Shown: positions 1-64,000 of the stretch, piece after piece
How positions within the stretch are numbered: position 1 is the first letter of the stretch
Layout: each line of letters starts with the position of its first letter
Assembly: GCF_003994255.1 (NCBI RefSeq)
Contig: NZ_ML133859.1
Location: 1 to 64,000, forward strand
Direction: 5' to 3'
DNA from: Brachybacterium paraconglomeratum
Lineage (GTDB): Bacteria > Actinomycetota > Actinomycetes > Actinomycetales > Dermabacteraceae
Length of the DNA: 64,000 nt
Made by a program: the position numbers and the translations under genes
The notes under the pieces: generated by a model
The model's input: only the letters and a program-made list of their open reading frames with translations
The model's database searches: none
What the model was told of the DNA's origin: nothing

Positions 1-117
1 TGCATCCAGCGAGACGAGAACTACTCGGAGACTTCCCCAGTCACCGGAGCAGCACCAAACAGGTACACCCCAGCAGGACAGTTACTGGCCAATCATTTAC
101 GGTTCCCAGTAGGGCTC

Positions 118-165
118 AAAAGTGCACCTTTGCGACACATCCGTCGCACTGGGTATACCCGATGG
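118..165 (+). repeat. Diverged direct repeat, left copy
   Basis: This stretch aligns without gaps to 3222-3269 at a constant offset of 3104 bp. Shared features are an A-run, GCAC, TTT, GACA and the palindrome GGGTATACCC (151-160). About two thirds of positions agree by eye. It may be the end of a decayed mobile element or a shared operator. Confidence 0.5.
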
Positions 166-293
166 GACAGAAGCGCCTCGCGCGCTTAGAGCTCGCGCGG
201 ATAAGAAATCAGTCGCGGAGCCACAGGGTCCCGCTGCTAAAATTGGCAGCATGTCTGGCTCCTCTTGCTCGGCCGCTTGCGCGGCAGTGACCA

Positions 294-320
294 GGACGTC
301 CCGCTAGCGGCGGGACGTCC
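294..320. promoter_or_regulatory. Perfect inverted repeat upstream of efflux gene
   Basis: GGACGTCCCGC (294-304) and GCGGGACGTCC (310-320) form a perfect 11-bp stem around a 5-nt loop. There is no T-run. It lies about 100 bp before the MFS start, so it could be an operator for that gene or the terminator of a gene outside the window. Confidence 0.5.
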
Positions 321-421
321 GGCTCTCAGCAACATCTCACCTGGAACGTCCAGTCGCTTCGTGGTCCATCCGGAGCGGCCTTTTGTGCTGCTCGTAACTC
401 CTCAGAGCGACGGAGCAACAG

Positions 422-1840
422 ATGCGTTCAAGTTTTTCCTCTTCTACCCGCGTGCACAGTCCCGCACGTGTGCGCGCATGGCTCGCGCTGTGCGCGATGT
501 CGATGCTGCAGTTCTTCATCGCGGTCGACGTCACCGTGGTCAACATCGCCCTGCCCTCGATCGGCGCGGACTTCGACGTCGAGGGCCACTCCTTGACCTG
601 GGTCGTGGTCGGCTACACCATCACCGGCGGCGGGCTGCTGATGCTCGGCGGCCGGCTCGGTGACCTTCTGGGCCGTCGCCGCACTCTCCTGGTCGGCACG
701 ACTCTCTTTGGCGCGGCTTCTCTGCTGGCGGGCCTGGCCCCATCCTTCCCAGTCCTGGTCGCCGCACGCCTGCTCCAGGGAGCCGGCGAGGCCGTAGCGC
801 TGCCCGCGGCGATGGCCACCATCGTGCTGCTCTTCCCCGAAGGCCCGCGCCGGTCGCGCGCCCTGAGCGTGTGGGCCGCCGTGGCCAGCTGCGGCCTCGT
901 TCTTGGGTTCGCTCTATCGGGGATCATCACCGCCCACCTGGGCTGGCGCTGGATCTTCCTGGTCTCGGTGCCGTTCATCCTGGTCGTGATCGTGGCCGCG
1001 CTCGTCCTGGTCCCTGCGGACCGGTCCGCGTCTCGTGAGCGGGTCCGCCTGGACCTCCCGGGCTCGCTCTTGCTGACCGCGTGTCCGTTGCTTTTCGTCT
1101 ACGCCGCGGTGGAGGCGGGTGAGCCTGCCACCAGCCTCTGGGTGAGCGTGGCCGCGTTGGTTGGTGCGGTGATGGCCGCTGTCGGGTTCGTGCGCGTCGA
1201 GTCGAGGTCGCCGAACCCGCTGGTCCCGCTGTCCTTCTTCGCCGACCGTGCTCGACTGCGGGCGAACCTGACGACGATGCTGCTCAGCGGTGCGCTGTCG
1301 AGCTCGTTCCTGCTATTCACCTTCTATCTGCAGGACAGGCTCGGCGTCGGGCCTCTGGGGGCAGGCCTCACGATGCTGCCCCTGGCCGCAGCGCTGATTG
1401 CGGCATCGGTGCTCGTTCCCCGGCTGCTGGGGCGCTGGGGTGCACGCGCGTGCGTGCTGGTCGGGCTCGCGGCCGCAGCGGGTGCGATGGGCGTGGTCGC
1501 CTTCGTGGCCGTCCTGGGCGGCGGGGCGGCATGGCTGCTCCCGGCGATGCTGTTGATCGCAGCGGGCATGGGCTTCGGACTCGTGGGTCTGCAGTACATC
1601 GCAGTCAGCGGGACCACCGACGAGGACGCAGGGATCGCCTCCGGCGTCCAGCGAGCAGCAGACCAGCTCGGCGGGGCAACCGGCGTGGCTATCTACGTAG
1701 GGCTCGGGTTCGCCCCCGCCCTCCACGCTGGAGACCCGTTCGTGATTGCGGCGGTACTTGCCGTCATTGGGCTAATCGTCGGAGCCCTGGTCATTTCCCG
1801 CTCGCCCGCCACCGCCGTGGCGCAGCCTCAGGCCGGGTAG
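422..1840 (+). CDS. MFS transporter, DHA2 (EmrB/QacA-like) drug efflux family
   Basis: This is an inner-membrane proton-driven exporter of the 14-helix DHA2 type, 472 residues, the usual length for the family. The first helix carries the typical segment FFIAVDVTVVNIALPSI, followed by the GRLGDLLGRRR loop between helices 2 and 3, which is the MFS signature. Hydrophobic segments continue to the C-terminus. The start is supported by GGAG at 412-415, six bases before the ATG. The drug or metabolite exported cannot be told from sequence. It stands alone: no TetR- or MarR-type regulator is adjacent, and the only candidate control element is the inverted repeat at 294-320. An IS3-family element sits 69 bp beyond its stop codon, so the gene lies in a region touched by mobile DNA. 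Confidence 0.88.
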   Translation: MRSSFSSSTRVHSPARVRAWLALCAMSMLQFFIAVDVTVVNIALPSIGADFDVEGHSLTWVVVGYTITGGGLLMLGGRLGDLLGRRRTLLVGTTLFGAASLLAGLAPSFPVLVAARLLQGAGEAVALPAAMATIVLLFPEGPRRSRALSVWAAVASCGLVLGFALSGIITAHLGWRWIFLVSVPFILVVIVAALVLVPADRSASRERVRLDLPGSLLLTACPLLFVYAAVEAGEPATSLWVSVAALVGAVMAAVGFVRVESRSPNPLVPLSFFADRARLRANLTTMLLSGALSSSFLLFTFYLQDRLGVGPLGAGLTMLPLAAALIAASVLVPRLLGRWGARACVLVGLAAAAGAMGVVAFVAVLGGGAAWLLPAMLLIAAGMGFGLVGLQYIAVSGTTDEDAGIASGVQRAADQLGGATGVAIYVGLGFAPALHAGDPFVIAAVLAVIGLIVGALVISRSPATAVAQPQAG

Positions 1841-1978
1841 CAGAGCAGGCTGCCGCGCCGCGCCCAGACGGGTGCGGCGCGGCAACCCCTCCGCTCCGAC
1901 ACGATGAGGGGACTGATGCGCGGGTAGGTGTCACATGATCTGTGGCGCTGAGCAGCGTTGCAGGGAAGGATGTGCACC

Positions 1979-2287
1979 ATGCCCGCTCCTTACCCCCAGG
2001 AGTTCCGTGACGACGTCGTCCGTGTCGCGAGGAACCGTGAACCTAGCCAGAAGCTCTCCCAGATCGCGAAGGACTTCGGGATCTCGGAGTCGTGCCTGAC
2101 GAACTGGATGCGCCAAGCAGATGTCGAGGACGGTGCCCGTCCCGGCACGACCCGGGAGGAATCCTCTGAGCTGCGGGACCTGCGTCGCCGGAATCGGCTG
2201 CTGGAGCAGGAGAACGAGGTCCTGCGTCGCGCGGCCGCCTATCTCTCGCAGGCGAACCTGCCGGGAAAAGGCTCTACCCGCTCGTGA
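1979..2287 (+). CDS. IS3-family transposase OrfA (HTH protein)
   Basis: A 102-residue DNA-binding protein. The N-terminal half has the IS3 OrfA helix-turn-helix (QEFRDDVVRVARN, then DFGISESCLTNWMRQAD), and the C-terminal half has a leucine-rich coiled coil (LRRRNRLLEQENEVLRRAA) used for oligomerisation. The ATG at 1979 follows an AGGGAAGG ribosome site; an ATG at 1970 is also in frame but sits on that site. The stop overlaps the GTG of OrfB. Near its end the frame crosses G GGA AAA (2263-2269), a classical -1 slippage heptamer, so most of OrfA is expected as itself and a fraction as the N-terminus of OrfAB. Confidence 0.88.
   Translation: MPAPYPQEFRDDVVRVARNREPSQKLSQIAKDFGISESCLTNWMRQADVEDGARPGTTREESSELRDLRRRNRLLEQENEVLRRAAAYLSQANLPGKGSTRS
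2263..2269 (+). other. -1 programmed ribosomal frameshift heptamer
   Basis: GGGAAAA is read in the OrfA frame as G GGA AAA, which fits the X XXY YYZ rule. Slipping back one base gives GGG AAA and continues in the OrfB frame as RLYPLVSELAADGIPV, which is the normal N-terminal sequence of IS3 OrfB domains. The frame of OrfB is exactly -1 relative to OrfA. Confidence 0.7.
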
Positions 2288-3144
2288 GCGAGCTCGCTGC
2301 TGACGGGATCCCTGTCGCGGTGTCCCTGCGGGTCCTGAAGCTCTCCCGCCAGCCTTACTACCGCTGGCGGAAACAGCAGGTCACCGAGTCCGAGCTTACC
2401 GAGGCCCACCGGGCGAACGCCCTGTTCGACGCCCACCGTGACGATCCCGAGTTCGGTTACCGGTTCCTCGCCGGCGAAGCGGAAGCGGCTGGCCAGCGCA
2501 TGTGTGAGCGGACCGCGTGGCGGATCTGCCGAGATAACCAGTGGTGGTCAACCTTCGGCAAGAGGCGGGGGAAGAACAGGAAACGACCCGGACCGCCCGT
2601 TCACCACGACCTGGTCCAGCGGGACTTCTCCGCTGATGACGTCAACGAACTGTGGCTGACGGACATCACCGAGCACTGGACCGATGAGGGCAAGCTCTAC
2701 CTCTGCGCGATCAAGGACGTGTTCTCCGGTCGGATCGTCGGTTACTCCATCAGCGACCGGATGAAGGCGCGCCTCGCGGTGAACGCCCTGGACAACGCGA
2801 TATCTCGTCGCTTAGGCGCTGCTGGATGTATCGTGCACTCGGACCGCGGGAGCCAGTTCCGCTCACGGAAATTCGTGCACGCCCTGAACCGTCATCACCT
2901 CATCGGATCGATGGGGAAAGGCGGCGCTGCCGGGGACAACGCCGCGATGGAGTCCTTTCTCGCCCTGCTCCAGAAGAACGTCCTGAACCGCAAGCGCTGG
3001 CGGACCCGAGAAGAGCTGCGGATCGCGATCATCACCTGGATCGAGCGGACCTACCACCGACGTCGCCGACAGGCTCGCCTGGGCCGATTGAACCCCATCG
3101 AGTACGAAGCCATCATGAACCCGACCGTCAGCCTGGCGGCCTAA
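2284..3144 (+). CDS. IS3-family transposase OrfB (rve/DDE catalytic domain)
   Basis: This is the catalytic part of the IS3 transposase, 286 residues if started at GTG 2284, whose GTGA overlaps the OrfA stop. An HTH_21-like N-terminal region precedes the integrase core. The DDE residues are visible: Asp in LWLTDITEHW, Asp in IVHSDRGSQF and Glu in NAAMESFLALL. The frame stays open upstream through LYPLV, residues normally at the front of IS3 OrfB, so the active enzyme is probably the OrfAB fusion made by frameshifting rather than OrfB alone. It runs to within 35 bp of the right inverted repeat, as in intact elements, and has no internal stop. Confidence 0.9.
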   Translation: MSELAADGIPVAVSLRVLKLSRQPYYRWRKQQVTESELTEAHRANALFDAHRDDPEFGYRFLAGEAEAAGQRMCERTAWRICRDNQWWSTFGKRRGKNRKRPGPPVHHDLVQRDFSADDVNELWLTDITEHWTDEGKLYLCAIKDVFSGRIVGYSISDRMKARLAVNALDNAISRRLGAAGCIVHSDRGSQFRSRKFVHALNRHHLIGSMGKGGAAGDNAAMESFLALLQKNVLNRKRWRTREELRIAIITWIERTYHRRRRQARLGRLNPIEYEAIMNPTVSLAA

Positions 3145-3176
3145 CCACAGCTGACACCTGATCGCGCATCAGTCCC

Positions 3177-3666
3177 GCGTGACGCCTACGGGGCCGTAGG
3201 CTCCCCCGTACGACAGGGTCTAAAAAGGCACTTTCGTGACAGATCTGCAGGTTGGGGTATACCCCAAAAAGGCAGCACGGACCCGCCCTACACGAGCGTC
3301 GGCGGCACGGCCCGCGCACCGACGCTGGAGCGTCTTCTTCGGCTGGGCTTAGTCGAATCCTTTTTCGACGCACAGGGTTAGGGCACTGGGGCCATGGACC
3401 GCGACAATCAGGCTCTCGCAGTCTTCGGCCCACAAGGACATAACGAACGCACCGTCGCCGAAGCGAGGCAGAACTCGACCACATCTCCCTGCGGCGTGCT
3501 CCTCGGCCCTCGGCGAAGGGCGCCCGCGTATAGCCCGGTGACGTCCGGTGCAAGACAGGCTCGGAGAGTTTTCCAGCGCCTCGCTCTTTCCGCAATTCCT
3601 CACCCATCGTGGAGCTATATTGACTCAGCGGTCGGACAGTGAGGAGATAAAAGAAAGCTCGCGCTC
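3177..3666. other. Junction region of lower GC, no gene recognised
   Basis: About 490 bases between the IS right end and the AraC relic. It is less GC-rich than the flanking genes. No frame resembles a known protein. It carries the right copy of the diverged repeat with a perfect 16-bp palindrome, TTGGGGTATACCCCAA (3252-3267). The missing N-terminal half of the AraC gene should lie here but is not present in any frame, so this looks like foreign or rearranged DNA. Confidence 0.5.
3222..3269 (+). repeat. Diverged direct repeat, right copy
   Basis: Partner of 118-165 in the same orientation, exactly 3104 bp away, with the efflux gene and the IS between them. Its end contains the perfect palindrome TTGGGGTATACCCCAA. 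G-tract/TA/C-tract palindromes of this kind resemble operators of CsoR-type metal sensors, but no such regulator is nearby, so this is only a resemblance. Confidence 0.5.
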
Positions 3667-4333
3667 ATGACCCTCGAAGTACTTCGCGAGATCGGAAGCC
3701 ACTTTCGGCGGGAAGGATCTCGAGGCATCTTCCAAGACCACGGCACGGATCCCGCCGCAGGCAGCTGGCACCTGCTCTACGCCCATGTGCATCCGCCCGC
3801 GCCGTGGCTCGCCCTGCTGGACTGGCCCGAGGCCGCGGGCGACCTGCTCGGCATACGTCTCGGCGCGGCCGTCGACGCCCGGGTGCAGCAGGCGCTGGGC
3901 ACGCCCGCGCCGCGCGCCTGGCCGTCGGCCGCTCGGAGCTGTTCACCCTGAACGGGATCGAGGAGGCGCTGCTCTGGTACAACACGCAGAACCCACGCCG
4001 TCACAAGGTGGACGAGCGGGTGCTGCGCTTGCTCGAGTACATCGACGCGCATCTGGACGAGGAGCTCACTGCGCCGCGGCTCGCCGCGGTCGCGCACCTC
4101 TCCCCCTCGCGGCTCGCGCACCTGTTCACCGCGCAGACGGGCACCCGCTGCACGGCTACGTCGAGGCGCAACGGATGGAGGCCGCCGCGCGGCTGCTGGA
4201 GATGACCCCGGACCCGGTCGCGGAGATCGCGAGGCGGGTCGTGTTCGCCGATCCGCTGTACTTCTCGCGGCGCTCCCGGGCGCTGCGGGGGCTCAGCCCG
4301 TCGGCCCATCGGGCGCGACACGGGACGAGCTGA
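3667..4333 (+). pseudogene. AraC-type arabinose regulator, truncated and frameshifted
   Basis: The relic reads through three frames. The first (to about 3900) gives GTDPAAGSWHLLYAHVHPP and LALLDWPE, matching the linker after the sugar-binding cupin of AraC. The second (about 3910-4140) gives LFTLNGIEEALLWYN and the first helix-turn-helix with LSPSRLAHLFTAQTG. The third (about 4145 to 4333) gives the second helix-turn-helix with YFSRRSRALRGLSPSAHR. So there are two frameshifts, and the N-terminal arm and most of the cupin are missing. The pattern matches E. coli AraC more than generic family members. It probably once served the arabinose genes farther right; two LacI-type regulators now sit among them. 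No functional product is expected. Confidence 0.85.
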
Positions 4334-4337
4334 TGTG

Positions 4338-4382
4338 AACGACCCCTCCCGCGCCGCCGTGAGGCGGGCCGGAGAGGTCGTT
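4338..4382. terminator. Bidirectional hairpin between convergent units
   Basis: AACGACCCCTCC on the left pairs with GGAGAGGTCGTT on the right, with a GC-rich inner stem. It lies between the stop of the AraC relic and the stop of the RNase J gene, where a two-way terminator is expected. The outer AACGA/TCGTT ends give a short A/T run on each side. Confidence 0.7.
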
Positions 4383-4413
4383 TGAGAGCACCGACGCGGA
4401 CGTCGGCCGGGAC

Positions 4414-6114
4414 TCAGGAGTCGATGACCACGGCCATCACCGCGGGCTCGCGGCGGTAGGTGCGGCGCAGGTGATTGCTGACGGTGTCGACCACGATCTG
4501 CTCGATCTCGGCGATGTCGTCGATCTTGTCGGTCTTCGACTGCGCGAGCGCCTTCTCGACCTGGGCGGAGGCACCCTCGAAGGTCTTCTTGTCGTGCACG
4601 AAGCCCTTGGTGAGGAACTCGACCGGCTCGACCGGCTTGTGGGTCTTGGGGTCGATCAGCGCGACCACCGTGACCACGCCGCCGCCGGAGAGCATGCGGC
4701 GCTCGGCGAGGGTGTCCTCGGTGGCGGTGCCGATGGTCTGGCCGTCCACGTAGACGAGACCCGCGTCGACCTTGCCGACGACCTTGATCTTCCCGTCCAC
4801 GAGGTCCACGACCACGCCGTCGAAGCCGACGACCACGCGGTCCTCGGGCACGCCGGTCTTCCGGGCGAGATCGGCGTTGGCGTGCAGGTGCTTGGACTCG
4901 CCGTGCACCGGCAGCACGTTCTTCGGCCCCACGATGTTGTAGCAGTACACGAGCTCGCCGGCGCTCGCGTGGCCGGAGACGTGCACCTTCGCGTTGCCCT
5001 TGTGGACGATGTTCGCGCCGAGGTCGATGAGCTTGTTGATGATCCCGTAGATCGCGTTCTCGTTGCCGGGGATCAGCGAGGAGGCCATCAGCACGGTGTC
5101 ACCCTCGCCCACCTGGATCTGGTGGTCGCCGTTGGCCATGCGCGCCAGCGCCGCCATCGGCTCGCCCTGGGAGCCGGTGCAGATCAGGGTGATCTTGTGA
5201 TCGGGCATCGACTGGATCTTGCGGAAGTCGACGACCAGGCCGCGCGGGATGGAGAGGTAGCCGAGCTCGCGCGCGATCTTCATGTTGCGCACCATCGAGC
5301 GGCCCACGAAGGCGACCTTGCGACCGTTGGCGTGGGCTGCGTCGAGCACCTGCTGGATGCGGTGGACGTGGCTGGCGAAGCTCGAGACGATCACGCGCCG
5401 CGGCGAGGTCGCGAAGACCTTGTCGATCGCGGGGGTGAGGTCCCGCTCGCTCATCGTGAAGCCGGGGACCTCGGCGTTGGTCGAGTCGGTGAGGAACACG
5501 TCCACGCCCTCCTCGCCCAGGCGCGCGAAGGCGCGCAGGTCGGTGATCCGGCCGTCGAGCGGGAACTGGTCCATCTTGAAGTCGCCGGTGTGCAGCACGG
5601 AGCCGGCGGAGGTGCGGATGAACACCGCCAGGGAGTCCGGGATGGAGTGGTTCACCGCGACGAACTCGAGGTCGAACGGCCCAGCCTTCTGGCGGTCCCC
5701 GGCCTTGACCTGCATGGTCTTCGGGGTGATGCGATGCTCCTTGAGCTTCGCGGTGATGAAGGCGAGGGTCAGCTCCGAGCCGTACAGCGGGATGTCGGCC
5801 CGCTCCTTGAGGAGGTACGGGACGCCGCCGATGTGGTCCTCGTGGCCGTGAGTGAGCACGATGCCGACGATGTCGTCGAGGCGGTCGCGGATCGAGGTGA
5901 AGTCCGGCAGGATCACGTCGATGCCGGGCTGGTGGTCCTCGGGGAAGAGCACGCCGATGTCCACGATGAGCAGCTTGCCGTGGTGCTCGAACACGGTCAT
6001 GTTGCGGCCGACCTCGCCGAGGCCGCCGAGCGGGGTGATGCGCAGGCCGTTCTTGGCCAGGCGAGGAGGAGCGGACAGCTTGTTGCGGGCAGCTACCTGC
6101 ATAAGGGGATTCAC
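4414..6114 (-). CDS. rnj: Ribonuclease J
   Basis: A metallo-beta-lactamase/beta-CASP RNase with 5'-3' exo- and endonuclease activity in mRNA decay and rRNA maturation. It is 566 residues, the normal length for actinobacterial RNase J. The zinc motif HGHEDH is at residues 89-94 (LTHGHEDHIGGVPYLL); the later His and Asp ligands are in HTGDFKMDQFP and the beta-CASP region contains VSSFASHVHRIQQ. The RNase J C-terminal domain follows. The start is uncertain: GTG 6114 and ATG 6102 are both in frame and neither has a clear ribosome site. In many actinobacteria rnj follows dapA; here it is preceded by an unrelated hydrolase, which fits rearranged surroundings. The very long open frame on the opposite strand is a GC-skew artefact. 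Confidence 0.95.
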   Translation of the reverse strand: MNPLMQVAARNKLSAPPRLAKNGLRITPLGGLGEVGRNMTVFEHHGKLLIVDIGVLFPEDHQPGIDVILPDFTSIRDRLDDIVGIVLTHGHEDHIGGVPYLLKERADIPLYGSELTLAFITAKLKEHRITPKTMQVKAGDRQKAGPFDLEFVAVNHSIPDSLAVFIRTSAGSVLHTGDFKMDQFPLDGRITDLRAFARLGEEGVDVFLTDSTNAEVPGFTMSERDLTPAIDKVFATSPRRVIVSSFASHVHRIQQVLDAAHANGRKVAFVGRSMVRNMKIARELGYLSIPRGLVVDFRKIQSMPDHKITLICTGSQGEPMAALARMANGDHQIQVGEGDTVLMASSLIPGNENAIYGIINKLIDLGANIVHKGNAKVHVSGHASAGELVYCYNIVGPKNVLPVHGESKHLHANADLARKTGVPEDRVVVGFDGVVVDLVDGKIKVVGKVDAGLVYVDGQTIGTATEDTLAERRMLSGGGVVTVVALIDPKTHKPVEPVEFLTKGFVHDKKTFEGASAQVEKALAQSKTDKIDDIAEIEQIVVDTVSNHLRRTYRREPAVMAVVIDS

Positions 6115-6383
6115 AATCGTCGAAGGGACAGGGACTGAGGTCTCGGGTGCCGCGCGCGTCCCCTCGTCGGGGTGCAGCGATCAACACACCGTTCACCGTA
6201 CGGCAGAAGGGGACATCTCCCACACCCCTGGGCGCAAACACTCGATCTTGTCACTCTGACAGCGCGGGTGCGGGAGCGGCCGACGGGCGGGGCCGGTGAC
6301 CGGGGCGGCCGGCGGACGCTCGCTCGCGGCGCATCCCGCGACCGACGGAGACCTCGGCCGCCCGGCGACCGACGGCGGCACCC

Positions 6384-7400
6384 TCAGCCGGCGAGGTGCT
6401 CGCACAGCGCCTCGAGGGAGCGCTCGGCGCGGAAGGCATGTCCGCCCGGGGTGACGACGAGCTCGGGCGGGACGGCACCGTGCGCCTCCCACACCGGCCG
6501 CAGCTGCGCGAAGGCCTCCCGGGTCGCGGCGATCGGGAAGATGCGGTCGCGCGCCCCCGCCTCGATCACCAGCGGGCGCGGGGCGATCAGCGAGGCGATG
6601 TCCGCCATCTCGAGCTCGGGCAGCAGGCCAGGGACGATGTTGCAGGGGCAGTGCCGGATGGAGGCGATGCTCGCTGCGAAGCTGCAGAAAAAGGTAGCGA
6701 CCAGCGCCGCGGAGATCGTCTCGTCGGCCGCGGCCAGCAGCAGCGCGACCGCCCCACCCCCGGAGCCACCGGCGACGGCGACCCGCTGCGGGTCCACACC
6801 CGGCAGGGCGCGCAGCGCCTGGACCGCGGCGCGGGCGTCGGCGACGCGGCGGCCGATGACCGGCCGGCCGTGCAGCAGGTGCCGGGCCGCGTCGATCTCG
6901 CAGGTCTTCTCCTCTGGCGCCCATGGAGCGCCGCCCGGCGGGGGCGGGACTCGGCGCCGGCCGAAGCTGATCATCTCCGGGCACAGCACCGTCAGCCCGG
7001 CGCGGACGAGCTTGTGGGCGAGGGCGTCGTGGTACTCGTCGGCCGGGTCGGTGGCGACGAGATCGTCGATGCCGCGGCCGTGCCCGGCGATCAGGACGAC
7101 GCCGGCGCCGGTGTCGACGGCCGGGTCGGGGCGCAGCAGGAACGCCGGGATCACGTCGGGGTCGGCATCCGGCGCGGCTCCTGGCTCCCCGCACGGGGCG
7201 AGCAGCTGCACCTCGACCGGGCCGCCGTCCGACGGGGCCGGCGGCACGGCGGCGAGGCTTCCCTCCGTCGTGGTGGGGTCGAGACCCAGCAGGGTGCGGA
7301 GGTGCTCGCGGCGCTCCTCCGCACCACCGGCCGACGCACCGGGCCTCTCCACTCTCGCGCCCTGCCGGGGCTGGTCGGCGCCGCGGTCAGGCGAGGTCAA
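6384..7400 (-). CDS. Alpha/beta hydrolase, acetyl-xylan-esterase/dienelactone-hydrolase type
   Basis: A probable cytoplasmic serine esterase. The nucleophile elbow is [10 protein letters not shown] (GxSxG type), the acid is in GARDRIFP and the histidine in TPGGHAF, in the usual order. The N-terminal half carries [10 protein letters not shown], the oxyanion-side strand. It overlaps the end of the upstream GH51 gene by 14 bases, so it is probably translated from the same mRNA and may remove acyl groups from arabinose-containing oligosaccharides; that role is inferred from context only. The start is unsure: TTG 7400 is the longest choice, GTG 7352 an alternative, and neither has a strong ribosome site. 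The first 35 residues or so are low-complexity and may not be translated. Confidence 0.8.
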
Positions 7401-9009
7401 GCCGCACCGTCGCGAAGGAGTGCGGCGGCAGGGTCACCTCGAGTCCGCGCTCGTGCTCGCGCACGTCCGTCAGCGGCACCGGGGCGACGGCGTCCGGCTG
7501 CTCGGGGGTGTTGTGGGCGGCGGTCGACGCGCCGGTCAGCACGGTCGCCTCGTGGCCGGTCACCGAACGGCCGCGCAGGTCGAGCACCAGGGTGCGGGGC
7601 TCGTCGGCCGAGAGATTCGACAGGGACACGAGCGCCGTGCCCTCGTCGGCCCGCAGCGAGGCGGAGGCGGAGACGAGCGGCAGCGGCCGTCCGTCGACCT
7701 CGGCGATCTCCTCGGGCAGCAGCAGGTGGGCGTCGAGCGCGGCGGCGTCCTGGTGCCCGGCGTTCATGGCGAAGACGTGATAGGTCGGGGTGAGCACGAG
7801 CGCGCCGGAGTCCGGGTCGGTGAGGATCATCGCCTGGAGCACGTTCACGGTCTGGGCGATGTTCGCCATGAGCAGCCGGTCCGCGTGGCGGTGGAAGCCG
7901 TCGAAGTGGAGCGAGGCGACGAGCGCGTCGCGCACGGTGTTCTGCTGGTACAGGAAGCCGGGGTTCGTGCCGGGCTCGACGTTCCACCAGGTGCCCCATT
8001 CGTCGAACACCAGGCCGACCTTCCTGTGCGGGTCGTGGCGGTCCATGACGGTGGCGTGGCGGGCCACGAGCTCCTCGGCGCGGACGGCGCGGGAGAGGGT
8101 GCGGTACCACTCCTGGTCGCTGAACTCGGTGGCGCTGCCCTTGTCCTCCCACGGCCCGGACATCGTGTAGTAGTGCAGGGAGATCGCCTGGAAGGGGCCG
8201 GGCCGGCCGTCACGGCCCTCGAGGCCGTCGATCGCGCGCATCAGCGCCTCGGTCCAGGCGTAGTCGCCGTCGGAGGCGCCGGCGGCGATGCGGGTGACCT
8301 GGTTGTCGCCGTGGTCGCGCACGTAGGTGGCGTACTGGCGGGCGAGCGCGGCGTAGTCCTCGGCGCGCATGTTCCCGCCGCAGCCCCAGGCCTCGTTGCC
8401 GATGCCGAAGAACGGCACGGTCCACGGCTCGTCCCGGCCGTTCTCGCGGCGCAGCGCCGCCATCGGCGAGTCGTCGGCGCGGGTGAGGTACTCGATCCAG
8501 TCGCTCATCTCGCGCACCGTGCCGGAGCCGACGTTGCCGTTGACGTACGCCTCGGTGCCGAGCAGCTCGACGAGGTCCATGAACTCGTGGGTGCCGAAGG
8601 AGTTGTCCTCGACCACGTCGCCCCAGTGGGAGTTGACCATGCGGGGGCGGTCCTCGCGCGGGCCGATGCCGTCCCGCCAGTGGTAGTCGTCGGCGAAGCA
8701 GCCGCCGGGCCAGCGCAGGTTCGGGATCCGCAGGGCTCGCAGCGCCTCGACCACGTCGGTGCGGATGCCGCGCACGTTAGGGATCTCGGAGTCCTCGCCC
8801 ACGTAGAAGCCGCCGTAGATGCAGCGGCCCAGGTGCTCGGCGAAGTGGCCGTAGAGGTGGCGGGAGATCGTGGCACCGGGCAGGTCCAGGTCGATCACGA
8901 CGCGGGCGGGCCCGTCGGTCGCTCCGGCGCGCGGGGCGAGCGGGCGGCTGCCGGTCGAGGTCGGGGCGAGGGCGCCGACGAGGCCGGTGGTCAGGGTGCG
9001 GGCGGTCAT
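7387..9009 (-). CDS. Alpha-L-arabinofuranosidase, GH51 (first copy)
   Basis: Releases terminal L-arabinofuranose from arabino- and arabinoxylo-oligosaccharides inside the cell; no signal peptide is evident. The product is 540 residues from ATG 9009, chosen because AGGAG lies 6 bases upstream; the frame is open further upstream but has no ribosome site there. The GH51 signature is complete: acid/base Glu206 in [12 protein letters not shown], nucleophile Glu337 in [10 protein letters not shown], and ISLHYYTM between them. The first 35 residues are extra compared with the second copy. The C-terminal beta-sandwich ends at residue 540. The two GH51 genes are paralogues of different subgroups rather than a recent duplication. 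It overlaps the hydrolase gene downstream. Confidence 0.93.
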
Positions 9010-9053
9010 CGAGGGCTCCTCGGGATGGCGGGGCGAGGTCGGTGGGGCGGAGC

Positions 9054-9132
9054 GTCTGCAGAAAGAGGACTCCAGCGGCACGCCGCGGAGCTCAGCGGCT
9101 CAGCGTGCCGCTGGAAGCCCACATCTGCAGAC
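9054..9132. repeat. Long intergenic palindrome A
   Basis: A 79-bp imperfect palindrome between the two GH51 genes. The ends are GTCTGCAG (9054-9061) and CTGCAGAC (9125-9132), and the inner arms TCCAGCGGCACGC (9071-9083) and GCGTGCCGCTGGA (9103-9115) are perfect. Two unpaired 9-nt segments sit symmetrically between them. It is closely related to palindrome B at 10911. There is no T-run. Confidence 0.85.
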
Positions 9133-9202
9133 ACGGTCGGTGGGTGCGGGTGAGTGGCGGCCCGGCCGGGGGCGCTCCACCCGGCCGGACCGTGTCAGGG
9201 GG

Positions 9203-10720
9203 TCAGGCCCGGCGGGCCAGACGGATCATCGACCAGGAGATCGCGGGCAGCGCGCCGACGAGGCGGCCGCCGTCCAGCGCGACCGAGTCGTTCGGTGCGG
9301 GCACGACGGTCTCGGGGGCGTCCTGGGTGTTCGCGGCGTAGGGGTCCTCGTGGTGGAGGGTGACGGCCTCGACCAGCTCGAGATCGCCGAAGCCGGCGAG
9401 GTCCGCGTCCAGCGCCTGCTCCCCCTCGGGCCCGCGGTTCACGACGAACACGGTCAGCGCGCCGGACTCCTCGTCCCAGGTCGCGACCGCGTCGGCCGCA
9501 GAGCTCTCCCCGAAGCGGGTGTTCTCGAAGCTCGGCGCGGTCACGCGCACGTCCAGCACCTGCCCCGCGGCGTGGCGGGAGGTGAGCGCGAAGGGGTGGA
9601 AGGTGGTCTGCTTCCAGGCCTCCCCGCCGGGTGCGGTCATGATCGGGGCGATGACATTGACCAGCTGGGCGAGGGACGCGGAGGCGACGCGGTCGCTGTG
9701 GCGCAGCAGGGAGATCAGCAGGTTCCCGAAGACGACGGCGTCCATCGCGCTGTAGGTGTCCTCGAGCAGCACCGGTGCGACCGGCCAGTCATCGCCGCTG
9801 GGCGGGCGGGACTCGGCGCGGTGCTGGTACCAGATGTTCCACTCGTCGAAGCTGATCATGATGCGCTTGTCGCGCTTGAGCTTGGCGCGCACGTGATCGG
9901 CGGTCGCGACGACGGAGTCGATGAAGTGGTCCATGTCGTCGGCCGAGGCGAGGAAGGAGGCCTGGTCGCCGTCCTTCTCCGAGTAGTAGGCGTGGGCGGA
10001 GATCATGTCGACCAGGTCGTAGGACTCGGTGAGGACCGTGTTCTCCCAGGCCGCGAAGGTCTCCATCTGCGAGCTGGAGGAGCCGCAGGCGATCAGCTCG
10101 AGGTCGGGGTCCTCCTGGCGCATGAGGCGGGCGGCCTCGGTGGCGATCCGCGCGTACTCCTCGGCGGTCTTGTGCCCGGCCTGCCAGGGGCCGTCCATCT
10201 CGTTGCCCAGGCACCACATGCGGATGCCGTAGGGCTCGGCGTGCCCGTTCTCGGCGCGCTGGTCCGAGTATGCGATGCCCTGCGGGGCATTCGCGTACTG
10301 GAGCACGTCGAGCGCCTCCTCGATGCCGCGGGTGCCGAGGTTCACCGCGTACATCGGCTCGACCTCGGCCTTGCCCGCCCAGGCCATGAACTCGTCGAGC
10401 CCGACGGTGTTGGGCTCGGTGGAGTGCCAGGCGAGGTCGTGGCGGGCGGGGCGCTCCTCGACAGGGCCCACGCCGTCCTCCCAGCGGTAGCCGGACACGA
10501 AGTTCCCGCCCGGGTAGCGCACGGAGCTCACGCCGAGCTCGCGGGTCAGGGCGAGCACATCAGTGCGGAAGCCGTCCTCGTCGGCCGAGGGGTGGTCCGG
10601 CTCGAAGATGCCGGTGTAGACGCAGCGCCCGAGGTGCTCGACGAAGGCGCCGAAGGTGCGACGGCGCACGGGCGCGACCTGGAAGGACGGGTGCAGGGTG
10701 AGGGTGACGGGCGAAGACAT
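9203..10720 (-). CDS. Alpha-L-arabinofuranosidase, GH51 (second copy)
   Basis: A classical AbfA-type intracellular arabinofuranosidase of 505 residues. The acid/base Glu174 is in [12 protein letters not shown] and the nucleophile Glu293 in [10 protein letters not shown], both in the exact family context; SAHAYYS lies between. ATG 10720 is chosen because family members begin just before this beta strand; ATG 10732 in frame overlaps the only AAGG ribosome-like site. The reading frame is open farther upstream without family resemblance. The gene is divergent from a LacI regulator and has a LacI-type operator 125 bp upstream, in the spacer of a plausible promoter, so repression lifted by an arabinose-derived sugar is likely. 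It and the first GH51 gene probably form one transcript interrupted by palindrome A. Confidence 0.94.
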
Positions 10721-10844
10721 CGGTGTCAGCATCCTTGGAGTGGGGCGGGCCGGCGATACGGCGCCGGAGCGGCGATCGACGGCGGAGCGAGGGAGCGGCG
10801 AGGTCGTGCCACCGGGCAGCTGCGCCCGGCGCGACGACCGTTTA

Positions 10845-10856
10845 TACAACGTTGCA
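10845..10856. promoter_or_regulatory. LacI-type operator in the GH51/LacI intergenic region
   Basis: TACAACGTTGCA is a near-perfect palindrome centred on ACGT/CG, the style bound by LacI-family repressors. On the minus strand it overlaps the spacer before TATAAA, a possible -10 box for the second GH51 gene. It is the only such site in the 346-bp gap between the divergent genes; the rest of the gap holds palindrome B. Confidence 0.65.
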
Positions 10857-10910
10857 AACATGCTTCCACAGGCCTGCCTCCCCGTCAACGGCGTCCCGCC
10901 GCTCCCGGGC

Positions 10911-10990
10911 TTCTGCAGAAACGGGACTCCAGCGGCACGCTGAGCCGCTCAGCCGCGCGGCATGCCGCTGCAGTCCCCTTTCTGCTGACA
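10911..10990. repeat. Long intergenic palindrome B
   Basis: An 80-bp imperfect palindrome whose 28-nt arms agree at about 25 positions. The left arm starts TTCTGCAGAAACGGGACTCC and shares about 26 of 30 bases with the left arm of palindrome A, 1.86 kb away. It lies between divergent genes, so it cannot be a simple terminator for both. Confidence 0.85.
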
Positions 10991-11066
10991 CCCCGCCCCG
11001 GCACTCTCGACACGACCTCGGTCACGTCGCGCCCCGCCCGCGCAGGACGGTGCGAGAATCGACCTC

Positions 11067-12266
11067 ATGCCCTCGAGCCCCGCGACCCGCCGCCGACGTC
11101 CGCCGTCGCTGCGCGACGTCGCCGAGCTCGCGGGCGTCTCGATCAAGACCGTCTCCAACGTGGTCAACGACTACCCCCACGTGAAGGAATCCACCCGCGA
11201 GAAGGTGCGCGAGGCGATCCTGCAGGTGGGCTACCGTCCACAGGTCGCGGCGCAGCAGCTGCGCACCGGGGCGAGCGGCATGATCACCCTCGCCGTCCCC
11301 TCGCTGGACTTCTCCTACTTCTCGAACCTCGCCCAGCAGTTCATCGAGGTGGCGCAGGAGCGCGGGCAGACGATCCTGCTGCACTCGACCTCGGCCGGGC
11401 GCGAGGCGGAGCGAACCGTGCTCGAGGGGTTCAAGCGCGTGCTCGGCGACGGGGTCATCTTCAACCCGCTGATGCTCGAGGAGGAGCTGTTCGCGCGGAT
11501 GGAGCGCACCAGCCAGCCCACCGTGTTCATCGGCGAGCACCTGCCCGAGACCCTCCCGCAGGGCAGCGACTACGTGCGCATCGACAACGTCGGCGCCGCG
11601 TACGAGGCGACCTCGCACCTGATCGCGCAGGGCCGACGGCGCCTGGCGTTCATCGGCGCGATCGACACCGCCCAGGGCAAGCAGCCCCACTCCTCCGGGA
11701 CGATGCGACGCGACGGCTTCCTCGCGGCGCTCTCCGCGCACGACCTCGGCGGCGAGCCCGCCCGGATCCAGGTCGTGGACGACTGGCGGCGCGAGGACGG
11801 CTTCGGCGGGGCGCGCGAGCTGCTCGCTCGCCATCCGGAGGTCGACGGGATCGTGTGCGGCAACGACGACCTCGCGACCGGCGCGCTCGCCATGCTGCGC
11901 CGCCTGGGCCGGCGCGTGCCCGAGGACGTCGCCGTGATCGGCTACGACGACACCCCCGACAGCCCCTTCACCATCCCGTCGCTGTCCACCATCGCGCCGG
12001 ACAAGCTCACCCTCGCCGCGACCGCGCTGGACCTGCTCGCCGAGCGGATCCAGGGCTACGACGGCCCGCCCCGCACGATCGACACGTCGTACTCGCTGGT
12101 CGTGCGCGAGTCCACGGTGCCGATTGCCGTCGAGGCGTCGCCGGAGGCGCCCACCCCGTCGGCGGCCGCCGAAGCCGCCCCGTCGACCGCTCCCCCGGCT
12201 CCCGGCGCCGTCCTGCCCGAGTCCGAACCCACTGCCCGCCCCGAGAACGAGGAGCTCCCCCGGTGA
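11067..12266 (+). CDS. LacI-family transcriptional regulator
   Basis: A 399-residue repressor. The N-terminal LacI helix-turn-helix is [21 protein letters not shown] (its core is within residues 14-35), followed by the hinge and a periplasmic-binding-like effector domain ending near residue 350 ([19 protein letters not shown] is the typical C-terminal dimer strand). The last 45 or so residues are a Pro/Ala/Glu-rich tail not found in usual family members, which end near 340. It is divergent from a GH51 gene with an operator between them, so it probably controls arabinofuranosidase expression. Its stop codon overlaps the GTG of thyA (GTGA), an unexpected coupling of a sugar repressor with nucleotide synthesis. 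Confidence 0.9.
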
Positions 12267-13066
12267 CGATCCCGACCCCCTACGAGGACCTGCTGCGCGA
12301 GGTCCTGGAGACCGGCCACGCCAAGGGCGACCGCACCGGCACCGGCACCCGCAGCCTCTTCGGCAAGCAGATCCGCTACGACCTCTCCGAGGGGTTCCCG
12401 CTGATCACGACCAAGCGCGTGCACACCCGCTCGATCATCGTGGAGCTGCTGTGGTTCCTGCGCGGGGAGACGAACATCGGCTACCTCCACGAGCACGACG
12501 TGACGATCTGGGACGAGTGGGCGGATCAGAACGGCGACCTCGGCCCGGTCTACGGGGCGCAGTGGCGCTCCTGGCCCACGCCGGACGGCGGCGTGATCGA
12601 CCAGATCACCGACGTGGTCGAGCAGATCCGCATCAACCCCGACTCGCGGCGCCTGATCGTCTCGGCCTGGAACCCGGCGGACATCCCGCAGATGGCGCTC
12701 GCGCCCTGCCACGCCCTGTTCCAGTTCGAGGTGCACGACGGGAAGCTCTCCTGCCAGCTGTACCAGCGCAGCGCCGACCTGTTCCTCGGCGTGCCCTTCA
12801 ACATCGCCAGCTACGCGCTGCTCACGCACATGGTCGCCCAGCAGACGGACCTCGAGGTGGGCGACTTCGTGTGGACCGGCGGGGACTGCCACATCTATGA
12901 CAACCACGTCGAGCAGGTGGAGCGGCAGCTCTCCCGCGAGCCCTACCCGTACCCCGAGCTGCGCCTGAACCGTCGGCCCGACTCGATCCTCGAGTACGAG
13001 CCCGAGGACATCGAGATCGTCGGCTACCAGCACCACCCGGGCATCAAGGCGCCGGTGGCCGTGTGA
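12263..13066 (+). CDS. thyA: Thymidylate synthase
   Basis: Converts dUMP to dTMP with methylene-tetrahydrofolate, giving dihydrofolate. It is 267 residues, close to the 264 of E. coli ThyA. The catalytic Cys149 lies in [10 protein letters not shown]; the dUMP/folate sites [26 protein letters not shown] and [13 protein letters not shown] are all present. The GTG start at 12263 overlaps the stop of the preceding LacI gene, with GAGGAG a few bases upstream. It overlaps folA by four bases (GTGA). The thyA-folA pair is a common functional unit, since DHFR recycles the dihydrofolate that ThyA makes. Confidence 0.97.
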
Positions 13067-13665
13067 GCGCGGCCGACGGGACGAACAGCGCAGGCGCAGC
13101 CCCTGGCACCAGCCCGGCCGATGCGCGCGAGACGGGCGCGGCCGACGGGACGACCGCGCCGCGGATCGGCATGATCTGGGCGCAGGCGCGCGGCGGGGTG
13201 ATCGGCGACGGCGGCACCATGCCCTGGCACCTGCCCGAGGACCTGAAGCACTTCAAGCGCACCACCTCCGGCTCCCCCGTCGTGATGGGGCGGCGCACCT
13301 GGGAGTCCTTCCCGCCGAGGTTCCGCCCCCTGCCGGGGCGGACGAACATCGTCATCACCCGCGACGACTCCCTCGACCTGCCCGGCGCGGTGCGCGCCCG
13401 CTCGCTGCCGGAGGCGCTCGAGCTCGCCGCGACCGAGGCGGGCCCGACAGGGACCACCTGGGTGATCGGCGGCGGCTCGATCTACGCCGACGCGATCGAG
13501 GTCGCCGAGCAGCTGGTCGTCACCGAGATCGACCTCGAGGTCGACGGGGACACCCTCGCTCCCCGGATCCCCGCGGAGTTCGCGGTCACCGCCGCCGAGC
13601 CCGCAGAAGGCTGGCACGAGGCCACGAACGGGCTGCGCTACCGGATCCTCACCTACTCGCGCTGA
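13063..13665 (+). CDS. folA: Dihydrofolate reductase
   Basis: Reduces dihydrofolate to tetrahydrofolate with NADPH. The catalytic domain spans about residues 35-200: [33 protein letters not shown] (with the substrate-binding acid), [12 protein letters not shown] and [13 protein letters not shown], which are the standard DHFR blocks. The GTG start overlaps the thyA stop. That start gives an Ala/Gly/Thr-rich leader of about 34 residues not found in ordinary DHFRs and containing two copies of the frequent word GCCGACGGG. There is no convincing internal start, because the domain begins at once with PRIGM. The leader may be a recently grown spacer; it should be disordered. Confidence 0.94.
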
Positions 13666-13721
13666 GCCGCCTTTCGTCCGGACACGTCGACTCTCCAGGG
13701 CATTACGTCATCGACCTCCCG

Positions 13722-14687
13722 TCACCCCTTCGGAGAGGAGTGGCGCGCCGCGAGATCCGCGGCGAGCTCGCCGATCCTCCTGCGCGCGGCGTCCGGAGCG
13801 AGCACCTCGATGTGGTCGCCGAACTGGAGGAGCTGCCGCACCGACTCCACGTCGGGATAGCCCACCACCACGGTGCGTGAGCCGTGCTCCGGAGGCGAGA
13901 CCTCGAGGATCCGCAAGCCGAGAATCCGACGGGCCAGGTCGAGGCGGTCCTCCGCCAGGCGGGCGGTGACGCGCACCCGCACCTGCCCCTCGGTGCGTTC
14001 TTTCAGCGCAGCCCAGCTGCTGCGCAGGGTTTCGCCCGGTGCATGCGTCGCGTCGTCCTCGAGCTCCTCGTAGGCCGCGAGCCGTTCCAGGGAGAACAGT
14101 CTCCCCTCCCCCTCGTCATCGGCCACGAGGTACCAGCGGCCGGACTTCGCCACGAGGCCGTACGGGTCGACGATCCGGGTCGACGGCATGGTCTCGCTGC
14201 TGCGTCGGTACCGGATGCGCAATCGCCGACGTCGGCGGAGCGTCGAGGCCAGCTCCGCGACGTCCACCGTCGCCGCCGAGCCGGCGAACCAGGCCGCGCT
14301 GTCCACCAGCACCAGGTCCGCGAGCCCCGGACGATCCTCCGACTCCGGCGCGGCGAACCGGCGGGAGGCGATCTTCCGGGCGGCGGTCTCCCATACGTTC
14401 GACAGCCCCATGAGGTCGAGCTGCGCCGGGTCAAGCCCAGCGACGGAGAGTGCTTCCAGCTCGGGCGGGTCCAGGTAGGAGACGTTCAGCCTCGCGCCGG
14501 GGAGCAGGACGATCCCGCCCGTGCGTCCGCGCTCCGCGTAGACGGGCACTCCCGCCGCCGAGAGCGCCTCGACGTCACGCAGCACCGTCCGCCGGGACAC
14601 CTCGAGGCGCTCGGCGAGCTCGACGGTAGTGAGGCGCTGTCGGACCTGCAGGAGCAGCAGGAGATGCAGCAGTCGCGAGGCCTTCAT
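13722..14687 (-). CDS. WYL-domain transcriptional regulator with N-terminal HTH (YafY type)
   Basis: A 321-residue regulator from ATG 14687. The N-terminal DeoR-like winged helix reads LTTVELAERLEVSRRTVLRDVEAL, and the middle holds a WYL-type domain with LRIRYRRSS, IVDPYGLVAKSGRWYLVADD and RLFSLERL; the C-terminal extension ends near RRRIGELAADLA. Such proteins sense small ligands or nucleic acids. Longer in-frame starts exist but precede the helix-turn-helix with unrelated sequence. It is divergent from the VOC gene, and the perfect palindrome GACAGGCCCTGTC lies between the two starts, so it probably regulates itself and the VOC gene. Confidence 0.88.
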   Translation of the reverse strand: MKASRLLHLLLLLQVRQRLTTVELAERLEVSRRTVLRDVEALSAAGVPVYAERGRTGGIVLLPGARLNVSYLDPPELEALSVAGLDPAQLDLMGLSNVWETAARKIASRRFAAPESEDRPGLADLVLVDSAAWFAGSAATVDVAELASTLRRRRRLRIRYRRSSETMPSTRIVDPYGLVAKSGRWYLVADDEGEGRLFSLERLAAYEELEDDATHAPGETLRSSWAALKERTEGQVRVRVTARLAEDRLDLARRILGLRILEVSPPEHGSRTVVVGYPDVESVRQLLQFGDHIEVLAPDAARRRIGELAADLAARHSSPKG

Positions 14688-14711
14688 GTCGTCGATGCTC
14701 GCAGAAAACAT

Positions 14712-14724
14712 GACAGGCCCTGTC
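14712..14724. promoter_or_regulatory. Candidate operator of the WYL regulator
   Basis: GACAGGCCCTGTC is a perfect 13-bp palindrome, 25 bp before the WYL start and about 58 bp before the VOC start. GACA-N5-TGTC is a plausible dimer site. Assignment is by position only. Confidence 0.55.
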
Positions 14725-14781
14725 GCGATACGGCGGTCGACTGGGCCAGTCCAGAAAGATCGACGACTCGAGGAGTGCTCC

Positions 14782-15147
14782 GTGCCCGCACCGAACCTGT
14801 TCCTGATCGGCGTCCGTGACGCCGAGGCCGCCACCGACTTCTACTCCGATCTGCTCGAGATCGCTCCGTCCTTCGTCAGCCCTCGCTACGTGGCGTTCGA
14901 CGTCGCCCCCGGCGTGCTGTTCGCGCTGTGGACCGGCTACGGCGATCGCGTCGACCCGGACGTCCCGCGGACGAGCGAGGTCGGGCTCATGGTGCCGGGC
15001 CCGCCCGAGACGATCGACGAGCTCTACACGACCTGGGCAGCGAAGGGGGTCCGGGTCATCGAGGAACCGCACGACGCCGTCTTCGGACGCACCTTCGTCA
15101 TCGCGGATCCAGACGGTAATTACCTCAGGGTCTCCCCCGTCGACTGA
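14782..15147 (+). CDS. VOC-superfamily protein (glyoxalase/bleomycin-resistance fold)
   Basis: A single-module vicinal-oxygen-chelate protein of 121 residues, the usual size. It begins with APNLFLIGVRDAEAATDFYSDLL, the typical first beta-alpha unit, and ends with TFVIADPDGNYLRVSPVD, the typical last strand with the Asp-Pro-Asp-Gly turn. The GTG start at 14782 follows GAGGAG by a good distance, and the longer upstream frame is rejected. Function cannot be fixed: family members include lyases, dioxygenases and antibiotic-binding proteins. Divergent partner of the WYL regulator; its end overlaps that of the convergent FAD gene by 28 bases. Confidence 0.85.
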   Translation: MPAPNLFLIGVRDAEAATDFYSDLLEIAPSFVSPRYVAFDVAPGVLFALWTGYGDRVDPDVPRTSEVGLMVPGPPETIDELYTTWAAKGVRVIEEPHDAVFGRTFVIADPDGNYLRVSPVD

Positions 15148-16418
15148 CCTGCGCCGACGAGCGAGCCGGCCGCCGGCAGCTCCTCGACCACCGCGCCGTC
15201 GACCAGCATCTCGGCGCCGGGGATCTGCGCATCGCGCGAGGTGGTGATCTCCCAGGCGCGGTCGAGCAGGGCGCCGAGCAGACGGGGGAAGCGGGCGGCG
15301 AGGCCCTCGGCCCCGTCCTCGGCCAGCGTCTCCCGCAGCGCGACCGCGCCGACCGCGGCCATGGTCATGCCCTGGCCGTACAGCGGGGTGAACATCGCGG
15401 CGGAGTCGCCGATGTGGACGAGGCCTGCGGGACCGTCGGTCGTCTCCTCCCAGAGCTGGCGGTGGGCGCCCGCGGCCTTGGCGACGGACGGCTCCCCCAC
15501 CGGCTCCGCACCCTCGAGGGCGCTGTCCAGGGCGTCGGCGGTCTCCCGCTCAGGCAGCAGCGCGACCATGTCCAGCAGGCCCTCGAGATCGGTGGGCGGC
15601 TGGTGGCGGGCGGTGCCGGCGATGGAGAGGATGTGCTCGTCGGCCCCGCACGGTTCGAGGTCGATCGTGAAGGGGCTGTTGCCGGTCGCCGGCTGCCCGA
15701 GAGACTCGGTGCCCTCGGGAAGGGCGCCCTCGCGCAGGCGCAGGCGCTGCGAGGTGTAGGCGACGTGGACGCGGGTGCCGAGGGTGCGCGGGCGCTCGAA
15801 CCCGAGGCCCTCGACCCAGGTGGCGGCGCGGCTGCTGCGCCCGGCCGCATCGACGACGAGGTCGCCGCGCAGCTCGTCGACCTCTCCGCCGCGGAGCTGC
15901 ACGCCGGTCACGGTGCGCTTGTCGTCGCTGGTCAGGAGTCCGCCGACGGCGCCCTGGACCGCCTCGACGCCGGGCAGGGCGAGCACGCGGCGGCGCACCA
16001 CGCCCTCGAGGACGGGGCGGGTGAGCCACAGGGTGCCGGGCTCGTCGATGCCCGGGGCGTCGTGCTCGTCGGTCCCGAGCGGGCCGTCGGCCGCGGCGGG
16101 GGCACCCTCGTTCGGCGTCGCCTCGTCGGGCACGGGGTCCGCCTCGCGGGCGGCCCGCGGGACGGCGCCGGCGGCGAGGAGCTCCTCGCGCAGGCCCGGC
16201 AGGAGCTCCTCCATCCGCGCCTCGCCGAGGGCGAGCAGGCGGTGGACGGTCCCGCCCTGGGGCACGCCGCGGCGTGGGGCGAAGGCGTCGGGCCCGTCGA
16301 CGGGCAGCGGGTCGCGGTCGATGATCGTGACGCGGGCGCTGTGCGGGGCGAGGGCCGCGGCGGCGAGCAGTCCGGCCATGCTCCCGCCCATCACGATCGA
16401 GTGCTCGAGAGTCGTCAT
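15120..16418 (-). CDS. FAD-dependent oxidoreductase, monooxygenase/geranylgeranyl-reductase-like
   Basis: A 432-residue flavoprotein of the PHBH fold. The N-terminal dinucleotide motif is IVMGGSMAGLLAAAAL, with Asp in ITIDRDPLP-like strand VTIIDRD; the second FAD motif is GLVHIGDSAAMFTPLYGQGMTMA, with the GD box typical of this class. GDLVVDAAGRSS is the mid-domain signature. Residues about 95-130 form an acidic, low-complexity insert. The ATG follows GGAGG by six bases. The substrate is unknown; the nearest groups act on polyprenyl or aromatic compounds. The gene converges on the VOC gene with overlapping ends. There is no transmembrane segment and no operon partner. Confidence 0.82.
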   Translation of the reverse strand: MTTLEHSIVMGGSMAGLLAAAALAPHSARVTIIDRDPLPVDGPDAFAPRRGVPQGGTVHRLLALGEARMEELLPGLREELLAAGAVPRAAREADPVPDEATPNEGAPAAADGPLGTDEHDAPGIDEPGTLWLTRPVLEGVVRRRVLALPGVEAVQGAVGGLLTSDDKRTVTGVQLRGGEVDELRGDLVVDAAGRSSRAATWVEGLGFERPRTLGTRVHVAYTSQRLRLREGALPEGTESLGQPATGNSPFTIDLEPCGADEHILSIAGTARHQPPTDLEGLLDMVALLPERETADALDSALEGAEPVGEPSVAKAAGAHRQLWEETTDGPAGLVHIGDSAAMFTPLYGQGMTMAAVGAVALRETLAEDGAEGLAARFPRLLGALLDRAWEITTSRDAQIPGAEMLVDGAVVEELPAAGSLVGAGQSTGETLR

Positions 16419-16539
16419 GGGCTGCCTCCTGCGGGACGGGGCCGCCGCGTGCCGGCGACCGTCCCTCCATCCCAGGCCAGGTGAGCGCGGGGAGGCAAAC
16501 CCGTGTGACCTATGCGGCGTCCCCGCTGGACACCGCCGC

Positions 16540-17035
16540 TCAGGTGCCGGCGATGCCGGTGGTGGCGATGCCCTTGATGATCTGGCGCTGGAAGAACATG
16601 AACACCACGATCAGCGGCAGCGCGGCGAGCATCGCCTGGGCCATGTTCTGCGCGTACTGGATGCCGTAGGCGCTGATCACGGTCTGCAGGCCCGTCGGCA
16701 GCGTCATCAGGTTCGAGTCGTTGACGACGATGAAGGACCACAGGAAGTTGTTCCAGGCGCCGATGAACACGAAGATCGCGACCGCGCCGAGGATCGGGCG
16801 GGACAGCGGCAGCACGATCGACCAGAAGATCCGCAGCCGGCTCGCGCCGTCCATCAGCGCAGCCTCCTCCAGCTCGAAGGGGATCTGGTCGAAGAACTTC
16901 TTGAGGATGAACACCATCGGGGCCGCGACCACCCGCGGCAGGATGATCCCCCAGTAGGTGTCCACCAGGTTCAGCGAGAGCATCAGGCGGAACAGCGGCA
17001 CGATGGGGATCTGACCGGGGATGATGATCGGGGTG
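16540..17035 (-). pseudogene. Carbohydrate ABC transporter permease (MalG type), 3' fragment only
   Basis: The reading frame begins to look like a sugar ABC permease at IIIPGQIPIVPLFRLM and runs to the natural C-terminus. It includes the EAA loop, LEEAALMDGASRLRIFWSIVLPLSRP, by which the permease contacts the ATPase (listed here in part). About 155 of some 275 residues remain; the first two or three membrane helices are gone. No binding protein or second permease precedes it, yet a promoter with a LacI-type operator lies only 115 bp upstream of the break, so a deletion removed several kilobases of an arabinose uptake operon. Upstream of 17035 the frame is unrelated Arg-rich sequence. Confidence 0.85.
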
Positions 17036-17150
17036 CCCCGCGGGTGAAGCCGTTCTCCGGCACGACCGGCCGTTCGTCGGCGTGGACGCCGGGCCGACAG
17101 CGGCCCCGCGTCCGTTTCGTCCGATGCCCTCCATGACATCGGTCACCAGG

Positions 17151-17181
17151 ATGATAACGTTCACATCGAGTCGAGTGTCAA
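17151..17181 (-). promoter_or_regulatory. Promoter and arabinose-type operator of a lost ABC operon
   Basis: On the minus strand TTGACA (17181-17176) and TATCAT (17156-17151) are separated by 19 bp. The palindromic site TGATAACGTTCACA (17152-17165 on the plus strand) overlaps the -10 box and shares GATGTGAACGTT with the operators before araB and araD. The genes it should drive are deleted except for the permease tail. Confidence 0.7.
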
Positions 17182-17354
17182 CCGACACCCGGCCGCGCCG
17201 CGGGTCACGATGTCGCAACGCCGCCGATCGCACCCCGCGCCGCACCCTGCCGGGAGCTCCCGCCACCACTGCCCGCCGAGCTCGGACCGGGAGATCCGTG
17301 CAGGTCATCGCCCTGTAGAGTGCCGCTCCACCGACCGTCCGCGAGGAGGACGCC

Positions 17355-18377
17355 ATGAGTCCAGCGACGCGCCGCCCGTCGATGGCCGACGTCGCAGGCC
17401 GCGCCGGGGTCTCGTACCAGACGGTCTCCCGCGTGCTCAATCAGCCCGGCATCGTCCGCCCCGAGACCCGGGAGCGGGTGCTCGCGGCGATCGCCGAGAC
17501 CGGCTACACCCCGAACCGTGCGGCCCGCGCCCTGAAGACCACCCGCTCCTCGCAGATCGGCCTGCTCACCGACGGCTCCTCGCTGTTCGGCCCCTCCGAG
17601 ACGGTCACCGCGATCGAGACCGCGGCCCGCGAGGCGGGCTACTCGGTGCTGCTGACGACGGTCCGCCCCGGGGACCCTGCGGGGGCGACGCCCGGCGCCG
17701 AGCTGATCGGCTCGGGCGTCGACGGGATCCTCGTGGTCGCGGCGCACGAGGGGATGCAGCCGGTGGTCGCGGCAGCGGCCTCCACGATCCCCGTCCTCGC
17801 CGTCTCCGCACAGCCTCCTGCGACCGCATCCACCCAGGTCGTGGGCGTGGACCAGCGCCTCGGCTCGCATGCGGTGGTCGAACACCTCGCACGCACGGGC
17901 GTGCGCTCGGTCGCCCACCTGGCCGGCCCGACGGACTGGTACGACGCCCGCGCCCGCCTCGACGGCTTCCATGAGGCGACCGCGGAGCTGGGCCTGGAGG
18001 GGACGACGACCGCGCCCGGTGACTGGACGCCGAGGTCCGGGTACGAGCTGACGCGCGGCCTGCTCGCGGGCGGCGTGCCGGAGGCGATCTTCGCGGCGAA
18101 CGACATGATGGCGATCGGGGCGCTGCACGCGCTGCACGAGCACGGAGCGCGCGTGCCGGTGGACGTCGCCGTGGCGGGCTTCGACGACACCGTCGGCGCG
18201 GAGTACCTGCTCCCCTCGCTGACCACGGTCTCCCAGCCCTTCGCGGAGCTGGGGCGGCTCGCGTTGCACCGGCTGCTGGAGCTGCTGGAGGATCCGGAGG
18301 ATCCCGGCCCTCCCCCGCCGCCGCTCTCGCCGCGCCTGGTGGTGCGCCGCTCGACCCGTCCCGAACGGACCCACTGA
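17355..18377 (+). CDS. LacI-family regulator of the arabinose locus
   Basis: A 340-residue repressor of standard LacI length. The helix-turn-helix is MADVAGRAGVSYQTVSRVLN at residues 10-29; the ligand domain carries AIFAANDMMAIGALHALHEHG and VAVAGFDDTVGAEYLLPSLTT, the usual C-terminal landmarks. The ATG is preceded by GAGGAGG. It sits between the truncated ABC permease and araB, and three copies of an ACGTT-centred operator flank araB, araD and the ABC promoter. It is therefore the likely repressor of arabinose use, in the role AraR plays elsewhere, although AraR of Bacillus has a GntR-type head and this protein does not. Confidence 0.9.
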   Translation: MSPATRRPSMADVAGRAGVSYQTVSRVLNQPGIVRPETRERVLAAIAETGYTPNRAARALKTTRSSQIGLLTDGSSLFGPSETVTAIETAAREAGYSVLLTTVRPGDPAGATPGAELIGSGVDGILVVAAHEGMQPVVAAAASTIPVLAVSAQPPATASTQVVGVDQRLGSHAVVEHLARTGVRSVAHLAGPTDWYDARARLDGFHEATAELGLEGTTTAPGDWTPRSGYELTRGLLAGGVPEAIFAANDMMAIGALHALHEHGARVPVDVAVAGFDDTVGAEYLLPSLTTVSQPFAELGRLALHRLLELLEDPEDPGPPPPPLSPRLVVRRSTRPERTH

Positions 18378-18405
18378 GCGCCGCGCGCGGAGGCGGACAC
18401 CCCGA

Positions 18406-18419
18406 TGTGAACGTTGACA
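18406..18419. promoter_or_regulatory. Arabinose-regulon operator before araB
   Basis: TGTGAACGTTGACA, identical over 14 bp to the site before araD. It ends 30 bp before the araB ATG and includes TTGACA, which could itself be the -35 box; the transcript would then be almost leaderless, consistent with the lack of a clear ribosome site. Confidence 0.75.
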
Positions 18420-18449
18420 GAGCGGGTGGTCACCTGGTTCAGTGACTCC

Positions 18450-20153
18450 ATGACGCACGCCGACGTGTCCCCCGCCCAGTCCCCCTCCCCCGCGCCCGGA
18501 GGGGACGACGCCGCGGCCCTGATCGCCGCCGGCGGCGCCCACCTAGGGATCGAGCTGGGCTCCACCCGCATCAAGGCCGCCCTGGTCGACGGCACGGGCG
18601 CGGTGCTCGCCACAGGTTCCCACGCCTGGGAGAACGAGCTGGTGGGCGAGATCTGGACCTACTCGCTGGACGCGGTGTGGGCAGGGATCCGCGACTGCTA
18701 CGCCGACCTTGCCCGCGATGTGCGCGCGCAGCACGGCACGGAGCTCACGGCCCTCGGCGGCCTGGGCATCTCCGCGATGATGCACGGCTATCTCGCCCTC
18801 GACGCCGACGGCGAGCAGCTCGCCGAGTTCCGCACCTGGCGCAACACCTTCACCACGGAGGCCGCGGCCCTGCTCAGCGAGACGCTCGCGCAGAACATCC
18901 CGCTGCGCTGGAGCATCTCCCACCTCCTGCACGCCGTGCAGCAGGGCGAGGAGCACGTGGAGCGCCTCGACTTCCTCACCACCCTCGCCGGCTACGTGCA
19001 CTGGAGGCTCACCGGGAGGAAGGTGCTCGGCGTCGGCGACGCCAGCGGCATGTTCCCGATCGGCTCCTCGGGCGACGCCTTCGACGCCGAGCTGCTCGAG
19101 CGCACCTCCGCGCTCGAGCCGATCGCGGCGATGCCCTGGTCGCTGCCGGACCTGCTGCCCGAGGTGCTCGTCGCCGGGCAGGACGCCGGGCACCTGACCG
19201 CCGAGGGCGCGGCCCTGCTGGACCCGACGGGGATGCTGCAGCCCGGGGCGATCACCGCCCCGCCCGAGGGCGACGCCGGCACCGGCATGGTCGCCACCCA
19301 GGCCGTCGAGCCCCGCACCGGCAACGTCTCGGCCGGCACCAGCGCCTTCGCGATGGTCGTCCTCGAGGGGCCGCTGTCCGGGCCGCGCGAGGAGATCGAC
19401 CTGGTCACCACGCCGTCGGGCCACCCGGTCGCGATGATCCACACGAACAACTGCACCACCGACCTCGACGCCTGGCTGGGCCTGTTCTCGCAGTTCGCGG
19501 AGCTCATCGGCGCACCGCAGTCCGCCGAGGACCTCTACGGGGCACTGTTCTCCGCAGGGGCCGACGGGGACGCCGACGCCGGCGGCGTGCTGACCTACAA
19601 CTACATCTCCGGTGAGCACCAGACCGGCGTCGCCTCCGGCCGCCCGCTGCTGGTGCGCGAGCAGTCCGCCCGCTTCACGCTCGAGAACTTCATGCGCGCC
19701 CAGCTCTACGGCGCCTTCGGAGCCCTCGCCGTGGGAATGGACGCGCTGCTGAAGGACGAGGGCGTCCGACTGGACGTCATGTACGCCCACGGCGGCATCT
19801 TCCGCACCCGGGGCGTCGCCCAGCAGGTGCTCGCCGACGCGCTCGGCGTGCCGGTCGCGCTCGGCGAGTCGGCCGGCGAGGGCGGCGCCTGGGGCATGGC
19901 GCTGCTCGCCGCGCACACCGCCCGCACCGCCGCGGCCGACGGAGCCGCCAGCGGAGTGGCTGACGGATCGGGTGCCACCGCCGTGGGTGGCGCGCAGTCC
20001 CTCAGCGCCTATCTCGACGAGATCGTCTTCGCCGGCCAGGACATCACCACCCGCTCCCCCGACACCGCCGGCCGCGAGGGCCACACGACCTGGCTGGGCG
20101 CCTACCGCGACGGGCTTCCGCTCGCCCGCCGGGCCGGGGACCTGCTCCACTGA
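18450..20153 (+). CDS. araB: FGGY-family kinase, probable L-ribulokinase
   Basis: Phosphorylates L-ribulose to L-ribulose 5-phosphate, the middle step of arabinose breakdown. The 567-residue protein is of the FGGY class used as ribulokinase in bifidobacteria and Bacteroides rather than the E. coli AraB class. It starts with LGIELGSTRIKAALVD (phosphate-1 motif), has GNVSAGTSAFAMVV (phosphate-2) and ends with GGIFRTRGVAQQVLADAL and GEGGAWGMALLAA (adenosine side). The substrate is assigned from its place in an araB-araD-araA cluster. ATG 18450 follows the operator; the frame is open to 18414 but that start overlaps the operator. Residues about 500-520 are an Ala/Gly-rich insert. Confidence 0.88.
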   Translation: MTHADVSPAQSPSPAPGGDDAAALIAAGGAHLGIELGSTRIKAALVDGTGAVLATGSHAWENELVGEIWTYSLDAVWAGIRDCYADLARDVRAQHGTELTALGGLGISAMMHGYLALDADGEQLAEFRTWRNTFTTEAAALLSETLAQNIPLRWSISHLLHAVQQGEEHVERLDFLTTLAGYVHWRLTGRKVLGVGDASGMFPIGSSGDAFDAELLERTSALEPIAAMPWSLPDLLPEVLVAGQDAGHLTAEGAALLDPTGMLQPGAITAPPEGDAGTGMVATQAVEPRTGNVSAGTSAFAMVVLEGPLSGPREEIDLVTTPSGHPVAMIHTNNCTTDLDAWLGLFSQFAELIGAPQSAEDLYGALFSAGADGDADAGGVLTYNYISGEHQTGVASGRPLLVREQSARFTLENFMRAQLYGAFGALAVGMDALLKDEGVRLDVMYAHGGIFRTRGVAQQVLADALGVPVALGESAGEGGAWGMALLAAHTARTAAADGAASGVADGSGATAVGGAQSLSAYLDEIVFAGQDITTRSPDTAGREGHTTWLGAYRDGLPLARRAGDLLH

Positions 20154-20298
20154 TCCGACGACCGACGCGGCGCAGGAGCAGCCCGTCGGCCGACCGCTCG
20201 CGCGACCGTCACGACCGCCTCACCATCCCAGCAGATCGGCCCGTCGGGACGCCTCCGACCTCGCCCGCCGACTGGGCGGAATCGCCCTCGGCTCCATC

Positions 20299-20312
20299 TG
20301 TGAACGTTGACA
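20299..20312. promoter_or_regulatory. Arabinose-regulon operator before araD
   Basis: TGTGAACGTTGACA, the same 14 bases as before araB, 33 bp upstream of the araD start. Its presence inside the cluster indicates that araD-araA has its own repressible promoter rather than depending only on read-through from araB. Confidence 0.78.
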
Positions 20313-20344
20313 GCACTGCAGACCCCGCACCGGAAGGAAGTCCC

Positions 20345-21064
20345 ATGACCCTGGTCCTGACCGACCTGCCCGACGCCGCCCAGCGCGCCGTCGCCGCGAC
20401 GCGCGAGCGCGTCGCCGCCCTGCACGCCGAGCTGCCCCGCAACCAGCTGGTGGTGTGGACCGCCGGGAACGTCTCCGAGCGCGTCCCGGACCTGCCGGAG
20501 GACATCCCCGGCCTGTTCGTCATCAAGCCCTCCGGCGTCTCCTACGACGGGCTGACCCCCGAGACGATGGTGGTGTGCACCCTCGACGGCGCGAAGATCG
20601 TCGACGGCACCCCCGATGCGCTCTCCCCCTCCTCGGACACGGCCGCCCACGCCTACGTCTACGAGCACATGGACCACGTGGGTGGGGTGGTGCACACCCA
20701 CTCCACATACGCGACCGCGTGGGCGGCGCGCGGGGAGGAGATCCCCTGCGTGCTGACGATGATGGCCGACGAGTTCGGCGGCCCGATCCCCGTGGGCCCC
20801 TTCGCCGTGATCGGCGACGACTCGATCGGCCGCGGCATCGTCGAGACGCTGCGCGGCTCCCGCTCCCCCGCCGTGCTCATGCAGAACCACGGCCCCTTCA
20901 CCCTCGGCAAGGACGCCCGCGCCGCGGTGAAGGCCGCCGTGATGTGCGAGGAGGTGGCACGCACCGTGCACGTCTCCCGCCAGCTCGGCGACCCGCTGCC
21001 CATCGAGCAGTCCCTCGTCGACTCCCTCTTCGACCGCTACCAGAACGTCTACGGCCAGCGCTGA
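20345..21064 (+). CDS. araD: L-ribulose-5-phosphate 4-epimerase
   Basis: Interconverts L-ribulose 5-phosphate and D-xylulose 5-phosphate by a retro-aldol step; class II aldolase fold with a bound metal. The 239-residue protein has the phosphate site GNVSER and [10 protein letters not shown], the zinc histidines in [13 protein letters not shown] and the late histidine in [11 protein letters not shown]; Tyr near the C-terminus (RYQNVYGQR) matches the catalytic tyrosine. ATG 20345 follows GGAAGGAAG; the earlier in-frame start lies inside the operator and is rejected. It is followed by araA about 100 bp downstream in the same direction. Confidence 0.95.
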
Positions 21065-21165
21065 CGCCGGCCCACCCGGCGCACGCCCCGACGCCTGCGC
21101 CACCTGCTCCCACCGCCCCGCCGACGACCTGCCGCACCGATCCCACTCAGAGACGAGGACACGCC

Positions 21166-22674
21166 ATGCACAACCCCTTCGAGACCCGCGAGATCTGGTT
21201 CCTCACCGGCAGCCAGGGGCTGTACGGGCCCGAGACCCTCGACCAGGTCGCCGCCCAGTCCCGCACCATCGCCGAGACCCTCGACGCCGCCTCCGACATC
21301 CCGGTGCGGATCGTGTGGAAGCCCGTGCTCACCGACCGCGACGCGATCCGCGAGGTGGCGCTGGCCGCGAACGCGGACCCGGCCTGCGCCGGCGTCATCA
21401 CCTGGATGCACACCTTCTCCCCGGCGAAGATGTGGATCCAGGGCCTCGATGCGCTGGCCACCCCGCTGCTGCACCTGCACACGCAGGCGAACGTGGAGCT
21501 GCCCTGGTCCACGATCGACATGGACTTCATGAACCTCAACCAGGCCGCGCACGGCGACCGCGAGTTCGGGTACATCGCCACGCGGCTCGGCGTGGACCGC
21601 AAGACCGTGGTCGGCCATGCCTCGGACGAGGTGGTGCAGGGCAAGATCGGCCGCTGGGCCCGGGCCGCGACCGGCTGGGCCGAGATGCACTCCCTGAAGC
21701 TCGCCCGCTTCGGCGACAACATGCGCGGCGTCGCCGTCACCGAGGGCGACAAGACCGAGGCCGAGCTGCGGCTCGGCGTCTCCGTGAACACCTGGGGCGT
21801 CAACGACCTCGTCGCAGTGGTAGATGCGGTGGACGACCGAGATGTCGACGAGCTCGTCGCCGAGTACGAGGAGCTCTACGACGTGGTGCCCGAGCTGCGC
21901 CGCGGCGGCGAGCGCCACGAGTCGCTGCGCTACGGCGCCCGGCAGGAGCTGGGCCTGCGCCGCTTCCTCGAGGACGGCGGCTTCGGCGCGTTCACCACGA
22001 ACTTCGAGGACCTCGGCGGGCTGCGCCAGCTGCCGGGCCTGGCCGTCCAGCGCCTGATGGCCGACGGCTACGGCTTCGGCGCCGAGGGTGACTGGAAGAC
22101 CGCGATCCTGGTGCGGGTCGCCGCGGTGATGGGCTACGGACTGCCCGGCGGCGCCTCCCTGATGGAGGACTACACCTACGAGATGACGCCGGGCAGCGAG
22201 AAGATCCTCGGCGCGCACATGCTCGAGGTCTCCCCCACCCTCACCACCGGCAGGCCCTCGCTCGAGATCCACCCGCTGGGGATCGGGGACCGCGAGGACC
22301 CGGTGCGCCTGAAGTTCACGGCCGACGCGGGCCCCGCGGTGGTCGTGGCGCTGTCCGACATGCGCGAGCGGTTCCGCCTGGTCGCGAACGTCGTCGAGGT
22401 GGTCGAGCCCGACGAGGAGCTGCCGAAGCTGCCGGTCGCCTGCGCCGTGTGGGAGCCGCAGCCGGACTTCGCCACCTCCGCCGAGTGCTGGCTGACCGCC
22501 GGCGCCGCCCACCACACCGTGATGACCACGGCGGTGGGCCTGGAGGTGTGGGAGGACCTCGCCACGATCGCGGACATCGAGCTCGCGATCATCGACGAGT
22601 CCACGACCGTTCGCTCCTTCGCCCAGGAGCTGCGCACCAACCAGGTCTTCCACCGCCTCGCCCAGGGGTTCTGA
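21166..22674 (+). CDS. araA: L-arabinose isomerase
   Basis: Converts L-arabinose to L-ribulose, the first step of the pathway. The 502 residues match the usual 500. The family opening [13 protein letters not shown] is intact, with [23 protein letters not shown] and [19 protein letters not shown] following. The metal-site acids and histidines are present in [23 protein letters not shown] and the two late histidines ([16 protein letters not shown]). The ATG follows GAGACGAGGA. A strong hairpin 28 bp beyond the stop ends the unit. With AraB and AraD it completes a cytoplasmic route to xylulose 5-phosphate, intact although the adjacent transporter has been lost. Confidence 0.97.
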
Positions 22675-22701
22675 GCGGCCCGGCCGACGGGACGGGGTGG
22701 G

Positions 22702-22738
22702 GCGGCCGACGGGACGGGCGACCCGTTCCGTCGGCCGC
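22702..22738 (+). terminator. Terminator-like hairpin after araA
   Basis: GCGGCCGACGGGACGGG and CCCGTTCCGTCGGCCGC form a 17-bp stem with one G/A position and a CGA loop. The stem is built on two inverted copies of the word GGCCGACGG found in several other hairpins here. No T-run follows. Confidence 0.8.
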
Positions 22739-22772
22739 GCGGGCCCGGGTGACGAACCCCGTCCGCCGGTGG

Positions 22773-22844
22773 TCGACAGCTTTTGCTGCCGCCAGGACTC
22801 ATGCGGGCCCCCACATGGGTCCTGGCGGTACATTTCCTGCGATA
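22773..22844. repeat. Long intergenic palindrome C
   Basis: A 72-bp imperfect palindrome. The core arms CCGCCAGGACTCATG (22789-22803) and CATGGGTCCTGGCGG (22814-22828) differ at one position, and pairing continues outward with mismatches. It lies between araA and the oxidase gene, beyond the araA terminator. AGGACTCAT also occurs in palindrome D and ACTCATG in palindrome E. Confidence 0.8.
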
Positions 22845-22930
22845 CCCGGCCCGACGCGCGCGCCGGCCGCGCCGCGCACAGCCCTGGCCCGTGCCCCGTC
22901 CGGCACCCCGTGACCACGTCCCCCGGCCCC

Positions 22931-22965
22931 GACCCTCGACCCTCGACCCTCGACCCTCGACCCTC
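22931..22965 (+). repeat. Five tandem copies of GACCCTC
   Basis: Five exact head-to-tail 7-bp units end one base before the GGAG that serves the oxidase gene. Seven is not a multiple of three, so copy-number change by slippage would alter leader length without touching the coding frame. Confidence 0.9.
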
Positions 22966-22971
22966 GGAGCG

Positions 22972-24276
22972 ATGATGCCCACCTCGAGCACCCCCGACCC
23001 CGTCCTCCACGCCCCCGGGCTCAGCTGGTCGGGCACCGTGGACTACGGACCCGGGCCGCTGCACGCGCCGACCTCGGTCGCCGCGCTGCAGGAGCTCGTC
23101 GCCGGCAGCACGAGGCTGCGGGCGCTCGGCACCCGACACTCCTTCTCCGAGGTCGCCGCGTCGGACGGTCCGCTGGTGACGCTCACGGCGATGCCGCCGG
23201 AGATCGAGATCGACACCGAGGCGAGCACCGTCCGCGTCGGCGCCGGGGTGCGCTACGGCGAGCTCGCCGTCGCCGCCCATGCGACCGGGCTGGCACTGCC
23301 GAACATGGGCTCGCTGCCGCACATCTCGGTGGGCGGGGCGAGCGCGACCGGCACCCATGGCTCCGGGAACCGCTCGCGCTCGCTGACCTCCTCGGTGCGG
23401 GAGATCGAGCTGGTCACGGCGGGCGGGGATCTACTGACGCTCTCGCGCGAGGCCGATCCGGAGGTGTTCGACGGCGTCGTGCTCTCCCTCGGCACGCTCG
23501 GGATCGTCACGCACCTGACCCTCGACCTGGTGCCGGCCGCGCCGATGCGGCAGACGGTCCACCTCGACTTCCCCGCCGAGCGGATGGACGAGGGCAGCCT
23601 CGCGGCGATGCTCGGGGCGGGCGCGAGCGTGAGCCTGTTCCACCGCTGGGACGGCCACATCGCCCAGGCCTGGGTGAAGCAGCGCCTGAGTGAGGACACT
23701 GACGAGGACACCGCGCTTCCCGAGCACTGGCTCGGCGGCCGACGGGCGCCTGGTCCCGTGCACCCGCTGCCGGGGATGCCCGCCGACTTCTGCACCGACC
23801 AGACCGGGGAGCCGGGTCCGGCCCACGAGCGTCTGCCGCACTTCCGGCTCGAGTTCACCCCGTCCAGCGGCGAGGAGATCCAGTCGGAGTACTTCGTGCC
23901 GCGCGAGCGGATCGGCGAGGCGCTCGCGGCGGTGATGCCGCTCGGGGAGCGGATCCGTCCGCTACTGCACGCCTCCGAGGTGCGGACCGTCGCGGCCGAC
24001 GAGCTGTGGCTCTCCCCTGCCCAGCACCGGGACAGCGCCTGCGTGCACTTCACCTGGAAGCAGCGGCCCGCCGAGGTCGCGGCGCTGCTGCCCGAGGTCG
24101 AGGAGCGCCTCGCCCCTTTCGCGCCTCGGCCGCACTGGGGGAAGGTGTTCACGCTGGACCCGGAGGTGGTGCAGGCGCAGTACCCGGATCTGGAGCGCTT
24201 CCGGGCGCTGCGGGACCGGCTCGATCCCGAGCGCGTGTTCCGCAACGAGTACGTGGACCGGCTGCTCGGGGCGTGA
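22972..24276 (+). CDS. FAD-linked alditol oxidase-like protein
   Basis: A VAO-family flavoenzyme of 434 residues. The N-terminal FAD domain has RALGTRHSFSEVA, in which the histidine matches the covalent FAD histidine of Streptomyces alditol oxidase, and then SLPHISVGGASATGTHGSG, the pyrophosphate loop. The C-terminal ALO-type domain ends HWGKVFT and RFRALRDRLDPERVFRNEYVDRLLG, the standard ending. Length and motifs fit alditol (xylitol/sorbitol) oxidases better than arabinono-lactone or gulonolactone oxidases. It would oxidise a polyol with oxygen, making peroxide. It has no signal peptide. ATG 22972 or 22975 follows GGAG. Its place after araA fits a pentitol substrate, but that is inference. 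Confidence 0.82.
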   Translation: MMPTSSTPDPVLHAPGLSWSGTVDYGPGPLHAPTSVAALQELVAGSTRLRALGTRHSFSEVAASDGPLVTLTAMPPEIEIDTEASTVRVGAGVRYGELAVAAHATGLALPNMGSLPHISVGGASATGTHGSGNRSRSLTSSVREIELVTAGGDLLTLSREADPEVFDGVVLSLGTLGIVTHLTLDLVPAAPMRQTVHLDFPAERMDEGSLAAMLGAGASVSLFHRWDGHIAQAWVKQRLSEDTDEDTALPEHWLGGRRAPGPVHPLPGMPADFCTDQTGEPGPAHERLPHFRLEFTPSSGEEIQSEYFVPRERIGEALAAVMPLGERIRPLLHASEVRTVAADELWLSPAQHRDSACVHFTWKQRPAEVAALLPEVEERLAPFAPRPHWGKVFTLDPEVVQAQYPDLERFRALRDRLDPERVFRNEYVDRLLGA

Positions 24277-24286
24277 GCGGCAGAGG

Positions 24287-24517
24287 TCAGCGGATCCTGC
24301 GGGACCGGAGAAGGGCCAGGCCCCCTCCGAGGAGGGCCAGGGCTCCCGCTGCGAGAGCGACGACGCCGAAGACGACGCTTCGCGCGATCACCAGGGCCCC
24401 GAGCTCCACATCGCCGATGAGCAGCCAGATGCCCAGCACGGCCATCACGACTCCCAGCAGAATCGCCGACGAAGAGACATAGGCGGGACTGCTCCGCGAT
24501 TCAGGCCCGGCTGCCAT
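24287..24517 (-). CDS. Small membrane protein, two helices
   Basis: A 76-residue protein of unknown family. Two hydrophobic stretches, ILLGVVMAVLGIWLLIG and VVFGVVALAAGALALLGGG, are separated by a short polar loop and followed by the basic tail RSRRIR, so the C-terminus should face the cytoplasm. The ATG has AGGGTGA upstream, which supports a real gene. It converges on the oxidase gene with a 10-bp gap. No function is proposed. Confidence 0.6.
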   Translation of the reverse strand: MAAGPESRSSPAYVSSSAILLGVVMAVLGIWLLIGDVELGALVIARSVVFGVVALAAGALALLGGGLALLRSRRIR

Positions 24518-24609
24518 GCGTCACCCTCTCCCGGACAGGCTCTTGTTCGAGGAGATCCTCTCGGATCGCACGGGCCCGGCCGCTCCGAGCCCGGTCCGAC
24601 CCGACCTGA

Positions 24610-25308
24610 TCAACGCTCCGTCCCGTCGGCCATCCCCCGCGCCTCGAGCGCGGTGCGGGCCGGGTAGATCATCCCGGCCGCACGGGCGACGGCGACGGCG
24701 TGGGCGAGATGGAGCTCCTCGAAGATCAGCGCGTCGAGCAGCAGGCGCTCGTCGACCGCGCTGCCCGCGGCGACCAGGCGACGCACCGCCTCGGGGTCGA
24801 CCAGCTGCTCCTCACGAGGATCGTCCTCGCGCAGATGGTCCAGGGCGGCGACGTTCACGGCCTCCTCGACCGCCTCGCTCTGGACCGCCTCGGTGAAGGG
24901 CTGCAGCAGCGGGATCTGCGAAGCGCCGTCGTCCACGGGGTGCTCGATGCTCCACCAGGCGCCGTCCTCCCACCAGAGCACGAAGCCCAGCCAGTCCTCG
25001 CCCTGGCCGTCGTCCCGGGTGCGGGCCGCGTCCGCCACCCAGTCCGGCAGGCCCGTCAGGAGGTCGACGGCGTCCGCGGTGACGGTGCGGGAGTAGTCGC
25101 GGTCCACGCCGAGCACGACGGCGCGGTCGCCGGCCAGCAGGACCACCTGCAGCCAGCTGCCGCCGCCGTCCTGCCACAGCATCCCGTGGCGCTCCACCTT
25201 CGAGCGCGCGGACGGGCCGAACAGCGCCGCGTCGACCATCAGGTCGAACCTGGCATGGGCCAGCAGGTCGGGAAGCGGGCAGAGGTCTCGACGGATCGCG
25301 TCGCTCAT
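24610..25308 (-). CDS. Conserved-looking hypothetical protein
   Basis: A 232-residue acidic, tryptophan-containing cytoplasmic protein that I do not recognise. Visible features are WQDGGGSWLQVVLLAGDRAVVLG, DWVADAARTR and FVLWWEDGAWWSIEHP, which suggest an alpha/beta fold with an aromatic surface, and an Ala/Glu-rich helical C-terminal third. There is no signal peptide or membrane segment. Codon use is like that of its neighbours and the ATG at 25308 is the only sensible start. It stands alone between a membrane protein and the start region of the broken lipoprotein gene. No function can be given. Confidence 0.6.
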   Translation of the reverse strand: MSDAIRRDLCPLPDLLAHARFDLMVDAALFGPSARSKVERHGMLWQDGGGSWLQVVLLAGDRAVVLGVDRDYSRTVTADAVDLLTGLPDWVADAARTRDDGQGEDWLGFVLWWEDGAWWSIEHPVDDGASQIPLLQPFTEAVQSEAVEEAVNVAALDHLREDDPREEQLVDPEAVRRLVAAGSAVDERLLLDALIFEELHLAHAVAVARAAGMIYPARTALEARGMADGTER

Positions 25309-25395
25309 GGCCGCATCCTAGGGCGCACCCGCGTCACGCCACCGGGTTCGCCCGCCTCGCGACACGGACGCCCTCTGGCCTCTCCCCCGCCTATG

Positions 25396-25409
25396 GGTTA
25401 GCGTTTTCC
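25396..25409. promoter_or_regulatory. LacI-type operator-like site before the broken lipoprotein gene
   Basis: GGTTAGCGTTTTCC is an imperfect palindrome with a central GCGT, in the style of LacI-family sites, 62 bp before the lipoprotein start. Its repressor is not evident. Confidence 0.4.
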
Positions 25410-25470
25410 CACCCTGGTTGGCACGTTTCACCCTCACGACCCGGCAACGACGCTCATCCTCGGAGGCCCC

Positions 25471-26781
25471 ATGTTCACCCGACGCCAGACCCTCGCCCTC
25501 CTCGCCGCCGCCGGCGCGATCCCCGTCCTCGCCTCCTGCGGCCCGAACGCCTCCTCCGGCGGAGGCGGCGAGGGCGAGGACTCGGGCACGGTGCGCATCT
25601 ACTGGTGGGGCGGCGATCTGCGCCAGACCATGACCGAGGAGGCGCTGGAGCTGTTCGGCGCGCAGAACGCGGAGATCACGGTCGAGCCCGAGTACAGCGA
25701 GTGGACCGGCTACTGGGACAAGCTCGCCCCCCAGACTGCGGGCGGCGACATGCCGGACCTGCTGCAGATGGACGAGGCGTACATCGACTCGTACGGGTCG
25801 CGCGGGTCCTTGCTGGACCTCGAGAGCCTCGGCGAGGCGCTGGACCTCTCGGCCATGGACGCGAAGGTGCTGGACACCGGCCGTCTCGCCGACGGCACCC
25901 TGGTCGGTGCGCCGCTCGGCATCGGAATCTTCTCCGTCGGTGTGAACCTCGACCTGCTCGAGGCCTCCGGCCAGGAGCTGCCCGACGACACCACCTGAAC
26001 CTGGGAGGAGCTGCGCGAGACCGCCGCGGCGATCAGCGAGTGGGGCGCCGACCAGGGCGTGACCGGGCTGGACGTCTTCGGCCAGGGCGCGGCCGAGCTC
26101 GGCGCCTGGGCCCGCCAGTCCGGGCAGCAGCTCTTCCCCCGGGAGGACGAGACCGCGGTGGACGCAGAGACCATCACCTCCTTCCTCGAGTACGCGAAGT
26201 CGCTGATCGACGAGGGCGCCACGCCCGGTGTCGACGCGCAGATCGAGGACGTGGGCGCCGGGGTCGAGCAGGGCCTGTTCGGCACCGGGAAGTCCGTCTT
26301 TCACCTCCAATTCCACACCCAGGTGCAGACCTTCGCGAGCGCCTCCGGGGCGGCGATGACGCTGCTGCGGCTGCCGGCCCGGACCAGCGGCGACCACCAG
26401 ATGGTGAACAAGGCGTCGATGTACTGGTCGATCGCGGCGACCTCCGCCGCCCCCGAGAGCGCCGGGATCCTGATGGACTTCCTGCTCACCGATCCGGAGG
26501 CCGCGAAGGCGCTGCGGCTGGAGCGGGGCGTGACGGCCTTCCCCGAGGTGCAGAGCGCGATCGAGGACGAGCTCGACGAGATCGAGCGAATCTGCCTGGA
26601 CTTCGCCCGCGACCTGCAAGCGGAGGTCTCCCCCGCGCCGCGGGTCACCCCTGCGGACGCCGTCGGCTTCGGCGAGGAGTTCACCCGGATCAGCCAGGAG
26701 TTCTACTTCGGGTCGAAGGACGCGCAGGCGACGGCGCAGGAGCTCCTCACGGTGCTGGAGGGCATGCAGCCGGCGGAGTGA
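25471..26781 (+). pseudogene. ABC sugar-binding lipoprotein interrupted by a nonsense codon
   Basis: Read through one TGA, this frame gives a normal 436-residue family 1 solute-binding protein. A lipoprotein signal with Tat-like RR (FTRRQTLALLAAAGAIPVLASC) leads to a lipobox cysteine at residue 23, then RIYWWGGDLRQTMTEEALELF and the typical lobes. After PDDTT the codon is TGA (25996-25998) and the same frame resumes at once with TWEELRETAAAI, where relatives have Trp, so TGG became TGA. The N-terminal piece (175 residues) cannot fold into both lobes. No permease genes adjoin it, so it would be an orphan even if intact. Sequencing error is possible; the surrounding frame has no other damage, so the event is recent or false. 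Confidence 0.85.
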
Positions 26782-26786
26782 GCATC

Positions 26787-26837
26787 GGCCGACGGGCGGG
26801 TCGACGGGCGAGCGCTCCCCGGGGCCGCCCGTCGGCC
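26787..26837 (+). terminator. Hairpin after the lipoprotein gene
   Basis: GGCCGACGGGCGG (26787-26799) and CCGCCCGTCGGCC (26825-26837) are perfect inverted copies, 6 bp beyond the stop codon. Same stem word as after araA. Confidence 0.75.
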
Positions 26838-26950
26838 GCGCCGCCCCGTCGGTCGGCCCGCGCGTCGGGCCCGCGCGCAACCCCCGAGAGCCGGCCCTCC
26901 CTCCGGGCCCGAGGCCCTCGGGGCTCGCCCCTGCGGAGAGCCGCCCTGGC

Positions 26951-27805
26951 TCACAGCGGCGCGTAGCGCGAGCGCAGCACGGCGTAGACGCCGTAGAGCA
27001 TCACCCCGATGCCGACGACGACCAGCAGCACCGCCCCCGCGGGCAGCGAGGCCACGGTCTGGAACGCGCCGTCCAGGCCGGTCGCCTTCTCGGGGTCCGA
27101 GCCGATCGCGGCCCAGCCGAACAGGATCCCGACGACGATCAGCGCGACGCCCTTGGCGATGTAGCCGATCACGCCGGTGACGATCACGACCATGCTGATC
27201 CGCTGGTCGCCGGGCGGGCGGAGATCGTCCTCGAAGCCCCGGCCCGCTCCCTTGACCACGTGGTATCCCCCGATCGCGAGGACGACGAGACCGATCAGGA
27301 TCACCGCCCCGCGACCTGCCGCGCTGCCGAGCAGACCCGCGGTGAGCTCGGAGGTCTGCTGGCCGGAGTCGCTGCCGCCGCCGGCGGCGAAGCGCAGCGC
27401 GGTCACCCCGAGCGCGCCGTACACCCCGGCCTTGCCGAGCGTCTTCACGACATGGGTGAGGCGCCGGCGGCCGTCGTCGGCCCATCTCGCACCGAAGTAC
27501 GCCTCGGCGAGATGCCAGACGGTCAGGGCGAGCATCGCCAGGCCACCGATCCACAGCAGCACGTTCCCGCCGGGAGCGGCGGCGACGGTGCGCAGCGCCC
27601 CGGACTGGTCGGCGTCCTGCCCTGAGCCGCCGAGGGCGACGCGCAGCGCGAACCAGCCGATGAGCACGTGCACCAGGCCGCTCATCACGAAGCCGCCGCG
27701 GGCGATGCCCTCGAAGACGGGATGCTCGGTCACGGTCTCGGCGGTGCGCTCGGCCGACTCGGCGCCGTCGCGGGCGGCGCGCCCGGCGTCCTCCAGGGGG
27801 TTCAT
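26951..27805 (-). CDS. DUF1206-type six-helix membrane protein
   Basis: A 284-residue inner-membrane protein. Six hydrophobic segments occur as three pairs, each pair beginning with a GxxxxGxVxxxVG-like motif (ARGGFVMSGLVHVLIG, LGKAGVYGALGVTAL, TGVIGYIAKGVALIV), which is the DUF1206 triplicated arrangement. Function is unknown in the family. The N-terminal 30 residues are charged. The ATG is at 27805. It ends 13 bp after a GC-rich intergenic tract and is followed upstream by a 430-bp gap. Nothing in the context suggests a partner. Confidence 0.82.
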   Translation of the reverse strand: MNPLEDAGRAARDGAESAERTAETVTEHPVFEGIARGGFVMSGLVHVLIGWFALRVALGGSGQDADQSGALRTVAAAPGGNVLLWIGGLAMLALTVWHLAEAYFGARWADDGRRRLTHVVKTLGKAGVYGALGVTALRFAAGGGSDSGQQTSELTAGLLGSAAGRGAVILIGLVVLAIGGYHVVKGAGRGFEDDLRPPGDQRISMVVIVTGVIGYIAKGVALIVVGILFGWAAIGSDPEKATGLDGAFQTVASLPAGAVLLVVVGIGVMLYGVYAVLRSRYAPL

Positions 27806-28237
27806 GGCGGAACTGTACGTCCGCTCGGCCCGGTCCGCTCGCTGTCCGCCCGGACAGTCTGCCCGCGCCCCGACGGGACCGTCCTCCGCCCCTCCCGGGC
27901 GGACGGGCCTGCGGAGCGCACCGTCTTGAGCGCCGCGCGGCCCTCGACGGGGCGACGATCAGCCGCAGCGACCCCGAGTCATGAAAGGTTTCATCACCTT
28001 CATGGGCAGCCACTCACCATGATCAGGGGTGGTCGATCACGCTGAAGTGGGGTGGATCACCGCTAGGAAAGCGCTTCATTCCATCCTCGTCAACAGGTCG
28101 ATGCAAAGTTGCAGCATGCATCTGCAAGTCGGCTGGTGGGCGTGCGCCTCGTCTGTCGCCACGTGCCGTTCACCTGCCCTCCACCGTCCCCCGCTACGGT
28201 GCACGCGCCAGCCGATGCGCCAGGACGGGAGGCCCCT
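27806..28237. other. Gene-free gap with operator-like palindromes
   Basis: No reading frame here is convincing. Two sites resemble LacI-family operators: ATGAAAGGTTTCAT (27981-27994) and GGAAAGCGCTTC (28066-28077). A third inverted repeat, TTGCAG-N7-CTGCAA, is at 28109-28127. Nothing obviously sugar-related lies downstream, so these may be control sequences left after gene loss. The DedA ribosome site is at the right end. Confidence 0.5.
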
Positions 28238-28858
28238 GTGGACGTCACGGCATGGGCGATCGCCCTGATGGAGTTCCTGGGCGGTCCCGGCACCGCGCTC
28301 GTGATCGCCTCCGAGGCACTGTTCCCTCCGATCCCCGGCGAGGTGCTGCTCCCCTTCGCCGGCGTCACCGCCGCGGCGAACGGCCAGCACGTGCTGGTGC
28401 CGATCTTCTGGACCACGCTCGGCTCCGTCCTCGGCGGGCTCGGCGTGTACGCGGTGGGGCGCGCGCTCGGGCTGCGGCGCACCACGGCGCTCGTGCGGCG
28501 CCTCCCGCTGCTTGAGGAGAAGGACGTGACCATGGCGATGCGGTTCTTCGAGCGCTGGGGCTTCCCCGCCGTGGCACTCGCGCGCTTCGTGCCGATGGTG
28601 CGCACCTTCATCTCGATCCCGGCAGGGATCGAGAAGATGCCCGTGTGGCTGTTCGCCCTGGCCACAGGGCTCGGCTCCGCGATCTGGAACGCGGTGTTCG
28701 TGGTCGCGGGCTACGCCTTCGGACAGGCCGGCGGCGAGGCGCTCGAGGACTTCGTGCGGATCTACTCCTCGATCGTGGCGGGGATCGGGATCCTCGCCCT
28801 GGTGGGACTGGCGACCCAGCGGATCCGCTCGCGGCGGGACCGTGCCGACGCGGAGTGA
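28238..28858 (+). CDS. DedA-family membrane protein
   Basis: A 206-residue polytopic protein of the DedA/SNARE-associated family, whose members act in membrane lipid (undecaprenyl phosphate or phospholipid) translocation. Family signatures are clear: EALFPPIPGEVLLPFAG near the start, RFFERWGFPAVALARFVPMVRTFISIPAGIEKMP in the centre (shown to the extent needed: GFPAVALARFVPMVRTF), with the conserved Arg, Pro and Gly, and GSAIWNAVFVVAGYAFG near the end. GTG 28238 follows GGGAGG; the longer frame to 28109 has no resemblance. It is upstream of a sirtuin gene in the same direction, 52 bp apart. Confidence 0.9.
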   Translation: MDVTAWAIALMEFLGGPGTALVIASEALFPPIPGEVLLPFAGVTAAANGQHVLVPIFWTTLGSVLGGLGVYAVGRALGLRRTTALVRRLPLLEEKDVTMAMRFFERWGFPAVALARFVPMVRTFISIPAGIEKMPVWLFALATGLGSAIWNAVFVVAGYAFGQAGGEALEDFVRIYSSIVAGIGILALVGLATQRIRSRRDRADAE

Positions 28859-28910
28859 CCTCCGGCGCCGATGGCGCCACGGCGACGGACTCGCGCTCTA
28901 CGCTCGAGGA

Positions 28911-29933
28911 ATGAGTCGCGCCGAGGACACCTCGCCCCGCTCCGGCCTCGCCGGTCCCGCGGCGGACGTCGGCCGCTGGTTCGCGACCGCGACCTCCCGC
29001 CCGCTGGACGGCCCGGGTCCGACCCGCGGCGGGCCGCGTCTGCCCGCCTGGGGGCCGATGGAGGGGGCGCGCTACGGCCTGCGCAGCCACGACCACGAGA
29101 TCGACGAGGCGCTCGCGCTGCTGCGGGACCGGCCGGTCGCGGTGCTGAGCGGGGCGGGGATGTCCACGGGCTCGGGTCTGCCGGACTACCGGGGCCGCGA
29201 TGCGGTGCCCCGCTCCCCCATGACCTACCAGGAGTTCATGGGGCACGACCTCGCAAGGCGCCGCTACTGGGCGCGCTCCACCGTCGGCTGGGAGCAGTTC
29301 CGCAGCGCCCGGCCCGGCCGTTCCCACCGACTGCTCGCGGCCCTGGACCCCGCCGCCTTCCCCGTCACCGCCGTGATCACCCAGAACGTGGACGGCCTGC
29401 ATGCCGCCGCCGGCTCGGACCCCGTGATCGACCTGCACGGACGCCTGGACCGGGTGCGCTGCCAGCAGTGCGACGCGCTCTCCTCGCGCGCCGCCCTGCA
29501 CGCCCGGATGCTCGCGATGAACCCCGAGCTCTCCGCCCGTCTGCCCGAGCTCGCGGCCGATGCCGCCCAGGCGCCCGACGGGGACGCCGAGGTCGACCGC
29601 ACCAGCTCCTTCCGCTACCCGCCGTGCCCGCTGTGCGGCGGGATCCTCAAGCCCGACGTGGTCTTCTTCGGCGAGTCCGCCCGGCGGGAGGTGGTCGCCT
29701 CCGCCTTCGCCGCGCTCGAGCAGGCGCGCGCCCTGCTGGTGCTGGGCTCCTCGCTGACGGTGCAGTCGGGGCTGCGCTTCGTGCGCGCCGCTCGGAAGCA
29801 GGGCAAGCCGGTGGTGATCCTCAACGACGGCCCGACCCGCGCCGATCCCGACGCGACGGTGCGGGTGCACGGCCGACTCGAGGACGTGCTGGACCGGTGG
29901 TCGGCGGGCGCTGCTGGGAGGGGCGCCGGCTGA
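28911..29933 (+). CDS. Sir2-family NAD-dependent protein deacylase
   Basis: A sirtuin of 340 residues that removes acyl groups from lysines using NAD. The NAD-binding GAGMSTGSGLPDYRG is at about residues 84-98, ITQNVDGLHAAAGS holds the catalytic Asn-Asp, and DLHGRLDRVRC follows with the catalytic His. The zinc site has two CxxC pairs, CQQC and CPLC, separated by an unusually long insert of some 65 residues (LARMLAMNPELSARL and an Asp-rich stretch). KPDVVFFGES is intact. About 75 extra residues precede the Rossmann fold. ATG 28911 has GAGGA directly before it, a tight spacing. The substrate is unknown; acetyl-CoA synthetase is the usual target in bacteria. Confidence 0.92.
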   Translation: MSRAEDTSPRSGLAGPAADVGRWFATATSRPLDGPGPTRGGPRLPAWGPMEGARYGLRSHDHEIDEALALLRDRPVAVLSGAGMSTGSGLPDYRGRDAVPRSPMTYQEFMGHDLARRRYWARSTVGWEQFRSARPGRSHRLLAALDPAAFPVTAVITQNVDGLHAAAGSDPVIDLHGRLDRVRCQQCDALSSRAALHARMLAMNPELSARLPELAADAAQAPDGDAEVDRTSSFRYPPCPLCGGILKPDVVFFGESARREVVASAFAALEQARALLVLGSSLTVQSGLRFVRAARKQGKPVVILNDGPTRADPDATVRVHGRLEDVLDRWSAGAAGRGAG

Positions 29934-29997
29934 GACGAGCACCGACTGAGACGGCTGCTCCCGGCGCTCCCCGTCCCCGACAGCGCCCTTCCCGCAG

Positions 29998-33462
<3,465 letters not shown>

Positions 33463-33469
33463 GAGCGCT

Positions 33470-33558
33470 CTCCTCCTGACGACGGCATGATCCGCATCCA
33501 GTGCTGGTGGTCGGCGCCGAGCGCCCTCTCAGCCCGTCACGCCGGGCTCCCACGGAAG
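33470..33558 (-). promoter_or_regulatory. TPP riboswitch (THI element)
   Basis: Read on the minus strand, the leader contains GGGAGCCCGG, then GGCTGAGAGGG (33534-33524, the universal CUGAGA of the TPP aptamer), a variable P3-like stem with CGGCGCCG, then ACTGGATGCGGATCATGCC, which matches the conserved P4-P5 segment, and finally GTCGTCAGGAGGA closing the P1 side and supplying the ribosome site. The order, spacing and position before thiO fit a translation-controlling thiamin-pyrophosphate switch. Confidence 0.88.
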
Positions 33559-33612
33559 GTCTCGAGTCTATGCCGTCCGCTGCCCGTGGTGGGCGGGGGT
33601 CGGGGGCCGGGC

Positions 33613-34425
33613 TCAGATGCCGGTGAGAACCTCGACCGCGAGAGCGCGCACCTTGTCGGCATCCAGCGGGCGCGCCTGGAGCGGCGGATCCGGGGCGGTG
33701 GGGTCCTGGGCCTCCATGAGCAGCACCTCGTCCCCGCCCGCCGCGACGCTGACCTGCCGCACCGCCCCGTCGTCGGCGCGCACCTTGGTGAGCACCACGA
33801 GCGCCCGGGCGGCGGCGAGTCGCGCGGCGAGGGGGTGCCCGCCGGCGAGCTCGGATTCCCGCACCAGCACCTGGTCCTCCGGCGCGCCCGCGCCTCCTCC
33901 CCTGCCGGCCGCCCCCTCACGGTCCAGGACCACGGCGAGCCGGGCGGCGGCCTGCTCCTCGCGCAGCGGCGTGAAGCGGTGCAGGCCGGAGGGGGTGACC
34001 TCCTCCTCGAGCACCCCGTCGGGGTGGACGTAGTGGTGGAGGCGATGCACCTCGGGTCCGTGGTCGCTCTGCACGGTGCGCTCGGCGGTGGTGAAGGTCG
34101 GGGCGGTGCGGCGCAGCAGCAGGCAGCCGGCGATCGCGGGCTCGGCCTGCAGGCGCGGCCGCCCGGTCGCGGGGTCGATCACCTCATAGATGCGCTCCGC
34201 CGCGAGGAGGGCGCGCACCCCCGCCCGGGCGACGAGCTCCCGCTGCTCGCTCCGCTCGGCCGGAGCGTGTTCGGCGAGCCACGGCTCCGCCACGAACTGC
34301 GCGCGGCCGGTGCCGTCGAGCCCCGCGATCTGCTCGTCGGTGAGGGTGAGCAGCAGCCCGGGCTCGCCGTCACCGGCTCCGCGCAGCACCGCAGCGGCGG
34401 CCTCGACATCTTCCCTGATCAGCAT
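33613..34425 (-). CDS. Unknown protein, paralogue of the gene at 37171
   Basis: A 270-residue soluble protein that I do not recognise. It shares an extended pattern with 37171-38241: LTDEQIAGLDG followed by RAQFVAEPWL, then LLLRRTAPTFTTAERTV, GPEVHRLHHYVHPDGVLEEE, GLHRFTPLR, and near the end HPLAARLAAARALVVLT. These blocks occur in the same order and spacing, so the two are paralogues. No signal peptide or membrane segment is visible, and there is no catalytic motif I can name. It lies between the riboswitch-led thi operon and a dehydrogenase remnant. Function unknown. Confidence 0.65.
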   Translation of the reverse strand: MLIREDVEAAAAVLRGAGDGEPGLLLTLTDEQIAGLDGTGRAQFVAEPWLAEHAPAERSEQRELVARAGVRALLAAERIYEVIDPATGRPRLQAEPAIAGCLLLRRTAPTFTTAERTVQSDHGPEVHRLHHYVHPDGVLEEEVTPSGLHRFTPLREEQAAARLAVVLDREGAAGRGGGAGAPEDQVLVRESELAGGHPLAARLAAARALVVLTKVRADDGAVRQVSVAAGGDEVLLMEAQDPTAPDPPLQARPLDADKVRALAVEVLTGI

Positions 34426-34479
34426 GGCCGCGGTCGTCAGAAGGCGGGGTCATGGTCTCGACCCTATCGGCGGCACCGC

Positions 34480-35109
34480 TCAGCTGCTCGTCGTAGTCTC
34501 CCCGGTGGACCAGAAGTACAGCAGCCCCGTCCCGTTCAGCAGCCGATCGCCGATGGCGCGCTCCTGGTAGATGACGGGGTTGTGGGAGGCGAGGGTGCGG
34601 GCGTTGCGCCAGTGGCGGTCCAGCGCCCGGGAGGTGGAGGTGGCCGAGGCGCCGCCCACCTCGAACAGCTTGGTGGTCACCGAGAGCACGTCCGGCACGG
34701 CGGTGAGCTGGGCCTGGATGGTGCGCAGCTCCGCCGCGTCGATCAGCGCCTCCCGTTCCTCCCCGGTGGCGGAGCGGGCCGTCTCCAGGGCGCGGGCGGC
34801 GGCGAGCACCGCGTCCTCCGCGGCGGCGACCCGGGCCGAGATCCGGCCGATCACCTGCTGGACCAGCGGATCCTGCGCGGCAGTGGCGCCGGAGCCCTGG
34901 GAGTAGACGCGGGTGCGGGAGCGGACGAAGCCCACCGCGTCGCGCACTGCGGCCCGCCCCACGCCCACCAGGGAGGAGAGCAGCACCAGCTGCAGGAAGG
35001 CGGTCTGGGTGGTGGGCTGCCCGTCCCCGCCCTGGGGCCGCACCCGCACCTGCTCGGCAGCGAGCTGATCCGCGCGCAGGTCAGCCCTGTCGGCGCCCCT
35101 CGTCCGCAT
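34480..35109 (-). pseudogene. Acyl-CoA-dehydrogenase-like flavoprotein, C-terminal remnant
   Basis: From about residue 25 the frame gives the C-terminal helical domain of the DszC/SfnB group of flavin monooxygenases: QLVLLSSLVGVGRAAVRDAV, the helical bundle, LFEVGGASATSTSRALDRHW and the closing RNARTLASHNPVIYQERAIGD. Family members have about 400 residues; only about 185 remain, without the flavin and substrate-binding N-terminal half. The frame starts inside the 3' end of tag, so no proper start or ribosome site is left. I read it as the tail of a deleted sulfur- or xenobiotic-oxidising gene. The remaining reading frame is undamaged, so the deletion may be fairly recent. Confidence 0.75.
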
Positions 35110-35887
35110 CGGGGCGGCCGTCCCGTCGGCTCCGCCCGGGCCCTCGGGCCTCCCAGACGCCGGAGGTGCCGCGGCGGTGCGAGCCCAGCAGGTGGGTGTC
35201 GAGGATACCGACGGCCTCCATCAGCGCGAACATCGTCGTCGGACCCACGAAGGCGAAGCCCTCCTTGCGCAGTGCCTTCGACAGCGCCGTCGACTCCGGC
35301 GAGCGGGTGGGGATCTCGGCGACGGTCCTCGGCGCGGGAGTCGTCCCCGGCTGGAAGGACCACACGAGGTCGACGAGCCCGCCCTTCTCCCGCAGCGCCA
35401 GGGTCGCCTTCGCGTTGGTGATGGTCGCGAGGATCTTCGCGCGGTTGCGCACGATGCCGGCGTCGGCCATGAGCCGCTCGACCTCCGCCTCGCCGTAGCG
35501 GGCGACGACCTCGGGGTCGAAGCCGTCGAAGGCGGTGCGAAAGGCGGGCCGCTTGCGCAGGATCGTCGCCCAGGACAGCCCGGACTGGAAGGCCTCGAGG
35601 CTGATCCGCTCGAACATGCCCTGCTCGTCGCGGACGGGCATGCCCCATTCGGTGTCGTAGTACTCGCGCATCATCGGGTCGCTCGCCGCCCAGGCGGGGC
35701 GGGCCAGGCCATCCTCGCCGATCACGACGTCGGGGCGGGGGCCGTCGTCGGGGCGGGGGTCCGCGTCGGGGCGGGGGTCCGCGTCGGGGCGGGGGTCCGC
35801 GTCGGGGCGGGGGTCCGCGTCGGGGCGGGGGTCCGCGTCGGGGCGGGCGCCGGTGTCGCGGCCGGTGCGGGGGTCGGGGCTGGTCAT
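35081..35887 (-). CDS. tag: DNA-3-methyladenine glycosylase I
   Basis: Excises 3-methyladenine from alkylated DNA. The helix-hairpin-helix glycosylase domain spans about residues 60-240: YYDTEWGMPVRDEQGMFERI, LEAFQSGLSWATILRKR, IVRNRAKILATITNA and FAFVGPTTMFALMEAVGILDTH. The zinc snap of E. coli Tag is mostly lost: the first Cys region reads ARPAWAASD, YHD is YYD, and the final CC is SH, with only the DTH histidine left. An N-terminal leader of about 55 residues consists of PDADPR repeats. ATG 35887 overlaps the ogt stop (ATGA). Third gene of the sigma-ogt-tag operon. Confidence 0.92.
   Translation of the reverse strand: MTSPDPRTGRDTGARPDADPRPDADPRPDADPRPDADPRPDADPRPDDGPRPDVVIGEDGLARPAWAASDPMMREYYDTEWGMPVRDEQGMFERISLEAFQSGLSWATILRKRPAFRTAFDGFDPEVVARYGEAEVERLMADAGIVRNRAKILATITNAKATLALREKGGLVDLVWSFQPGTTPAPRTVAEIPTRSPESTALSKALRKEGFAFVGPTTMFALMEAVGILDTHLLGSHRRGTSGVWEARGPGRSRRDGRPDADEGRRQG
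35760..35849. repeat. Five 18-bp tandem repeats inside tag
   Basis: Units of 18 bp beginning TCCGCGTCGGGGCGGGGG start at 35760, 35778, 35796, 35814 and 35832; the last differs slightly and a degenerate unit precedes the array. They encode PDADPR on the minus strand. The period is a multiple of three, so copy changes keep the frame. Confidence 0.95.
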
Positions 35888-36513
35888 GCGGTCCTCTCCA
35901 GGGTCAGCAGGGCGGTCTTCGCGTCGAGGCCGCCGATGTAGCCGCCGAGCGCGCCGTCGGTGCGCAGCACGCGATGGCAGGGCACGACGATCGGCAACGG
36001 GTTGGTGGCGCAGGCGGTGCCGACGGCGCGGACCGCCCGCGGGCTGCCCACGAGCTCGGCGATCTCCTTGTAGGAGCGGGTGGAGCCGTAGTCGATCTGC
36101 GGCAGGACGCGCTGGACCTTCTCGCGGAAGCCGGTGGACAGGGCGCGGTCCAATGGCAGGTCGAAGCGGCAGCGGGCGCCGGTGAAGTACTCGTCCAGCT
36201 CGGCGGCCGCCTCGTCGAGCCGGCGCGGAGCCTCCAGCACGCGGGGGCTGACCCTCGTCGCGAGGGCGGCGAGCACGGCGTCGAAGCCCTCGCGCTCGAA
36301 GGCGACGCGGACCAGGCCCTGCGCGGTCGCGGCGAGCAGGAGGGGGCCGACGGGGGTGTCGAGCGTGCGATAGGCGACCTCGACGAGGCCGGCGTCGTCG
36401 GCCTGCTGCACGAGGCGGGCGCGGAGTCCTGCCAGGGCCGGGTCGGGGAGCGGGAAGAGCGCCTCCCGCTCGCTGGTCGTGAGGTGCTCGGGGAGGCTCG
36501 GGGTGTCGGTCAT
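35884..36513 (-). CDS. ogt: Methylated-DNA-protein-cysteine S-methyltransferase
   Basis: Removes methyl groups from O6-methylguanine in a suicidal reaction. The 209-residue protein has an N-terminal ribonuclease-like domain (TPVGPLLLAATAQGLVRVAF) and the C-terminal HTH domain with YGSTRSYKEIAELVGSPRAVRAVG (partly cited), the acceptor Cys179 in IVVPCHRV and GALGGYIGGLDAKTALL. About 40 residues precede the domain, as in many actinobacterial Ogt proteins. ATG 36513 overlaps the sigma-factor stop and its own stop overlaps tag, so three genes are translationally chained. The longer frame extending to 36948 is the shadow of the sigma gene. Confidence 0.94.
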   Translation of the reverse strand: MTDTPSLPEHLTTSEREALFPLPDPALAGLRARLVQQADDAGLVEVAYRTLDTPVGPLLLAATAQGLVRVAFEREGFDAVLAALATRVSPRVLEAPRRLDEAAAELDEYFTGARCRFDLPLDRALSTGFREKVQRVLPQIDYGSTRSYKEIAELVGSPRAVRAVGTACATNPLPIVVPCHRVLRTDGALGGYIGGLDAKTALLTLERTA

Positions 36514-37004
36514 CGCGCGGCTCCTTCCGTGTCGTCGTCTGCGGCGAAGGTCCGTCGCAGGGCTCGGATGCCGTCGGCCGAGGCGCGGCGGACGGCCTCG
36601 GCGCTCCCGCCGATCAGGGCGGCGGTCTCGGCGTGCGGGAGTCCGCCGAGGTAGTGATAGGCGACGGCGAGCCGCTGCCTCTCGGGCAGGGCCGCGACGG
36701 CGGTCCACACCCCGTCGTCCCGGCCGGGGTTCCCGCGGTGGGAGGTCTCCTCGGGCAGGTCGTCCGTGGGCACGGCGTGCCGGGCGCGGCGGCGGGTGAC
36801 GTCGATGGCCTTGCGGTGGGCGACGCGCACCAGCCAGGCCTCGATGTTGGTGTCCTCCGCGAGATCGGGCCAGGACGTCAGCGCCGCCAGGAACGTCTCC
36901 GCCCAGGCGTCCTCGGCGTCGGGTCCCGGGCCGAGGACGGCGCAGCACACCCGCAGCACGGTGGGGCCGTGCCGCTGGACCGCGGTCTCGTAGGGGATCT
37001 TCAT
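36510..37004 (-). CDS. ECF-type RNA polymerase sigma factor
   Basis: A 164-residue sigma-70 family protein with region 2 (VLGPGPDAEDAWAETFLAAL, then IEAWLVRVAHRKAIDVTRRR) and region 4 (LPERQRLAVAYHYLGGLPHAETAALIGG) and nothing else, the ECF layout. ATG 37004 has GGTGA five bases upstream; ATG 37010 and GTG 37013 are alternatives. No anti-sigma gene adjoins it. It is the first gene of an overlapping operon with ogt and tag, so it may direct their transcription in response to alkylation, in analogy with sigma-Ogt-Tag gene strings in other actinobacteria; direct evidence such as a matching promoter upstream was not found. Confidence 0.88.
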   Translation of the reverse strand: MKIPYETAVQRHGPTVLRVCCAVLGPGPDAEDAWAETFLAALTSWPDLAEDTNIEAWLVRVAHRKAIDVTRRRARHAVPTDDLPEETSHRGNPGRDDGVWTAVAALPERQRLAVAYHYLGGLPHAETAALIGGSAEAVRRASADGIRALRRTFAADDDTEGAAR

Positions 37005-37170
37005 GGTCATCACCCCGCAGACGCGCGAAGGGCGGGCGATGTGAGGTCCCGATCCGAGGGCGCCGCAGAGGGCGGGGCGGACGGCGGGCTCGAAGCCGGC
37101 GTCGACTCCCGCGTCGACGACCGCGCCGGACCGCCGACCCGCGGCCGCGCAGGCTCCCCCGCCGGCGAGG

Positions 37171-38241
37171 TCACTGCGGTGCGCCCTGGCCGCTGACCAG
37201 CACCGTCGCGAGCGCGCGCAGTGACGCGGGGCCGACGCGGCGGAACTCGAGGCGGGGGTCCTGGGCTCCGGGGTCGAGGGCCTCCATGGTGAGCATCCCG
37301 TCGGCGGTCGCGTAGGCGCTGAGCTGCTGGACGGTCCCGTCGGCCGTGCGCACGCGAGTCAGGACGGTCAGCGCCCGGGTCGCGGCGAGCTGCGCGGCGA
37401 GCGGGTGGGCGGGCAGCTCCGAGCCGCGCACGTGGACGCTCCCGCCGCCGGTGTCGGACTCGGCATCGGCGGCGGGATCGGCGAGGCCCGCGGGGTCGAG
37501 GAAGGCGGCCAGGCGCACGGTCGCCTCCTCGGCGCGGAGGACGGTGAAGCGGTGGAGGCCGTCGGCCGTCGTCTCCTCCTCGAGCACCCCGCCGGGGTGG
37601 CTGTAGCAGTGCAGGCGATGGACCTGCGGCCCGGCCTCGGTGCGGACGGTCCGCTCGGCGGTGGTGAACGACTCCGCGGTGCGGCGCAGCACGAGGCAGC
37701 CGGAGATCTCGGGGACGGCCCGCCAGCGCGGCCCCTCCTCGTACCGGGCGGTGCGGGTGAGGACCTGGCCGCCGGCGATCATGCCGCGCAGGGCGACGGC
37801 CGCGGCGATCCGGCGCTGCTCGGGATGCGCGTCGAGCCAGGGCAGCGCCACGAACTGGCGGCGCTCGTAGCCGTCGAGCGCGGCGATCTGCTCATCGCTC
37901 AGGGTCACCACCGGCGCGGGCTCCGGGGCGGCCGACGGGTCGGGCTGGACGGCGTCGTCCTGTGCAGCGGGCGGGTCGGGCCGGGCGCCGTCGTCCTGTG
38001 AGACCGACGGGTCGGGCTGGACGGCGGCGGGCGGGCCGGACGGGCGAGGCATGCCATCCGGTCCCGTCGCCTCTCCTCTCCGCACCCGTTCGAGCAGGTC
38101 ACGGGCGGCGGCGACGTCTTCGCCGGTGTACTGCAGCGGTGCGGTCGGATCGGTGCCGCCGATCCCGGCGGGGAGGTCGGGGATCCGTGTCGGCGCCTCG
38201 GCCGACGCGTCAGGGGCGGGGGACGCCGGGGTCGCGCTCAT
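37171..38241 (-). CDS. Unknown protein, paralogue of the gene at 33613
   Basis: A 356-residue soluble protein. Its C-terminal 250 residues mirror the 270-residue paralogue: LSDEQIAALDGYERRQFVALPW, LVLRRTAESFTTAERTV, GPQVHRLHCYSHPGGVLEEE, GLHRFTVLR and HPLAAQLAATRALTVLTRVR. The N-terminal 100 residues are low-complexity with Gln-Asp-Asp and Pro-Asp-Pro units, absent in the paralogue. No known domain, signal or membrane segment is seen. The two copies are 2.7 kb apart, on the same strand, on either side of the repair operon and the dehydrogenase remnant; they may have arisen by duplication followed by insertion. Function unknown. Confidence 0.65.
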   Translation of the reverse strand: MSATPASPAPDASAEAPTRIPDLPAGIGGTDPTAPLQYTGEDVAAARDLLERVRRGEATGPDGMPRPSGPPAAVQPDPSVSQDDGARPDPPAAQDDAVQPDPSAAPEPAPVVTLSDEQIAALDGYERRQFVALPWLDAHPEQRRIAAAVALRGMIAGGQVLTRTARYEEGPRWRAVPEISGCLVLRRTAESFTTAERTVRTEAGPQVHRLHCYSHPGGVLEEETTADGLHRFTVLRAEEATVRLAAFLDPAGLADPAADAESDTGGGSVHVRGSELPAHPLAAQLAATRALTVLTRVRTADGTVQQLSAYATADGMLTMEALDPGAQDPRLEFRRVGPASLRALATVLVSGQGAPQ

Positions 38242-38264
38242 CCCCCGAGGCTATCGGGGGCCGC

Positions 38265-38326
38265 AGGTTCTGCGCCGCTGAGGACTCATCTCGTCGCCGG
38301 CACGGGTCCTCAGCGGTGCAGAACCT
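38265..38326. repeat. Long intergenic palindrome D
   Basis: A 62-bp palindrome with 25-nt arms matching at 22 positions: left arm AGGTTCTGCGCCGCTGAGG at 38265-38283 continuing to 38289, right arm ending GGTGCAGAACCT at 38326. It lies in the 347-bp gap between divergent genes, which otherwise holds palindrome E and the pxpA promoter region. Confidence 0.88.
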
Positions 38327-38386
38327 CGGCTCCGGCCCTCGGTGCGGGGCCGCACCAGCCACCGCCGCCCCGGACCCCGGCCGGCC

Positions 38387-38448
38387 AGGTTCTGTGCCGG
38401 TGGCGACTCATGTCGCGGCGTCCATGAGTCGTCCCGGGTGCAGAAGGT
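38387..38448. repeat. Long intergenic palindrome E
   Basis: Also exactly 62 bp, 122 bp after the start of D. The innermost CGACTCATG/CATGAGTCG is perfect and the outer arms pair with mismatches; the left arm opens AGGTTCTG as in D. D and E are thus related copies whose stems differ on both arms. Confidence 0.85.
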
Positions 38449-38588
38449 CGGGGGAACGCTCGCGCGCCGGGGCATGCGAACGCGCGGCATGACGCCCGCG
38501 CGTCCCGTCGGACGCAGGGCGGGATGACGCCTGCGCGGTCGGGGCCGACAATGGGGAGGACCCCGCCGTCGGACGAAGGAGCCCGCCC

Positions 38589-39353
38589 ATGACCGCCACC
38601 GCCGTCGTCGACCTCAACGCCGACCTCGGGGAGGGCTTCGGCGACTGGTCGATGGGGGACGACGCCGCGATGCTCGAGGTCGTCACCACCGCGAACATCG
38701 CCTGCGGCGGCCACGCCGGGGACGGCTCGACGATGCGCGCCGCCTGCCGGGCCGCCGCCGCGCGTGGCGTCGCGATCACCGCGCACGTCGCCTATCCGGA
38801 TCTGCAGGGCTTCGGCCGGCGCTTCCTCGAGATCGCCCCTGATGACCTCACGGACCAGGTGGTCGTCCAGGCCGGGGCGCTGCAGGCGATGGCCCGCGCG
38901 GAGGGGACCAGCGTGCGCGGGGTGAAGCCCCACGGCGCCCTGTACAACGCGCTCGCCCGTCACGAGGCGCAGGCCGGCGCGGTGGTGCGGGCGCTCGGCG
39001 AGCTCGACGGCCTGCCCCTGGTGGCGGCGCCCGGCGCCGTGGTCGTCCCCGCGGCGGAGGCGGCGGGGCTCGAGGTGGTGCTCGAAGGCTTCGCCGACCG
39101 CGCCTATCTCCCCGACGGCACCCTCACCCCGCGCACGCGGCCCGGCGCCGTGCTCACCGACCCCGAGGCGGTCTCGGCCCAGGCGCTGTCGATCGCGACC
39201 GAGGGCGGGGTGCGCGCGGCCGACGGCACCTGGGTCGATCTGCCGGTGCGGTCGCTGTGCCTGCACGGGGACACCCCCGGCGCCGTCGAGCTCGCCCGGG
39301 CGGTGCGGGCCCGGCTCGAGGAGGCGGGCGTGACCCTGCAGGCGGCGCTGTGA
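38589..39353 (+). CDS. pxpA: 5-oxoprolinase subunit A (LamB/YcsF family)
   Basis: Part of the ATP-dependent PxpABC complex that opens 5-oxoproline (pyroglutamate) to glutamate. The 254-residue protein carries the family opening VDLNADLGEGFGDW, then TTANIACGGHAGDGSTM, HVAYPDLQGFGRRF, VKPHGALYNAL and the closing CLHGDTPGAVELARAVR. The ATG is preceded by GAAGGAG. Its stop overlaps the GTG of pxpBC (GTGA), so subunits are made in coupled fashion. The upstream gap holds palindromes D and E. Confidence 0.94.
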   Translation: MTATAVVDLNADLGEGFGDWSMGDDAAMLEVVTTANIACGGHAGDGSTMRAACRAAAARGVAITAHVAYPDLQGFGRRFLEIAPDDLTDQVVVQAGALQAMARAEGTSVRGVKPHGALYNALARHEAQAGAVVRALGELDGLPLVAAPGAVVVPAAEAAGLEVVLEGFADRAYLPDGTLTPRTRPGAVLTDPEAVSAQALSIATEGGVRAADGTWVDLPVRSLCLHGDTPGAVELARAVRARLEEAGVTLQAAL

Positions 39354-41110
39354 AGGACCGGGCAACGGACACCCTCCCTCCCCCGCTGCGCGTGCACCGC
39401 GCCGGGGAGACCAGCGTCCTCGCCGAGTATCCCGACACCGCCGCGGTGCTCGCCGCGGCCGCGGCCGTGCGCGCCCTCTCCCCCGCACACCTGCTGGAGC
39501 TCGTCCCCGCCGAGCGCACCCTGCTGCTGCACGGCGCTGCGCCGCGCGACGTGCGAGAGCTCGCGGACCTGCTCTCGCAGCTCCCCCGCTCCGCGCGCGA
39601 GGACAGCGACGGCGGCGAGGCCAGCATCGGCATCGTCTACGACGGCGAGGACCTGGAGGAGGTCGCGGAGCTGCTCGGGATGAGCAAGGACGTGCTGATC
39701 AGCGCGCATTCCGGGGCGACGTGGACGGTCGCCTTCGGCGGCTTCGCGCCCGGCTTCCCCTATCTCGTCGCCGGCGATCCCCACGAGGCGTCCGGCCCGC
39801 CCTGGGAGGTGCCGCGCCGCGCCGAGCCCCGCACGTCGGTGCCCGCAGGCGCCGTCGGCCTCGCCTCCCGCTACTGCGGCATCTACCCGCGCCCCTCTCC
39901 CGGCGGCTGGCAGCTGATCGGCCGCAGCGACGCGCCCCTGTTCGACGTGCACCGGGAGCCGCCCGCACTGCTCAGCCCCGGCACGCGGGTGCGCTTCACG
40001 CCGCAGCGCGCCGCCTCACGTCCGACCGCCGCGACCGCCGCGGCGCTGGCCCGCGCCGCGCGGGAGGCCGCGGCCGTCCCCGCCCGGCTCGGGCTCCATC
40101 GCGGCGCGGGCCCGGGCACGAGCTCCCGTCCCGCGCTCGAGATCCTCTCCCCTGGTCCGCTGGCCCTGATCGAGGACGCCGGCAGGCCCGGCCGGGCATC
40201 GATCGGCGTGAGCCGGTCCGGGGCCTTCGACCGCGGCGCCCTGCAGCGCGCGAATCGCGCCGTCGGCAATCCCTCCGGCGCCGCCGCGCTCGAGATCCTG
40301 CTGGGACCGCTCGCGCTGCGCGCCGCCGCGCCGACGGTCGTCGCCGTCTCCGGCGCGCAGGCCCCGGTGCGGATCGGGCGCGGCGACGACGAGGTCGGCG
40401 ACGTGGAGCTGCCGGCCGACGCCTCCCGCGAACGCGCCCTCGCCCTGGACCCCGGCGACCGGATCGAGGTGGGCCCGGCCGCGGACGGGCTGCGGCTGGT
40501 CCTCGCGGTCCGGGGCGGGATCACGCAGGTGAGGCGGCAGGATCCCGCCGACGACGAGCTGCTCGAGGTGCTCGGCGCACGCTCCCGCGACACCCTCTCC
40601 GACCTCGGCCCGGATCCGCTGCAGGCCGGCGACCTGCTGCTCGTCGGCCCCGAGCGCGGCCTCGACGCGGTGCCGGCCGCCGGGGACGCCGTCCCGCCGT
40701 CGTCGGCCGAGCATCCCGACGAGGACACCATCCGCATCGCCGTGCTCATCGGGCCGCGCGCCGAGCTGCTCGGCGACGAGGCGGTCGAGGCGCTGCTCGG
40801 CACGGACTGGACGGTGCGGCAGGAGTCCGACCGGGTCGGGGTGCGGCTCGATGGGCCGGTGCTCCCGGTCCCCTCGGGTGCGGCGACCGTGCCGAGCGAG
40901 CCGATGCTGCCCGGGGCGGTGCAGGTGCCGCCCTCGGGGCTCCCGGTCGTCTTCGGCCCCGACCACCCCACCACCGGCGGCTATCCGGTGATCGCCGTGG
41001 TCACGCGGGAGGGTCTGGACCGCCTCGCCCAGGCCGGGCCGGGCACACGCCTGCGCTTCGTCACCACGGACGGCGACGGGACGCGCTGGTCGCCACCCGC
41101 CCGCCGATGA
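39350..41110 (+). CDS. 5-oxoprolinase subunits B and C fused in one chain
   Basis: A 586-residue fusion of the PxpB (KipI-like) and PxpC (KipA-like, urea-amidolyase-related) subunits. Residues about 14-235 are PxpB: TSVLAEYPD, then SGATWTVAFGGFAPGFPYL and LASRYCGIYPRPSPGGWQLIG. Residues about 260-580 are PxpC: EILSPGPLALIEDAGRPGRASIGVSRSG (partly cited), NRAVGNPSGAAALEILLGPL and the closing GYPVIAVVTREGLDRLAQAGPG. Between them is an Ala/Arg-rich linker. GTG 39350 overlaps the pxpA stop. The longer upstream frame is a pxpA shadow. In E. coli B and C are separate genes; fused forms occur in actinobacteria. Confidence 0.92.
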   Translation: MKDRATDTLPPPLRVHRAGETSVLAEYPDTAAVLAAAAAVRALSPAHLLELVPAERTLLLHGAAPRDVRELADLLSQLPRSAREDSDGGEASIGIVYDGEDLEEVAELLGMSKDVLISAHSGATWTVAFGGFAPGFPYLVAGDPHEASGPPWEVPRRAEPRTSVPAGAVGLASRYCGIYPRPSPGGWQLIGRSDAPLFDVHREPPALLSPGTRVRFTPQRAASRPTAATAAALARAAREAAAVPARLGLHRGAGPGTSSRPALEILSPGPLALIEDAGRPGRASIGVSRSGAFDRGALQRANRAVGNPSGAAALEILLGPLALRAAAPTVVAVSGAQAPVRIGRGDDEVGDVELPADASRERALALDPGDRIEVGPAADGLRLVLAVRGGITQVRRQDPADDELLEVLGARSRDTLSDLGPDPLQAGDLLLVGPERGLDAVPAAGDAVPPSSAEHPDEDTIRIAVLIGPRAELLGDEAVEALLGTDWTVRQESDRVGVRLDGPVLPVPSGAATVPSEPMLPGAVQVPPSGLPVVFGPDHPTTGGYPVIAVVTREGLDRLAQAGPGTRLRFVTTDGDGTRWSPPARR

Positions 41111-41123
41111 CACGATGGGAGGC

Positions 41124-41615
41124 ATGCCGCGCCTCCTCCCCGACCCCGCCTACTTCGGCTCCCTGCCCAAGGTCATCACCTCGGGAGCGGTGATCCTGCG
41201 CGACGAGGACGGCCGCTTCGTCATCGAGAAGCCGAACTACCGTCCGCACTGGCTGCTGCCCGGCGGCGGGGTCGATCCCGGCGAGGACGCCCGGCAGTGC
41301 GCCCAGCGCGAGGTCATGGAGGAGCTGGGCCTGGACGTCGAGGTGGGTCGCCTTCTCGCCGTGGACTGGCTGCCGGCGAGTCCGGTGCGCAGCGCCCCGA
41401 TGGGCGTGCACTTCATCTTCGACGCCGGTGTGATCCCGCGCGCACAGCTCGAGGCGGAGATCGTGCCGCAGGCCTCCGAGCTCGACGACTGGGCGCTCAT
41501 CGAGGAGGACCGGGCGGAGCTGCTGTCGACCTGGGGCGCCGCCCGTGCCCGGCGCGCTCTCGCGGTGCTGCGCGGCGAGGCCGAGGTGGACCTCGCCTCC
41601 CATTCCCGGCGGTGA
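41124..41615 (+). CDS. Nudix hydrolase
   Basis: A 163-residue pyrophosphohydrolase of the Nudix superfamily. The Nudix box is complete: GGGVDPGEDARQCAQREVM followed by EELGL, with the metal-binding REVMEE. The strand WLLPGG precedes it and the C-terminal region is acidic. The substrate (oxidised nucleotide, NDP-sugar or other) cannot be told. ATG 41124 follows GGGAGG, favouring it over ATG 41115. It starts 13 bp after pxpBC and is probably co-transcribed. A paired GCCGACGGG hairpin follows its stop. Confidence 0.9.
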   Translation: MPRLLPDPAYFGSLPKVITSGAVILRDEDGRFVIEKPNYRPHWLLPGGGVDPGEDARQCAQREVMEELGLDVEVGRLLAVDWLPASPVRSAPMGVHFIFDAGVIPRAQLEAEIVPQASELDDWALIEEDRAELLSTWGAARARRALAVLRGEAEVDLASHSRR

Positions 41616-41646
41616 CCTGTCGGTCCCGTCGGGAGGTCCGCGGCCG

Positions 41647-41722
41647 AGCGGCCGACGGGGCCCGTCGGGCGCGGCAGCTCGCCGGCGGCGATGCCCCTCG
41701 GGCGCGACGCCCGTCGGCCGCT
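41647..41722 (+). terminator. Nested hairpins after the Nudix gene
   Basis: AGCGGCCGACGGG (41647-41659) is perfectly complementary to CCCGTCGGCCGCT (41710-41722), and inside it CCGACGGG/CCCGTCGG (41652-41668) is a compact palindrome. The remainder of the 307-bp gap before the next gene has no coding frame and ends with the MFS ribosome site. Confidence 0.65.
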
Positions 41723-41922
41723 GATCGTCCCGCGTGTCGAGATCGCCCAAGACGACCCCCGAACCGCAACCCTTCCGAGACGTCCCACTTTTTCTCACCC
41801 TGACCAGGAGTCCTGCCTCCGGCAGCGCGCCGCACCGCCCGACAGTGTGATCCACACCGCACGACGCAGCGGTCGCGGTGGGCCATGATGTGCCCACCCC
41901 TCCCCTCGTCGTCGGAGATGAC

Positions 41923-43425
41923 ATGAGCCCCTCCCCCCTCGCCCCGGAGTCCCCTGCCCCGGTCAGCCGGCCGCTCACCCGGTCGCAGCGCTTGGACCGC
42001 CTCCCCTTCACCCGCAAGCACGGCAAGCTGCTGGGCGCCTCCGGCATCGGCTGGGCGCTCGACGCGATGGACGTCGGCCTGATCTCCTTCGTCATCGCCG
42101 CGCTCACCGTCCACTGGGACCTCGCGAAGTCCGACGGGTCCCTCATCGCCTCCGCCGGCTTCGCCGGGATGGCGATCGGCGCGAGCCTCGGCGGGCTGCT
42201 GGCCGACAGGATCGGCCGACGCTCCGTCTTCGCCCTGACCCTGCTCGTCTACGGCCTGGCCACCGGCGCCTCCGCACTCGCCCTGGGCGTCGGCGCGCTG
42301 ATCGCGCTGCGCTTCGTGGTGGGCCTGGGGCTCGGCGCCGAGCTGCCCGTCGCCTCGACGCTGATGAGCGAGTTCGCACCTGCCCGGATCCGCGGCCGGA
42401 TCATCGTGTGGCTCGAGGCGTTCTGGGCCGGCGGCTGGATCCTCGCCGCCGTGATCGGCACGTTCGTGGCGACGTCGGGGCCGGCCGGATGGCGCTGGGC
42501 GCTCGCGCTCGGCATGATCCCGGCCGTCTACTCGCTGGTGATCCGTCTCGGGATGCCCGAGTCCGTGCGCTTCCTGGAGACGAAGGGCCGTCACCAGGAG
42601 GCCGAGCGGATCGTCCGCGACTTCGAGGCCTCCGCCGGGATCGGGGCGCCCTCGCAGGTCGAGGCGTCCACCGAGGCCCCCGCCGCCGACGGTCCCGGCA
42701 GGATCGGTCGCGCGGCAGAATCCACGGACTCCGCCGTGACACTGCCCGTCGAGGAGACGGGCATCGTCGCCGCCGACGGGTCCGGCCGTGTCTCCGCCGA
42801 CGCGGTCGGCGTCGTGCCGGAGGCCGATCAGGTCGCGACCGGCGGCATCTGGTCGGCGTCCCTCCGCGCCCGCACCGCCGGGCTGTGGGTGGTGTGGTTC
42901 TGCATCAACCTCTCCTACTACGGCGCGTTCATCTGGATCCCGACGCTGCTGGTGGACCGCGGTTTCGACCTCACGAAGTCCTTCACCTTCACGCTGATCA
43001 TCACGCTCGCCCAGATCCCCGGCTACGCCGCTGCGGCCTGGCTGATCGAGGTGCTGGGACGGCGCTGGACCCTCACGATCTTCCTCGCCGGCTCGGCGCT
43101 GTCCGCCGTGGGCTACGGCATGGCCGACTCCGAGGCGATGATCCTGGTGGCCGGCTGTCTGCTGAGCTTCTTCAACCTCGGCGCCTGGGGCGCGCTGTAC
43201 GCGATCGGCCCGGAGCTCTACCCCACCGCGGTGCGCGGCACGGGCACGGGCGCGGCCGCCGCCTTCGGCCGCCTCGCCTCGATCATCGCCCCGTTCCTGG
43301 TGCCGGCGCTGGTGCTCGCCGGCGGGCAGTGGCTCGCCTTCGGGGTGTTCGCGCTCGCCTTCGCCGTCGCCGCCGCCGCGGCCTTCACCCTGCCCGAGCA
43401 GCGGGGGAAGGCGCTGGCGGAGTAG
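41923..43425 (+). CDS. MFS transporter, sugar-porter/NiaP-like
   Basis: A 500-residue, 12-helix symporter. The MFS signature GGLLADRIGRRSVFAL is after helix 2, LRFVVGLGLGAELPVASTLMSEF in helices 4-5, and the second-half repeat has LIEVLGRRWTLTIF and AIGPELYPTAVRGTGTG, a sugar-porter/organic-acid hallmark. WALDAMDVGLISF at helix 1 resembles nicotinate (NiaP) and aromatic-acid transporters. The central loop (about residues 240-305) is unusually long and low-complexity. ATG 41923 has GGAGATGAC; an earlier in-frame ATG at 41878 lacks a site. The substrate is not determined. The gene is downstream of pxpA-pxpBC-nudix and converges on the tetritol operon. Confidence 0.85.
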   Translation: MSPSPLAPESPAPVSRPLTRSQRLDRLPFTRKHGKLLGASGIGWALDAMDVGLISFVIAALTVHWDLAKSDGSLIASAGFAGMAIGASLGGLLADRIGRRSVFALTLLVYGLATGASALALGVGALIALRFVVGLGLGAELPVASTLMSEFAPARIRGRIIVWLEAFWAGGWILAAVIGTFVATSGPAGWRWALALGMIPAVYSLVIRLGMPESVRFLETKGRHQEAERIVRDFEASAGIGAPSQVEASTEAPAADGPGRIGRAAESTDSAVTLPVEETGIVAADGSGRVSADAVGVVPEADQVATGGIWSASLRARTAGLWVVWFCINLSYYGAFIWIPTLLVDRGFDLTKSFTFTLIITLAQIPGYAAAAWLIEVLGRRWTLTIFLAGSALSAVGYGMADSEAMILVAGCLLSFFNLGAWGALYAIGPELYPTAVRGTGTGAAAAFGRLASIIAPFLVPALVLAGGQWLAFGVFALAFAVAAAAAFTLPEQRGKALAE

Positions 43426-43489
43426 GTCTCCGGCGCTGCCGCGACGGCAGGGGGCTGCGACGATCAGCGCCCCGCGTCACCAGGCACGT

Positions 43490-43600
43490 GTTGTTCGACG
43501 ACCGGTACCACGCCGCAGAGGTTGTTCGACGTCCGGTACCAGTTTCCTGGTACCGGACGTCGAACAACTGGCGCGGTCCTGGTACCCGACGTCGATCAAC
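43490..43600. repeat. Nested four-arm palindrome F
   Basis: Arms at 43490-43510 and 43521-43542 read GTTGTTCGACG(A/T)CCGGTACCA; arms at 43547-43568 and 43579-43600 are their inverted copies. The inner pair is a perfect 22-bp stem with a 4-nt loop (TTTC); the outer pair matches with three differences. It occupies the centre of the 359-bp gap between convergent genes; the rest of the gap is GC-rich with GAGCCCGG repeats and no gene. Confidence 0.93.
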
Positions 43601-43784
43601 TGGCCGGTGATAGGCGCGTGCGGGGTGAGGGGACGCCGCCGGCCCGCGTGCCGGGGCCGAGCCGGTCATACCGAGCCCGAGCCCGGGGTGCCGAGCCCGG
43701 AGCACCGGGACAGAGCCACTCCCCGAGCCGGTCAACCCGTTCCGGAGCCCGGGGCACCATGCCGGGCCCGGGCCCGGCGTCCGC

Positions 43785-44252
43785 TCACTTGTCGAGAGAG
43801 CCGTCGTAGGCGCAGATCGCGTCGACCTTCGCCGCCGAGGACGACTCCGGGTCGAACTCGAGGTCGAGCCACACCTTCACCAGCTCCTTCGCGAGCTCCA
43901 GCCCGATCACACGCTCGCCCATGCACAGCACCTGCGCATTGTTCGACAGCACCGAACGCTGCACGGAGTAGAGGTCGTGCGCGGTCACGGCGCGGATACC
44001 GGAGACCTTGTTCGCCGCGATCGCGACGCCCAGACCGGTGCCGCAGATCAGCAGGGCCCGGTCGGCCTCGCCGGCGGCGATCTTCTCCGCCGCCTCGACC
44101 GCGACGTTCGGGTAATAGGTGCCGTCCTCACGGCCGGTCACGCCCACGTCGATGACCTTCTCGACGCGGGGGTCCTGCTCGAGCAGCTCCTTGAGCGCGG
44201 ACTTGTGGCCGTAGCCGGCGTTGTCGGAACCGGTGACGATGGTCAGAGCCAT
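43785..44252 (-). CDS. RpiB-family isomerase, probable D-erythrulose-4-phosphate isomerase
   Basis: A 155-residue RpiB/LacAB fold protein. IVTGSDNAGYGHKSALKEL (site entrance), DVGVTGREDGTYYPNVA, LLICGTGLGVAIAANKVSGIRA with the catalytic cysteine, and DLYSVQRSVLSNNAQVLCMGERVIG are intact. RpiB relatives act on ribose 5-phosphate, allose 6-phosphate or, as EryI of tetritol pathways, D-erythrulose 4-phosphate. The gene is last in an operon with an EltD-like dehydrogenase and a dihydroxyacetone-kinase-type kinase, so the EryI role, giving erythrose 4-phosphate, is the best inference. ATG 44252 has AAGGAG upstream; the longer frame is rejected. Ribose-5-phosphate isomerase remains possible. Confidence 0.85.
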   Translation of the reverse strand: MALTIVTGSDNAGYGHKSALKELLEQDPRVEKVIDVGVTGREDGTYYPNVAVEAAEKIAAGEADRALLICGTGLGVAIAANKVSGIRAVTAHDLYSVQRSVLSNNAQVLCMGERVIGLELAKELVKVWLDLEFDPESSSAAKVDAICAYDGSLDK

Positions 44253-44334
44253 GATGTTCTCCTTCGGTGACGAATGACGGAAGTGCAGGTGAGAGGGAGG
44301 CGGCGGCGCGGTGAGGCGCCGCGGCCGCCCCTGC

Positions 44335-46071
44335 TCAGGCCGAGAGCTTCTCGGCCAGCAGCGTGACGATCTTCGAGAATGAGATCGCGCCGGGGTCGGG
44401 GGTGCCCACGGACTTGTCGCCGTGGTTGCGGGCGCGGCCCAGGGTCGCGGAGATGTCCGCGGTGGCCTCGGCCGCCTCGACGGCGCGGGCCGCCGCGGTC
44501 TCGATCGTCCGGGAGGCGGAGGCGGCGGGGCCGTCACCCTTCTCGGCGCCCGTGGCCTGGGCGAGGGCGATCGCCTCGCGGAACGGCACGGCCGCATCGA
44601 CCATGGTCTTGTCGCCGGGCTTCGCCCCGCCGAGCCGCTCGACGGCCTCGACCGCCTGGACCAGGCCGGTCAGCAGGTGCTCGCCGGAGACGGGCGCCTC
44701 GTCGGAGAAGGCGCTGCCGAGGCTGGTCAGCGCCGCGCCCCACAGCGCGCCGGAGGTGCCGCCGGCCTCGGCGGACCAGGCGGCGCCGGCCTGGACGAGG
44801 ACGGTGCGGGCGCCGCAGCCACCGGCGATGACCCGGTCGGCGGCCGTGCGGGCGGCCTTCGCGCCGAGGACCATGCCCTGGCCGTGGTCGCCGTCGCCGG
44901 CGATCGCGTCCATCCGGCCGAGCTCCGGCTCGAGCTCGACCAGCAGCGCCTCGACGTCGGCGAGGATCCCGGCGATCCGCTGCGCCGACTCCTTCGACTC
45001 GTCGGACGCGTCCGGGATCGGGTCCTCGCCGGGGGTGTAGATCTCGGTGCGCTCGGTGCCGAGGTCGCCCTCGACGGTGCCGCCGCGGCGGAAGGCGGGG
45101 GCGTCGGCCGCGGCGAGCCAGTGCTGCTCGAGCTCCTCGTCCAGGCGCATCACGGTCAGGGACAGCCCGGCCATGTCGAGGCTGGTGACGTGCTCGCCCA
45201 CCTCGGGGCGCACGATGGTCAGGCCCGCCTCCTGCAGGAGCTGCGAGGCGTGCTTCCACACCACGAACATCTCCTCGTACTTCACGGTGCCCAGGCCGTT
45301 CAGCACCACGGCGACGCGCTGCGAGTCGAGCTCGGGGGTTTCGGCGAGGACGCCGTCGACCAGGACCTTCGCGAGCTCCTTCGCGCTCGGCATGGGCTGC
45401 TCGTCGATGCCGGGCTCGCCGTGGATGCCCAGGCCGATCGCCATCCGCCCCTCGGGGACGTGGAAGAGCGCGTCCTCCGCGCCGGGCAGGGTGCAGCCAT
45501 CGAAGGCGACGCCGAGGGAACGGGTGGCGTCGTTCGCCTTCCAGGCGAGGCGCTCGGCGTCGTCGAGGTCGGCGCCGGCCTGGATCGCGGCCCCGGCGAC
45601 CTTGAAGACGGGCAGGTCGCCGGCGATACCGCGGCGGTCGCGGTGCTCGCCCTCGAGGCCGGAGGCGATGTCGTCGCTGACCGCGACGATGCGCACGTCG
45701 ATGCCCTCGGCGCGCAGCTTCTCGGCGGCGACGCCGAAGTGGAGCACGTCCCCGGCGTAGTGGCCGAAGCCCAGGATCACGCCGCCGCCGTTCTCGGAGT
45801 TCTTCGCGACCGAGTACACCTGGTCGGAGGACGGCGAGGAGAAGATGTTCCCGCAGGGCGCGCCGTGGGCGAAGCCGGGGCCGACCCAGCCGGCGAAGGC
45901 CGGGTAGTGGCCGGACCCGCCGCCGACGACGAGCGCGGGCTGCCCGGCGGGGGTCCGCTTCGCGCGCACCACGCCGCCGTGCACGCGCAGCAGCTCCTCG
46001 GGGTGCGCGGCGACCAGGCCCTCGACGGCGTCGGAGGGGAAGGTCTGGGGGTCATCGAACAGGTAGGTCAT
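44335..46071 (-). CDS. DhaK-DhaL fused kinase, probable erythrulose kinase
   Basis: An ATP-dependent ketose kinase of 578 residues. The DhaK domain (1-330) holds VVGGGSGHYPAFAGWVG and His217 in AIGLGIHGEPG, the residue that binds the ketone covalently. The DhaL domain (about 365-578) holds AIAGDGDHGQGM at 391-400 with the Mg-binding aspartates, and GGTSGALWGAALTSLG. Such fused proteins phosphorylate dihydroxyacetone or, in mycobacterial tetritol pathways (LerK, DerK), erythrulose. The neighbouring EltD-like dehydrogenase, polyol permease and RpiB-type isomerase favour erythrulose. ATG 46071 follows GGAGAG. The longer start at 46149 is discounted. Confidence 0.88.
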   Translation of the reverse strand: MTYLFDDPQTFPSDAVEGLVAAHPEELLRVHGGVVRAKRTPAGQPALVVGGGSGHYPAFAGWVGPGFAHGAPCGNIFSSPSSDQVYSVAKNSENGGGVILGFGHYAGDVLHFGVAAEKLRAEGIDVRIVAVSDDIASGLEGEHRDRRGIAGDLPVFKVAGAAIQAGADLDDAERLAWKANDATRSLGVAFDGCTLPGAEDALFHVPEGRMAIGLGIHGEPGIDEQPMPSAKELAKVLVDGVLAETPELDSQRVAVVLNGLGTVKYEEMFVVWKHASQLLQEAGLTIVRPEVGEHVTSLDMAGLSLTVMRLDEELEQHWLAAADAPAFRRGGTVEGDLGTERTEIYTPGEDPIPDASDESKESAQRIAGILADVEALLVELEPELGRMDAIAGDGDHGQGMVLGAKAARTAADRVIAGGCGARTVLVQAGAAWSAEAGGTSGALWGAALTSLGSAFSDEAPVSGEHLLTGLVQAVEAVERLGGAKPGDKTMVDAAVPFREAIALAQATGAEKGDGPAASASRTIETAAARAVEAAEATADISATLGRARNHGDKSVGTPDPGAISFSKIVTLLAEKLSA

Positions 46072-46218
46072 CGGGTCTCTCCGGATCGGCGGGGTCGGTG
46101 CGGATGGGGGGCAGGTGCGGCGGCCGTCGGGCCGGCGCCGGGCGGGCATGGCGGCCGCGGTGGCGGGCGCGGGGCCGGCGGCGGGCCGCGGTCCCCACGG
46201 CGCCTCGGCCGCCGGGGC

Positions 46219-47004
46219 TCAGGCGGCGGTGTAGCCGCCGTCGATCGACAGGATCGAGCCTGTCACGAAGCTCGCGGCGTCGGAAGCGAGGTACACGGCG
46301 GCGCCGGCGAGCTCCTCCGGCTCGCCCGGGCGGGACATCGGGGTCATCGCGTTCCAGATGTCGATCTGGTCGCCGCCGGCCTCGTAGAAGCCGCGGGTCA
46401 GCTCGGTGCGCATGTATCCGGGCGCGATCGCGTTCACGCGCACGCCGCGGGAGGCCCACTCGAGCGCGGCGGAGCGGGTGAGGTTGTGGACCGCGGCCTT
46501 GGAGGCGTTGTAGGAGGCCTGGGTCTGGGGCATGTTGGCGATGATGCCGCTCATGGAGCCGGTGTTGATGATGCTGCCGCGGCCCCGCTCGAGCATGGCC
46601 CGACCGACGGCCGAGAGCACGTGGTAGACGCCGTCGAGGTTCAGGCTCATCACGGCCCGCCACTTCTCGCCGTCGCCGTCCTCGACCGGGTGGTGGATGG
46701 TGCGCCCGGCGTTGTTCAGCAGGATCTCGATCCCGCCGACCTCCTGGTCGATCTCGGCGACGACCTTCTCGACCATCGCCTGGTCGGTGACGTCGAGGTG
46801 GCGGTAGGAGACCTCCACCCCGGTCTCGGCGGCGAGGTCCTTCGCGGCCTGCTCGCCGGTCGCGTCGTCGATGTCGGCGAGCACGATCGGGGCGCCGTGC
46901 TGGGCGAGGCCGCGGGCCATCGCGAGGCCGAGGCCCTTCGCACCGCCGGTGACGAGGGCGGTGCGGCCGGTGAGGTCGAACATGGGGCTGATGGCGGAGG
47001 TCAT
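46219..47004 (-). CDS. Short-chain dehydrogenase/reductase, possibly a tetritol dehydrogenase
   Basis: A classical SDR of 261 residues. The NAD(P) motif is ALVTGGAKGLGLAMARGL; NNAG is present in LLNNAGRTIH; the catalytic Ser is in INTGSMSGI, and YNASK gives Tyr and Lys. Asp in IVLADIDD after the second strand indicates NAD preference. The end ITSIDGGY-like SILSIDGGYTAA is standard. The substrate is not fixed; in the operon it may be a D-threitol or other polyol dehydrogenase alongside EltD. The ATG follows AAGGAG. It is followed by the kinase gene about 150 bp downstream and preceded by a strong hairpin. Confidence 0.88.
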   Translation of the reverse strand: MTSAISPMFDLTGRTALVTGGAKGLGLAMARGLAQHGAPIVLADIDDATGEQAAKDLAAETGVEVSYRHLDVTDQAMVEKVVAEIDQEVGGIEILLNNAGRTIHHPVEDGDGEKWRAVMSLNLDGVYHVLSAVGRAMLERGRGSIINTGSMSGIIANMPQTQASYNASKAAVHNLTRSAALEWASRGVRVNAIAPGYMRTELTRGFYEAGGDQIDIWNAMTPMSRPGEPEELAGAAVYLASDAASFVTGSILSIDGGYTAA

Positions 47005-47114
47005 GGAGGACTCCTTCGAAGCAGTGGGCGGACGGGGCGAGCGGGGCCGACGGGCGCTGCGCGCGGGGCGGGGCGCGAGGGACGAGCGGACGGACCCGCC
47101 GGGACGGACGGGGC

Positions 47115-47147
47115 CCGGGGGCCGACGGTCCTTGCGTCGGCCCCCGG
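47115..47147 (-). terminator. Strong hairpin between the permease and SDR genes
   Basis: CCGGGGGCCGACG (47115-47127) and CGTCGGCCCCCGG (47135-47147) form a perfect 13-bp stem with a 7-nt loop, starting 9 bp after the permease stop. It may terminate part of the transcripts or protect the mRNA end, separating permease from SDR-kinase-isomerase expression. Confidence 0.75.
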
Positions 47148-47155
47148 GGCGCGGA

Positions 47156-48511
47156 TCAGGCCTCGGCGGCGGCGATGTCCTTCTTGCCGACGCGGGGCTG
47201 GTCGACCTTCAGTGCGAAGGTCATCAGGAAGGCGAGGACGTACAGGACCACGAACGCCCAGACCACGCCGACGTTCCCGCCCCAGGGGCGGACGACGGCG
47301 ACCACGGCCGAGCCGAGGAAGGTCGCACCGCCCGCGGCGGTCGTGTACATCGCCATCGCGGCGCCCTTGTGGTCGGGGGCGAGCGCCGGCATGATCGCGC
47401 CGAGCGGCACGAAGCCGGCCAGCAGGATGCCGAAGACGGTGCCCGCGATGACGGCGACGACGAAGCCCCAGTCGGAGCCGGCCGGCACCCAGTGCGGCAC
47501 GTACCACCACAGCAGCAGGCCGATCGCGGAGCCGACGATGCCGAACCAGCGCACCGTGGTGGTCCAGCCGATGCGGTCGCCGAGGGCGCCGAAGGCGGCG
47601 TTGAACAGGATGTTGCCGGCGAAGACGATCGAGGTCATCAGCAGCCAGCGGCTCTGCCCCCAGCCGAGGGTCTCGGCGATGACGGTGGGCAGGATGATGA
47701 ACATGCCGAACTGCGGGGCGGTGTTGATCAGGCGGGTCAGGAAGCCCATCATCACGCGCTTGTTCGTGAACGCGAGGTGCACGCCCGAGAAGATCACCTG
47801 GCGGGAGGTCTCGCCCTCCGGGGCCAGGCGGATGGAGCCGTGCTTCTCGCGCACCCCGAGCCAGGCGATCAGGAAGCCGGCGATCACGATCAGCGAGGAG
47901 ACGGCCATGGCCCAGCGCTCACCGAAGAAGCCGCCGCCGAAGGCGGGGATCAGACCGATCGCGACGAGCGAGCCGATGGTGGGCATGCCGCCGGTGAACA
48001 TGACGTAGAACCAGCCGACCGCCGCACCGTTGCGCTCCTTGGGGACCACGGCGTTGACCCAGACCAGGAAGGAGAAGGCGAACAGCGGGAAGCCGAAGCC
48101 GCGGAAGAAGTAGGTCGCGGCCACCAGCGGGATCGACTCGGTGGACAGCGCGCCCAGGAACGCGGCCTGGAACACCAGCCAGACGACGAGGCCGAGCAGC
48201 ATCACCCTGCGCGGGCCCCACAGGTCCGAGAGGGCGCCGGCGAGGTACGAGCCGACCAGCGAGGCGAGGGAGTAGAAGGTGATGATGGTGGCGGCGACGT
48301 TGATCATCTCGTCGCCGCCGCCGAAGACGTTCGCCATGTGCGGGGAGACGAAGTTGGTCTCCACGCCGTTGCCCGTCATGAAGACGAGCACGCCGAGGAA
48401 ACCCCACCGCAGCGGATGGGGGATGCCGAGTCGGTCCAGGAAGGTCTCCTGGGACGACCCGGCGGCCGGGACGGCGGATCCGGCCTGGGTGGTAGAGGGT
48501 ACGGCGCTCAT
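47156..48511 (-). CDS. MFS polyol permease (RbtT/DalT-like)
   Basis: A 451-residue, 12-helix symporter. HPLRWGFLGVLVFMTGNGVETNFVSPHM matches the opening of ribitol and arabitol permeases (partly cited: WGFLGVLVFMTGNGVE), and the MFS signature GALSDLWGPRRVMLLG and the second-half motif GALGDRIGWTTTVRW are present. It lies directly after the EltD-like dehydrogenase gene, so it probably imports erythritol or threitol. ATG 48511 follows AGGAG; the longer start to 48565 is ignored. The N-terminal 25 residues are a Ser/Ala-rich cytoplasmic leader. Confidence 0.88.
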   Translation of the reverse strand: MSAVPSTTQAGSAVPAAGSSQETFLDRLGIPHPLRWGFLGVLVFMTGNGVETNFVSPHMANVFGGGDEMINVAATIITFYSLASLVGSYLAGALSDLWGPRRVMLLGLVVWLVFQAAFLGALSTESIPLVAATYFFRGFGFPLFAFSFLVWVNAVVPKERNGAAVGWFYVMFTGGMPTIGSLVAIGLIPAFGGGFFGERWAMAVSSLIVIAGFLIAWLGVREKHGSIRLAPEGETSRQVIFSGVHLAFTNKRVMMGFLTRLINTAPQFGMFIILPTVIAETLGWGQSRWLLMTSIVFAGNILFNAAFGALGDRIGWTTTVRWFGIVGSAIGLLLWWYVPHWVPAGSDWGFVVAVIAGTVFGILLAGFVPLGAIMPALAPDHKGAAMAMYTTAAGGATFLGSAVVAVVRPWGGNVGVVWAFVVLYVLAFLMTFALKVDQPRVGKKDIAAAEA

Positions 48512-48544
48512 AAGGGCACTCCTGTGTGCGTGGGGGGAGAGACA

Positions 48545-48584
48545 CGGGGCGGCCGACGGCAGCATCGAGGCGTCGGCCGCCCCG
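48545..48584 (-). terminator. Hairpin between dehydrogenase and permease genes
   Basis: CGGGGCGGCCGACG (48545-48558) and CGTCGGCCGCCCCG (48571-48584) form a perfect 14-bp stem, about 32 bp after the dehydrogenase stop and 34 bp before the permease start. Being inside an operon, it is more likely an attenuator or a processing/stability hairpin than a full terminator. Confidence 0.7.
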
Positions 48585-48616
48585 TCAGGGCTGATCCGGG
48601 ATCAGCGGGGCCGTGC

Positions 48617-49714
48617 TCAGCGGCCGGGGAGGATGGAGACCTTGACGGAGGCGCCGGCGGAGTCGGCGACCGAGTCGAGGGCCTTCTGGAAGTCGGCGAG
48701 GCCGAACTGGTGGGTGCAGATCTCGTCGAGGGGCAGGTCGCCCTTCTCGATGATCTTGATGGCGGCGGGCCAGGTGTGCGGGCCGAGGTGTGCCCCGCGC
48801 ACGTCGAGCTCCTTGTCGTCGGAGATGATCGACCAGTCCACGGAGACGTTCTCCTTGAACACGGAGTACTCCACGAAGCGGCCGAGCTTGCGCAGCAGGT
48901 TCAGGCCCTGCGGCACGGCGCTGGGGTGGCCGGTGCACTCGATGTAGACGTCGGCGCCGTAGCCGCCGGTGAGGCCGCGGATCTCCTCGTAGATGTCGAC
49001 CTTCGAGGGGTTCAGGGTGAGGTCGGCGCCGCACTTCTTCGCGAGCTCGAGCTTCTCGTCGTCGAAGTCGAGGGCGATGACGAGCTTGGGGTTCTTGTGG
49101 GCCGCGCCGATGATCGCGCCGAGGCCGATGGGGCCGGCGCCGGCGATGACGACGACGTCGTCGAACTCGAGCTCGGCGCGCTCGACGGCGTGCATCGAGC
49201 AGGACAGCGGCTCGGCGTAGGCGGCGTGCTGCGGCGCGATGTCCTTGGAGATCCGGTGGGCGCGGGCGAGCTTCGGCACGATCATGTACTCGGCCATGCC
49301 GCCGTGGTAGTGCTTGAAGCCGAACATGTCGTGCGGGGCGCACATCCAGTACCAGCCGCGCTGGCAGTACATGCACTCGCCGCAGGGGACGATCTGCTCG
49401 ACGACGATGCGGTCGCCGACGGAGACGCCGTGGTGGGCGAGGATCTCGTCGGAGCCCTGCACGACGGTGCCGGTGATCTCGTGGCCGGGGATGATGCCCG
49501 GCTCGACCCAGCGGTCGCGGTTCTCGTCGCCCCAGAACTTGGCGGCGCCGGCGTAGGCCTTGAGGTCGGAGGCGCAGACGCCGACGGCCTCGACCTGGAT
49601 CAGGAGCTCATCGCCGGCGGGGGTCGGGACCGGGCGCTCCTCGAGGCGGTAGTCCTCGGGGGCATGCATGACGACGGCCTGCATGGTGGCGGGCAGCTGG
49701 CTCACGTAAGACAC
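48617..49714 (-). CDS. eltD: Zinc-dependent erythritol/L-threitol dehydrogenase
   Basis: A medium-chain dehydrogenase of 365 residues that should oxidise erythritol or L-threitol to L-erythrulose with NAD. The zinc ligands are in VGVCASDLKAY, IPGHEITG and, for structural zinc, CGECMYCQRGWYWMC. The coenzyme loop is VVIAGAGPIGLGAIIGA with Asp in VIALDFDDEKL. From memory it follows the mycobacterial EltD sequence very closely, including YAGAAKFWGDENR, YGADVYIECTGHPSAVPQGL and DWSIISDDKELDVRGAHLGP (20 residues or fewer each), which generic sorbitol dehydrogenases lack. GTG 49714 follows AAGGAG. First gene of its operon, with promoter and operator upstream. Confidence 0.92.
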   Translation of the reverse strand: MSYVSQLPATMQAVVMHAPEDYRLEERPVPTPAGDELLIQVEAVGVCASDLKAYAGAAKFWGDENRDRWVEPGIIPGHEITGTVVQGSDEILAHHGVSVGDRIVVEQIVPCGECMYCQRGWYWMCAPHDMFGFKHYHGGMAEYMIVPKLARAHRISKDIAPQHAAYAEPLSCSMHAVERAELEFDDVVVIAGAGPIGLGAIIGAAHKNPKLVIALDFDDEKLELAKKCGADLTLNPSKVDIYEEIRGLTGGYGADVYIECTGHPSAVPQGLNLLRKLGRFVEYSVFKENVSVDWSIISDDKELDVRGAHLGPHTWPAAIKIIEKGDLPLDEICTHQFGLADFQKALDSVADSAGASVKVSILPGR

Positions 49715-49786
49715 ATCTCCTTCGATACGTTCCGCCCGGCCTGGTGGCCCCACAGGGCGCGCCGACGGGTCGGGCCTGACCAGGCC

Positions 49787-49827
49787 ACTCTAGGCAGACC
49801 GGGAACAAACGTCAAGCACAAATGTTC
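49787..49827 (-). promoter_or_regulatory. Promoter and SorC-type operator of the tetritol operon
   Basis: On the minus strand TTGACG (49815-49810) and TAGAGT (49792-49787) are 17 bp apart, a good sigma-70-type promoter. An inverted repeat GAACA...TGTTC (49803-49827) straddles the -35 box; its halves are GAACAAACGT and ACAAATGTTC. The preceding SorC-family gene is the obvious regulator. Confidence 0.75.
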
Positions 49828-49879
49828 TACACCAGGGCGACGCAGGTCAGAGGCGTGCCACGGGGTGGATCGGGCGGGG

Positions 49880-50827
49880 TCAGCCCGTCGCAGCGGCGAG
49901 CGCGAGCACGGCCTGGGCCGTCGGCTCGTCGGTCAGCAGCGTCGTGTACAGCCCGGCGCGGGCGCCGGCGAGGATCGAGGGCGCCTTGCGCTCCCCCGCC
50001 GCCATCGCGATCGAGGTCGGCAGCGCGTTCAGCAGCGCGCGCGGCGGGCGCACCAGCAGCTCCGAGCCGGGATAGCTCACCGGGTGCCCGGCGATGTCGT
50101 AGAAGTGGAGGTTGATGTCGCCGACGGCCGGGAGCAGCGCCGTCTCGTCGCGCGGCACCACGGAGGTCAGCGCCGCGCGCCCCTGGTAGGGCTCGCCGAT
50201 CCCGACCACCACGGCTCGGGCCCGCGCCCACAGGTCGGTGATCTCCCGGAAGCTGGGGTCGGCCTGCAGGGACTCCCAGAGCTGCTCGGAGGGGCTCGCC
50301 GGGGCGAACATGAACTTCGGCTCGGCCCGGGTGCGGTCCGCGAAGCGGCGCACGATCTCGTTGGTCTGGAAGGACGGGTCGGTCTCCTGCTGCCCGCCGA
50401 CGGTCGGGGCGATCACCACTCCCGGCAGCTCGGGTAGCCCGGGCATGCCGCTGACGGCGTAGGTGGTCTTGCCCGAGGAGATCAGCAGCACCTCGCCCCG
50501 CTGCAGGTCCAGGGAGCGCAGCTCCTCCCCCAGCAGGTCGCCGATGCCGCGGTAGTCGCGCTGGACCTGGTTCCCCGGGGCGATGCGCACGGAGCGGACG
50601 CCGAGCACGTCCTGCAGGCGTGCGGCGAGATCGGGCAGGTCGGCGGTGGGCGGCTCGAGCACCTCGAAGCGCACCATCCCGATCCGTCGCGCCTCGGCGA
50701 GGAGCTTGGAGACCGTGGGCCGGGAGACGCCCAGGCGCGCGGCGACCTCGGCCTGTCGCACCCCGTCGACGTAGTAGGCGGAGGCGGCGCGGTGGAGCAG
50801 CTGGAGGTCCATCGCGGTCTCGAGCAT
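49880..50827 (-). CDS. SorC/DeoR-type sugar-binding regulator
   Basis: A 315-residue regulator. The N-terminal helix-turn-helix is YYVDGVRQAEVAARLGVSRP continuing TVSKLLAEARR; the rest is the SorC effector domain, with GEVLLISSGKTTYAVS and VVVGIGEPYQG as sugar-phosphate loop motifs. It lies upstream of the tetritol operon and divergent from an FGGY kinase gene. ATG 50827 has AGGAG; the start codon overlaps the perfect palindrome GAGCATCGATGCTC (50822-50835), which might be an autoregulatory site. The effector is probably a phosphorylated tetrulose. The much longer upstream frame is an artefact of the divergent gene. Confidence 0.9.
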   Translation of the reverse strand: MLETAMDLQLLHRAASAYYVDGVRQAEVAARLGVSRPTVSKLLAEARRIGMVRFEVLEPPTADLPDLAARLQDVLGVRSVRIAPGNQVQRDYRGIGDLLGEELRSLDLQRGEVLLISSGKTTYAVSGMPGLPELPGVVIAPTVGGQQETDPSFQTNEIVRRFADRTRAEPKFMFAPASPSEQLWESLQADPSFREITDLWARARAVVVGIGEPYQGRAALTSVVPRDETALLPAVGDINLHFYDIAGHPVSYPGSELLVRPPRALLNALPTSIAMAAGERKAPSILAGARAGLYTTLLTDEPTAQAVLALAAATG

Positions 50828-51002
50828 CGATGCTCCTCCCTCTCCGTCAAGGCCGTGTCCGGGCCCCGGGGCGGCGGGGCTCGCGCCGATGATCCTAGTG
50901 AACGCCGGGCGGTGCTGCGGAACAGAGCCCCGTCCTGCGCCCCTGGCAGGGCCGACGGTGGCAGGATGGTCTGCGGCGATGACGGCACGGGGAGGCGGCG
51001 CG

Positions 51003-52580
51003 ATGACGGCAGGCACGGGGGCGACGACCCCTGCTCCGCGGATTGCCCCGTCGGCCGCGCCCCGAACGGCCGGAGCGCCAGCCGGCGCGAGGGTCCCCGC
51101 CGTGCTGGGCGTCGACGTCGGCACCTCGAGCACGAAGGGCACCCTCGTCGCGCTCGACGGGACCATCCTCGCCGCCGCCGTGCGCGAGCACTCGGTCTCC
51201 CGCCCCGCCCCGGGCCACGTCGAGATGGACGCGGAGATCTGGTGGGAGGAGTTCGTGGACATCACCCGCGAGCTCACCGCGACCGGCGCCGCGGACGTCC
51301 CTGCGGAGGTCACCGCGATCGGCGTCTCGGGGATGGGCCCCTGCGTGCTGCTCACCGACGAGCGCGGCGAACCGGTGCGCCCCGCGATCCTCTACGGCGT
51401 GGACACCCGCGCGGGCGACGAGATCCGCCATCTCACGAACGTGCTGGGCAGGGAGGAGATCGTCGCGCACTGCGGCGGGATGCTCACCTCGCAGGCGGCC
51501 GGACCGAAGGTCGCCTGGGTCGCCCGGCACGAGCCGGAGGTCTACGCACGGGCGCGTCGGCTGTTCATGCCGGCCTCGTATCTCGCCTTCCGCCTCACCG
51601 GCGAGTACGTGCTCGACCACGTCAGCGCCAGCCAGTCCGCGCCGATGTACAGCCTGCGCCACCAGACGTGGCATCCCGAGTGGGCCGAGCGCGTCGGCCC
51701 CGGCCTCGAGCTCCCGGACCTTCGCTGGGCGGGCGAGGCGGCGGGGACCGTGCAGAGCGCCATCGCGCGGCTCGTGCCCGGTCTGCGCGCCGGGATCCCC
51801 GTCATCACCGGCACCATCGACGCCTGGGCGGAGGCGGTCAGCGTCGATGCCGCCTCCCCGGGCGACCTGATGCTGATGTACGGCACCACCACCTTCCTCG
51901 TCGCGACCACCGTGGAGCCCGTCGCGAGTCGCACCCTGTGGCCCACCTCCGGGGTGGAGCCGGGCGCCTATGCGCTCTCGGGCGGCATGGCCTCCTCCGG
52001 GGCGATCACCGGCTGGCTGCGCGAGCTGACCGGCTCCCCGGAGTTCGACGAGCTGCTGGTGGAGGCGGAGGCCAGCGGTCCCGGCGCGAACGGGCTGGTC
52101 ATGCTCCCCTACTTCGCCGGCGAGCGCTCCCCCATCGCCGACCCCGGCGCTCGGGGTGTGATCGCGGGGCTGACCCTCTCGCACACCCGCGGGGACCTCT
52201 ACCGGGCCGCGCTCGAAGCGGCCGCCTTCGGGGTGCGCCACCATCTCGAGACGCTCACCGCGGCCGAGCTCGGCCTGGACCGGGTCGTGGCCGTCGGCGG
52301 CGGTGCCCGCAGCGACCTGTGGCCGCAGATCGTCTCCGACGTCACGGGACTGGTCCAGCGGATCCCGCGGCGGATCGTCGGCGCCTCGTACGGCAGCTCG
52401 ATGCTCGCCGCGCGCCTCGCCCACGGCACCGACGTCTCCCGCTGGAACCCCACCGATCACGAGATCGTCCCGGACCCGGCGCGTCGCGAGCGGTACGACG
52501 AGCTGTACCGGCTCTACCGCGACCTCTACCCCGCGACCTACGAGATCACCCACGCGCTCGCGGCGATGCAGCAGCACTGA
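51003..52580 (+). CDS. FGGY-family carbohydrate kinase
   Basis: A 525-residue sugar or polyol kinase. VLGVDVGTSSTKGTLVALDG is the phosphate-1 loop, GVSGMGPCVLLTDERGEPVRPAILYG the xylulokinase-like substrate loop (partly cited), LMLMYGTTTFLV phosphate-2, and VVAVGGGARSDLWPQIVSDVTG the adenosine motif. It is nearest to xylulokinases, but the substrate is open: with its tetritol surroundings, erythritol, xylulose or another ketose are possible. ATG 51003 follows GGGGAGG; earlier in-frame ATGs at 50889 and 50979 add unrelated Ala/Gly-rich sequence. It is divergent from the SorC regulator and followed by an SMP-30-like gene. Confidence 0.85.
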   Translation: MTAGTGATTPAPRIAPSAAPRTAGAPAGARVPAVLGVDVGTSSTKGTLVALDGTILAAAVREHSVSRPAPGHVEMDAEIWWEEFVDITRELTATGAADVPAEVTAIGVSGMGPCVLLTDERGEPVRPAILYGVDTRAGDEIRHLTNVLGREEIVAHCGGMLTSQAAGPKVAWVARHEPEVYARARRLFMPASYLAFRLTGEYVLDHVSASQSAPMYSLRHQTWHPEWAERVGPGLELPDLRWAGEAAGTVQSAIARLVPGLRAGIPVITGTIDAWAEAVSVDAASPGDLMLMYGTTTFLVATTVEPVASRTLWPTSGVEPGAYALSGGMASSGAITGWLRELTGSPEFDELLVEAEASGPGANGLVMLPYFAGERSPIADPGARGVIAGLTLSHTRGDLYRAALEAAAFGVRHHLETLTAAELGLDRVVAVGGGARSDLWPQIVSDVTGLVQRIPRRIVGASYGSSMLAARLAHGTDVSRWNPTDHEIVPDPARRERYDELYRLYRDLYPATYEITHALAAMQQH

Positions 52581-52682
52581 GGCCGGGACTCCCGCACGCC
52601 GTTCCCGCGCACCCCGTACGGTGGCCCTACCGGCACCTCCGCGCGCCGGTCAACCGCATCCAGCGCCCGGAAGGGGAGCCCC

Positions 52683-53558
52683 ATGCATGCCGACCGACTC
52701 ACCGAATCCCTCTGTCACCACGCGGAGGGTCCGTACTGGTCGGAGACCTGGGGCGGCCTGCGCTGGGTGGACATGCTCGCCGGGGACATGCTGCATCTCG
52801 GCGCCGACGGGGCGGCCCGGCGCCTGCCCACCCCGAGCCCGGTCGTCGCCTGCGTGCGCCCTGCGGCCGACGGCGGGGCGGTGCTCGCCCTCGAGAAGGG
52901 CTTCGGCCTCGAGGACGCCGACGGGTCCATCCGCGCGCTGCCGCCGCTGTGGGACGAGGACGTGCGCATGAACGAGGGCGCGATCGCGCCGGACGGCTCC
53001 TTCCTGTGCGGCTCGATGGCCTATGACCAGCGGCCCGGCGCCGCCGCGATGTGGCGCCTGATGCCCGACGGCACCACCACCCGGCAGTTCGGGGACCTCA
53101 CGATCTCCAACGGCCTCGCCTTCACGGCCGACGGGACGCGCGCCTTCTACGTCGACACCCCCACCGGATGGGTCGACCTCTTCGACTGGTCCGGCGCCGA
53201 CGGGCTCGTCGAGCGCCGGCCCTTCGCCGACCTCTCCGGCGAGGACGGCAGCCCGGACGGGCTGTGCCTGGATGCCGAGGGCCGGGTATGGGTGGCGATG
53301 TTCGGTGGCTCACAGGTGCTGGGCCTGGACGAGCGGGGCGGGGTCGCCGAGCGGATCACGGTGGCGGCGCGCCAGGTCACGGCCTGCACCTTCGGCGGCG
53401 AGGACCGCGGGACCCTGTTCATCACCACCAGCCGGGAGAACCTGGCCGACGGGGACGATCCGGCGGCGGGCTCGCTGTTCTCGGTGCATCCGGGCGTCGT
53501 CGGCCCCGCCGAGGAGAACCTCTTCGGCGATCCCGACGAGACCGACGCGGACGACTGA
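52683..53558 (+). CDS. SMP-30/gluconolactonase-like beta-propeller
   Basis: A 291-residue lactonase of the SMP-30/LRE family, six-bladed propeller with one divalent metal. The metal and catalytic residues are visible: Glu in HHAEGPYWSE, Asn in TISNGLAFTADG and Asp in GSPDGLCLDAEGRVWVA. It would hydrolyse a sugar lactone such as one formed by a polyol or sugar dehydrogenase. The ATG follows GAAGGGGAG. About 100 bp after the FGGY kinase and on the same strand, so probably co-transcribed. No signal peptide is seen. It is followed by palindrome G. Confidence 0.88.
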   Translation: MHADRLTESLCHHAEGPYWSETWGGLRWVDMLAGDMLHLGADGAARRLPTPSPVVACVRPAADGGAVLALEKGFGLEDADGSIRALPPLWDEDVRMNEGAIAPDGSFLCGSMAYDQRPGAAAMWRLMPDGTTTRQFGDLTISNGLAFTADGTRAFYVDTPTGWVDLFDWSGADGLVERRPFADLSGEDGSPDGLCLDAEGRVWVAMFGGSQVLGLDERGGVAERITVAARQVTACTFGGEDRGTLFITTSRENLADGDDPAAGSLFSVHPGVVGPAEENLFGDPDETDADD

Positions 53559-53593
53559 CCCCGACGCTCCCCCGTCGTCCGGCCGACGACGAT

Positions 53594-53650
53594 TGCGCTC
53601 CTGGCGTGACCTCGGGGCCGTATGGCAGGTGAGGTCACGCCAGGAGCGCA
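53594..53650. repeat. Long intergenic palindrome G (perfect stem)
   Basis: TGCGCTCCTGGCGTGACCTC (53594-53613) is repeated as an exact inverted copy at 53631-53650 around a 17-nt loop. It lies between convergent genes, 35 bp after the SMP-30 stop and 33 bp before the putP stop, so it could terminate both, though no T-run flanks it. Confidence 0.93.
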
Positions 53651-53682
53651 GAATTATGCGGCCCGGGCCGGGGTGGCCGCGC

Positions 53683-55245
53683 TCAGGACGCGGTCGTCGC
53701 CTCCGCCGAGCGGTCGCGGGCCACGCCGGTGGCGAGGGAGTCGAGCATGTCGTCGTACTCCTCCATCGCCTTGGCGGGCGGCTGCGGGGTGATCAGGCTG
53801 ACCACGACCGCGAGCACGAGGCAGATCGCGAAGCCGGGGATGATCTCGTACAGGTGCTCTCCGCCGAAGAGGCCCAGGGTGACATCGAGAGGCTGCTTCT
53901 CCGCACCCCAGGACTGGCCCCAGACGAAGGCGACCACCGCACCGGCGACCATGCCCACGGCGGCCCCGGCCATGGTGAGCCGTCGCCAGAACAGCGACAG
54001 CAGCACGATCGGCCCGAAGGCGGCGCCGAAGCCCGCCCAGGCGAAGGCGACCAGCGCCAGCACCGAGCTCCCGGGATCCAGGGCCAGGATCACCGCGATG
54101 ACGGAGACCACGAGCACGCCGACCCGTCCGCCCCACAGCTTGGCGCCGTCGCCGAGCTTCACGCCCACACCGCCGACGATGTCCTCGACCAGCGCGGAGG
54201 TGGTCACGATCAGCTGCGAGGAGATCGTGGACATGATCGCCGCGAGCACGGCCGCCAGCAGGACGCCGGCGATCAGCGGATGGAACAGGATCTGGGCCAG
54301 GTCGAGGAACACCGATTCGCCGTTGGTCGCATCGGTGATCTGCACGTCCCGGTTCTGCTGGAAGTAGGCCAGGCCCGCCATCGCGGTGAACACGGCGCCG
54401 GTCACGCACAGGATCATCCAGCTCATCCCGACGATCGTGCCGTACTTCGCGTCGCGCGAGGAGCGCAGCGCCATGAAACGCACGATGATGTGGGGCTGGC
54501 CGAAGTAGCCCAGGCCCCAGGCGACGGCGGAGAGGATCCCCACCCACGTGCCGCCGGAGACGAGGGAGCCGAAGGAGGGGTCGACCTCGCGCACCGAGGC
54601 GAACATCGCCGTCGGCCCGCCGACGACGAACATCGCGGTGACCGGCACGATGATCAGGGAGACCAGCATGATCAGGCCCTGCACCACGTCGGTGTAGCTC
54701 GCACCGAGGAAGCCGCCGAAGAGGGTGTACAGGATCGTCACGCCGCCCACGAGGAGCAGGCCGGTCAGGTAGGGCCCGCCGAACATCGACTGGAAGAACA
54801 CGCCGCCGGCGACCATGCCGGAGGAGACGTAGAAGGTGAAGAACACCAGGATGATCAGGCCCGCTGCGATCCGGAGGATGTTCGTGCGGTCGTGGAGGCG
54901 GTTGCCGAAGTAGCTCGGCACCGTGATCGCGTTGCCGGCGATCTGGGTGTACTGGCGCAGGCGCGGGGCGACGAAGATCCAGTTCAGACCGGCGCCGACG
55001 GTCAGGCCGATCGCGATCCACGCCTCGACCATGCCGCTCATGTACAGCGCGCCGGGCAGGCCCATCAGCAGCCAGCCGGACATGTCCGAGGCCCCTGCCG
55101 AGAGCGCCGCGACGAAGGGGTGCAGCTGTCGGCCGCCGAGCATGTAGTCCTCGCCGCCCTTGGTCTTGCGGAAGGCGTACAGGCCGATGCCGATCATGGC
55201 GCCGAAGTAGACGGCGAGCGCGACCAGCTTGAAGGCGAGCTCCAT
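53683..55245 (-). CDS. putP: Sodium/proline symporter
   Basis: A 520-residue member of the sodium:solute symporter family with 13 helices. The family opening VYFGAMIGIGLYAFRKTK, GASDMSGWLLMGLPGALYMSG (sodium and proline site), GGFLGASYTDVVQGLIML and AAVLAAIMSTISSQLIV are all typical of PutP rather than of pantothenate or glucose members. It imports proline with sodium for nutrition or osmoprotection. ATG 55245 has GGAGACC; the extra in-frame stretch to 55305 has no resemblance. No proline catabolic genes adjoin it. Confidence 0.92.
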   Translation of the reverse strand: MELAFKLVALAVYFGAMIGIGLYAFRKTKGGEDYMLGGRQLHPFVAALSAGASDMSGWLLMGLPGALYMSGMVEAWIAIGLTVGAGLNWIFVAPRLRQYTQIAGNAITVPSYFGNRLHDRTNILRIAAGLIILVFFTFYVSSGMVAGGVFFQSMFGGPYLTGLLLVGGVTILYTLFGGFLGASYTDVVQGLIMLVSLIIVPVTAMFVVGGPTAMFASVREVDPSFGSLVSGGTWVGILSAVAWGLGYFGQPHIIVRFMALRSSRDAKYGTIVGMSWMILCVTGAVFTAMAGLAYFQQNRDVQITDATNGESVFLDLAQILFHPLIAGVLLAAVLAAIMSTISSQLIVTTSALVEDIVGGVGVKLGDGAKLWGGRVGVLVVSVIAVILALDPGSSVLALVAFAWAGFGAAFGPIVLLSLFWRRLTMAGAAVGMVAGAVVAFVWGQSWGAEKQPLDVTLGLFGGEHLYEIIPGFAICLVLAVVVSLITPQPPAKAMEEYDDMLDSLATGVARDRSAEATTAS

Positions 55246-55454
55246 GAGGGTCTCCGATCTCTGGTGGGGAAGGGCGGACGGGCCGGATCGGAGGTCCGTG
55301 CGCAACGTCGTCGCTCGTGGGCCGCCGGTCCGGTCGGGGACGACGCGCCACCGTACCGGCGCCCGGGGAGGGCAGGTGCCGCGAATCCTACGCCGGGGTG
55401 ACGCCGATCACCTCGTTCTGTGTCCGGACGGTGACCTCGGCGCGGACGCACGAA

Positions 55455-55482
55455 CGCCCGGCACCCCTCGGGATGCCGGGCG
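55455..55482 (-). terminator. Terminator of the glycerol operon
   Basis: CGCCCGGCA (55455-55463) and TGCCGGGCG (55474-55482) form a perfect 9-bp stem with a 10-nt loop, 23 bp beyond the glpK stop on the minus strand and upstream of the putP start. Confidence 0.75.
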
Positions 55483-55505
55483 TCCGCCGGTCGTCGATCG
55501 GCTGA

Positions 55506-57050
55506 TCAGCCGAACAGAGCCTCGGTGTCGTCGTCGATCCAGTCGAGGGTCCGCTCGACGGCCTTGCGCCACAGGCGCATGTACCGGTCGCGGGTCTCCT
55601 CGTCCATCTGGGGCTCCCAGCGCTTGTCCTCGGCCCAGTTGTCGATGACGTCCTGCTCGCCCTCCCAGTAGCCCACCGCGATGCCGGCGGCGTAGGCGGC
55701 GCCCAGCGCGGTGGTCTCGATGACCTTCGGGCGCACGACGGGCACTCCGAGGATGTCGGCCTGGAACTGCATGAGGGTCTCGTTCATGACCATGCCGCCG
55801 TCGACCTTGAGCTCGGTGAGCTCCACGCCCTCGGAGGCCGCATCGGCGATCGCCGCGTCGAGGACCTCGCGGGACTGGAAGGCCGTGGCCTCGAGCACGG
55901 CGCGGGCGATGTGGTTCTTGTTGTGGAAGCGGGTCATGCCGACCATCACGCCGCGGGCGTCGGAGCGCCAGTGCGGGGCGAACAGGCCCGAGAACGCCGG
56001 GACCACGAACAGGCCGCCGTTGTCGTCGACCTGCTTGGCCAGGTCCTCGATCTCCGGGGCGTCCTTGATCAGGCCGAGGTTGTCGCGGATCCACTGCACG
56101 AGCGAGCCGGTCACCGCGACCGAGCCCTCGAGGGCGTAGACGGGCTTGTTCTCGCCGATCTTGTAGGCGACGGTGGTGAGCAGCCCGTTCTCGCTGCGCA
56201 CCAGGTCCTCGCCGGTGTTGACCAGCATGAAGTTGCCGGTGCCGTAGGTGTTCTTGCCCATGCCGATCTCGAAGCAGGCCTGGCCGAACGTGGCGGCCTG
56301 CTGGTCGCCGAGGATGCCGGCGATCGGGGTGTCGATGAGCAGATCGTTCTTGCGGCCGTGCCCGTACACCTCGGAGGAGGACTTGATCTCCGGGAGCATC
56401 GACATCGGGATGCCCATGTCCTTCGCGATGTCCTCGTTCCAGTCAAGGGTGTCGATGTTCATGAGCATGGTGCGCGAGGCGTTGGTGACGTCGGTGACGT
56501 GCACGCCGCCGTTCACGCCGCCGGTCAGGTTCCACACCAGCCAGGAGTCGGTGTTGCCGAACAGCAGGTCGCCGGCCTCGGCCCTCTCGCGCGCGCCGTC
56601 GACGTTCTCGAGGATCCAGGCGATCTTGGGGCCGGAGAAGTAGGTCGCCAGCGGCAGGCCCACGCGCTCCTTGTACTTGTCGGCGCCCTCATCGCCGGCG
56701 AGGCGGTCGCAGATCTTCTGGGTGCGGGTGTCCTGCCAGACGATCGCGTTGTAGACGGGCTCGCCGGTGTTCTTGTCCCACACCACCGCGGTCTCGCGCT
56801 GGTTGGTGATGCCGACGGCGGCGAGCTGGTGGCGGTTGATCTCCGCGCCGGTCAACGCCGAGCCGACGACCGAGCGCGTGTTGCGCCAGATCTCCATCGG
56901 GTCGTGCTCGACCCAGCCGGACCTGGGGAAGATCTGCTTGTGCTCCTGCTGGCCGGTCGAGACGATCTGGCCGGCGTGGTCGAAGACGATCGCGCGGGTC
57001 GAGGTGGTGCCCTGGTCGATCGAGAGGATGTACTTCGTCGAGTCGGTCAT
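55506..57050 (-). CDS. glpK: Glycerol kinase
   Basis: Phosphorylates glycerol to sn-glycerol 3-phosphate. The 514-residue FGGY protein has [32 protein letters not shown], the substrate loop [27 protein letters not shown] and [19 protein letters not shown], the standard GlpK set. The ATG at 57050 follows AAGGAG. It lies 99 bp after glpF and ends in a hairpin terminator. It is third in glpD-glpF-glpK. Confidence 0.97.
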
Positions 57051-57149
57051 CGGAACTCCTTCGTGGTGATGAACGGGTGGTGGTCATGGTGCCGGACGGC
57101 CCCGCGCGGCGCACGGGAACCGCCCGGCGGTGGAGGGGTGCGGGCCGGG

Positions 57150-57869
57150 TCAGAAGGCGAAGCTCGCCAGGCCGGCGAGGACGCCGCCGACGATCGGGCC
57201 GGCGATCGGGACCCACGAGTAGCTCCAGTCGCTGCTGCCCTTGTGCGGGATCGGGAGGATCGCGTGGGCGAGGCGGGGGCCGAGGTCACGGGCGGGGTTG
57301 ATGGCGTAGCCGGTGGGCCCGCCGAGGGAGGCGCCGATCGAGACGACCAGCAGCGCGACCGCGAGGGGGCCGAGACCGCTCGGAGTGCTGCCGAACATGA
57401 TGATCACGAGCACCAGCACGAAGGTCGCGATGACCTCGGTGACGAAGTTCCAGCCGTAGGAGCGGATCTCCGGACCGGTGGAGAAGGTGCCGAGGATCGT
57501 TCCCGCATCCGTCTCCTGGTCGTAATGGGTCTTGTACGCGAGCCAGGCGACGATCGCGCCGAGGAAGCCGCCGATCAGCTCCGCAAGCAGGTACGCGATC
57601 GTGCTGCCGGCGGTGACGGCGATCCCGGGGGCGTACTCCGCGGCGCCGCTGGAGAGCAGGCCGAGGGTCACCGCGGGGTTCAGGTGGGCGCCGGTCTTGT
57701 AGGCGACCCACACGCCGGCGAAGACCGCGAGGCCCCAGCCGAAGTTGATCATCAGCCAGCCGCCGCCGTTGCCCTTCGTCTTGCCGAGGATCGCGTTGGC
57801 GACGACACCGCCGCCGAGCAGGGTGAGCATCGCCGTTCCGGCGATCTCGTACAGAAAGATGGTTGCCAT
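57150..57869 (-). CDS. glpF: Glycerol uptake facilitator (aquaglyceroporin)
   Basis: A 239-residue MIP-family channel with six helices. Both NPA boxes are present, HLNPAVTLGLLSSG and YAINPARDLGPR; the second is followed by the Asp/Arg that mark glycerol channels. GWGLAVFAGVWVAYKTGAH leads into the first half-helix. ATG 57869 follows GAGGAG; the earlier in-frame start is discarded. It lies between glpD and glpK on the same strand, completing uptake, phosphorylation and oxidation of glycerol. Confidence 0.94.
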   Translation of the reverse strand: MATIFLYEIAGTAMLTLLGGGVVANAILGKTKGNGGGWLMINFGWGLAVFAGVWVAYKTGAHLNPAVTLGLLSSGAAEYAPGIAVTAGSTIAYLLAELIGGFLGAIVAWLAYKTHYDQETDAGTILGTFSTGPEIRSYGWNFVTEVIATFVLVLVIIMFGSTPSGLGPLAVALLVVSIGASLGGPTGYAINPARDLGPRLAHAILPIPHKGSSDWSYSWVPIAGPIVGGVLAGLASFAF

Positions 57870-57957
57870 GGGGTCTCCTCGTCGAGCGGCCCCGCAGCTC
57901 TGCGGGACCGGTGGCATCCAGTTGGTGGGGAGAGGGGTGGGTCCTGCCCGCCGATGG

Positions 57958-58013
57958 TCCGCGGGCGGAGTCGCCCGCGGAGAGCCTCCCCGGCCGGATC
58001 ACGGCCGGGGAGG
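57958..58013 (-). other. Two hairpins between glpD and glpF
   Basis: TCCGCGGGCG/CGCCCGCGGA (57958-57981) and CCTCCCCGGCC/GGCCGGGGAGG (57985-58013) lie side by side 10 bp after the glpD stop. Their place inside the operon suggests partial termination or mRNA processing that uncouples glpD from glpF-glpK levels. Confidence 0.65.
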
Positions 58014-58022
58014 AGTTCTGGG

Positions 58023-59765
58023 TCAGCCGCGGCCGGGCACCTCCGCGGCGGCCGCGATGCGGGAGGCGGCCTCGGCGTCGGAGGCGGTGGCCTCACCGGC
58101 GAGGCGGGCCTCGATGTACCCGCGGTAGGCCTCGACCTCGGCGCGCACGGCCGTCTCGTCCCAGCCGAGCTCCGGCGCGAGCAGCGCGGCGACCTCGTCG
58201 GCCGCCGCGACGCCGCGGTCGCGGGTCTCGTAGTCCAGGCGGGTGCGGCGCTCGAGCACGTCGGCGAGGTGCCGGGCCCCCTCGGCGCGGGCGGCATAGA
58301 CCACCTCGGCGCGCAGGTAGCGCGGGGCATGCTCGAGCGGGGTCGCGAGCGAAGGATCCTCGTCGATCAGGGCGAGCACGTCGGTGAGCAGGCTGCCGTA
58401 GCGGAACAGGAGCCGGTCGACCCGGATCTCGTCGGCGCCGAGCCGGCGGCTGATCTCAGACTTGTCGCGCACCAGGGCCGCGTAGCCCTGCGCGCCGATG
58501 ACGGGGACCGAGCGGGTCAGCGACGGACGGCCGGGCTCGGTGTCCTTGATCGCGAAGTCGACGACGTCTTCGGCCATCACGCGGTAGGTCGTGTACTTGC
58601 CGCCCGCGATGGCGCTCAGGCCGGGTTCGACCTGCATGACGGTGTGCTCGCGGGAGACCTTGGTCGAGCCCTTGTCCGAGCCCTTCTTCACGGGCTGCAG
58701 CAGGGGGCGGAGGCCCGAGTAGACGCCGATGACGTCCTCGCGGGTGAGGTCGTTCTTCAGCACGGCGTTGGCGTGCTCGAGGACGTAGTCGATGTCGTCC
58801 GAGGTGGCGCCCACGTGGCGGGGGTCCTCGGTCCAGGGGGTATCGGTGGTGCCGATGACCCAGTACTCGTCCCACGGGATGATGAACAGCACCGACTTCT
58901 CGGTCTGGGTGATGATGCCGGTGTCGGGGACGGCGGGGATCCGGTCGCGGGCGACGGTGACGTGGATGCCCTTGGAGGCGAGGACCTCGAGGCCGCCGTC
59001 GGCCCCGGCGAGCTCCTGCTGGTCCTGGGTCCAGACGCCGCCGGCGAGGATGACGTGGCGGGCGCGGACATCGAACTCCTCGCCGCTCTCCTCGTCGCGC
59101 ACCCGGGCGCCGACCACGCGCTCACCCTCGTGGAGGTAGTCGACGACGGTGGTGTAGTTCGCGACCGAGGCGTCGAGCTGGGCGGCGGAGCGCACCAGCA
59201 TCATCACGAAGCGGGCGTCGTCCATCTGCGCGTCGTAGTACTCGAGCGCGCCGACGGCCTTGTCGCCGTCGAGCGCCGGGAACACCTCGAGCATCTTGTC
59301 GTGCAGGAGATGGCGGTGGAAGGGGACGGCGCGCTTGCGGCCCACCGACTGCATCACGTCGTAGAGCATGACGCCGGAGCCGATGAAGCCGCGGTCGATG
59401 ACCTTCTTGAAGAAGGGGAAGACGAACTTGATCGGCTTCACCAGGTGCGGGGCGGTGTGCTCGAGCAGCAGATCGCGCTCGCGCAGCGCCTCGGCGACCA
59501 GCTTGAAGTCGAGCATCTGCAGGTAGCGCAGGCCGCCGTGCATGAGCTTGGAGGAGCGGGAGGAGGTGCCGGAGGCCCAGTCGTGGGACTCCACGAGGCC
59601 GACGGACAGGCCGCGGGTCGCGGCGTCGAAGGCGGCGCCCGCCCCGTTCACCCCGCCGCCGACGACGAGGACGTCCAGCGGGTTCTCGGCGGTCGTGGCG
59701 CGCAGGCGGGCGAGGTGCTCGCCGCGGCCCTCGGGGGTGAGTGCGGATCGCTGCTGTTCGGACAC
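58023..59765 (-). CDS. glpD: Glycerol-3-phosphate dehydrogenase, FAD-dependent
   Basis: Oxidises glycerol 3-phosphate to dihydroxyacetone phosphate at the membrane, passing electrons to quinone. The 580-residue protein has VLVVGGGVNGAGAAFDAATR (FAD), SSKLMHGGLRYLQ, the substrate arginine region, LFIIPWDEYWVIGTTDTPW and LSAIAGGKYTTYRVMAED, followed by the C-terminal helical cap. GTG 59765 follows AGGAG by eight bases; the open frame to 59945 is non-homologous. First gene of the glp operon, divergent from a SorC-family regulator, with a TGCAC-type inverted repeat between them. Confidence 0.95.
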   Translation of the reverse strand: MSEQQRSALTPEGRGEHLARLRATTAENPLDVLVVGGGVNGAGAAFDAATRGLSVGLVESHDWASGTSSRSSKLMHGGLRYLQMLDFKLVAEALRERDLLLEHTAPHLVKPIKFVFPFFKKVIDRGFIGSGVMLYDVMQSVGRKRAVPFHRHLLHDKMLEVFPALDGDKAVGALEYYDAQMDDARFVMMLVRSAAQLDASVANYTTVVDYLHEGERVVGARVRDEESGEEFDVRARHVILAGGVWTQDQQELAGADGGLEVLASKGIHVTVARDRIPAVPDTGIITQTEKSVLFIIPWDEYWVIGTTDTPWTEDPRHVGATSDDIDYVLEHANAVLKNDLTREDVIGVYSGLRPLLQPVKKGSDKGSTKVSREHTVMQVEPGLSAIAGGKYTTYRVMAEDVVDFAIKDTEPGRPSLTRSVPVIGAQGYAALVRDKSEISRRLGADEIRVDRLLFRYGSLLTDVLALIDEDPSLATPLEHAPRYLRAEVVYAARAEGARHLADVLERRTRLDYETRDRGVAAADEVAALLAPELGWDETAVRAEVEAYRGYIEARLAGEATASDAEAASRIAAAAEVPGRG

Positions 59766-59884
59766 GCTGGCTGCTCCTTCGCATCGGCACCTGGTGATCC
59801 CGGCGCTCGCGGCCGGGCCGTCGCGCTCTCCGCGGCGGTGACGCGGCCATCCTCGGACGGGCGTGCAGCACCGCGCAAGCCAGG

Positions 59885-59898
59885 TGCACGAACGTGCA
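59885..59898. promoter_or_regulatory. Candidate operator of the glycerol operon
   Basis: TGCACGAACGTGCA is an inverted repeat with perfect 5-bp halves, 13 bp before the regulator start and 120 bp before glpD. A degenerate second site (TGCAGCACCGCGCAAG) lies beside it at about 59867-59882. Position between divergent genes points to the SorC regulator as ligand. Confidence 0.65.
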
Positions 59899-59910
59899 AG
59901 ACTGGTGTCC

Positions 59911-60870
59911 ATGACCCCCGCTTCCCGGCTCGAGGACCTCTTCACCGCTGCACGGATGTACTACGGGCAGAGCCAGACCATGGAGGCGATCGCCGGGGAG
60001 CTCGGGGTGTCCCGCTCGACGGTCTCGCGGATGCTGCGCGATGCCCGCGAGGCAGGTCTGGTCCAGATCACCCTGCGCCCGCCCGAGGCGCATCGCGTGG
60101 AGGACCTCGGACGACGCATCGCCCGTCAATACGGGGTGAAGGTGCACGTGGTGCCGGATCCGCCCGAGGGTGATCAGCGCGACCGCCTCGCCGCCGTGGT
60201 CGAGGAAGCCGCGGAGCTGCTCGATCAGATGCTCGAGCCCGGTTCCACGCTCGGCATCGCCTGGGGCACGACGGTCGCGGCGCTGTTGGGCGCGGTGCGA
60301 CCCCGCCCCGTGCCCGGGATGCGGATCGTGCAGCTCAACGGCGCGATCAACGTCGAGGGCTCGGGCCTGACCTATATCGCCACCGTGCTCGCCCGGGCGG
60401 CGGAGCGATGGGACGCGACGGTGCACCAGTTCCCGGTCCCGGCCTTCTTCGACTACGCCGCGACGCGCGAGGCGATGTGGCACGAGCGCTCGGTGCAGCG
60501 GGTGCTGGAGACGCAGACGCAGGCCACGGTCGCGGTGTTCAGCGTCGGCGCCTTCGACGCGGAGGTCCCCAGCCACGTCTACACCCACAACTACCTCACG
60601 GCCGCCGACCTGCGCTCGCTGCGGGCCGACGGCGCGGTGGGCGATGTGTGCACCGTGTTCCTGCGGGCCGACGGCACCTTCCGAGACATCGCCATGAACG
60701 CGCGCGGCTCGGGCACCGCCCCGGACCGGCTGGCCCGGATCCCGCGGCGTCTCCTGGTCGCCTCGGGCTCCCGCAAGGCGCTGCCGCTGCGGGCGGCACT
60801 GCGGGCCGGGGTCGCGACGGACCTGGTCATCGACGCGGTCACCGCCACGGCGCTGCTGGCCCTGCGCTGA
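59911..60870 (+). CDS. SorC-family regulator, probable controller of glp genes
   Basis: A 319-residue sugar-binding regulator. The helix-turn-helix is MEAIAGELGVSRSTVSRMLR at about residues 24-43, followed by a SorC effector domain with GSTLGIAWGTTVAALLGAV (phosphosugar loop), VQLNGAIN and VAVFSVGAFD. ATG 59911 is preferred; the longer frame starts inside the operator. It is divergent from glpD-glpF-glpK and probably responds to glycerol 3-phosphate or dihydroxyacetone phosphate. Glycerol genes are usually under DeoR-type GlpR or IclR-type GylR, so a SorC protein here is less common. The second SorC regulator of the window (49880) is only distantly similar. Confidence 0.88.
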   Translation: MTPASRLEDLFTAARMYYGQSQTMEAIAGELGVSRSTVSRMLRDAREAGLVQITLRPPEAHRVEDLGRRIARQYGVKVHVVPDPPEGDQRDRLAAVVEEAAELLDQMLEPGSTLGIAWGTTVAALLGAVRPRPVPGMRIVQLNGAINVEGSGLTYIATVLARAAERWDATVHQFPVPAFFDYAATREAMWHERSVQRVLETQTQATVAVFSVGAFDAEVPSHVYTHNYLTAADLRSLRADGAVGDVCTVFLRADGTFRDIAMNARGSGTAPDRLARIPRRLLVASGSRKALPLRAALRAGVATDLVIDAVTATALLALR

Positions 60871-60955
60871 GGCGACCCGCCCTGCTCTGCACGGCAGCAC
60901 CTCTGCCCTGCCCCAGCCCCACGACGCCGTCCGCCGGCTCCCATCCTCGCGACGC

Positions 60956-61011
60956 CGAGACGTGGCTATGTGTCGGTATGGCGGCGGATAACGACACAGA
61001 TCCACGTCTCG
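60956..61011. repeat. Long intergenic palindrome H
   Basis: CGAGACGTGG (60956-60965) and CCACGTCTCG (61002-61011) pair perfectly; after a 3-bp mismatch TGTGTCG/CGACACA and TAT/ATA continue the stem around the loop GGCGGCGG. It is 56 bp, between convergent genes, in a 251-bp gap that holds nothing else. Confidence 0.88.
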
Positions 61012-61121
61012 ATCGCGACCGGTCGGCGCCCGGGCAGGGCGACGCGGTCGGGAAGGGCTGCCGGACGGCGGGACGAGCGGCCGCCGCCGGGGATCAGGCA
61101 GTCACCCGAGTGATCATGCGG

Positions 61122-61580
61122 TCAGCGGGGGTGGATCAGGCGGAAGCGCTCGCAGACGACGGGCATGTCCGGGGCGAAGCCGCCGTCGGAGTGCTCGGTC
61201 CAGAAGCGCTCGTGGATCTGCCGCCAGGCCGCGAGGGTCCGGTCGCCATCCCCCTCGGAGCGGGCGTGCTCGGCGGTGACCTGGTCGAAGGGGACGGTCA
61301 CGACCTCCGTGGTCTCCAGCACCGCGCGGGGCGCGCCGCTGCCGTCGAGGATGATGGACAGCTCGCCGACCTCCGGGAGCGGGTCCCCGTCGGCCTCGTA
61401 GCCGCAGAGCGAGGAGGCGGTCCCCGTCTTCACCCCGTCGAGCACGAAGCGGAGCAGCCCGTCGGCGTGCTCAGGGGTGGCACCGAACGCCCAGGCCTCC
61501 GGCCTCTGCTCGGGCAGCTCGGGTCGGGCGGTGCGGGCCTCGGCCCAGTACTGCTGGAGGGCGGCGTCGTCGCTGGTCAC
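61122..61580 (-). CDS. ASCH-domain protein
   Basis: A 152-residue cytoplasmic protein of the ASCH (PUA-like) fold, which often binds RNA or nucleosides. Family landmarks are EAWAFGATPEHADGLLRFVLDG, the strand KTGTASSLCGYEADGDPLP with the conserved Lys-Thr-Gly-Thr, ILDGSGAPRAVLETTEV and the C-terminal WRQIHERFW. GTG 61580 is the start; no strong ribosome site is visible. It stands alone between palindrome H and fdhD. Relatives include E. coli YqfB-like amidohydrolases, so an enzymatic role is possible. Confidence 0.85.
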   Translation of the reverse strand: MTSDDAALQQYWAEARTARPELPEQRPEAWAFGATPEHADGLLRFVLDGVKTGTASSLCGYEADGDPLPEVGELSIILDGSGAPRAVLETTEVVTVPFDQVTAEHARSEGDGDRTLAAWRQIHERFWTEHSDGGFAPDMPVVCERFRLIHPR

Positions 61581-61626
61581 CGCCGCACTCTACCGGGCAC
61601 GGAGGCCATGTCGGACCTCTTTTCTC

Positions 61627-62499
61627 TCAGCCCTCCGCGGCGGAGAGGTCGAGGCGCTCGGGGTGGGTGTAGAGGTTCATGCGGCCGTCGCCGTCCTCCC
61701 GCGCGCGGGTGAAGCCGACGAGCGTCTGGCCGAACTCGCGGGCGGTCTCGACGGCCAGGGAGCTCGCGGCGGAGACGCAGGCCACCAGCGGTATCCCGGC
61801 CATGCAGGCCTTCTGGACGATCTCGAAGCTGGCCCGGGAGGAGACCAGCAGGAAGCAGTCCCGCAGCGGCAGGCGGTCCTCGAGCAGGGCCCAGCCGATG
61901 ACCTTGTCGACCGCGTTGTGCCGGCCCACGTCCTCGCGGACAACGAGCAGGTTCCCCTCGAGGTCCACGAGCGCGGCGGCATGGACGCCGCCGGTGCGGG
62001 CGAAGACGGCCTGCTGGTCGGAGAGCTCGCGGGCGGCGCGGAGGATCACGTGCGGGTCCGCCACCCAGGACTGCAGCAGCGTGTAGCGGCTCTTCTGCCG
62101 GACGGCGTCGATGCTCTCCGCACCGCACACCCCGCAGGCGGAGGTGGTGGTGAAGGCGCGCGCGACCTGGGGCAGCAGCTGCGGCCGGGTGGTCGTGAAG
62201 TCCATGACGTTGTAGGTGTTCTGGGCGAAGCCGCTGCCGGCGTCGACCACGGCGCCGTCGCAGTAGCGGGCCTCGGCCACGTCCTCGCGGTCACGGATCA
62301 GACCCTCGGCGTGCAGGAAGCCGTGGATCAGCTCGACGTCGTTGCCGGGGGTGCGCATGGTGAGGGAGAGCTGCTGCCCGTTCAGGCGGATGTCCAGCGG
62401 CTCCTCGACGGCGACATGGTCGCCCTTGCGTCCGGCGTAGAGCTTCCCGTCCCGCACCCGGACGGTGCGGATCCGCGTGCTGTCGGTGACCCTGCCCAT
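61627..62499 (-). CDS. fdhD: Formate dehydrogenase accessory sulfurtransferase FdhD
   Basis: Transfers sulfur from a cysteine desulfurase to the molybdenum cofactor of formate dehydrogenase. The 290-residue protein has the reactive loop SACGVCG with Cys122 and Cys125, plus FARTGGVHAAAL, REDVGRHNAVDKVIG and LLVSSRASFEIVQKA, the conserved FdhD blocks. The ATG is at 62499. No formate dehydrogenase or cofactor genes lie in the window, so its target is elsewhere. It is single-gene, 46 bp after the ASCH start in the same direction. Confidence 0.94.
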   Translation of the reverse strand: MGRVTDSTRIRTVRVRDGKLYAGRKGDHVAVEEPLDIRLNGQQLSLTMRTPGNDVELIHGFLHAEGLIRDREDVAEARYCDGAVVDAGSGFAQNTYNVMDFTTTRPQLLPQVARAFTTTSACGVCGAESIDAVRQKSRYTLLQSWVADPHVILRAARELSDQQAVFARTGGVHAAALVDLEGNLLVVREDVGRHNAVDKVIGWALLEDRLPLRDCFLLVSSRASFEIVQKACMAGIPLVACVSAASSLAVETAREFGQTLVGFTRAREDGDGRMNLYTHPERLDLSAAEG

Positions 62500-62679
62500 C
62501 CCTCGAGGATAGTCCGCTCACCTGGGGCGCGGCCGGGCACGGGACGGGGCCGACGAGGGACGTGCGCGGGGAGAGCCCGACGGGGCATGCCGCGGGCCGA
62601 CGGCCCGGCGAGGGCAGGGCACGGGAGGACGGCCGACGCTCCGGTCACGGCGCCGGAGGTGCTCCGGCGCTGCGGGCGG

Positions 62680-63207
62680 TCACTCCTGGGCGTCCTCGGC
62701 GGCTTCCGGCGCACCGGTGCCGTTGCGACCGTTCTCCGCAAGGCGCTTGGCGAGGTCGAGCTCCAGCTGCCAGCCGTGGAGGTTCTCCTCGTAGTTGCGC
62801 CGCCGCACCGCCTCGTCCAGGCCCAGCTTCGCGAAGCCGCGCTCGCGCACGGTCAGCCGCACACGGTTCCGGGCCGCGGTGCCGGCGGGGTCGATCACGA
62901 ACTCGACGGTGTTGTTCGGGGCGTCGGAGATCTCGCCGAGCCCGCCGCCCAGCCAGCGGAACGCGACGCGGTTCGGCGGCTCGTGCGCCTCGATCGCGAG
63001 CTGGAAGCTGCCGTGGACGGGATCGACCACGTGCGTGACCGGGCCCGACGTGGTGATCTCGTGCTCGCGGTGCTCGCCGTCGTTGATGAACCAGCCGGGT
63101 TCGCGGATGACCGCGAACACCTTCTCCGCGCTCGCGTCGATCAGCACGCTGTGCACGATCTCGTCGGGGACGGGGGCGTCGGCGGGGAGGGACTGTGCGT
63201 CGGCCAT
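62680..63207 (-). CDS. SRPBCC-family protein (AHSA1-like)
   Basis: A 175-residue START/Bet v 1-like ligand-binding protein. The N-terminal strand-helix IVHSVLIDASAEKVFAVIREPG is typical; WLGGGLGEISDAPNNTVEF and RVRLTVRERGFAKLG follow, and the helix NYEENLHGWQLELDLAKRLAEN closes the pocket, as in AHSA1-type proteins. The last 15 residues are acidic. It often pairs with ArsR regulators, but none is present. Ligand unknown. Same strand as a second SRPBCC gene upstream, separated by a terminator, so they are probably independent units. Confidence 0.85.
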   Translation of the reverse strand: MADAQSLPADAPVPDEIVHSVLIDASAEKVFAVIREPGWFINDGEHREHEITTSGPVTHVVDPVHGSFQLAIEAHEPPNRVAFRWLGGGLGEISDAPNNTVEFVIDPAGTAARNRVRLTVRERGFAKLGLDEAVRRRNYEENLHGWQLELDLAKRLAENGRNGTGAPEAAEDAQE

Positions 63208-63305
63208 GGCGGTGCTCCTCGGGTCGGGGCGGCGTCGTCGCCGTCTGCACGAAGCGTGCCAGAGATCGGCGGCTCGGGCGAGGCTCCTCCTCCGGCCGAC
63301 GGGTG

Positions 63306-63334
63306 CGGGCGGCCTGCGCGCACGAGGCCGCCCG
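63306..63334 (-). terminator. Terminator of the last SRPBCC gene
   Basis: CGGGCGGCCT (63306-63315) and AGGCCGCCCG (63325-63334) form a perfect 10-bp stem with a 9-nt loop, 31 bp beyond the stop codon on the minus strand. Confidence 0.75.
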
Positions 63335-63364
63335 CCCCGGCTGGAGGGCGGGCGTCCTGCGAGG

Positions 63365-63853
63365 TCAGTCCTTCGTGACCGCGGCGGCGAGCAGGTTCAG
63401 CGACTGCTCGAGATCCTCCTCGGGGATCATCGGGAAGCGGATCTGCTTGAGCAGCTCGGGATCGGTGACGTCGGACCAGCTGTAGGTCAGCGACACCTCG
63501 GTCGCGTCCGAGCCCTGCGGGGTGAGCTCGTAGAGCCACTCCCAGCCCTTCGGGCCCTCGGGGGCGCTGCCGTCCTCCCCCTCGGGAGCCGGCTTCCAGC
63601 CCACCATCTTGTTCTCGTCGTATGCGGTGACGAAGTTGTGGGTTCGGTAGTCGCCGCCCATGTGGTCGCCGTGCATGTTCATCACGAACTTCTCGCCCGC
63701 GGCGGTGATCCGCTCGGTGTCGTCGGCGGCGCGGACGAAACCGGAGCCGTCGAACTCGTGGTGGCGCGCGGGGAGCGTCAGCACGCCGAAGATGTCCTTC
63801 GAGGGGGCGTCGATCGTGCGGGTGACGGTCAGATGGGTCTGCTCTGTGTTCAT
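63365..63853 (-). CDS. SRPBCC-family protein (polyketide cyclase-like)
   Basis: A 162-residue helix-grip protein. It begins LTVTRTIDAPSKDIFGVLTLPARHHEFDGSG (partly cited: TRTIDAPSKDIFGVL), continues with FVMNMHGDHMGGDYRTHNFV and MVGWKPAPEGEDG, and ends with WEWLYELTPQGSDATEVSLTYSW and a C-terminal helix. This is the pattern of actinobacterial polyketide-cyclase/dehydrase-type SRPBCC proteins of unknown ligand. The ATG at 63853 is the natural start. It is not a recent copy of the neighbouring SRPBCC gene. The final 147 bases of the window, upstream of it, show no further gene. Confidence 0.85.
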   Translation of the reverse strand: MNTEQTHLTVTRTIDAPSKDIFGVLTLPARHHEFDGSGFVRAADDTERITAAGEKFVMNMHGDHMGGDYRTHNFVTAYDENKMVGWKPAPEGEDGSAPEGPKGWEWLYELTPQGSDATEVSLTYSWSDVTDPELLKQIRFPMIPEEDLEQSLNLLAAAVTKD

Positions 63854-64000
63854 CCCTCCACCCTGCCGCGGAAGCTCCGCGATGTCACGCCGCGACGACC
63901 GGGCGGTCGAACTGCCTGCTCACCGCGGCGCAGGGACTCCCTGGGAGCAGCCGGGCACGGCGCGAGGGTCCGACGGACGGATCCCGTCGGCCCCTCGCGC

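Follow-up and report, generated by a model that had tools for sequence, protein, structure and literature searches.

Several two-part systems are probably present in the genomes of Brachybacterium, each made up of a gene predicted to encode a Vsr-like nuclease, palindromes of its own that flank this gene on one or both sides and further copies of them dispersed between other genes, with the nuclease likely recognising and maintaining the palindromes and occasionally spreading them. Sequence comparison established the bracketing of nuclease genes by palindromes, different palindrome families beside different nucleases in the source genome, dispersed copies, presence and absence between relatives, paired changes on the two arms and a box in the stem that is typical of the species, and from the same sequences we infer cleavage and transposition by the nuclease.

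Palindromes of the window and their families

The window, the whole 64,000 bp stretch of DNA that was analysed, comes from genome G000 of the genus Brachybacterium (3.78 Mb in 30 contigs). Eight long palindromes, A to H, had been annotated in it as members of a single family, and inverted repeats were recovered at each of these places. They and two parts of element A are given below, one per line.

9052..9135, + strand: element A, A/B family, 84-bp model R1; common with G025 at an orthologous site
9069..9073, + strand: left 5-bp stem box of A, ACTCC; CTCTG in the orthologous G025 copy
9113..9117, + strand: right-arm partner of the box in A, CTTCC on the minus-strand reading
10909..10992, + strand: element B, A/B family; flanks present in G025, with no A/B-family copy listed there
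22773..22843, + strand: element C, C/D/E family, model R2
38260..38331, + strand: element D, C/D/E family; missing in the orthologous gap of G025
38382..38453, + strand: element E, C/D/E family; same divergent gap as D
43490..43600, + strand: element F, nested palindrome with inverted GTTGTTCGACGTCCGGTACCA units
53594..53650, + strand: element G, 20-bp perfect stem; its family flanks nuclease gene G000:C5:223909-224751
60956..61011, + strand: element H, 3-copy family, the others at C5:172384 and C12:43044

The other positional claims of the initial annotation also held, as none of the eight elements overlapped a gene called by our own codon-usage gene caller, and A and C were in tandem gaps, B, D and E in divergent gaps and F, G and H in convergent gaps. 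Such palindromes exceed chance: at a score of 14 (about 13 consecutive paired bases, or more with mismatches) or above there were 11 in the 9.5 kb of intergenic DNA of the window, compared to a single one in 30 first-order Markov resamplings of the same DNA taken together. These 11 are A, B, C, D, F, G and H and four more near 22702, 47114, 48544 and 63960, while a twelfth, near 40048, is inside a gene. Element E has more mismatches and lies under the score-14 cut-off; model R2 gives it 72 bits, with E being among the seven training sequences of that model. The four extra palindromes were absent from the initial list. No Rfam family matched any of the eight elements at the gathering threshold, the sole Rfam match within the window being a TPP riboswitch.

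The eight elements do not form one family but five: A/B, C/D/E, F, G and H. A BLAST search with A in G000 found B and further copies on other contigs, and a covariance model of the A/B family built from 15 copies (R1) found 15 places in G000 and gave matches at E ≤ 0.1 in 17 of 38 Brachybacterium genomes, G000 included. With seven copies as its basis, the C/D/E model (R2) located 16 members of the family in G000 and matched 28 of the 38 genomes. The F family forms multi-copy arrays at further G000 loci, one of them beside nuclease gene G000:C1:424732-425634, and is BIME-like at another locus, where tandem 31-bp units are followed by inverted ones, in opposite orientation on either side. Element G was 83% identical over 59-65 bp to palindromes beside one nuclease gene, and no nuclease was found beside the three copies of the H family. 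The words TTCTGC and GGACTC are common to the A/B and C/D/E families. The nucleases linked to these two families do not belong to the same subfamily: L112, that of A/B, shares 20-21% identity with L118 and L119, which are related to the C/D/E nuclease. What stands of the proposal of a REP/BIME-like, stem-evolving class is that the elements are dispersed, intergenic, multi-copy, patchy across species and changed in paired fashion in their stems; what does not stand is the treatment of all eight as one family.

Dispersed intergenic copies in G000 numbered 15 for A/B, 16 for C/D/E and 3 for H, and none of these 34 was centred in a called gene, although two overlapped gene ends (by 11 and 37 bp). 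Their lengths and GC-rich hairpins, and the convergent gaps of F, G and H, could point to several kinds of transcription terminator or mRNA-stabilising hairpin. We regard this as very improbable, as 19 of the 34 copies are in tandem, 10 in convergent and 5 in divergent gaps, roughly as in the background gaps of at least 100 bp in the same loci (72 tandem, 20 convergent and 26 divergent), so that they are not confined to transcript ends and, as the initial annotation had put it, are not simply terminators; such a role would also leave both family identity and the bracketing of nucleases unexplained.

Nuclease genes beside the palindromes

In three genomes a gene bearing a Vsr-like PF18741/DUF559 domain lies between paired A/B-family palindromes that are separated by about 1 kb, and, again in three genomes, another such gene lies between paired C/D/E-like palindromes upstream of an aspartokinase gene; in a fourth genome (G001, locus L118) a match to the domain lies between two C/D/E-like copies with no gene called. 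Six flanked genes compared with Pfam gave PF18741/PF04480, with one PF18741 score above the curated cut-off and the others below it, and because most scores were below, the assignment as nucleases rests also on a shared profile and on structure. The fold of the flanked nuclease is Vsr/EDxHD-like with the conserved acidic and histidine residues present, and the presumed catalytic residues were invariant in 45 homologues. Foldseek gave a weak match (E 2.5e-3, rmsd 7.2) between AbiEi and the N-terminal half of one modelled protein, and some homologues carry PF13338, an AbiEi-type domain. The initial annotation had suggested looking for a RAYT-type or other HUH transposase. None was met beside the palindromes in the comparison with Pfam, which covered bracketed genes and some neighbours, a small share of the surroundings; the bracketed gene is a Vsr/DUF559-type nuclease.

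A profile of 28 such nucleases found seven small genes in G000, besides a fusion of 1565 amino acids which was set apart, and all seven adjoin a palindrome:

C1:869435: nuclease with the A/B family beside it
C5:223909: nuclease with the G family beside it
C1:424732: nuclease with the F family beside it, arrays found upstream only
C5:96146: nuclease with the C/D/E family beside it
C4:172662, C12:78856 and C2:142200: nucleases with palindromes matching no window element

At C12:78856 only the downstream palindrome is convincing, the other match being a G-run. Outside G000, the contig NZ_QXCP01000004.1 (Brachybacterium sp. EE-P12) has the same two palindromes beside its nuclease gene as contig C18 of G025.

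Forty nuclease loci were fetched from the PF18741 matches listed for the genus, mostly in rank order with some entries skipped, excluding frames longer than 1000 amino acids and adding three G000 loci, one of which was already known beside an F array. An intergenic palindrome with a score of at least 15 was present in 30 of the 40. The density was 0.376 per kb, whereas the remainder of these loci had 0.040 per kb and the window 0.156 per kb. Homologous copies, sought over the whole fetched locus, were found on both sides of the nuclease in 22. Adding seven loci found otherwise gave 26 of 47 with copies on both sides, 14 with copies on one side only and 7 with none (no palindrome of score 13); L118 is among these 7, and there the model finds two copies which are under the palindrome cut-off. 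Control genes of 450-1500 bp had homologous palindromes on both sides within 1 kb in 0 of 183 cases, although 57 of the 183 had some palindrome of score 13 within that distance. The alpha-L-arabinofuranosidase gene bracketed by A and B is, at 1518 bp, just beyond the length limit of this control and would have counted as positive, and in G010 two members of one palindrome family have an esterase gene between them, showing that genes other than nucleases can also be bracketed. Over 33 loci as a whole, similar palindromes did not go with similar nucleases (rank correlation 0.074, permutation P = 0.1), palindromes being shared only among the closest nucleases.

Differences between relatives and within stems

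Empty sites in relatives, which the initial annotation had named as support for mobility, were found, some copies being missing from orthologous gaps (D and E in G025, others among G010, G012 and G034). The gap holding D and E is 348 bp in G000 and 151 bp in G025, with recognisable bases at both edges, and in 28 further genomes no palindrome was found in the gap upstream of the same gene, as matched by that gene and not by established synteny, locus L231 being left out. One G034 copy is absent from G010, and a copy common to G010 and G034 is absent from G012 with flanks 94-98% identical; the nuclease unit of G010 and G034 is likewise absent from G012, which has other DNA there without long palindromes. 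The gaps at the absent sites that were read have diverged too far to place the boundaries of an insertion or a target-site duplication, which, with a full-length parent IS having the same ends, would mark a MITE moved by a DDE transposase. The A/B family moves little, as 13 of its 15 G000 copies have a counterpart at the orthologous place in G025 (for two of these on the basis of a single flank). At least 4 of the 16 C/D/E copies in G000 share flanks with a fetched G025 locus, a lower bound as it comes from some of the G025 C/D/E loci, and one such locus holds a different palindrome.

The 1.5 kb upstream of the aspartokinase gene was searched in 30 genomes, three of them with less than 600 bp available, and a nuclease was found in 12; the nucleases in this slot are unlike in G000 and G025 (64% and 31% identical to one reference) while the aspartokinases are 97% identical. 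Such a slot could also arise if some other enzyme spread the palindromes and nuclease genes homed into them as safe targets, bracketing then being the result of insertion into an existing palindrome. The esterase gene of G010 fits this, as G012 and G034 have a single palindrome there, so genes can arrive or be lost between copies. We nonetheless consider it quite unlikely, because the seven nucleases of G000 lie beside different families, and a separate family for each is not what a single outside enzyme should produce. In addition, no transposase was seen in the comparison with Pfam, which covered bracketed genes and a small share of those around them.

The initial annotation had also noted stems that differ on both arms, and paired changes could be counted in both of the larger families. 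Among the 16 C/D/E copies of G000, 12 of 22 stem pairs were changed on both sides in some copy, giving 41 both-side changed cells compared with 19.6 in shuffles; there is hardly any variation in the outer TTYTG and inner GAC boxes, and the middle varies freely while staying mostly paired. The A/B family had 15 such cells compared with 4.9 in shuffles, and its count of both-side-changed pairs was 7, which was reached in 36 of 500 shuffles.

Comparing G000 and G025 at the 13 orthologous A/B sites (two G000 and three fetched G025 copies without an orthologue being excluded), loops and outer arms were closer between orthologues (0.795 vs 0.668 and 0.782 vs 0.681 respectively) and carried no species signal. 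A 5-bp box in the middle of the stem was species-typical on both arms (within minus between 0.237, reached in 0 of 400 label swaps); it retains some locus signal (orthologues 0.515 vs 0.357, P = 0.0024), so its replacement is incomplete. The commonest left box is ACTCC in G000 and CGTCC in G025, each at 6 of the 13 sites, and G025 boxes start with CG in 11 left arms, 10 right arms and 10 sites on both arms, compared to 0 in G000; site p4 is ACGTG in the two genomes alike. Copies beside a nuclease bear the box typical of their own genome. For the C/D/E family, at sites that are not orthologous, TCA-like inner boxes prevail in G000 (a mixed set, with some arms misread by the search pattern) and among four copies of G025, and the 12 copies read from four other genomes all have CGA or CGG. 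Independent mutation can hardly have altered, at ten loci and on each arm, one and the same pair of neighbouring base pairs, suggesting that either short repair tracts copy the box between arms or copies, or strong selection makes the sites follow a changed protein.

The latter would be expected if the palindromes were operators of an AbiEi-like regulator with a nuclease domain, which would repress itself through the flanking copies and control a host regulon through the dispersed copies, with selection keeping their boxes in step with the specificity of the protein. The weak AbiEi likeness of the N-terminal half of the modelled protein, the species-typical box at orthologous sites, as expected of sites tracking a changed binding protein, and the A/B copies mostly kept in place are all consistent with this. 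It is nevertheless unlikely in our view, as the 10 copies in convergent gaps are poorly placed for promoter control, a duplex operator needs no self-complementary middle stem and yet the middle varies in paired fashion, and the presumed catalytic residues are invariant throughout the 45 homologues.

We favour maintenance and spread by the nuclease, and copying by repair tracts is plausible for a nuclease of the Vsr kind, whose namesake role is very short patch repair. The predicted nuclease would bind boxes that are conserved within the palindrome, acting either as a dimer or on a hairpin that has been extruded, and may nick at the bound palindrome; short repair tracts from the other arm or from another family member would then keep the arms paired. 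After a change of specificity, such tracts could spread a new box through the family, and rare ectopic repair could plant new copies in intergenic DNA. Several results count against this reading: the low mobility of the A/B family, the incomplete replacement of its box, the three H copies with no nuclease found beside them, the lack of an overall relation between palindrome and nuclease similarity, the nuclease loci with a palindrome family on one side or with no palindrome, within the genus and beyond it, the brackets around an esterase and an arabinofuranosidase gene, and the weakness of the AbiEi match.

Comparison with known systems and reach beyond the genus

REP elements and RAYTs are regarded as a single family that rests on a single enzyme; should a nuclease of an altogether different kind have given rise to the same arrangement, palindrome-enzyme partnerships would be a recurrent solution. 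The design principle is common with REPtrons, in which, according to the excerpts used of PMC2817692 and PMC3733652, there are an enzyme gene flanked by its own palindromes, dispersed copies, a palindrome class per enzyme and complementary stem changes; RAYTs are described in part of PMC2817692 as always flanked by two REPs, with complementary stem changes preserved. By analogy, the organisation is best read as working like that of a REP/RAYT (REPtron) system in which a PD-(D/E)XK-type nuclease takes the role of the HUH tyrosine transposase. The enzymes themselves differ, as RAYT is a HUH tyrosine transposase of the IS200/IS605 kind and the flanked gene of Brachybacterium encodes a Vsr-type nuclease, and so do the repeats: GTAG, which like CGTC serves as an end tag of REPs, was present in the outer 12 bases of 0 of 8 Brachybacterium family representatives (CGTC/GACG occurs in 4 of the 8), REPs are 20-40 bp long in the portion used of PMC3733652 whereas the Brachybacterium palindromes are about 45-110 bp, and REPs usually exceed 100 copies in that of PMC2817692 compared with 3 to 16 for the families counted in G000. 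TIRtrons are similar in having enzyme-linked flanking repeats, some of which are also dispersed families, the TIRYT genes being flanked by terminal inverted repeats unrelated to REPs (PMC3733652, as excerpted), but TIRYTs are tyrosine transposases of the IS200/IS605 kind. The Brachybacterium systems thus belong to neither group, differing in enzyme and end tag.

The nearest solved relative of the Brachybacterium nuclease domain is the EDxHD homing endonuclease I-Bth0305I, for which part of PMC3943268 describes a very long target site, that of a dimer. Unlike EDxHD and free-standing homing endonucleases, the units that were read include no intron, intein or interrupted gene, all lying in gaps between called genes, and the putative targets are dispersed intergenic palindromes. 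AbiEi of type IV toxin-antitoxin systems is alike in the weak N-terminal resemblance and in the PF13338 of some homologues, but here a nuclease domain is fused, and no partner toxin was seen in the intervals separating the paired copies that were read, where one gene was called at most. Other DUF559 Vsr-like proteins belong to the same Pfam group as the Brachybacterium nucleases; one from Caulobacter is under study in connection with cytosine methylation and DNA damage, palindromic repeats not being mentioned in the excerpt used of that paper (PMC12907096).

We judge the element class to be new because no palindrome system in the literature searched matches it in enzyme class, two-arm box and lineage. 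Tentatively, it may be a class of selfish DNA widespread in actinobacteria, in which a Vsr-type nuclease would home on its own palindromes and rewrite the box on both arms genome-wide through very short repair patches. The specificity of the enzyme and that of its sites would thereby shift jointly, with the loop and flanks of each site retained. If this is true, many actinobacterial genes annotated as "DUF559" or "endonuclease domain-containing" would gain a testable role, and the species-typical two-arm box at orthologous sites would be a natural experiment on an enzyme and its dispersed sites changing specificity together.

Such nucleases were found at E 1e-10 in 112 of 148 genomes of the class, G000 included. 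Among 29 loci outside the genus, 15 had no palindrome of score 13, a Tessaracoccus homologue likewise having none, while 14 had one of at least 13, 11 one of at least 15 and 7 copies on both sides. Several of the palindromes outside the genus have a GATCATG core in common.

Host genes between palindromes

The alpha-L-arabinofuranosidase gene at 9203-10720 of the window is flanked by palindromes A and B and adjoins another member of its Pfam family (7387-9009). An esterase gene in another Brachybacterium genome (G010, locus L286) is likewise enclosed by two palindromes, at a place where its relatives have a single one. For host genes, palindromes may act as points of recombination. The window also holds a riboswitch:

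33457-33563, minus strand, TPP riboswitch (RF00059, 61.1 bits)

Palindrome content of individual gaps

The gap in a third Brachybacterium genome (G025:C7, L386 4955-5265) that is orthologous to the one holding the C/D/E-family copy at C12:51783 of the genome of the window (G000) contains a different long palindrome, and one gap in G000:C5 (L364 3274-3440) has both a C/D/E-family and an H-family copy, about 40 bp apart. Palindromes of nuclease genes in other actinobacterial genomes (L343, L347, L350, L353 and L354) have a GATCATG core in common.

Palindromes and possible assembly breaks

Palindromes are carried at contig ends in some fragmented genomes (for example at L119 and L171), and may therefore break assemblies. 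One long palindrome of the F type has a stretch of N in the middle:

L127 3779-4084 (G000:C3:229778-230083), long F-type palindrome with 31-bp tandem units
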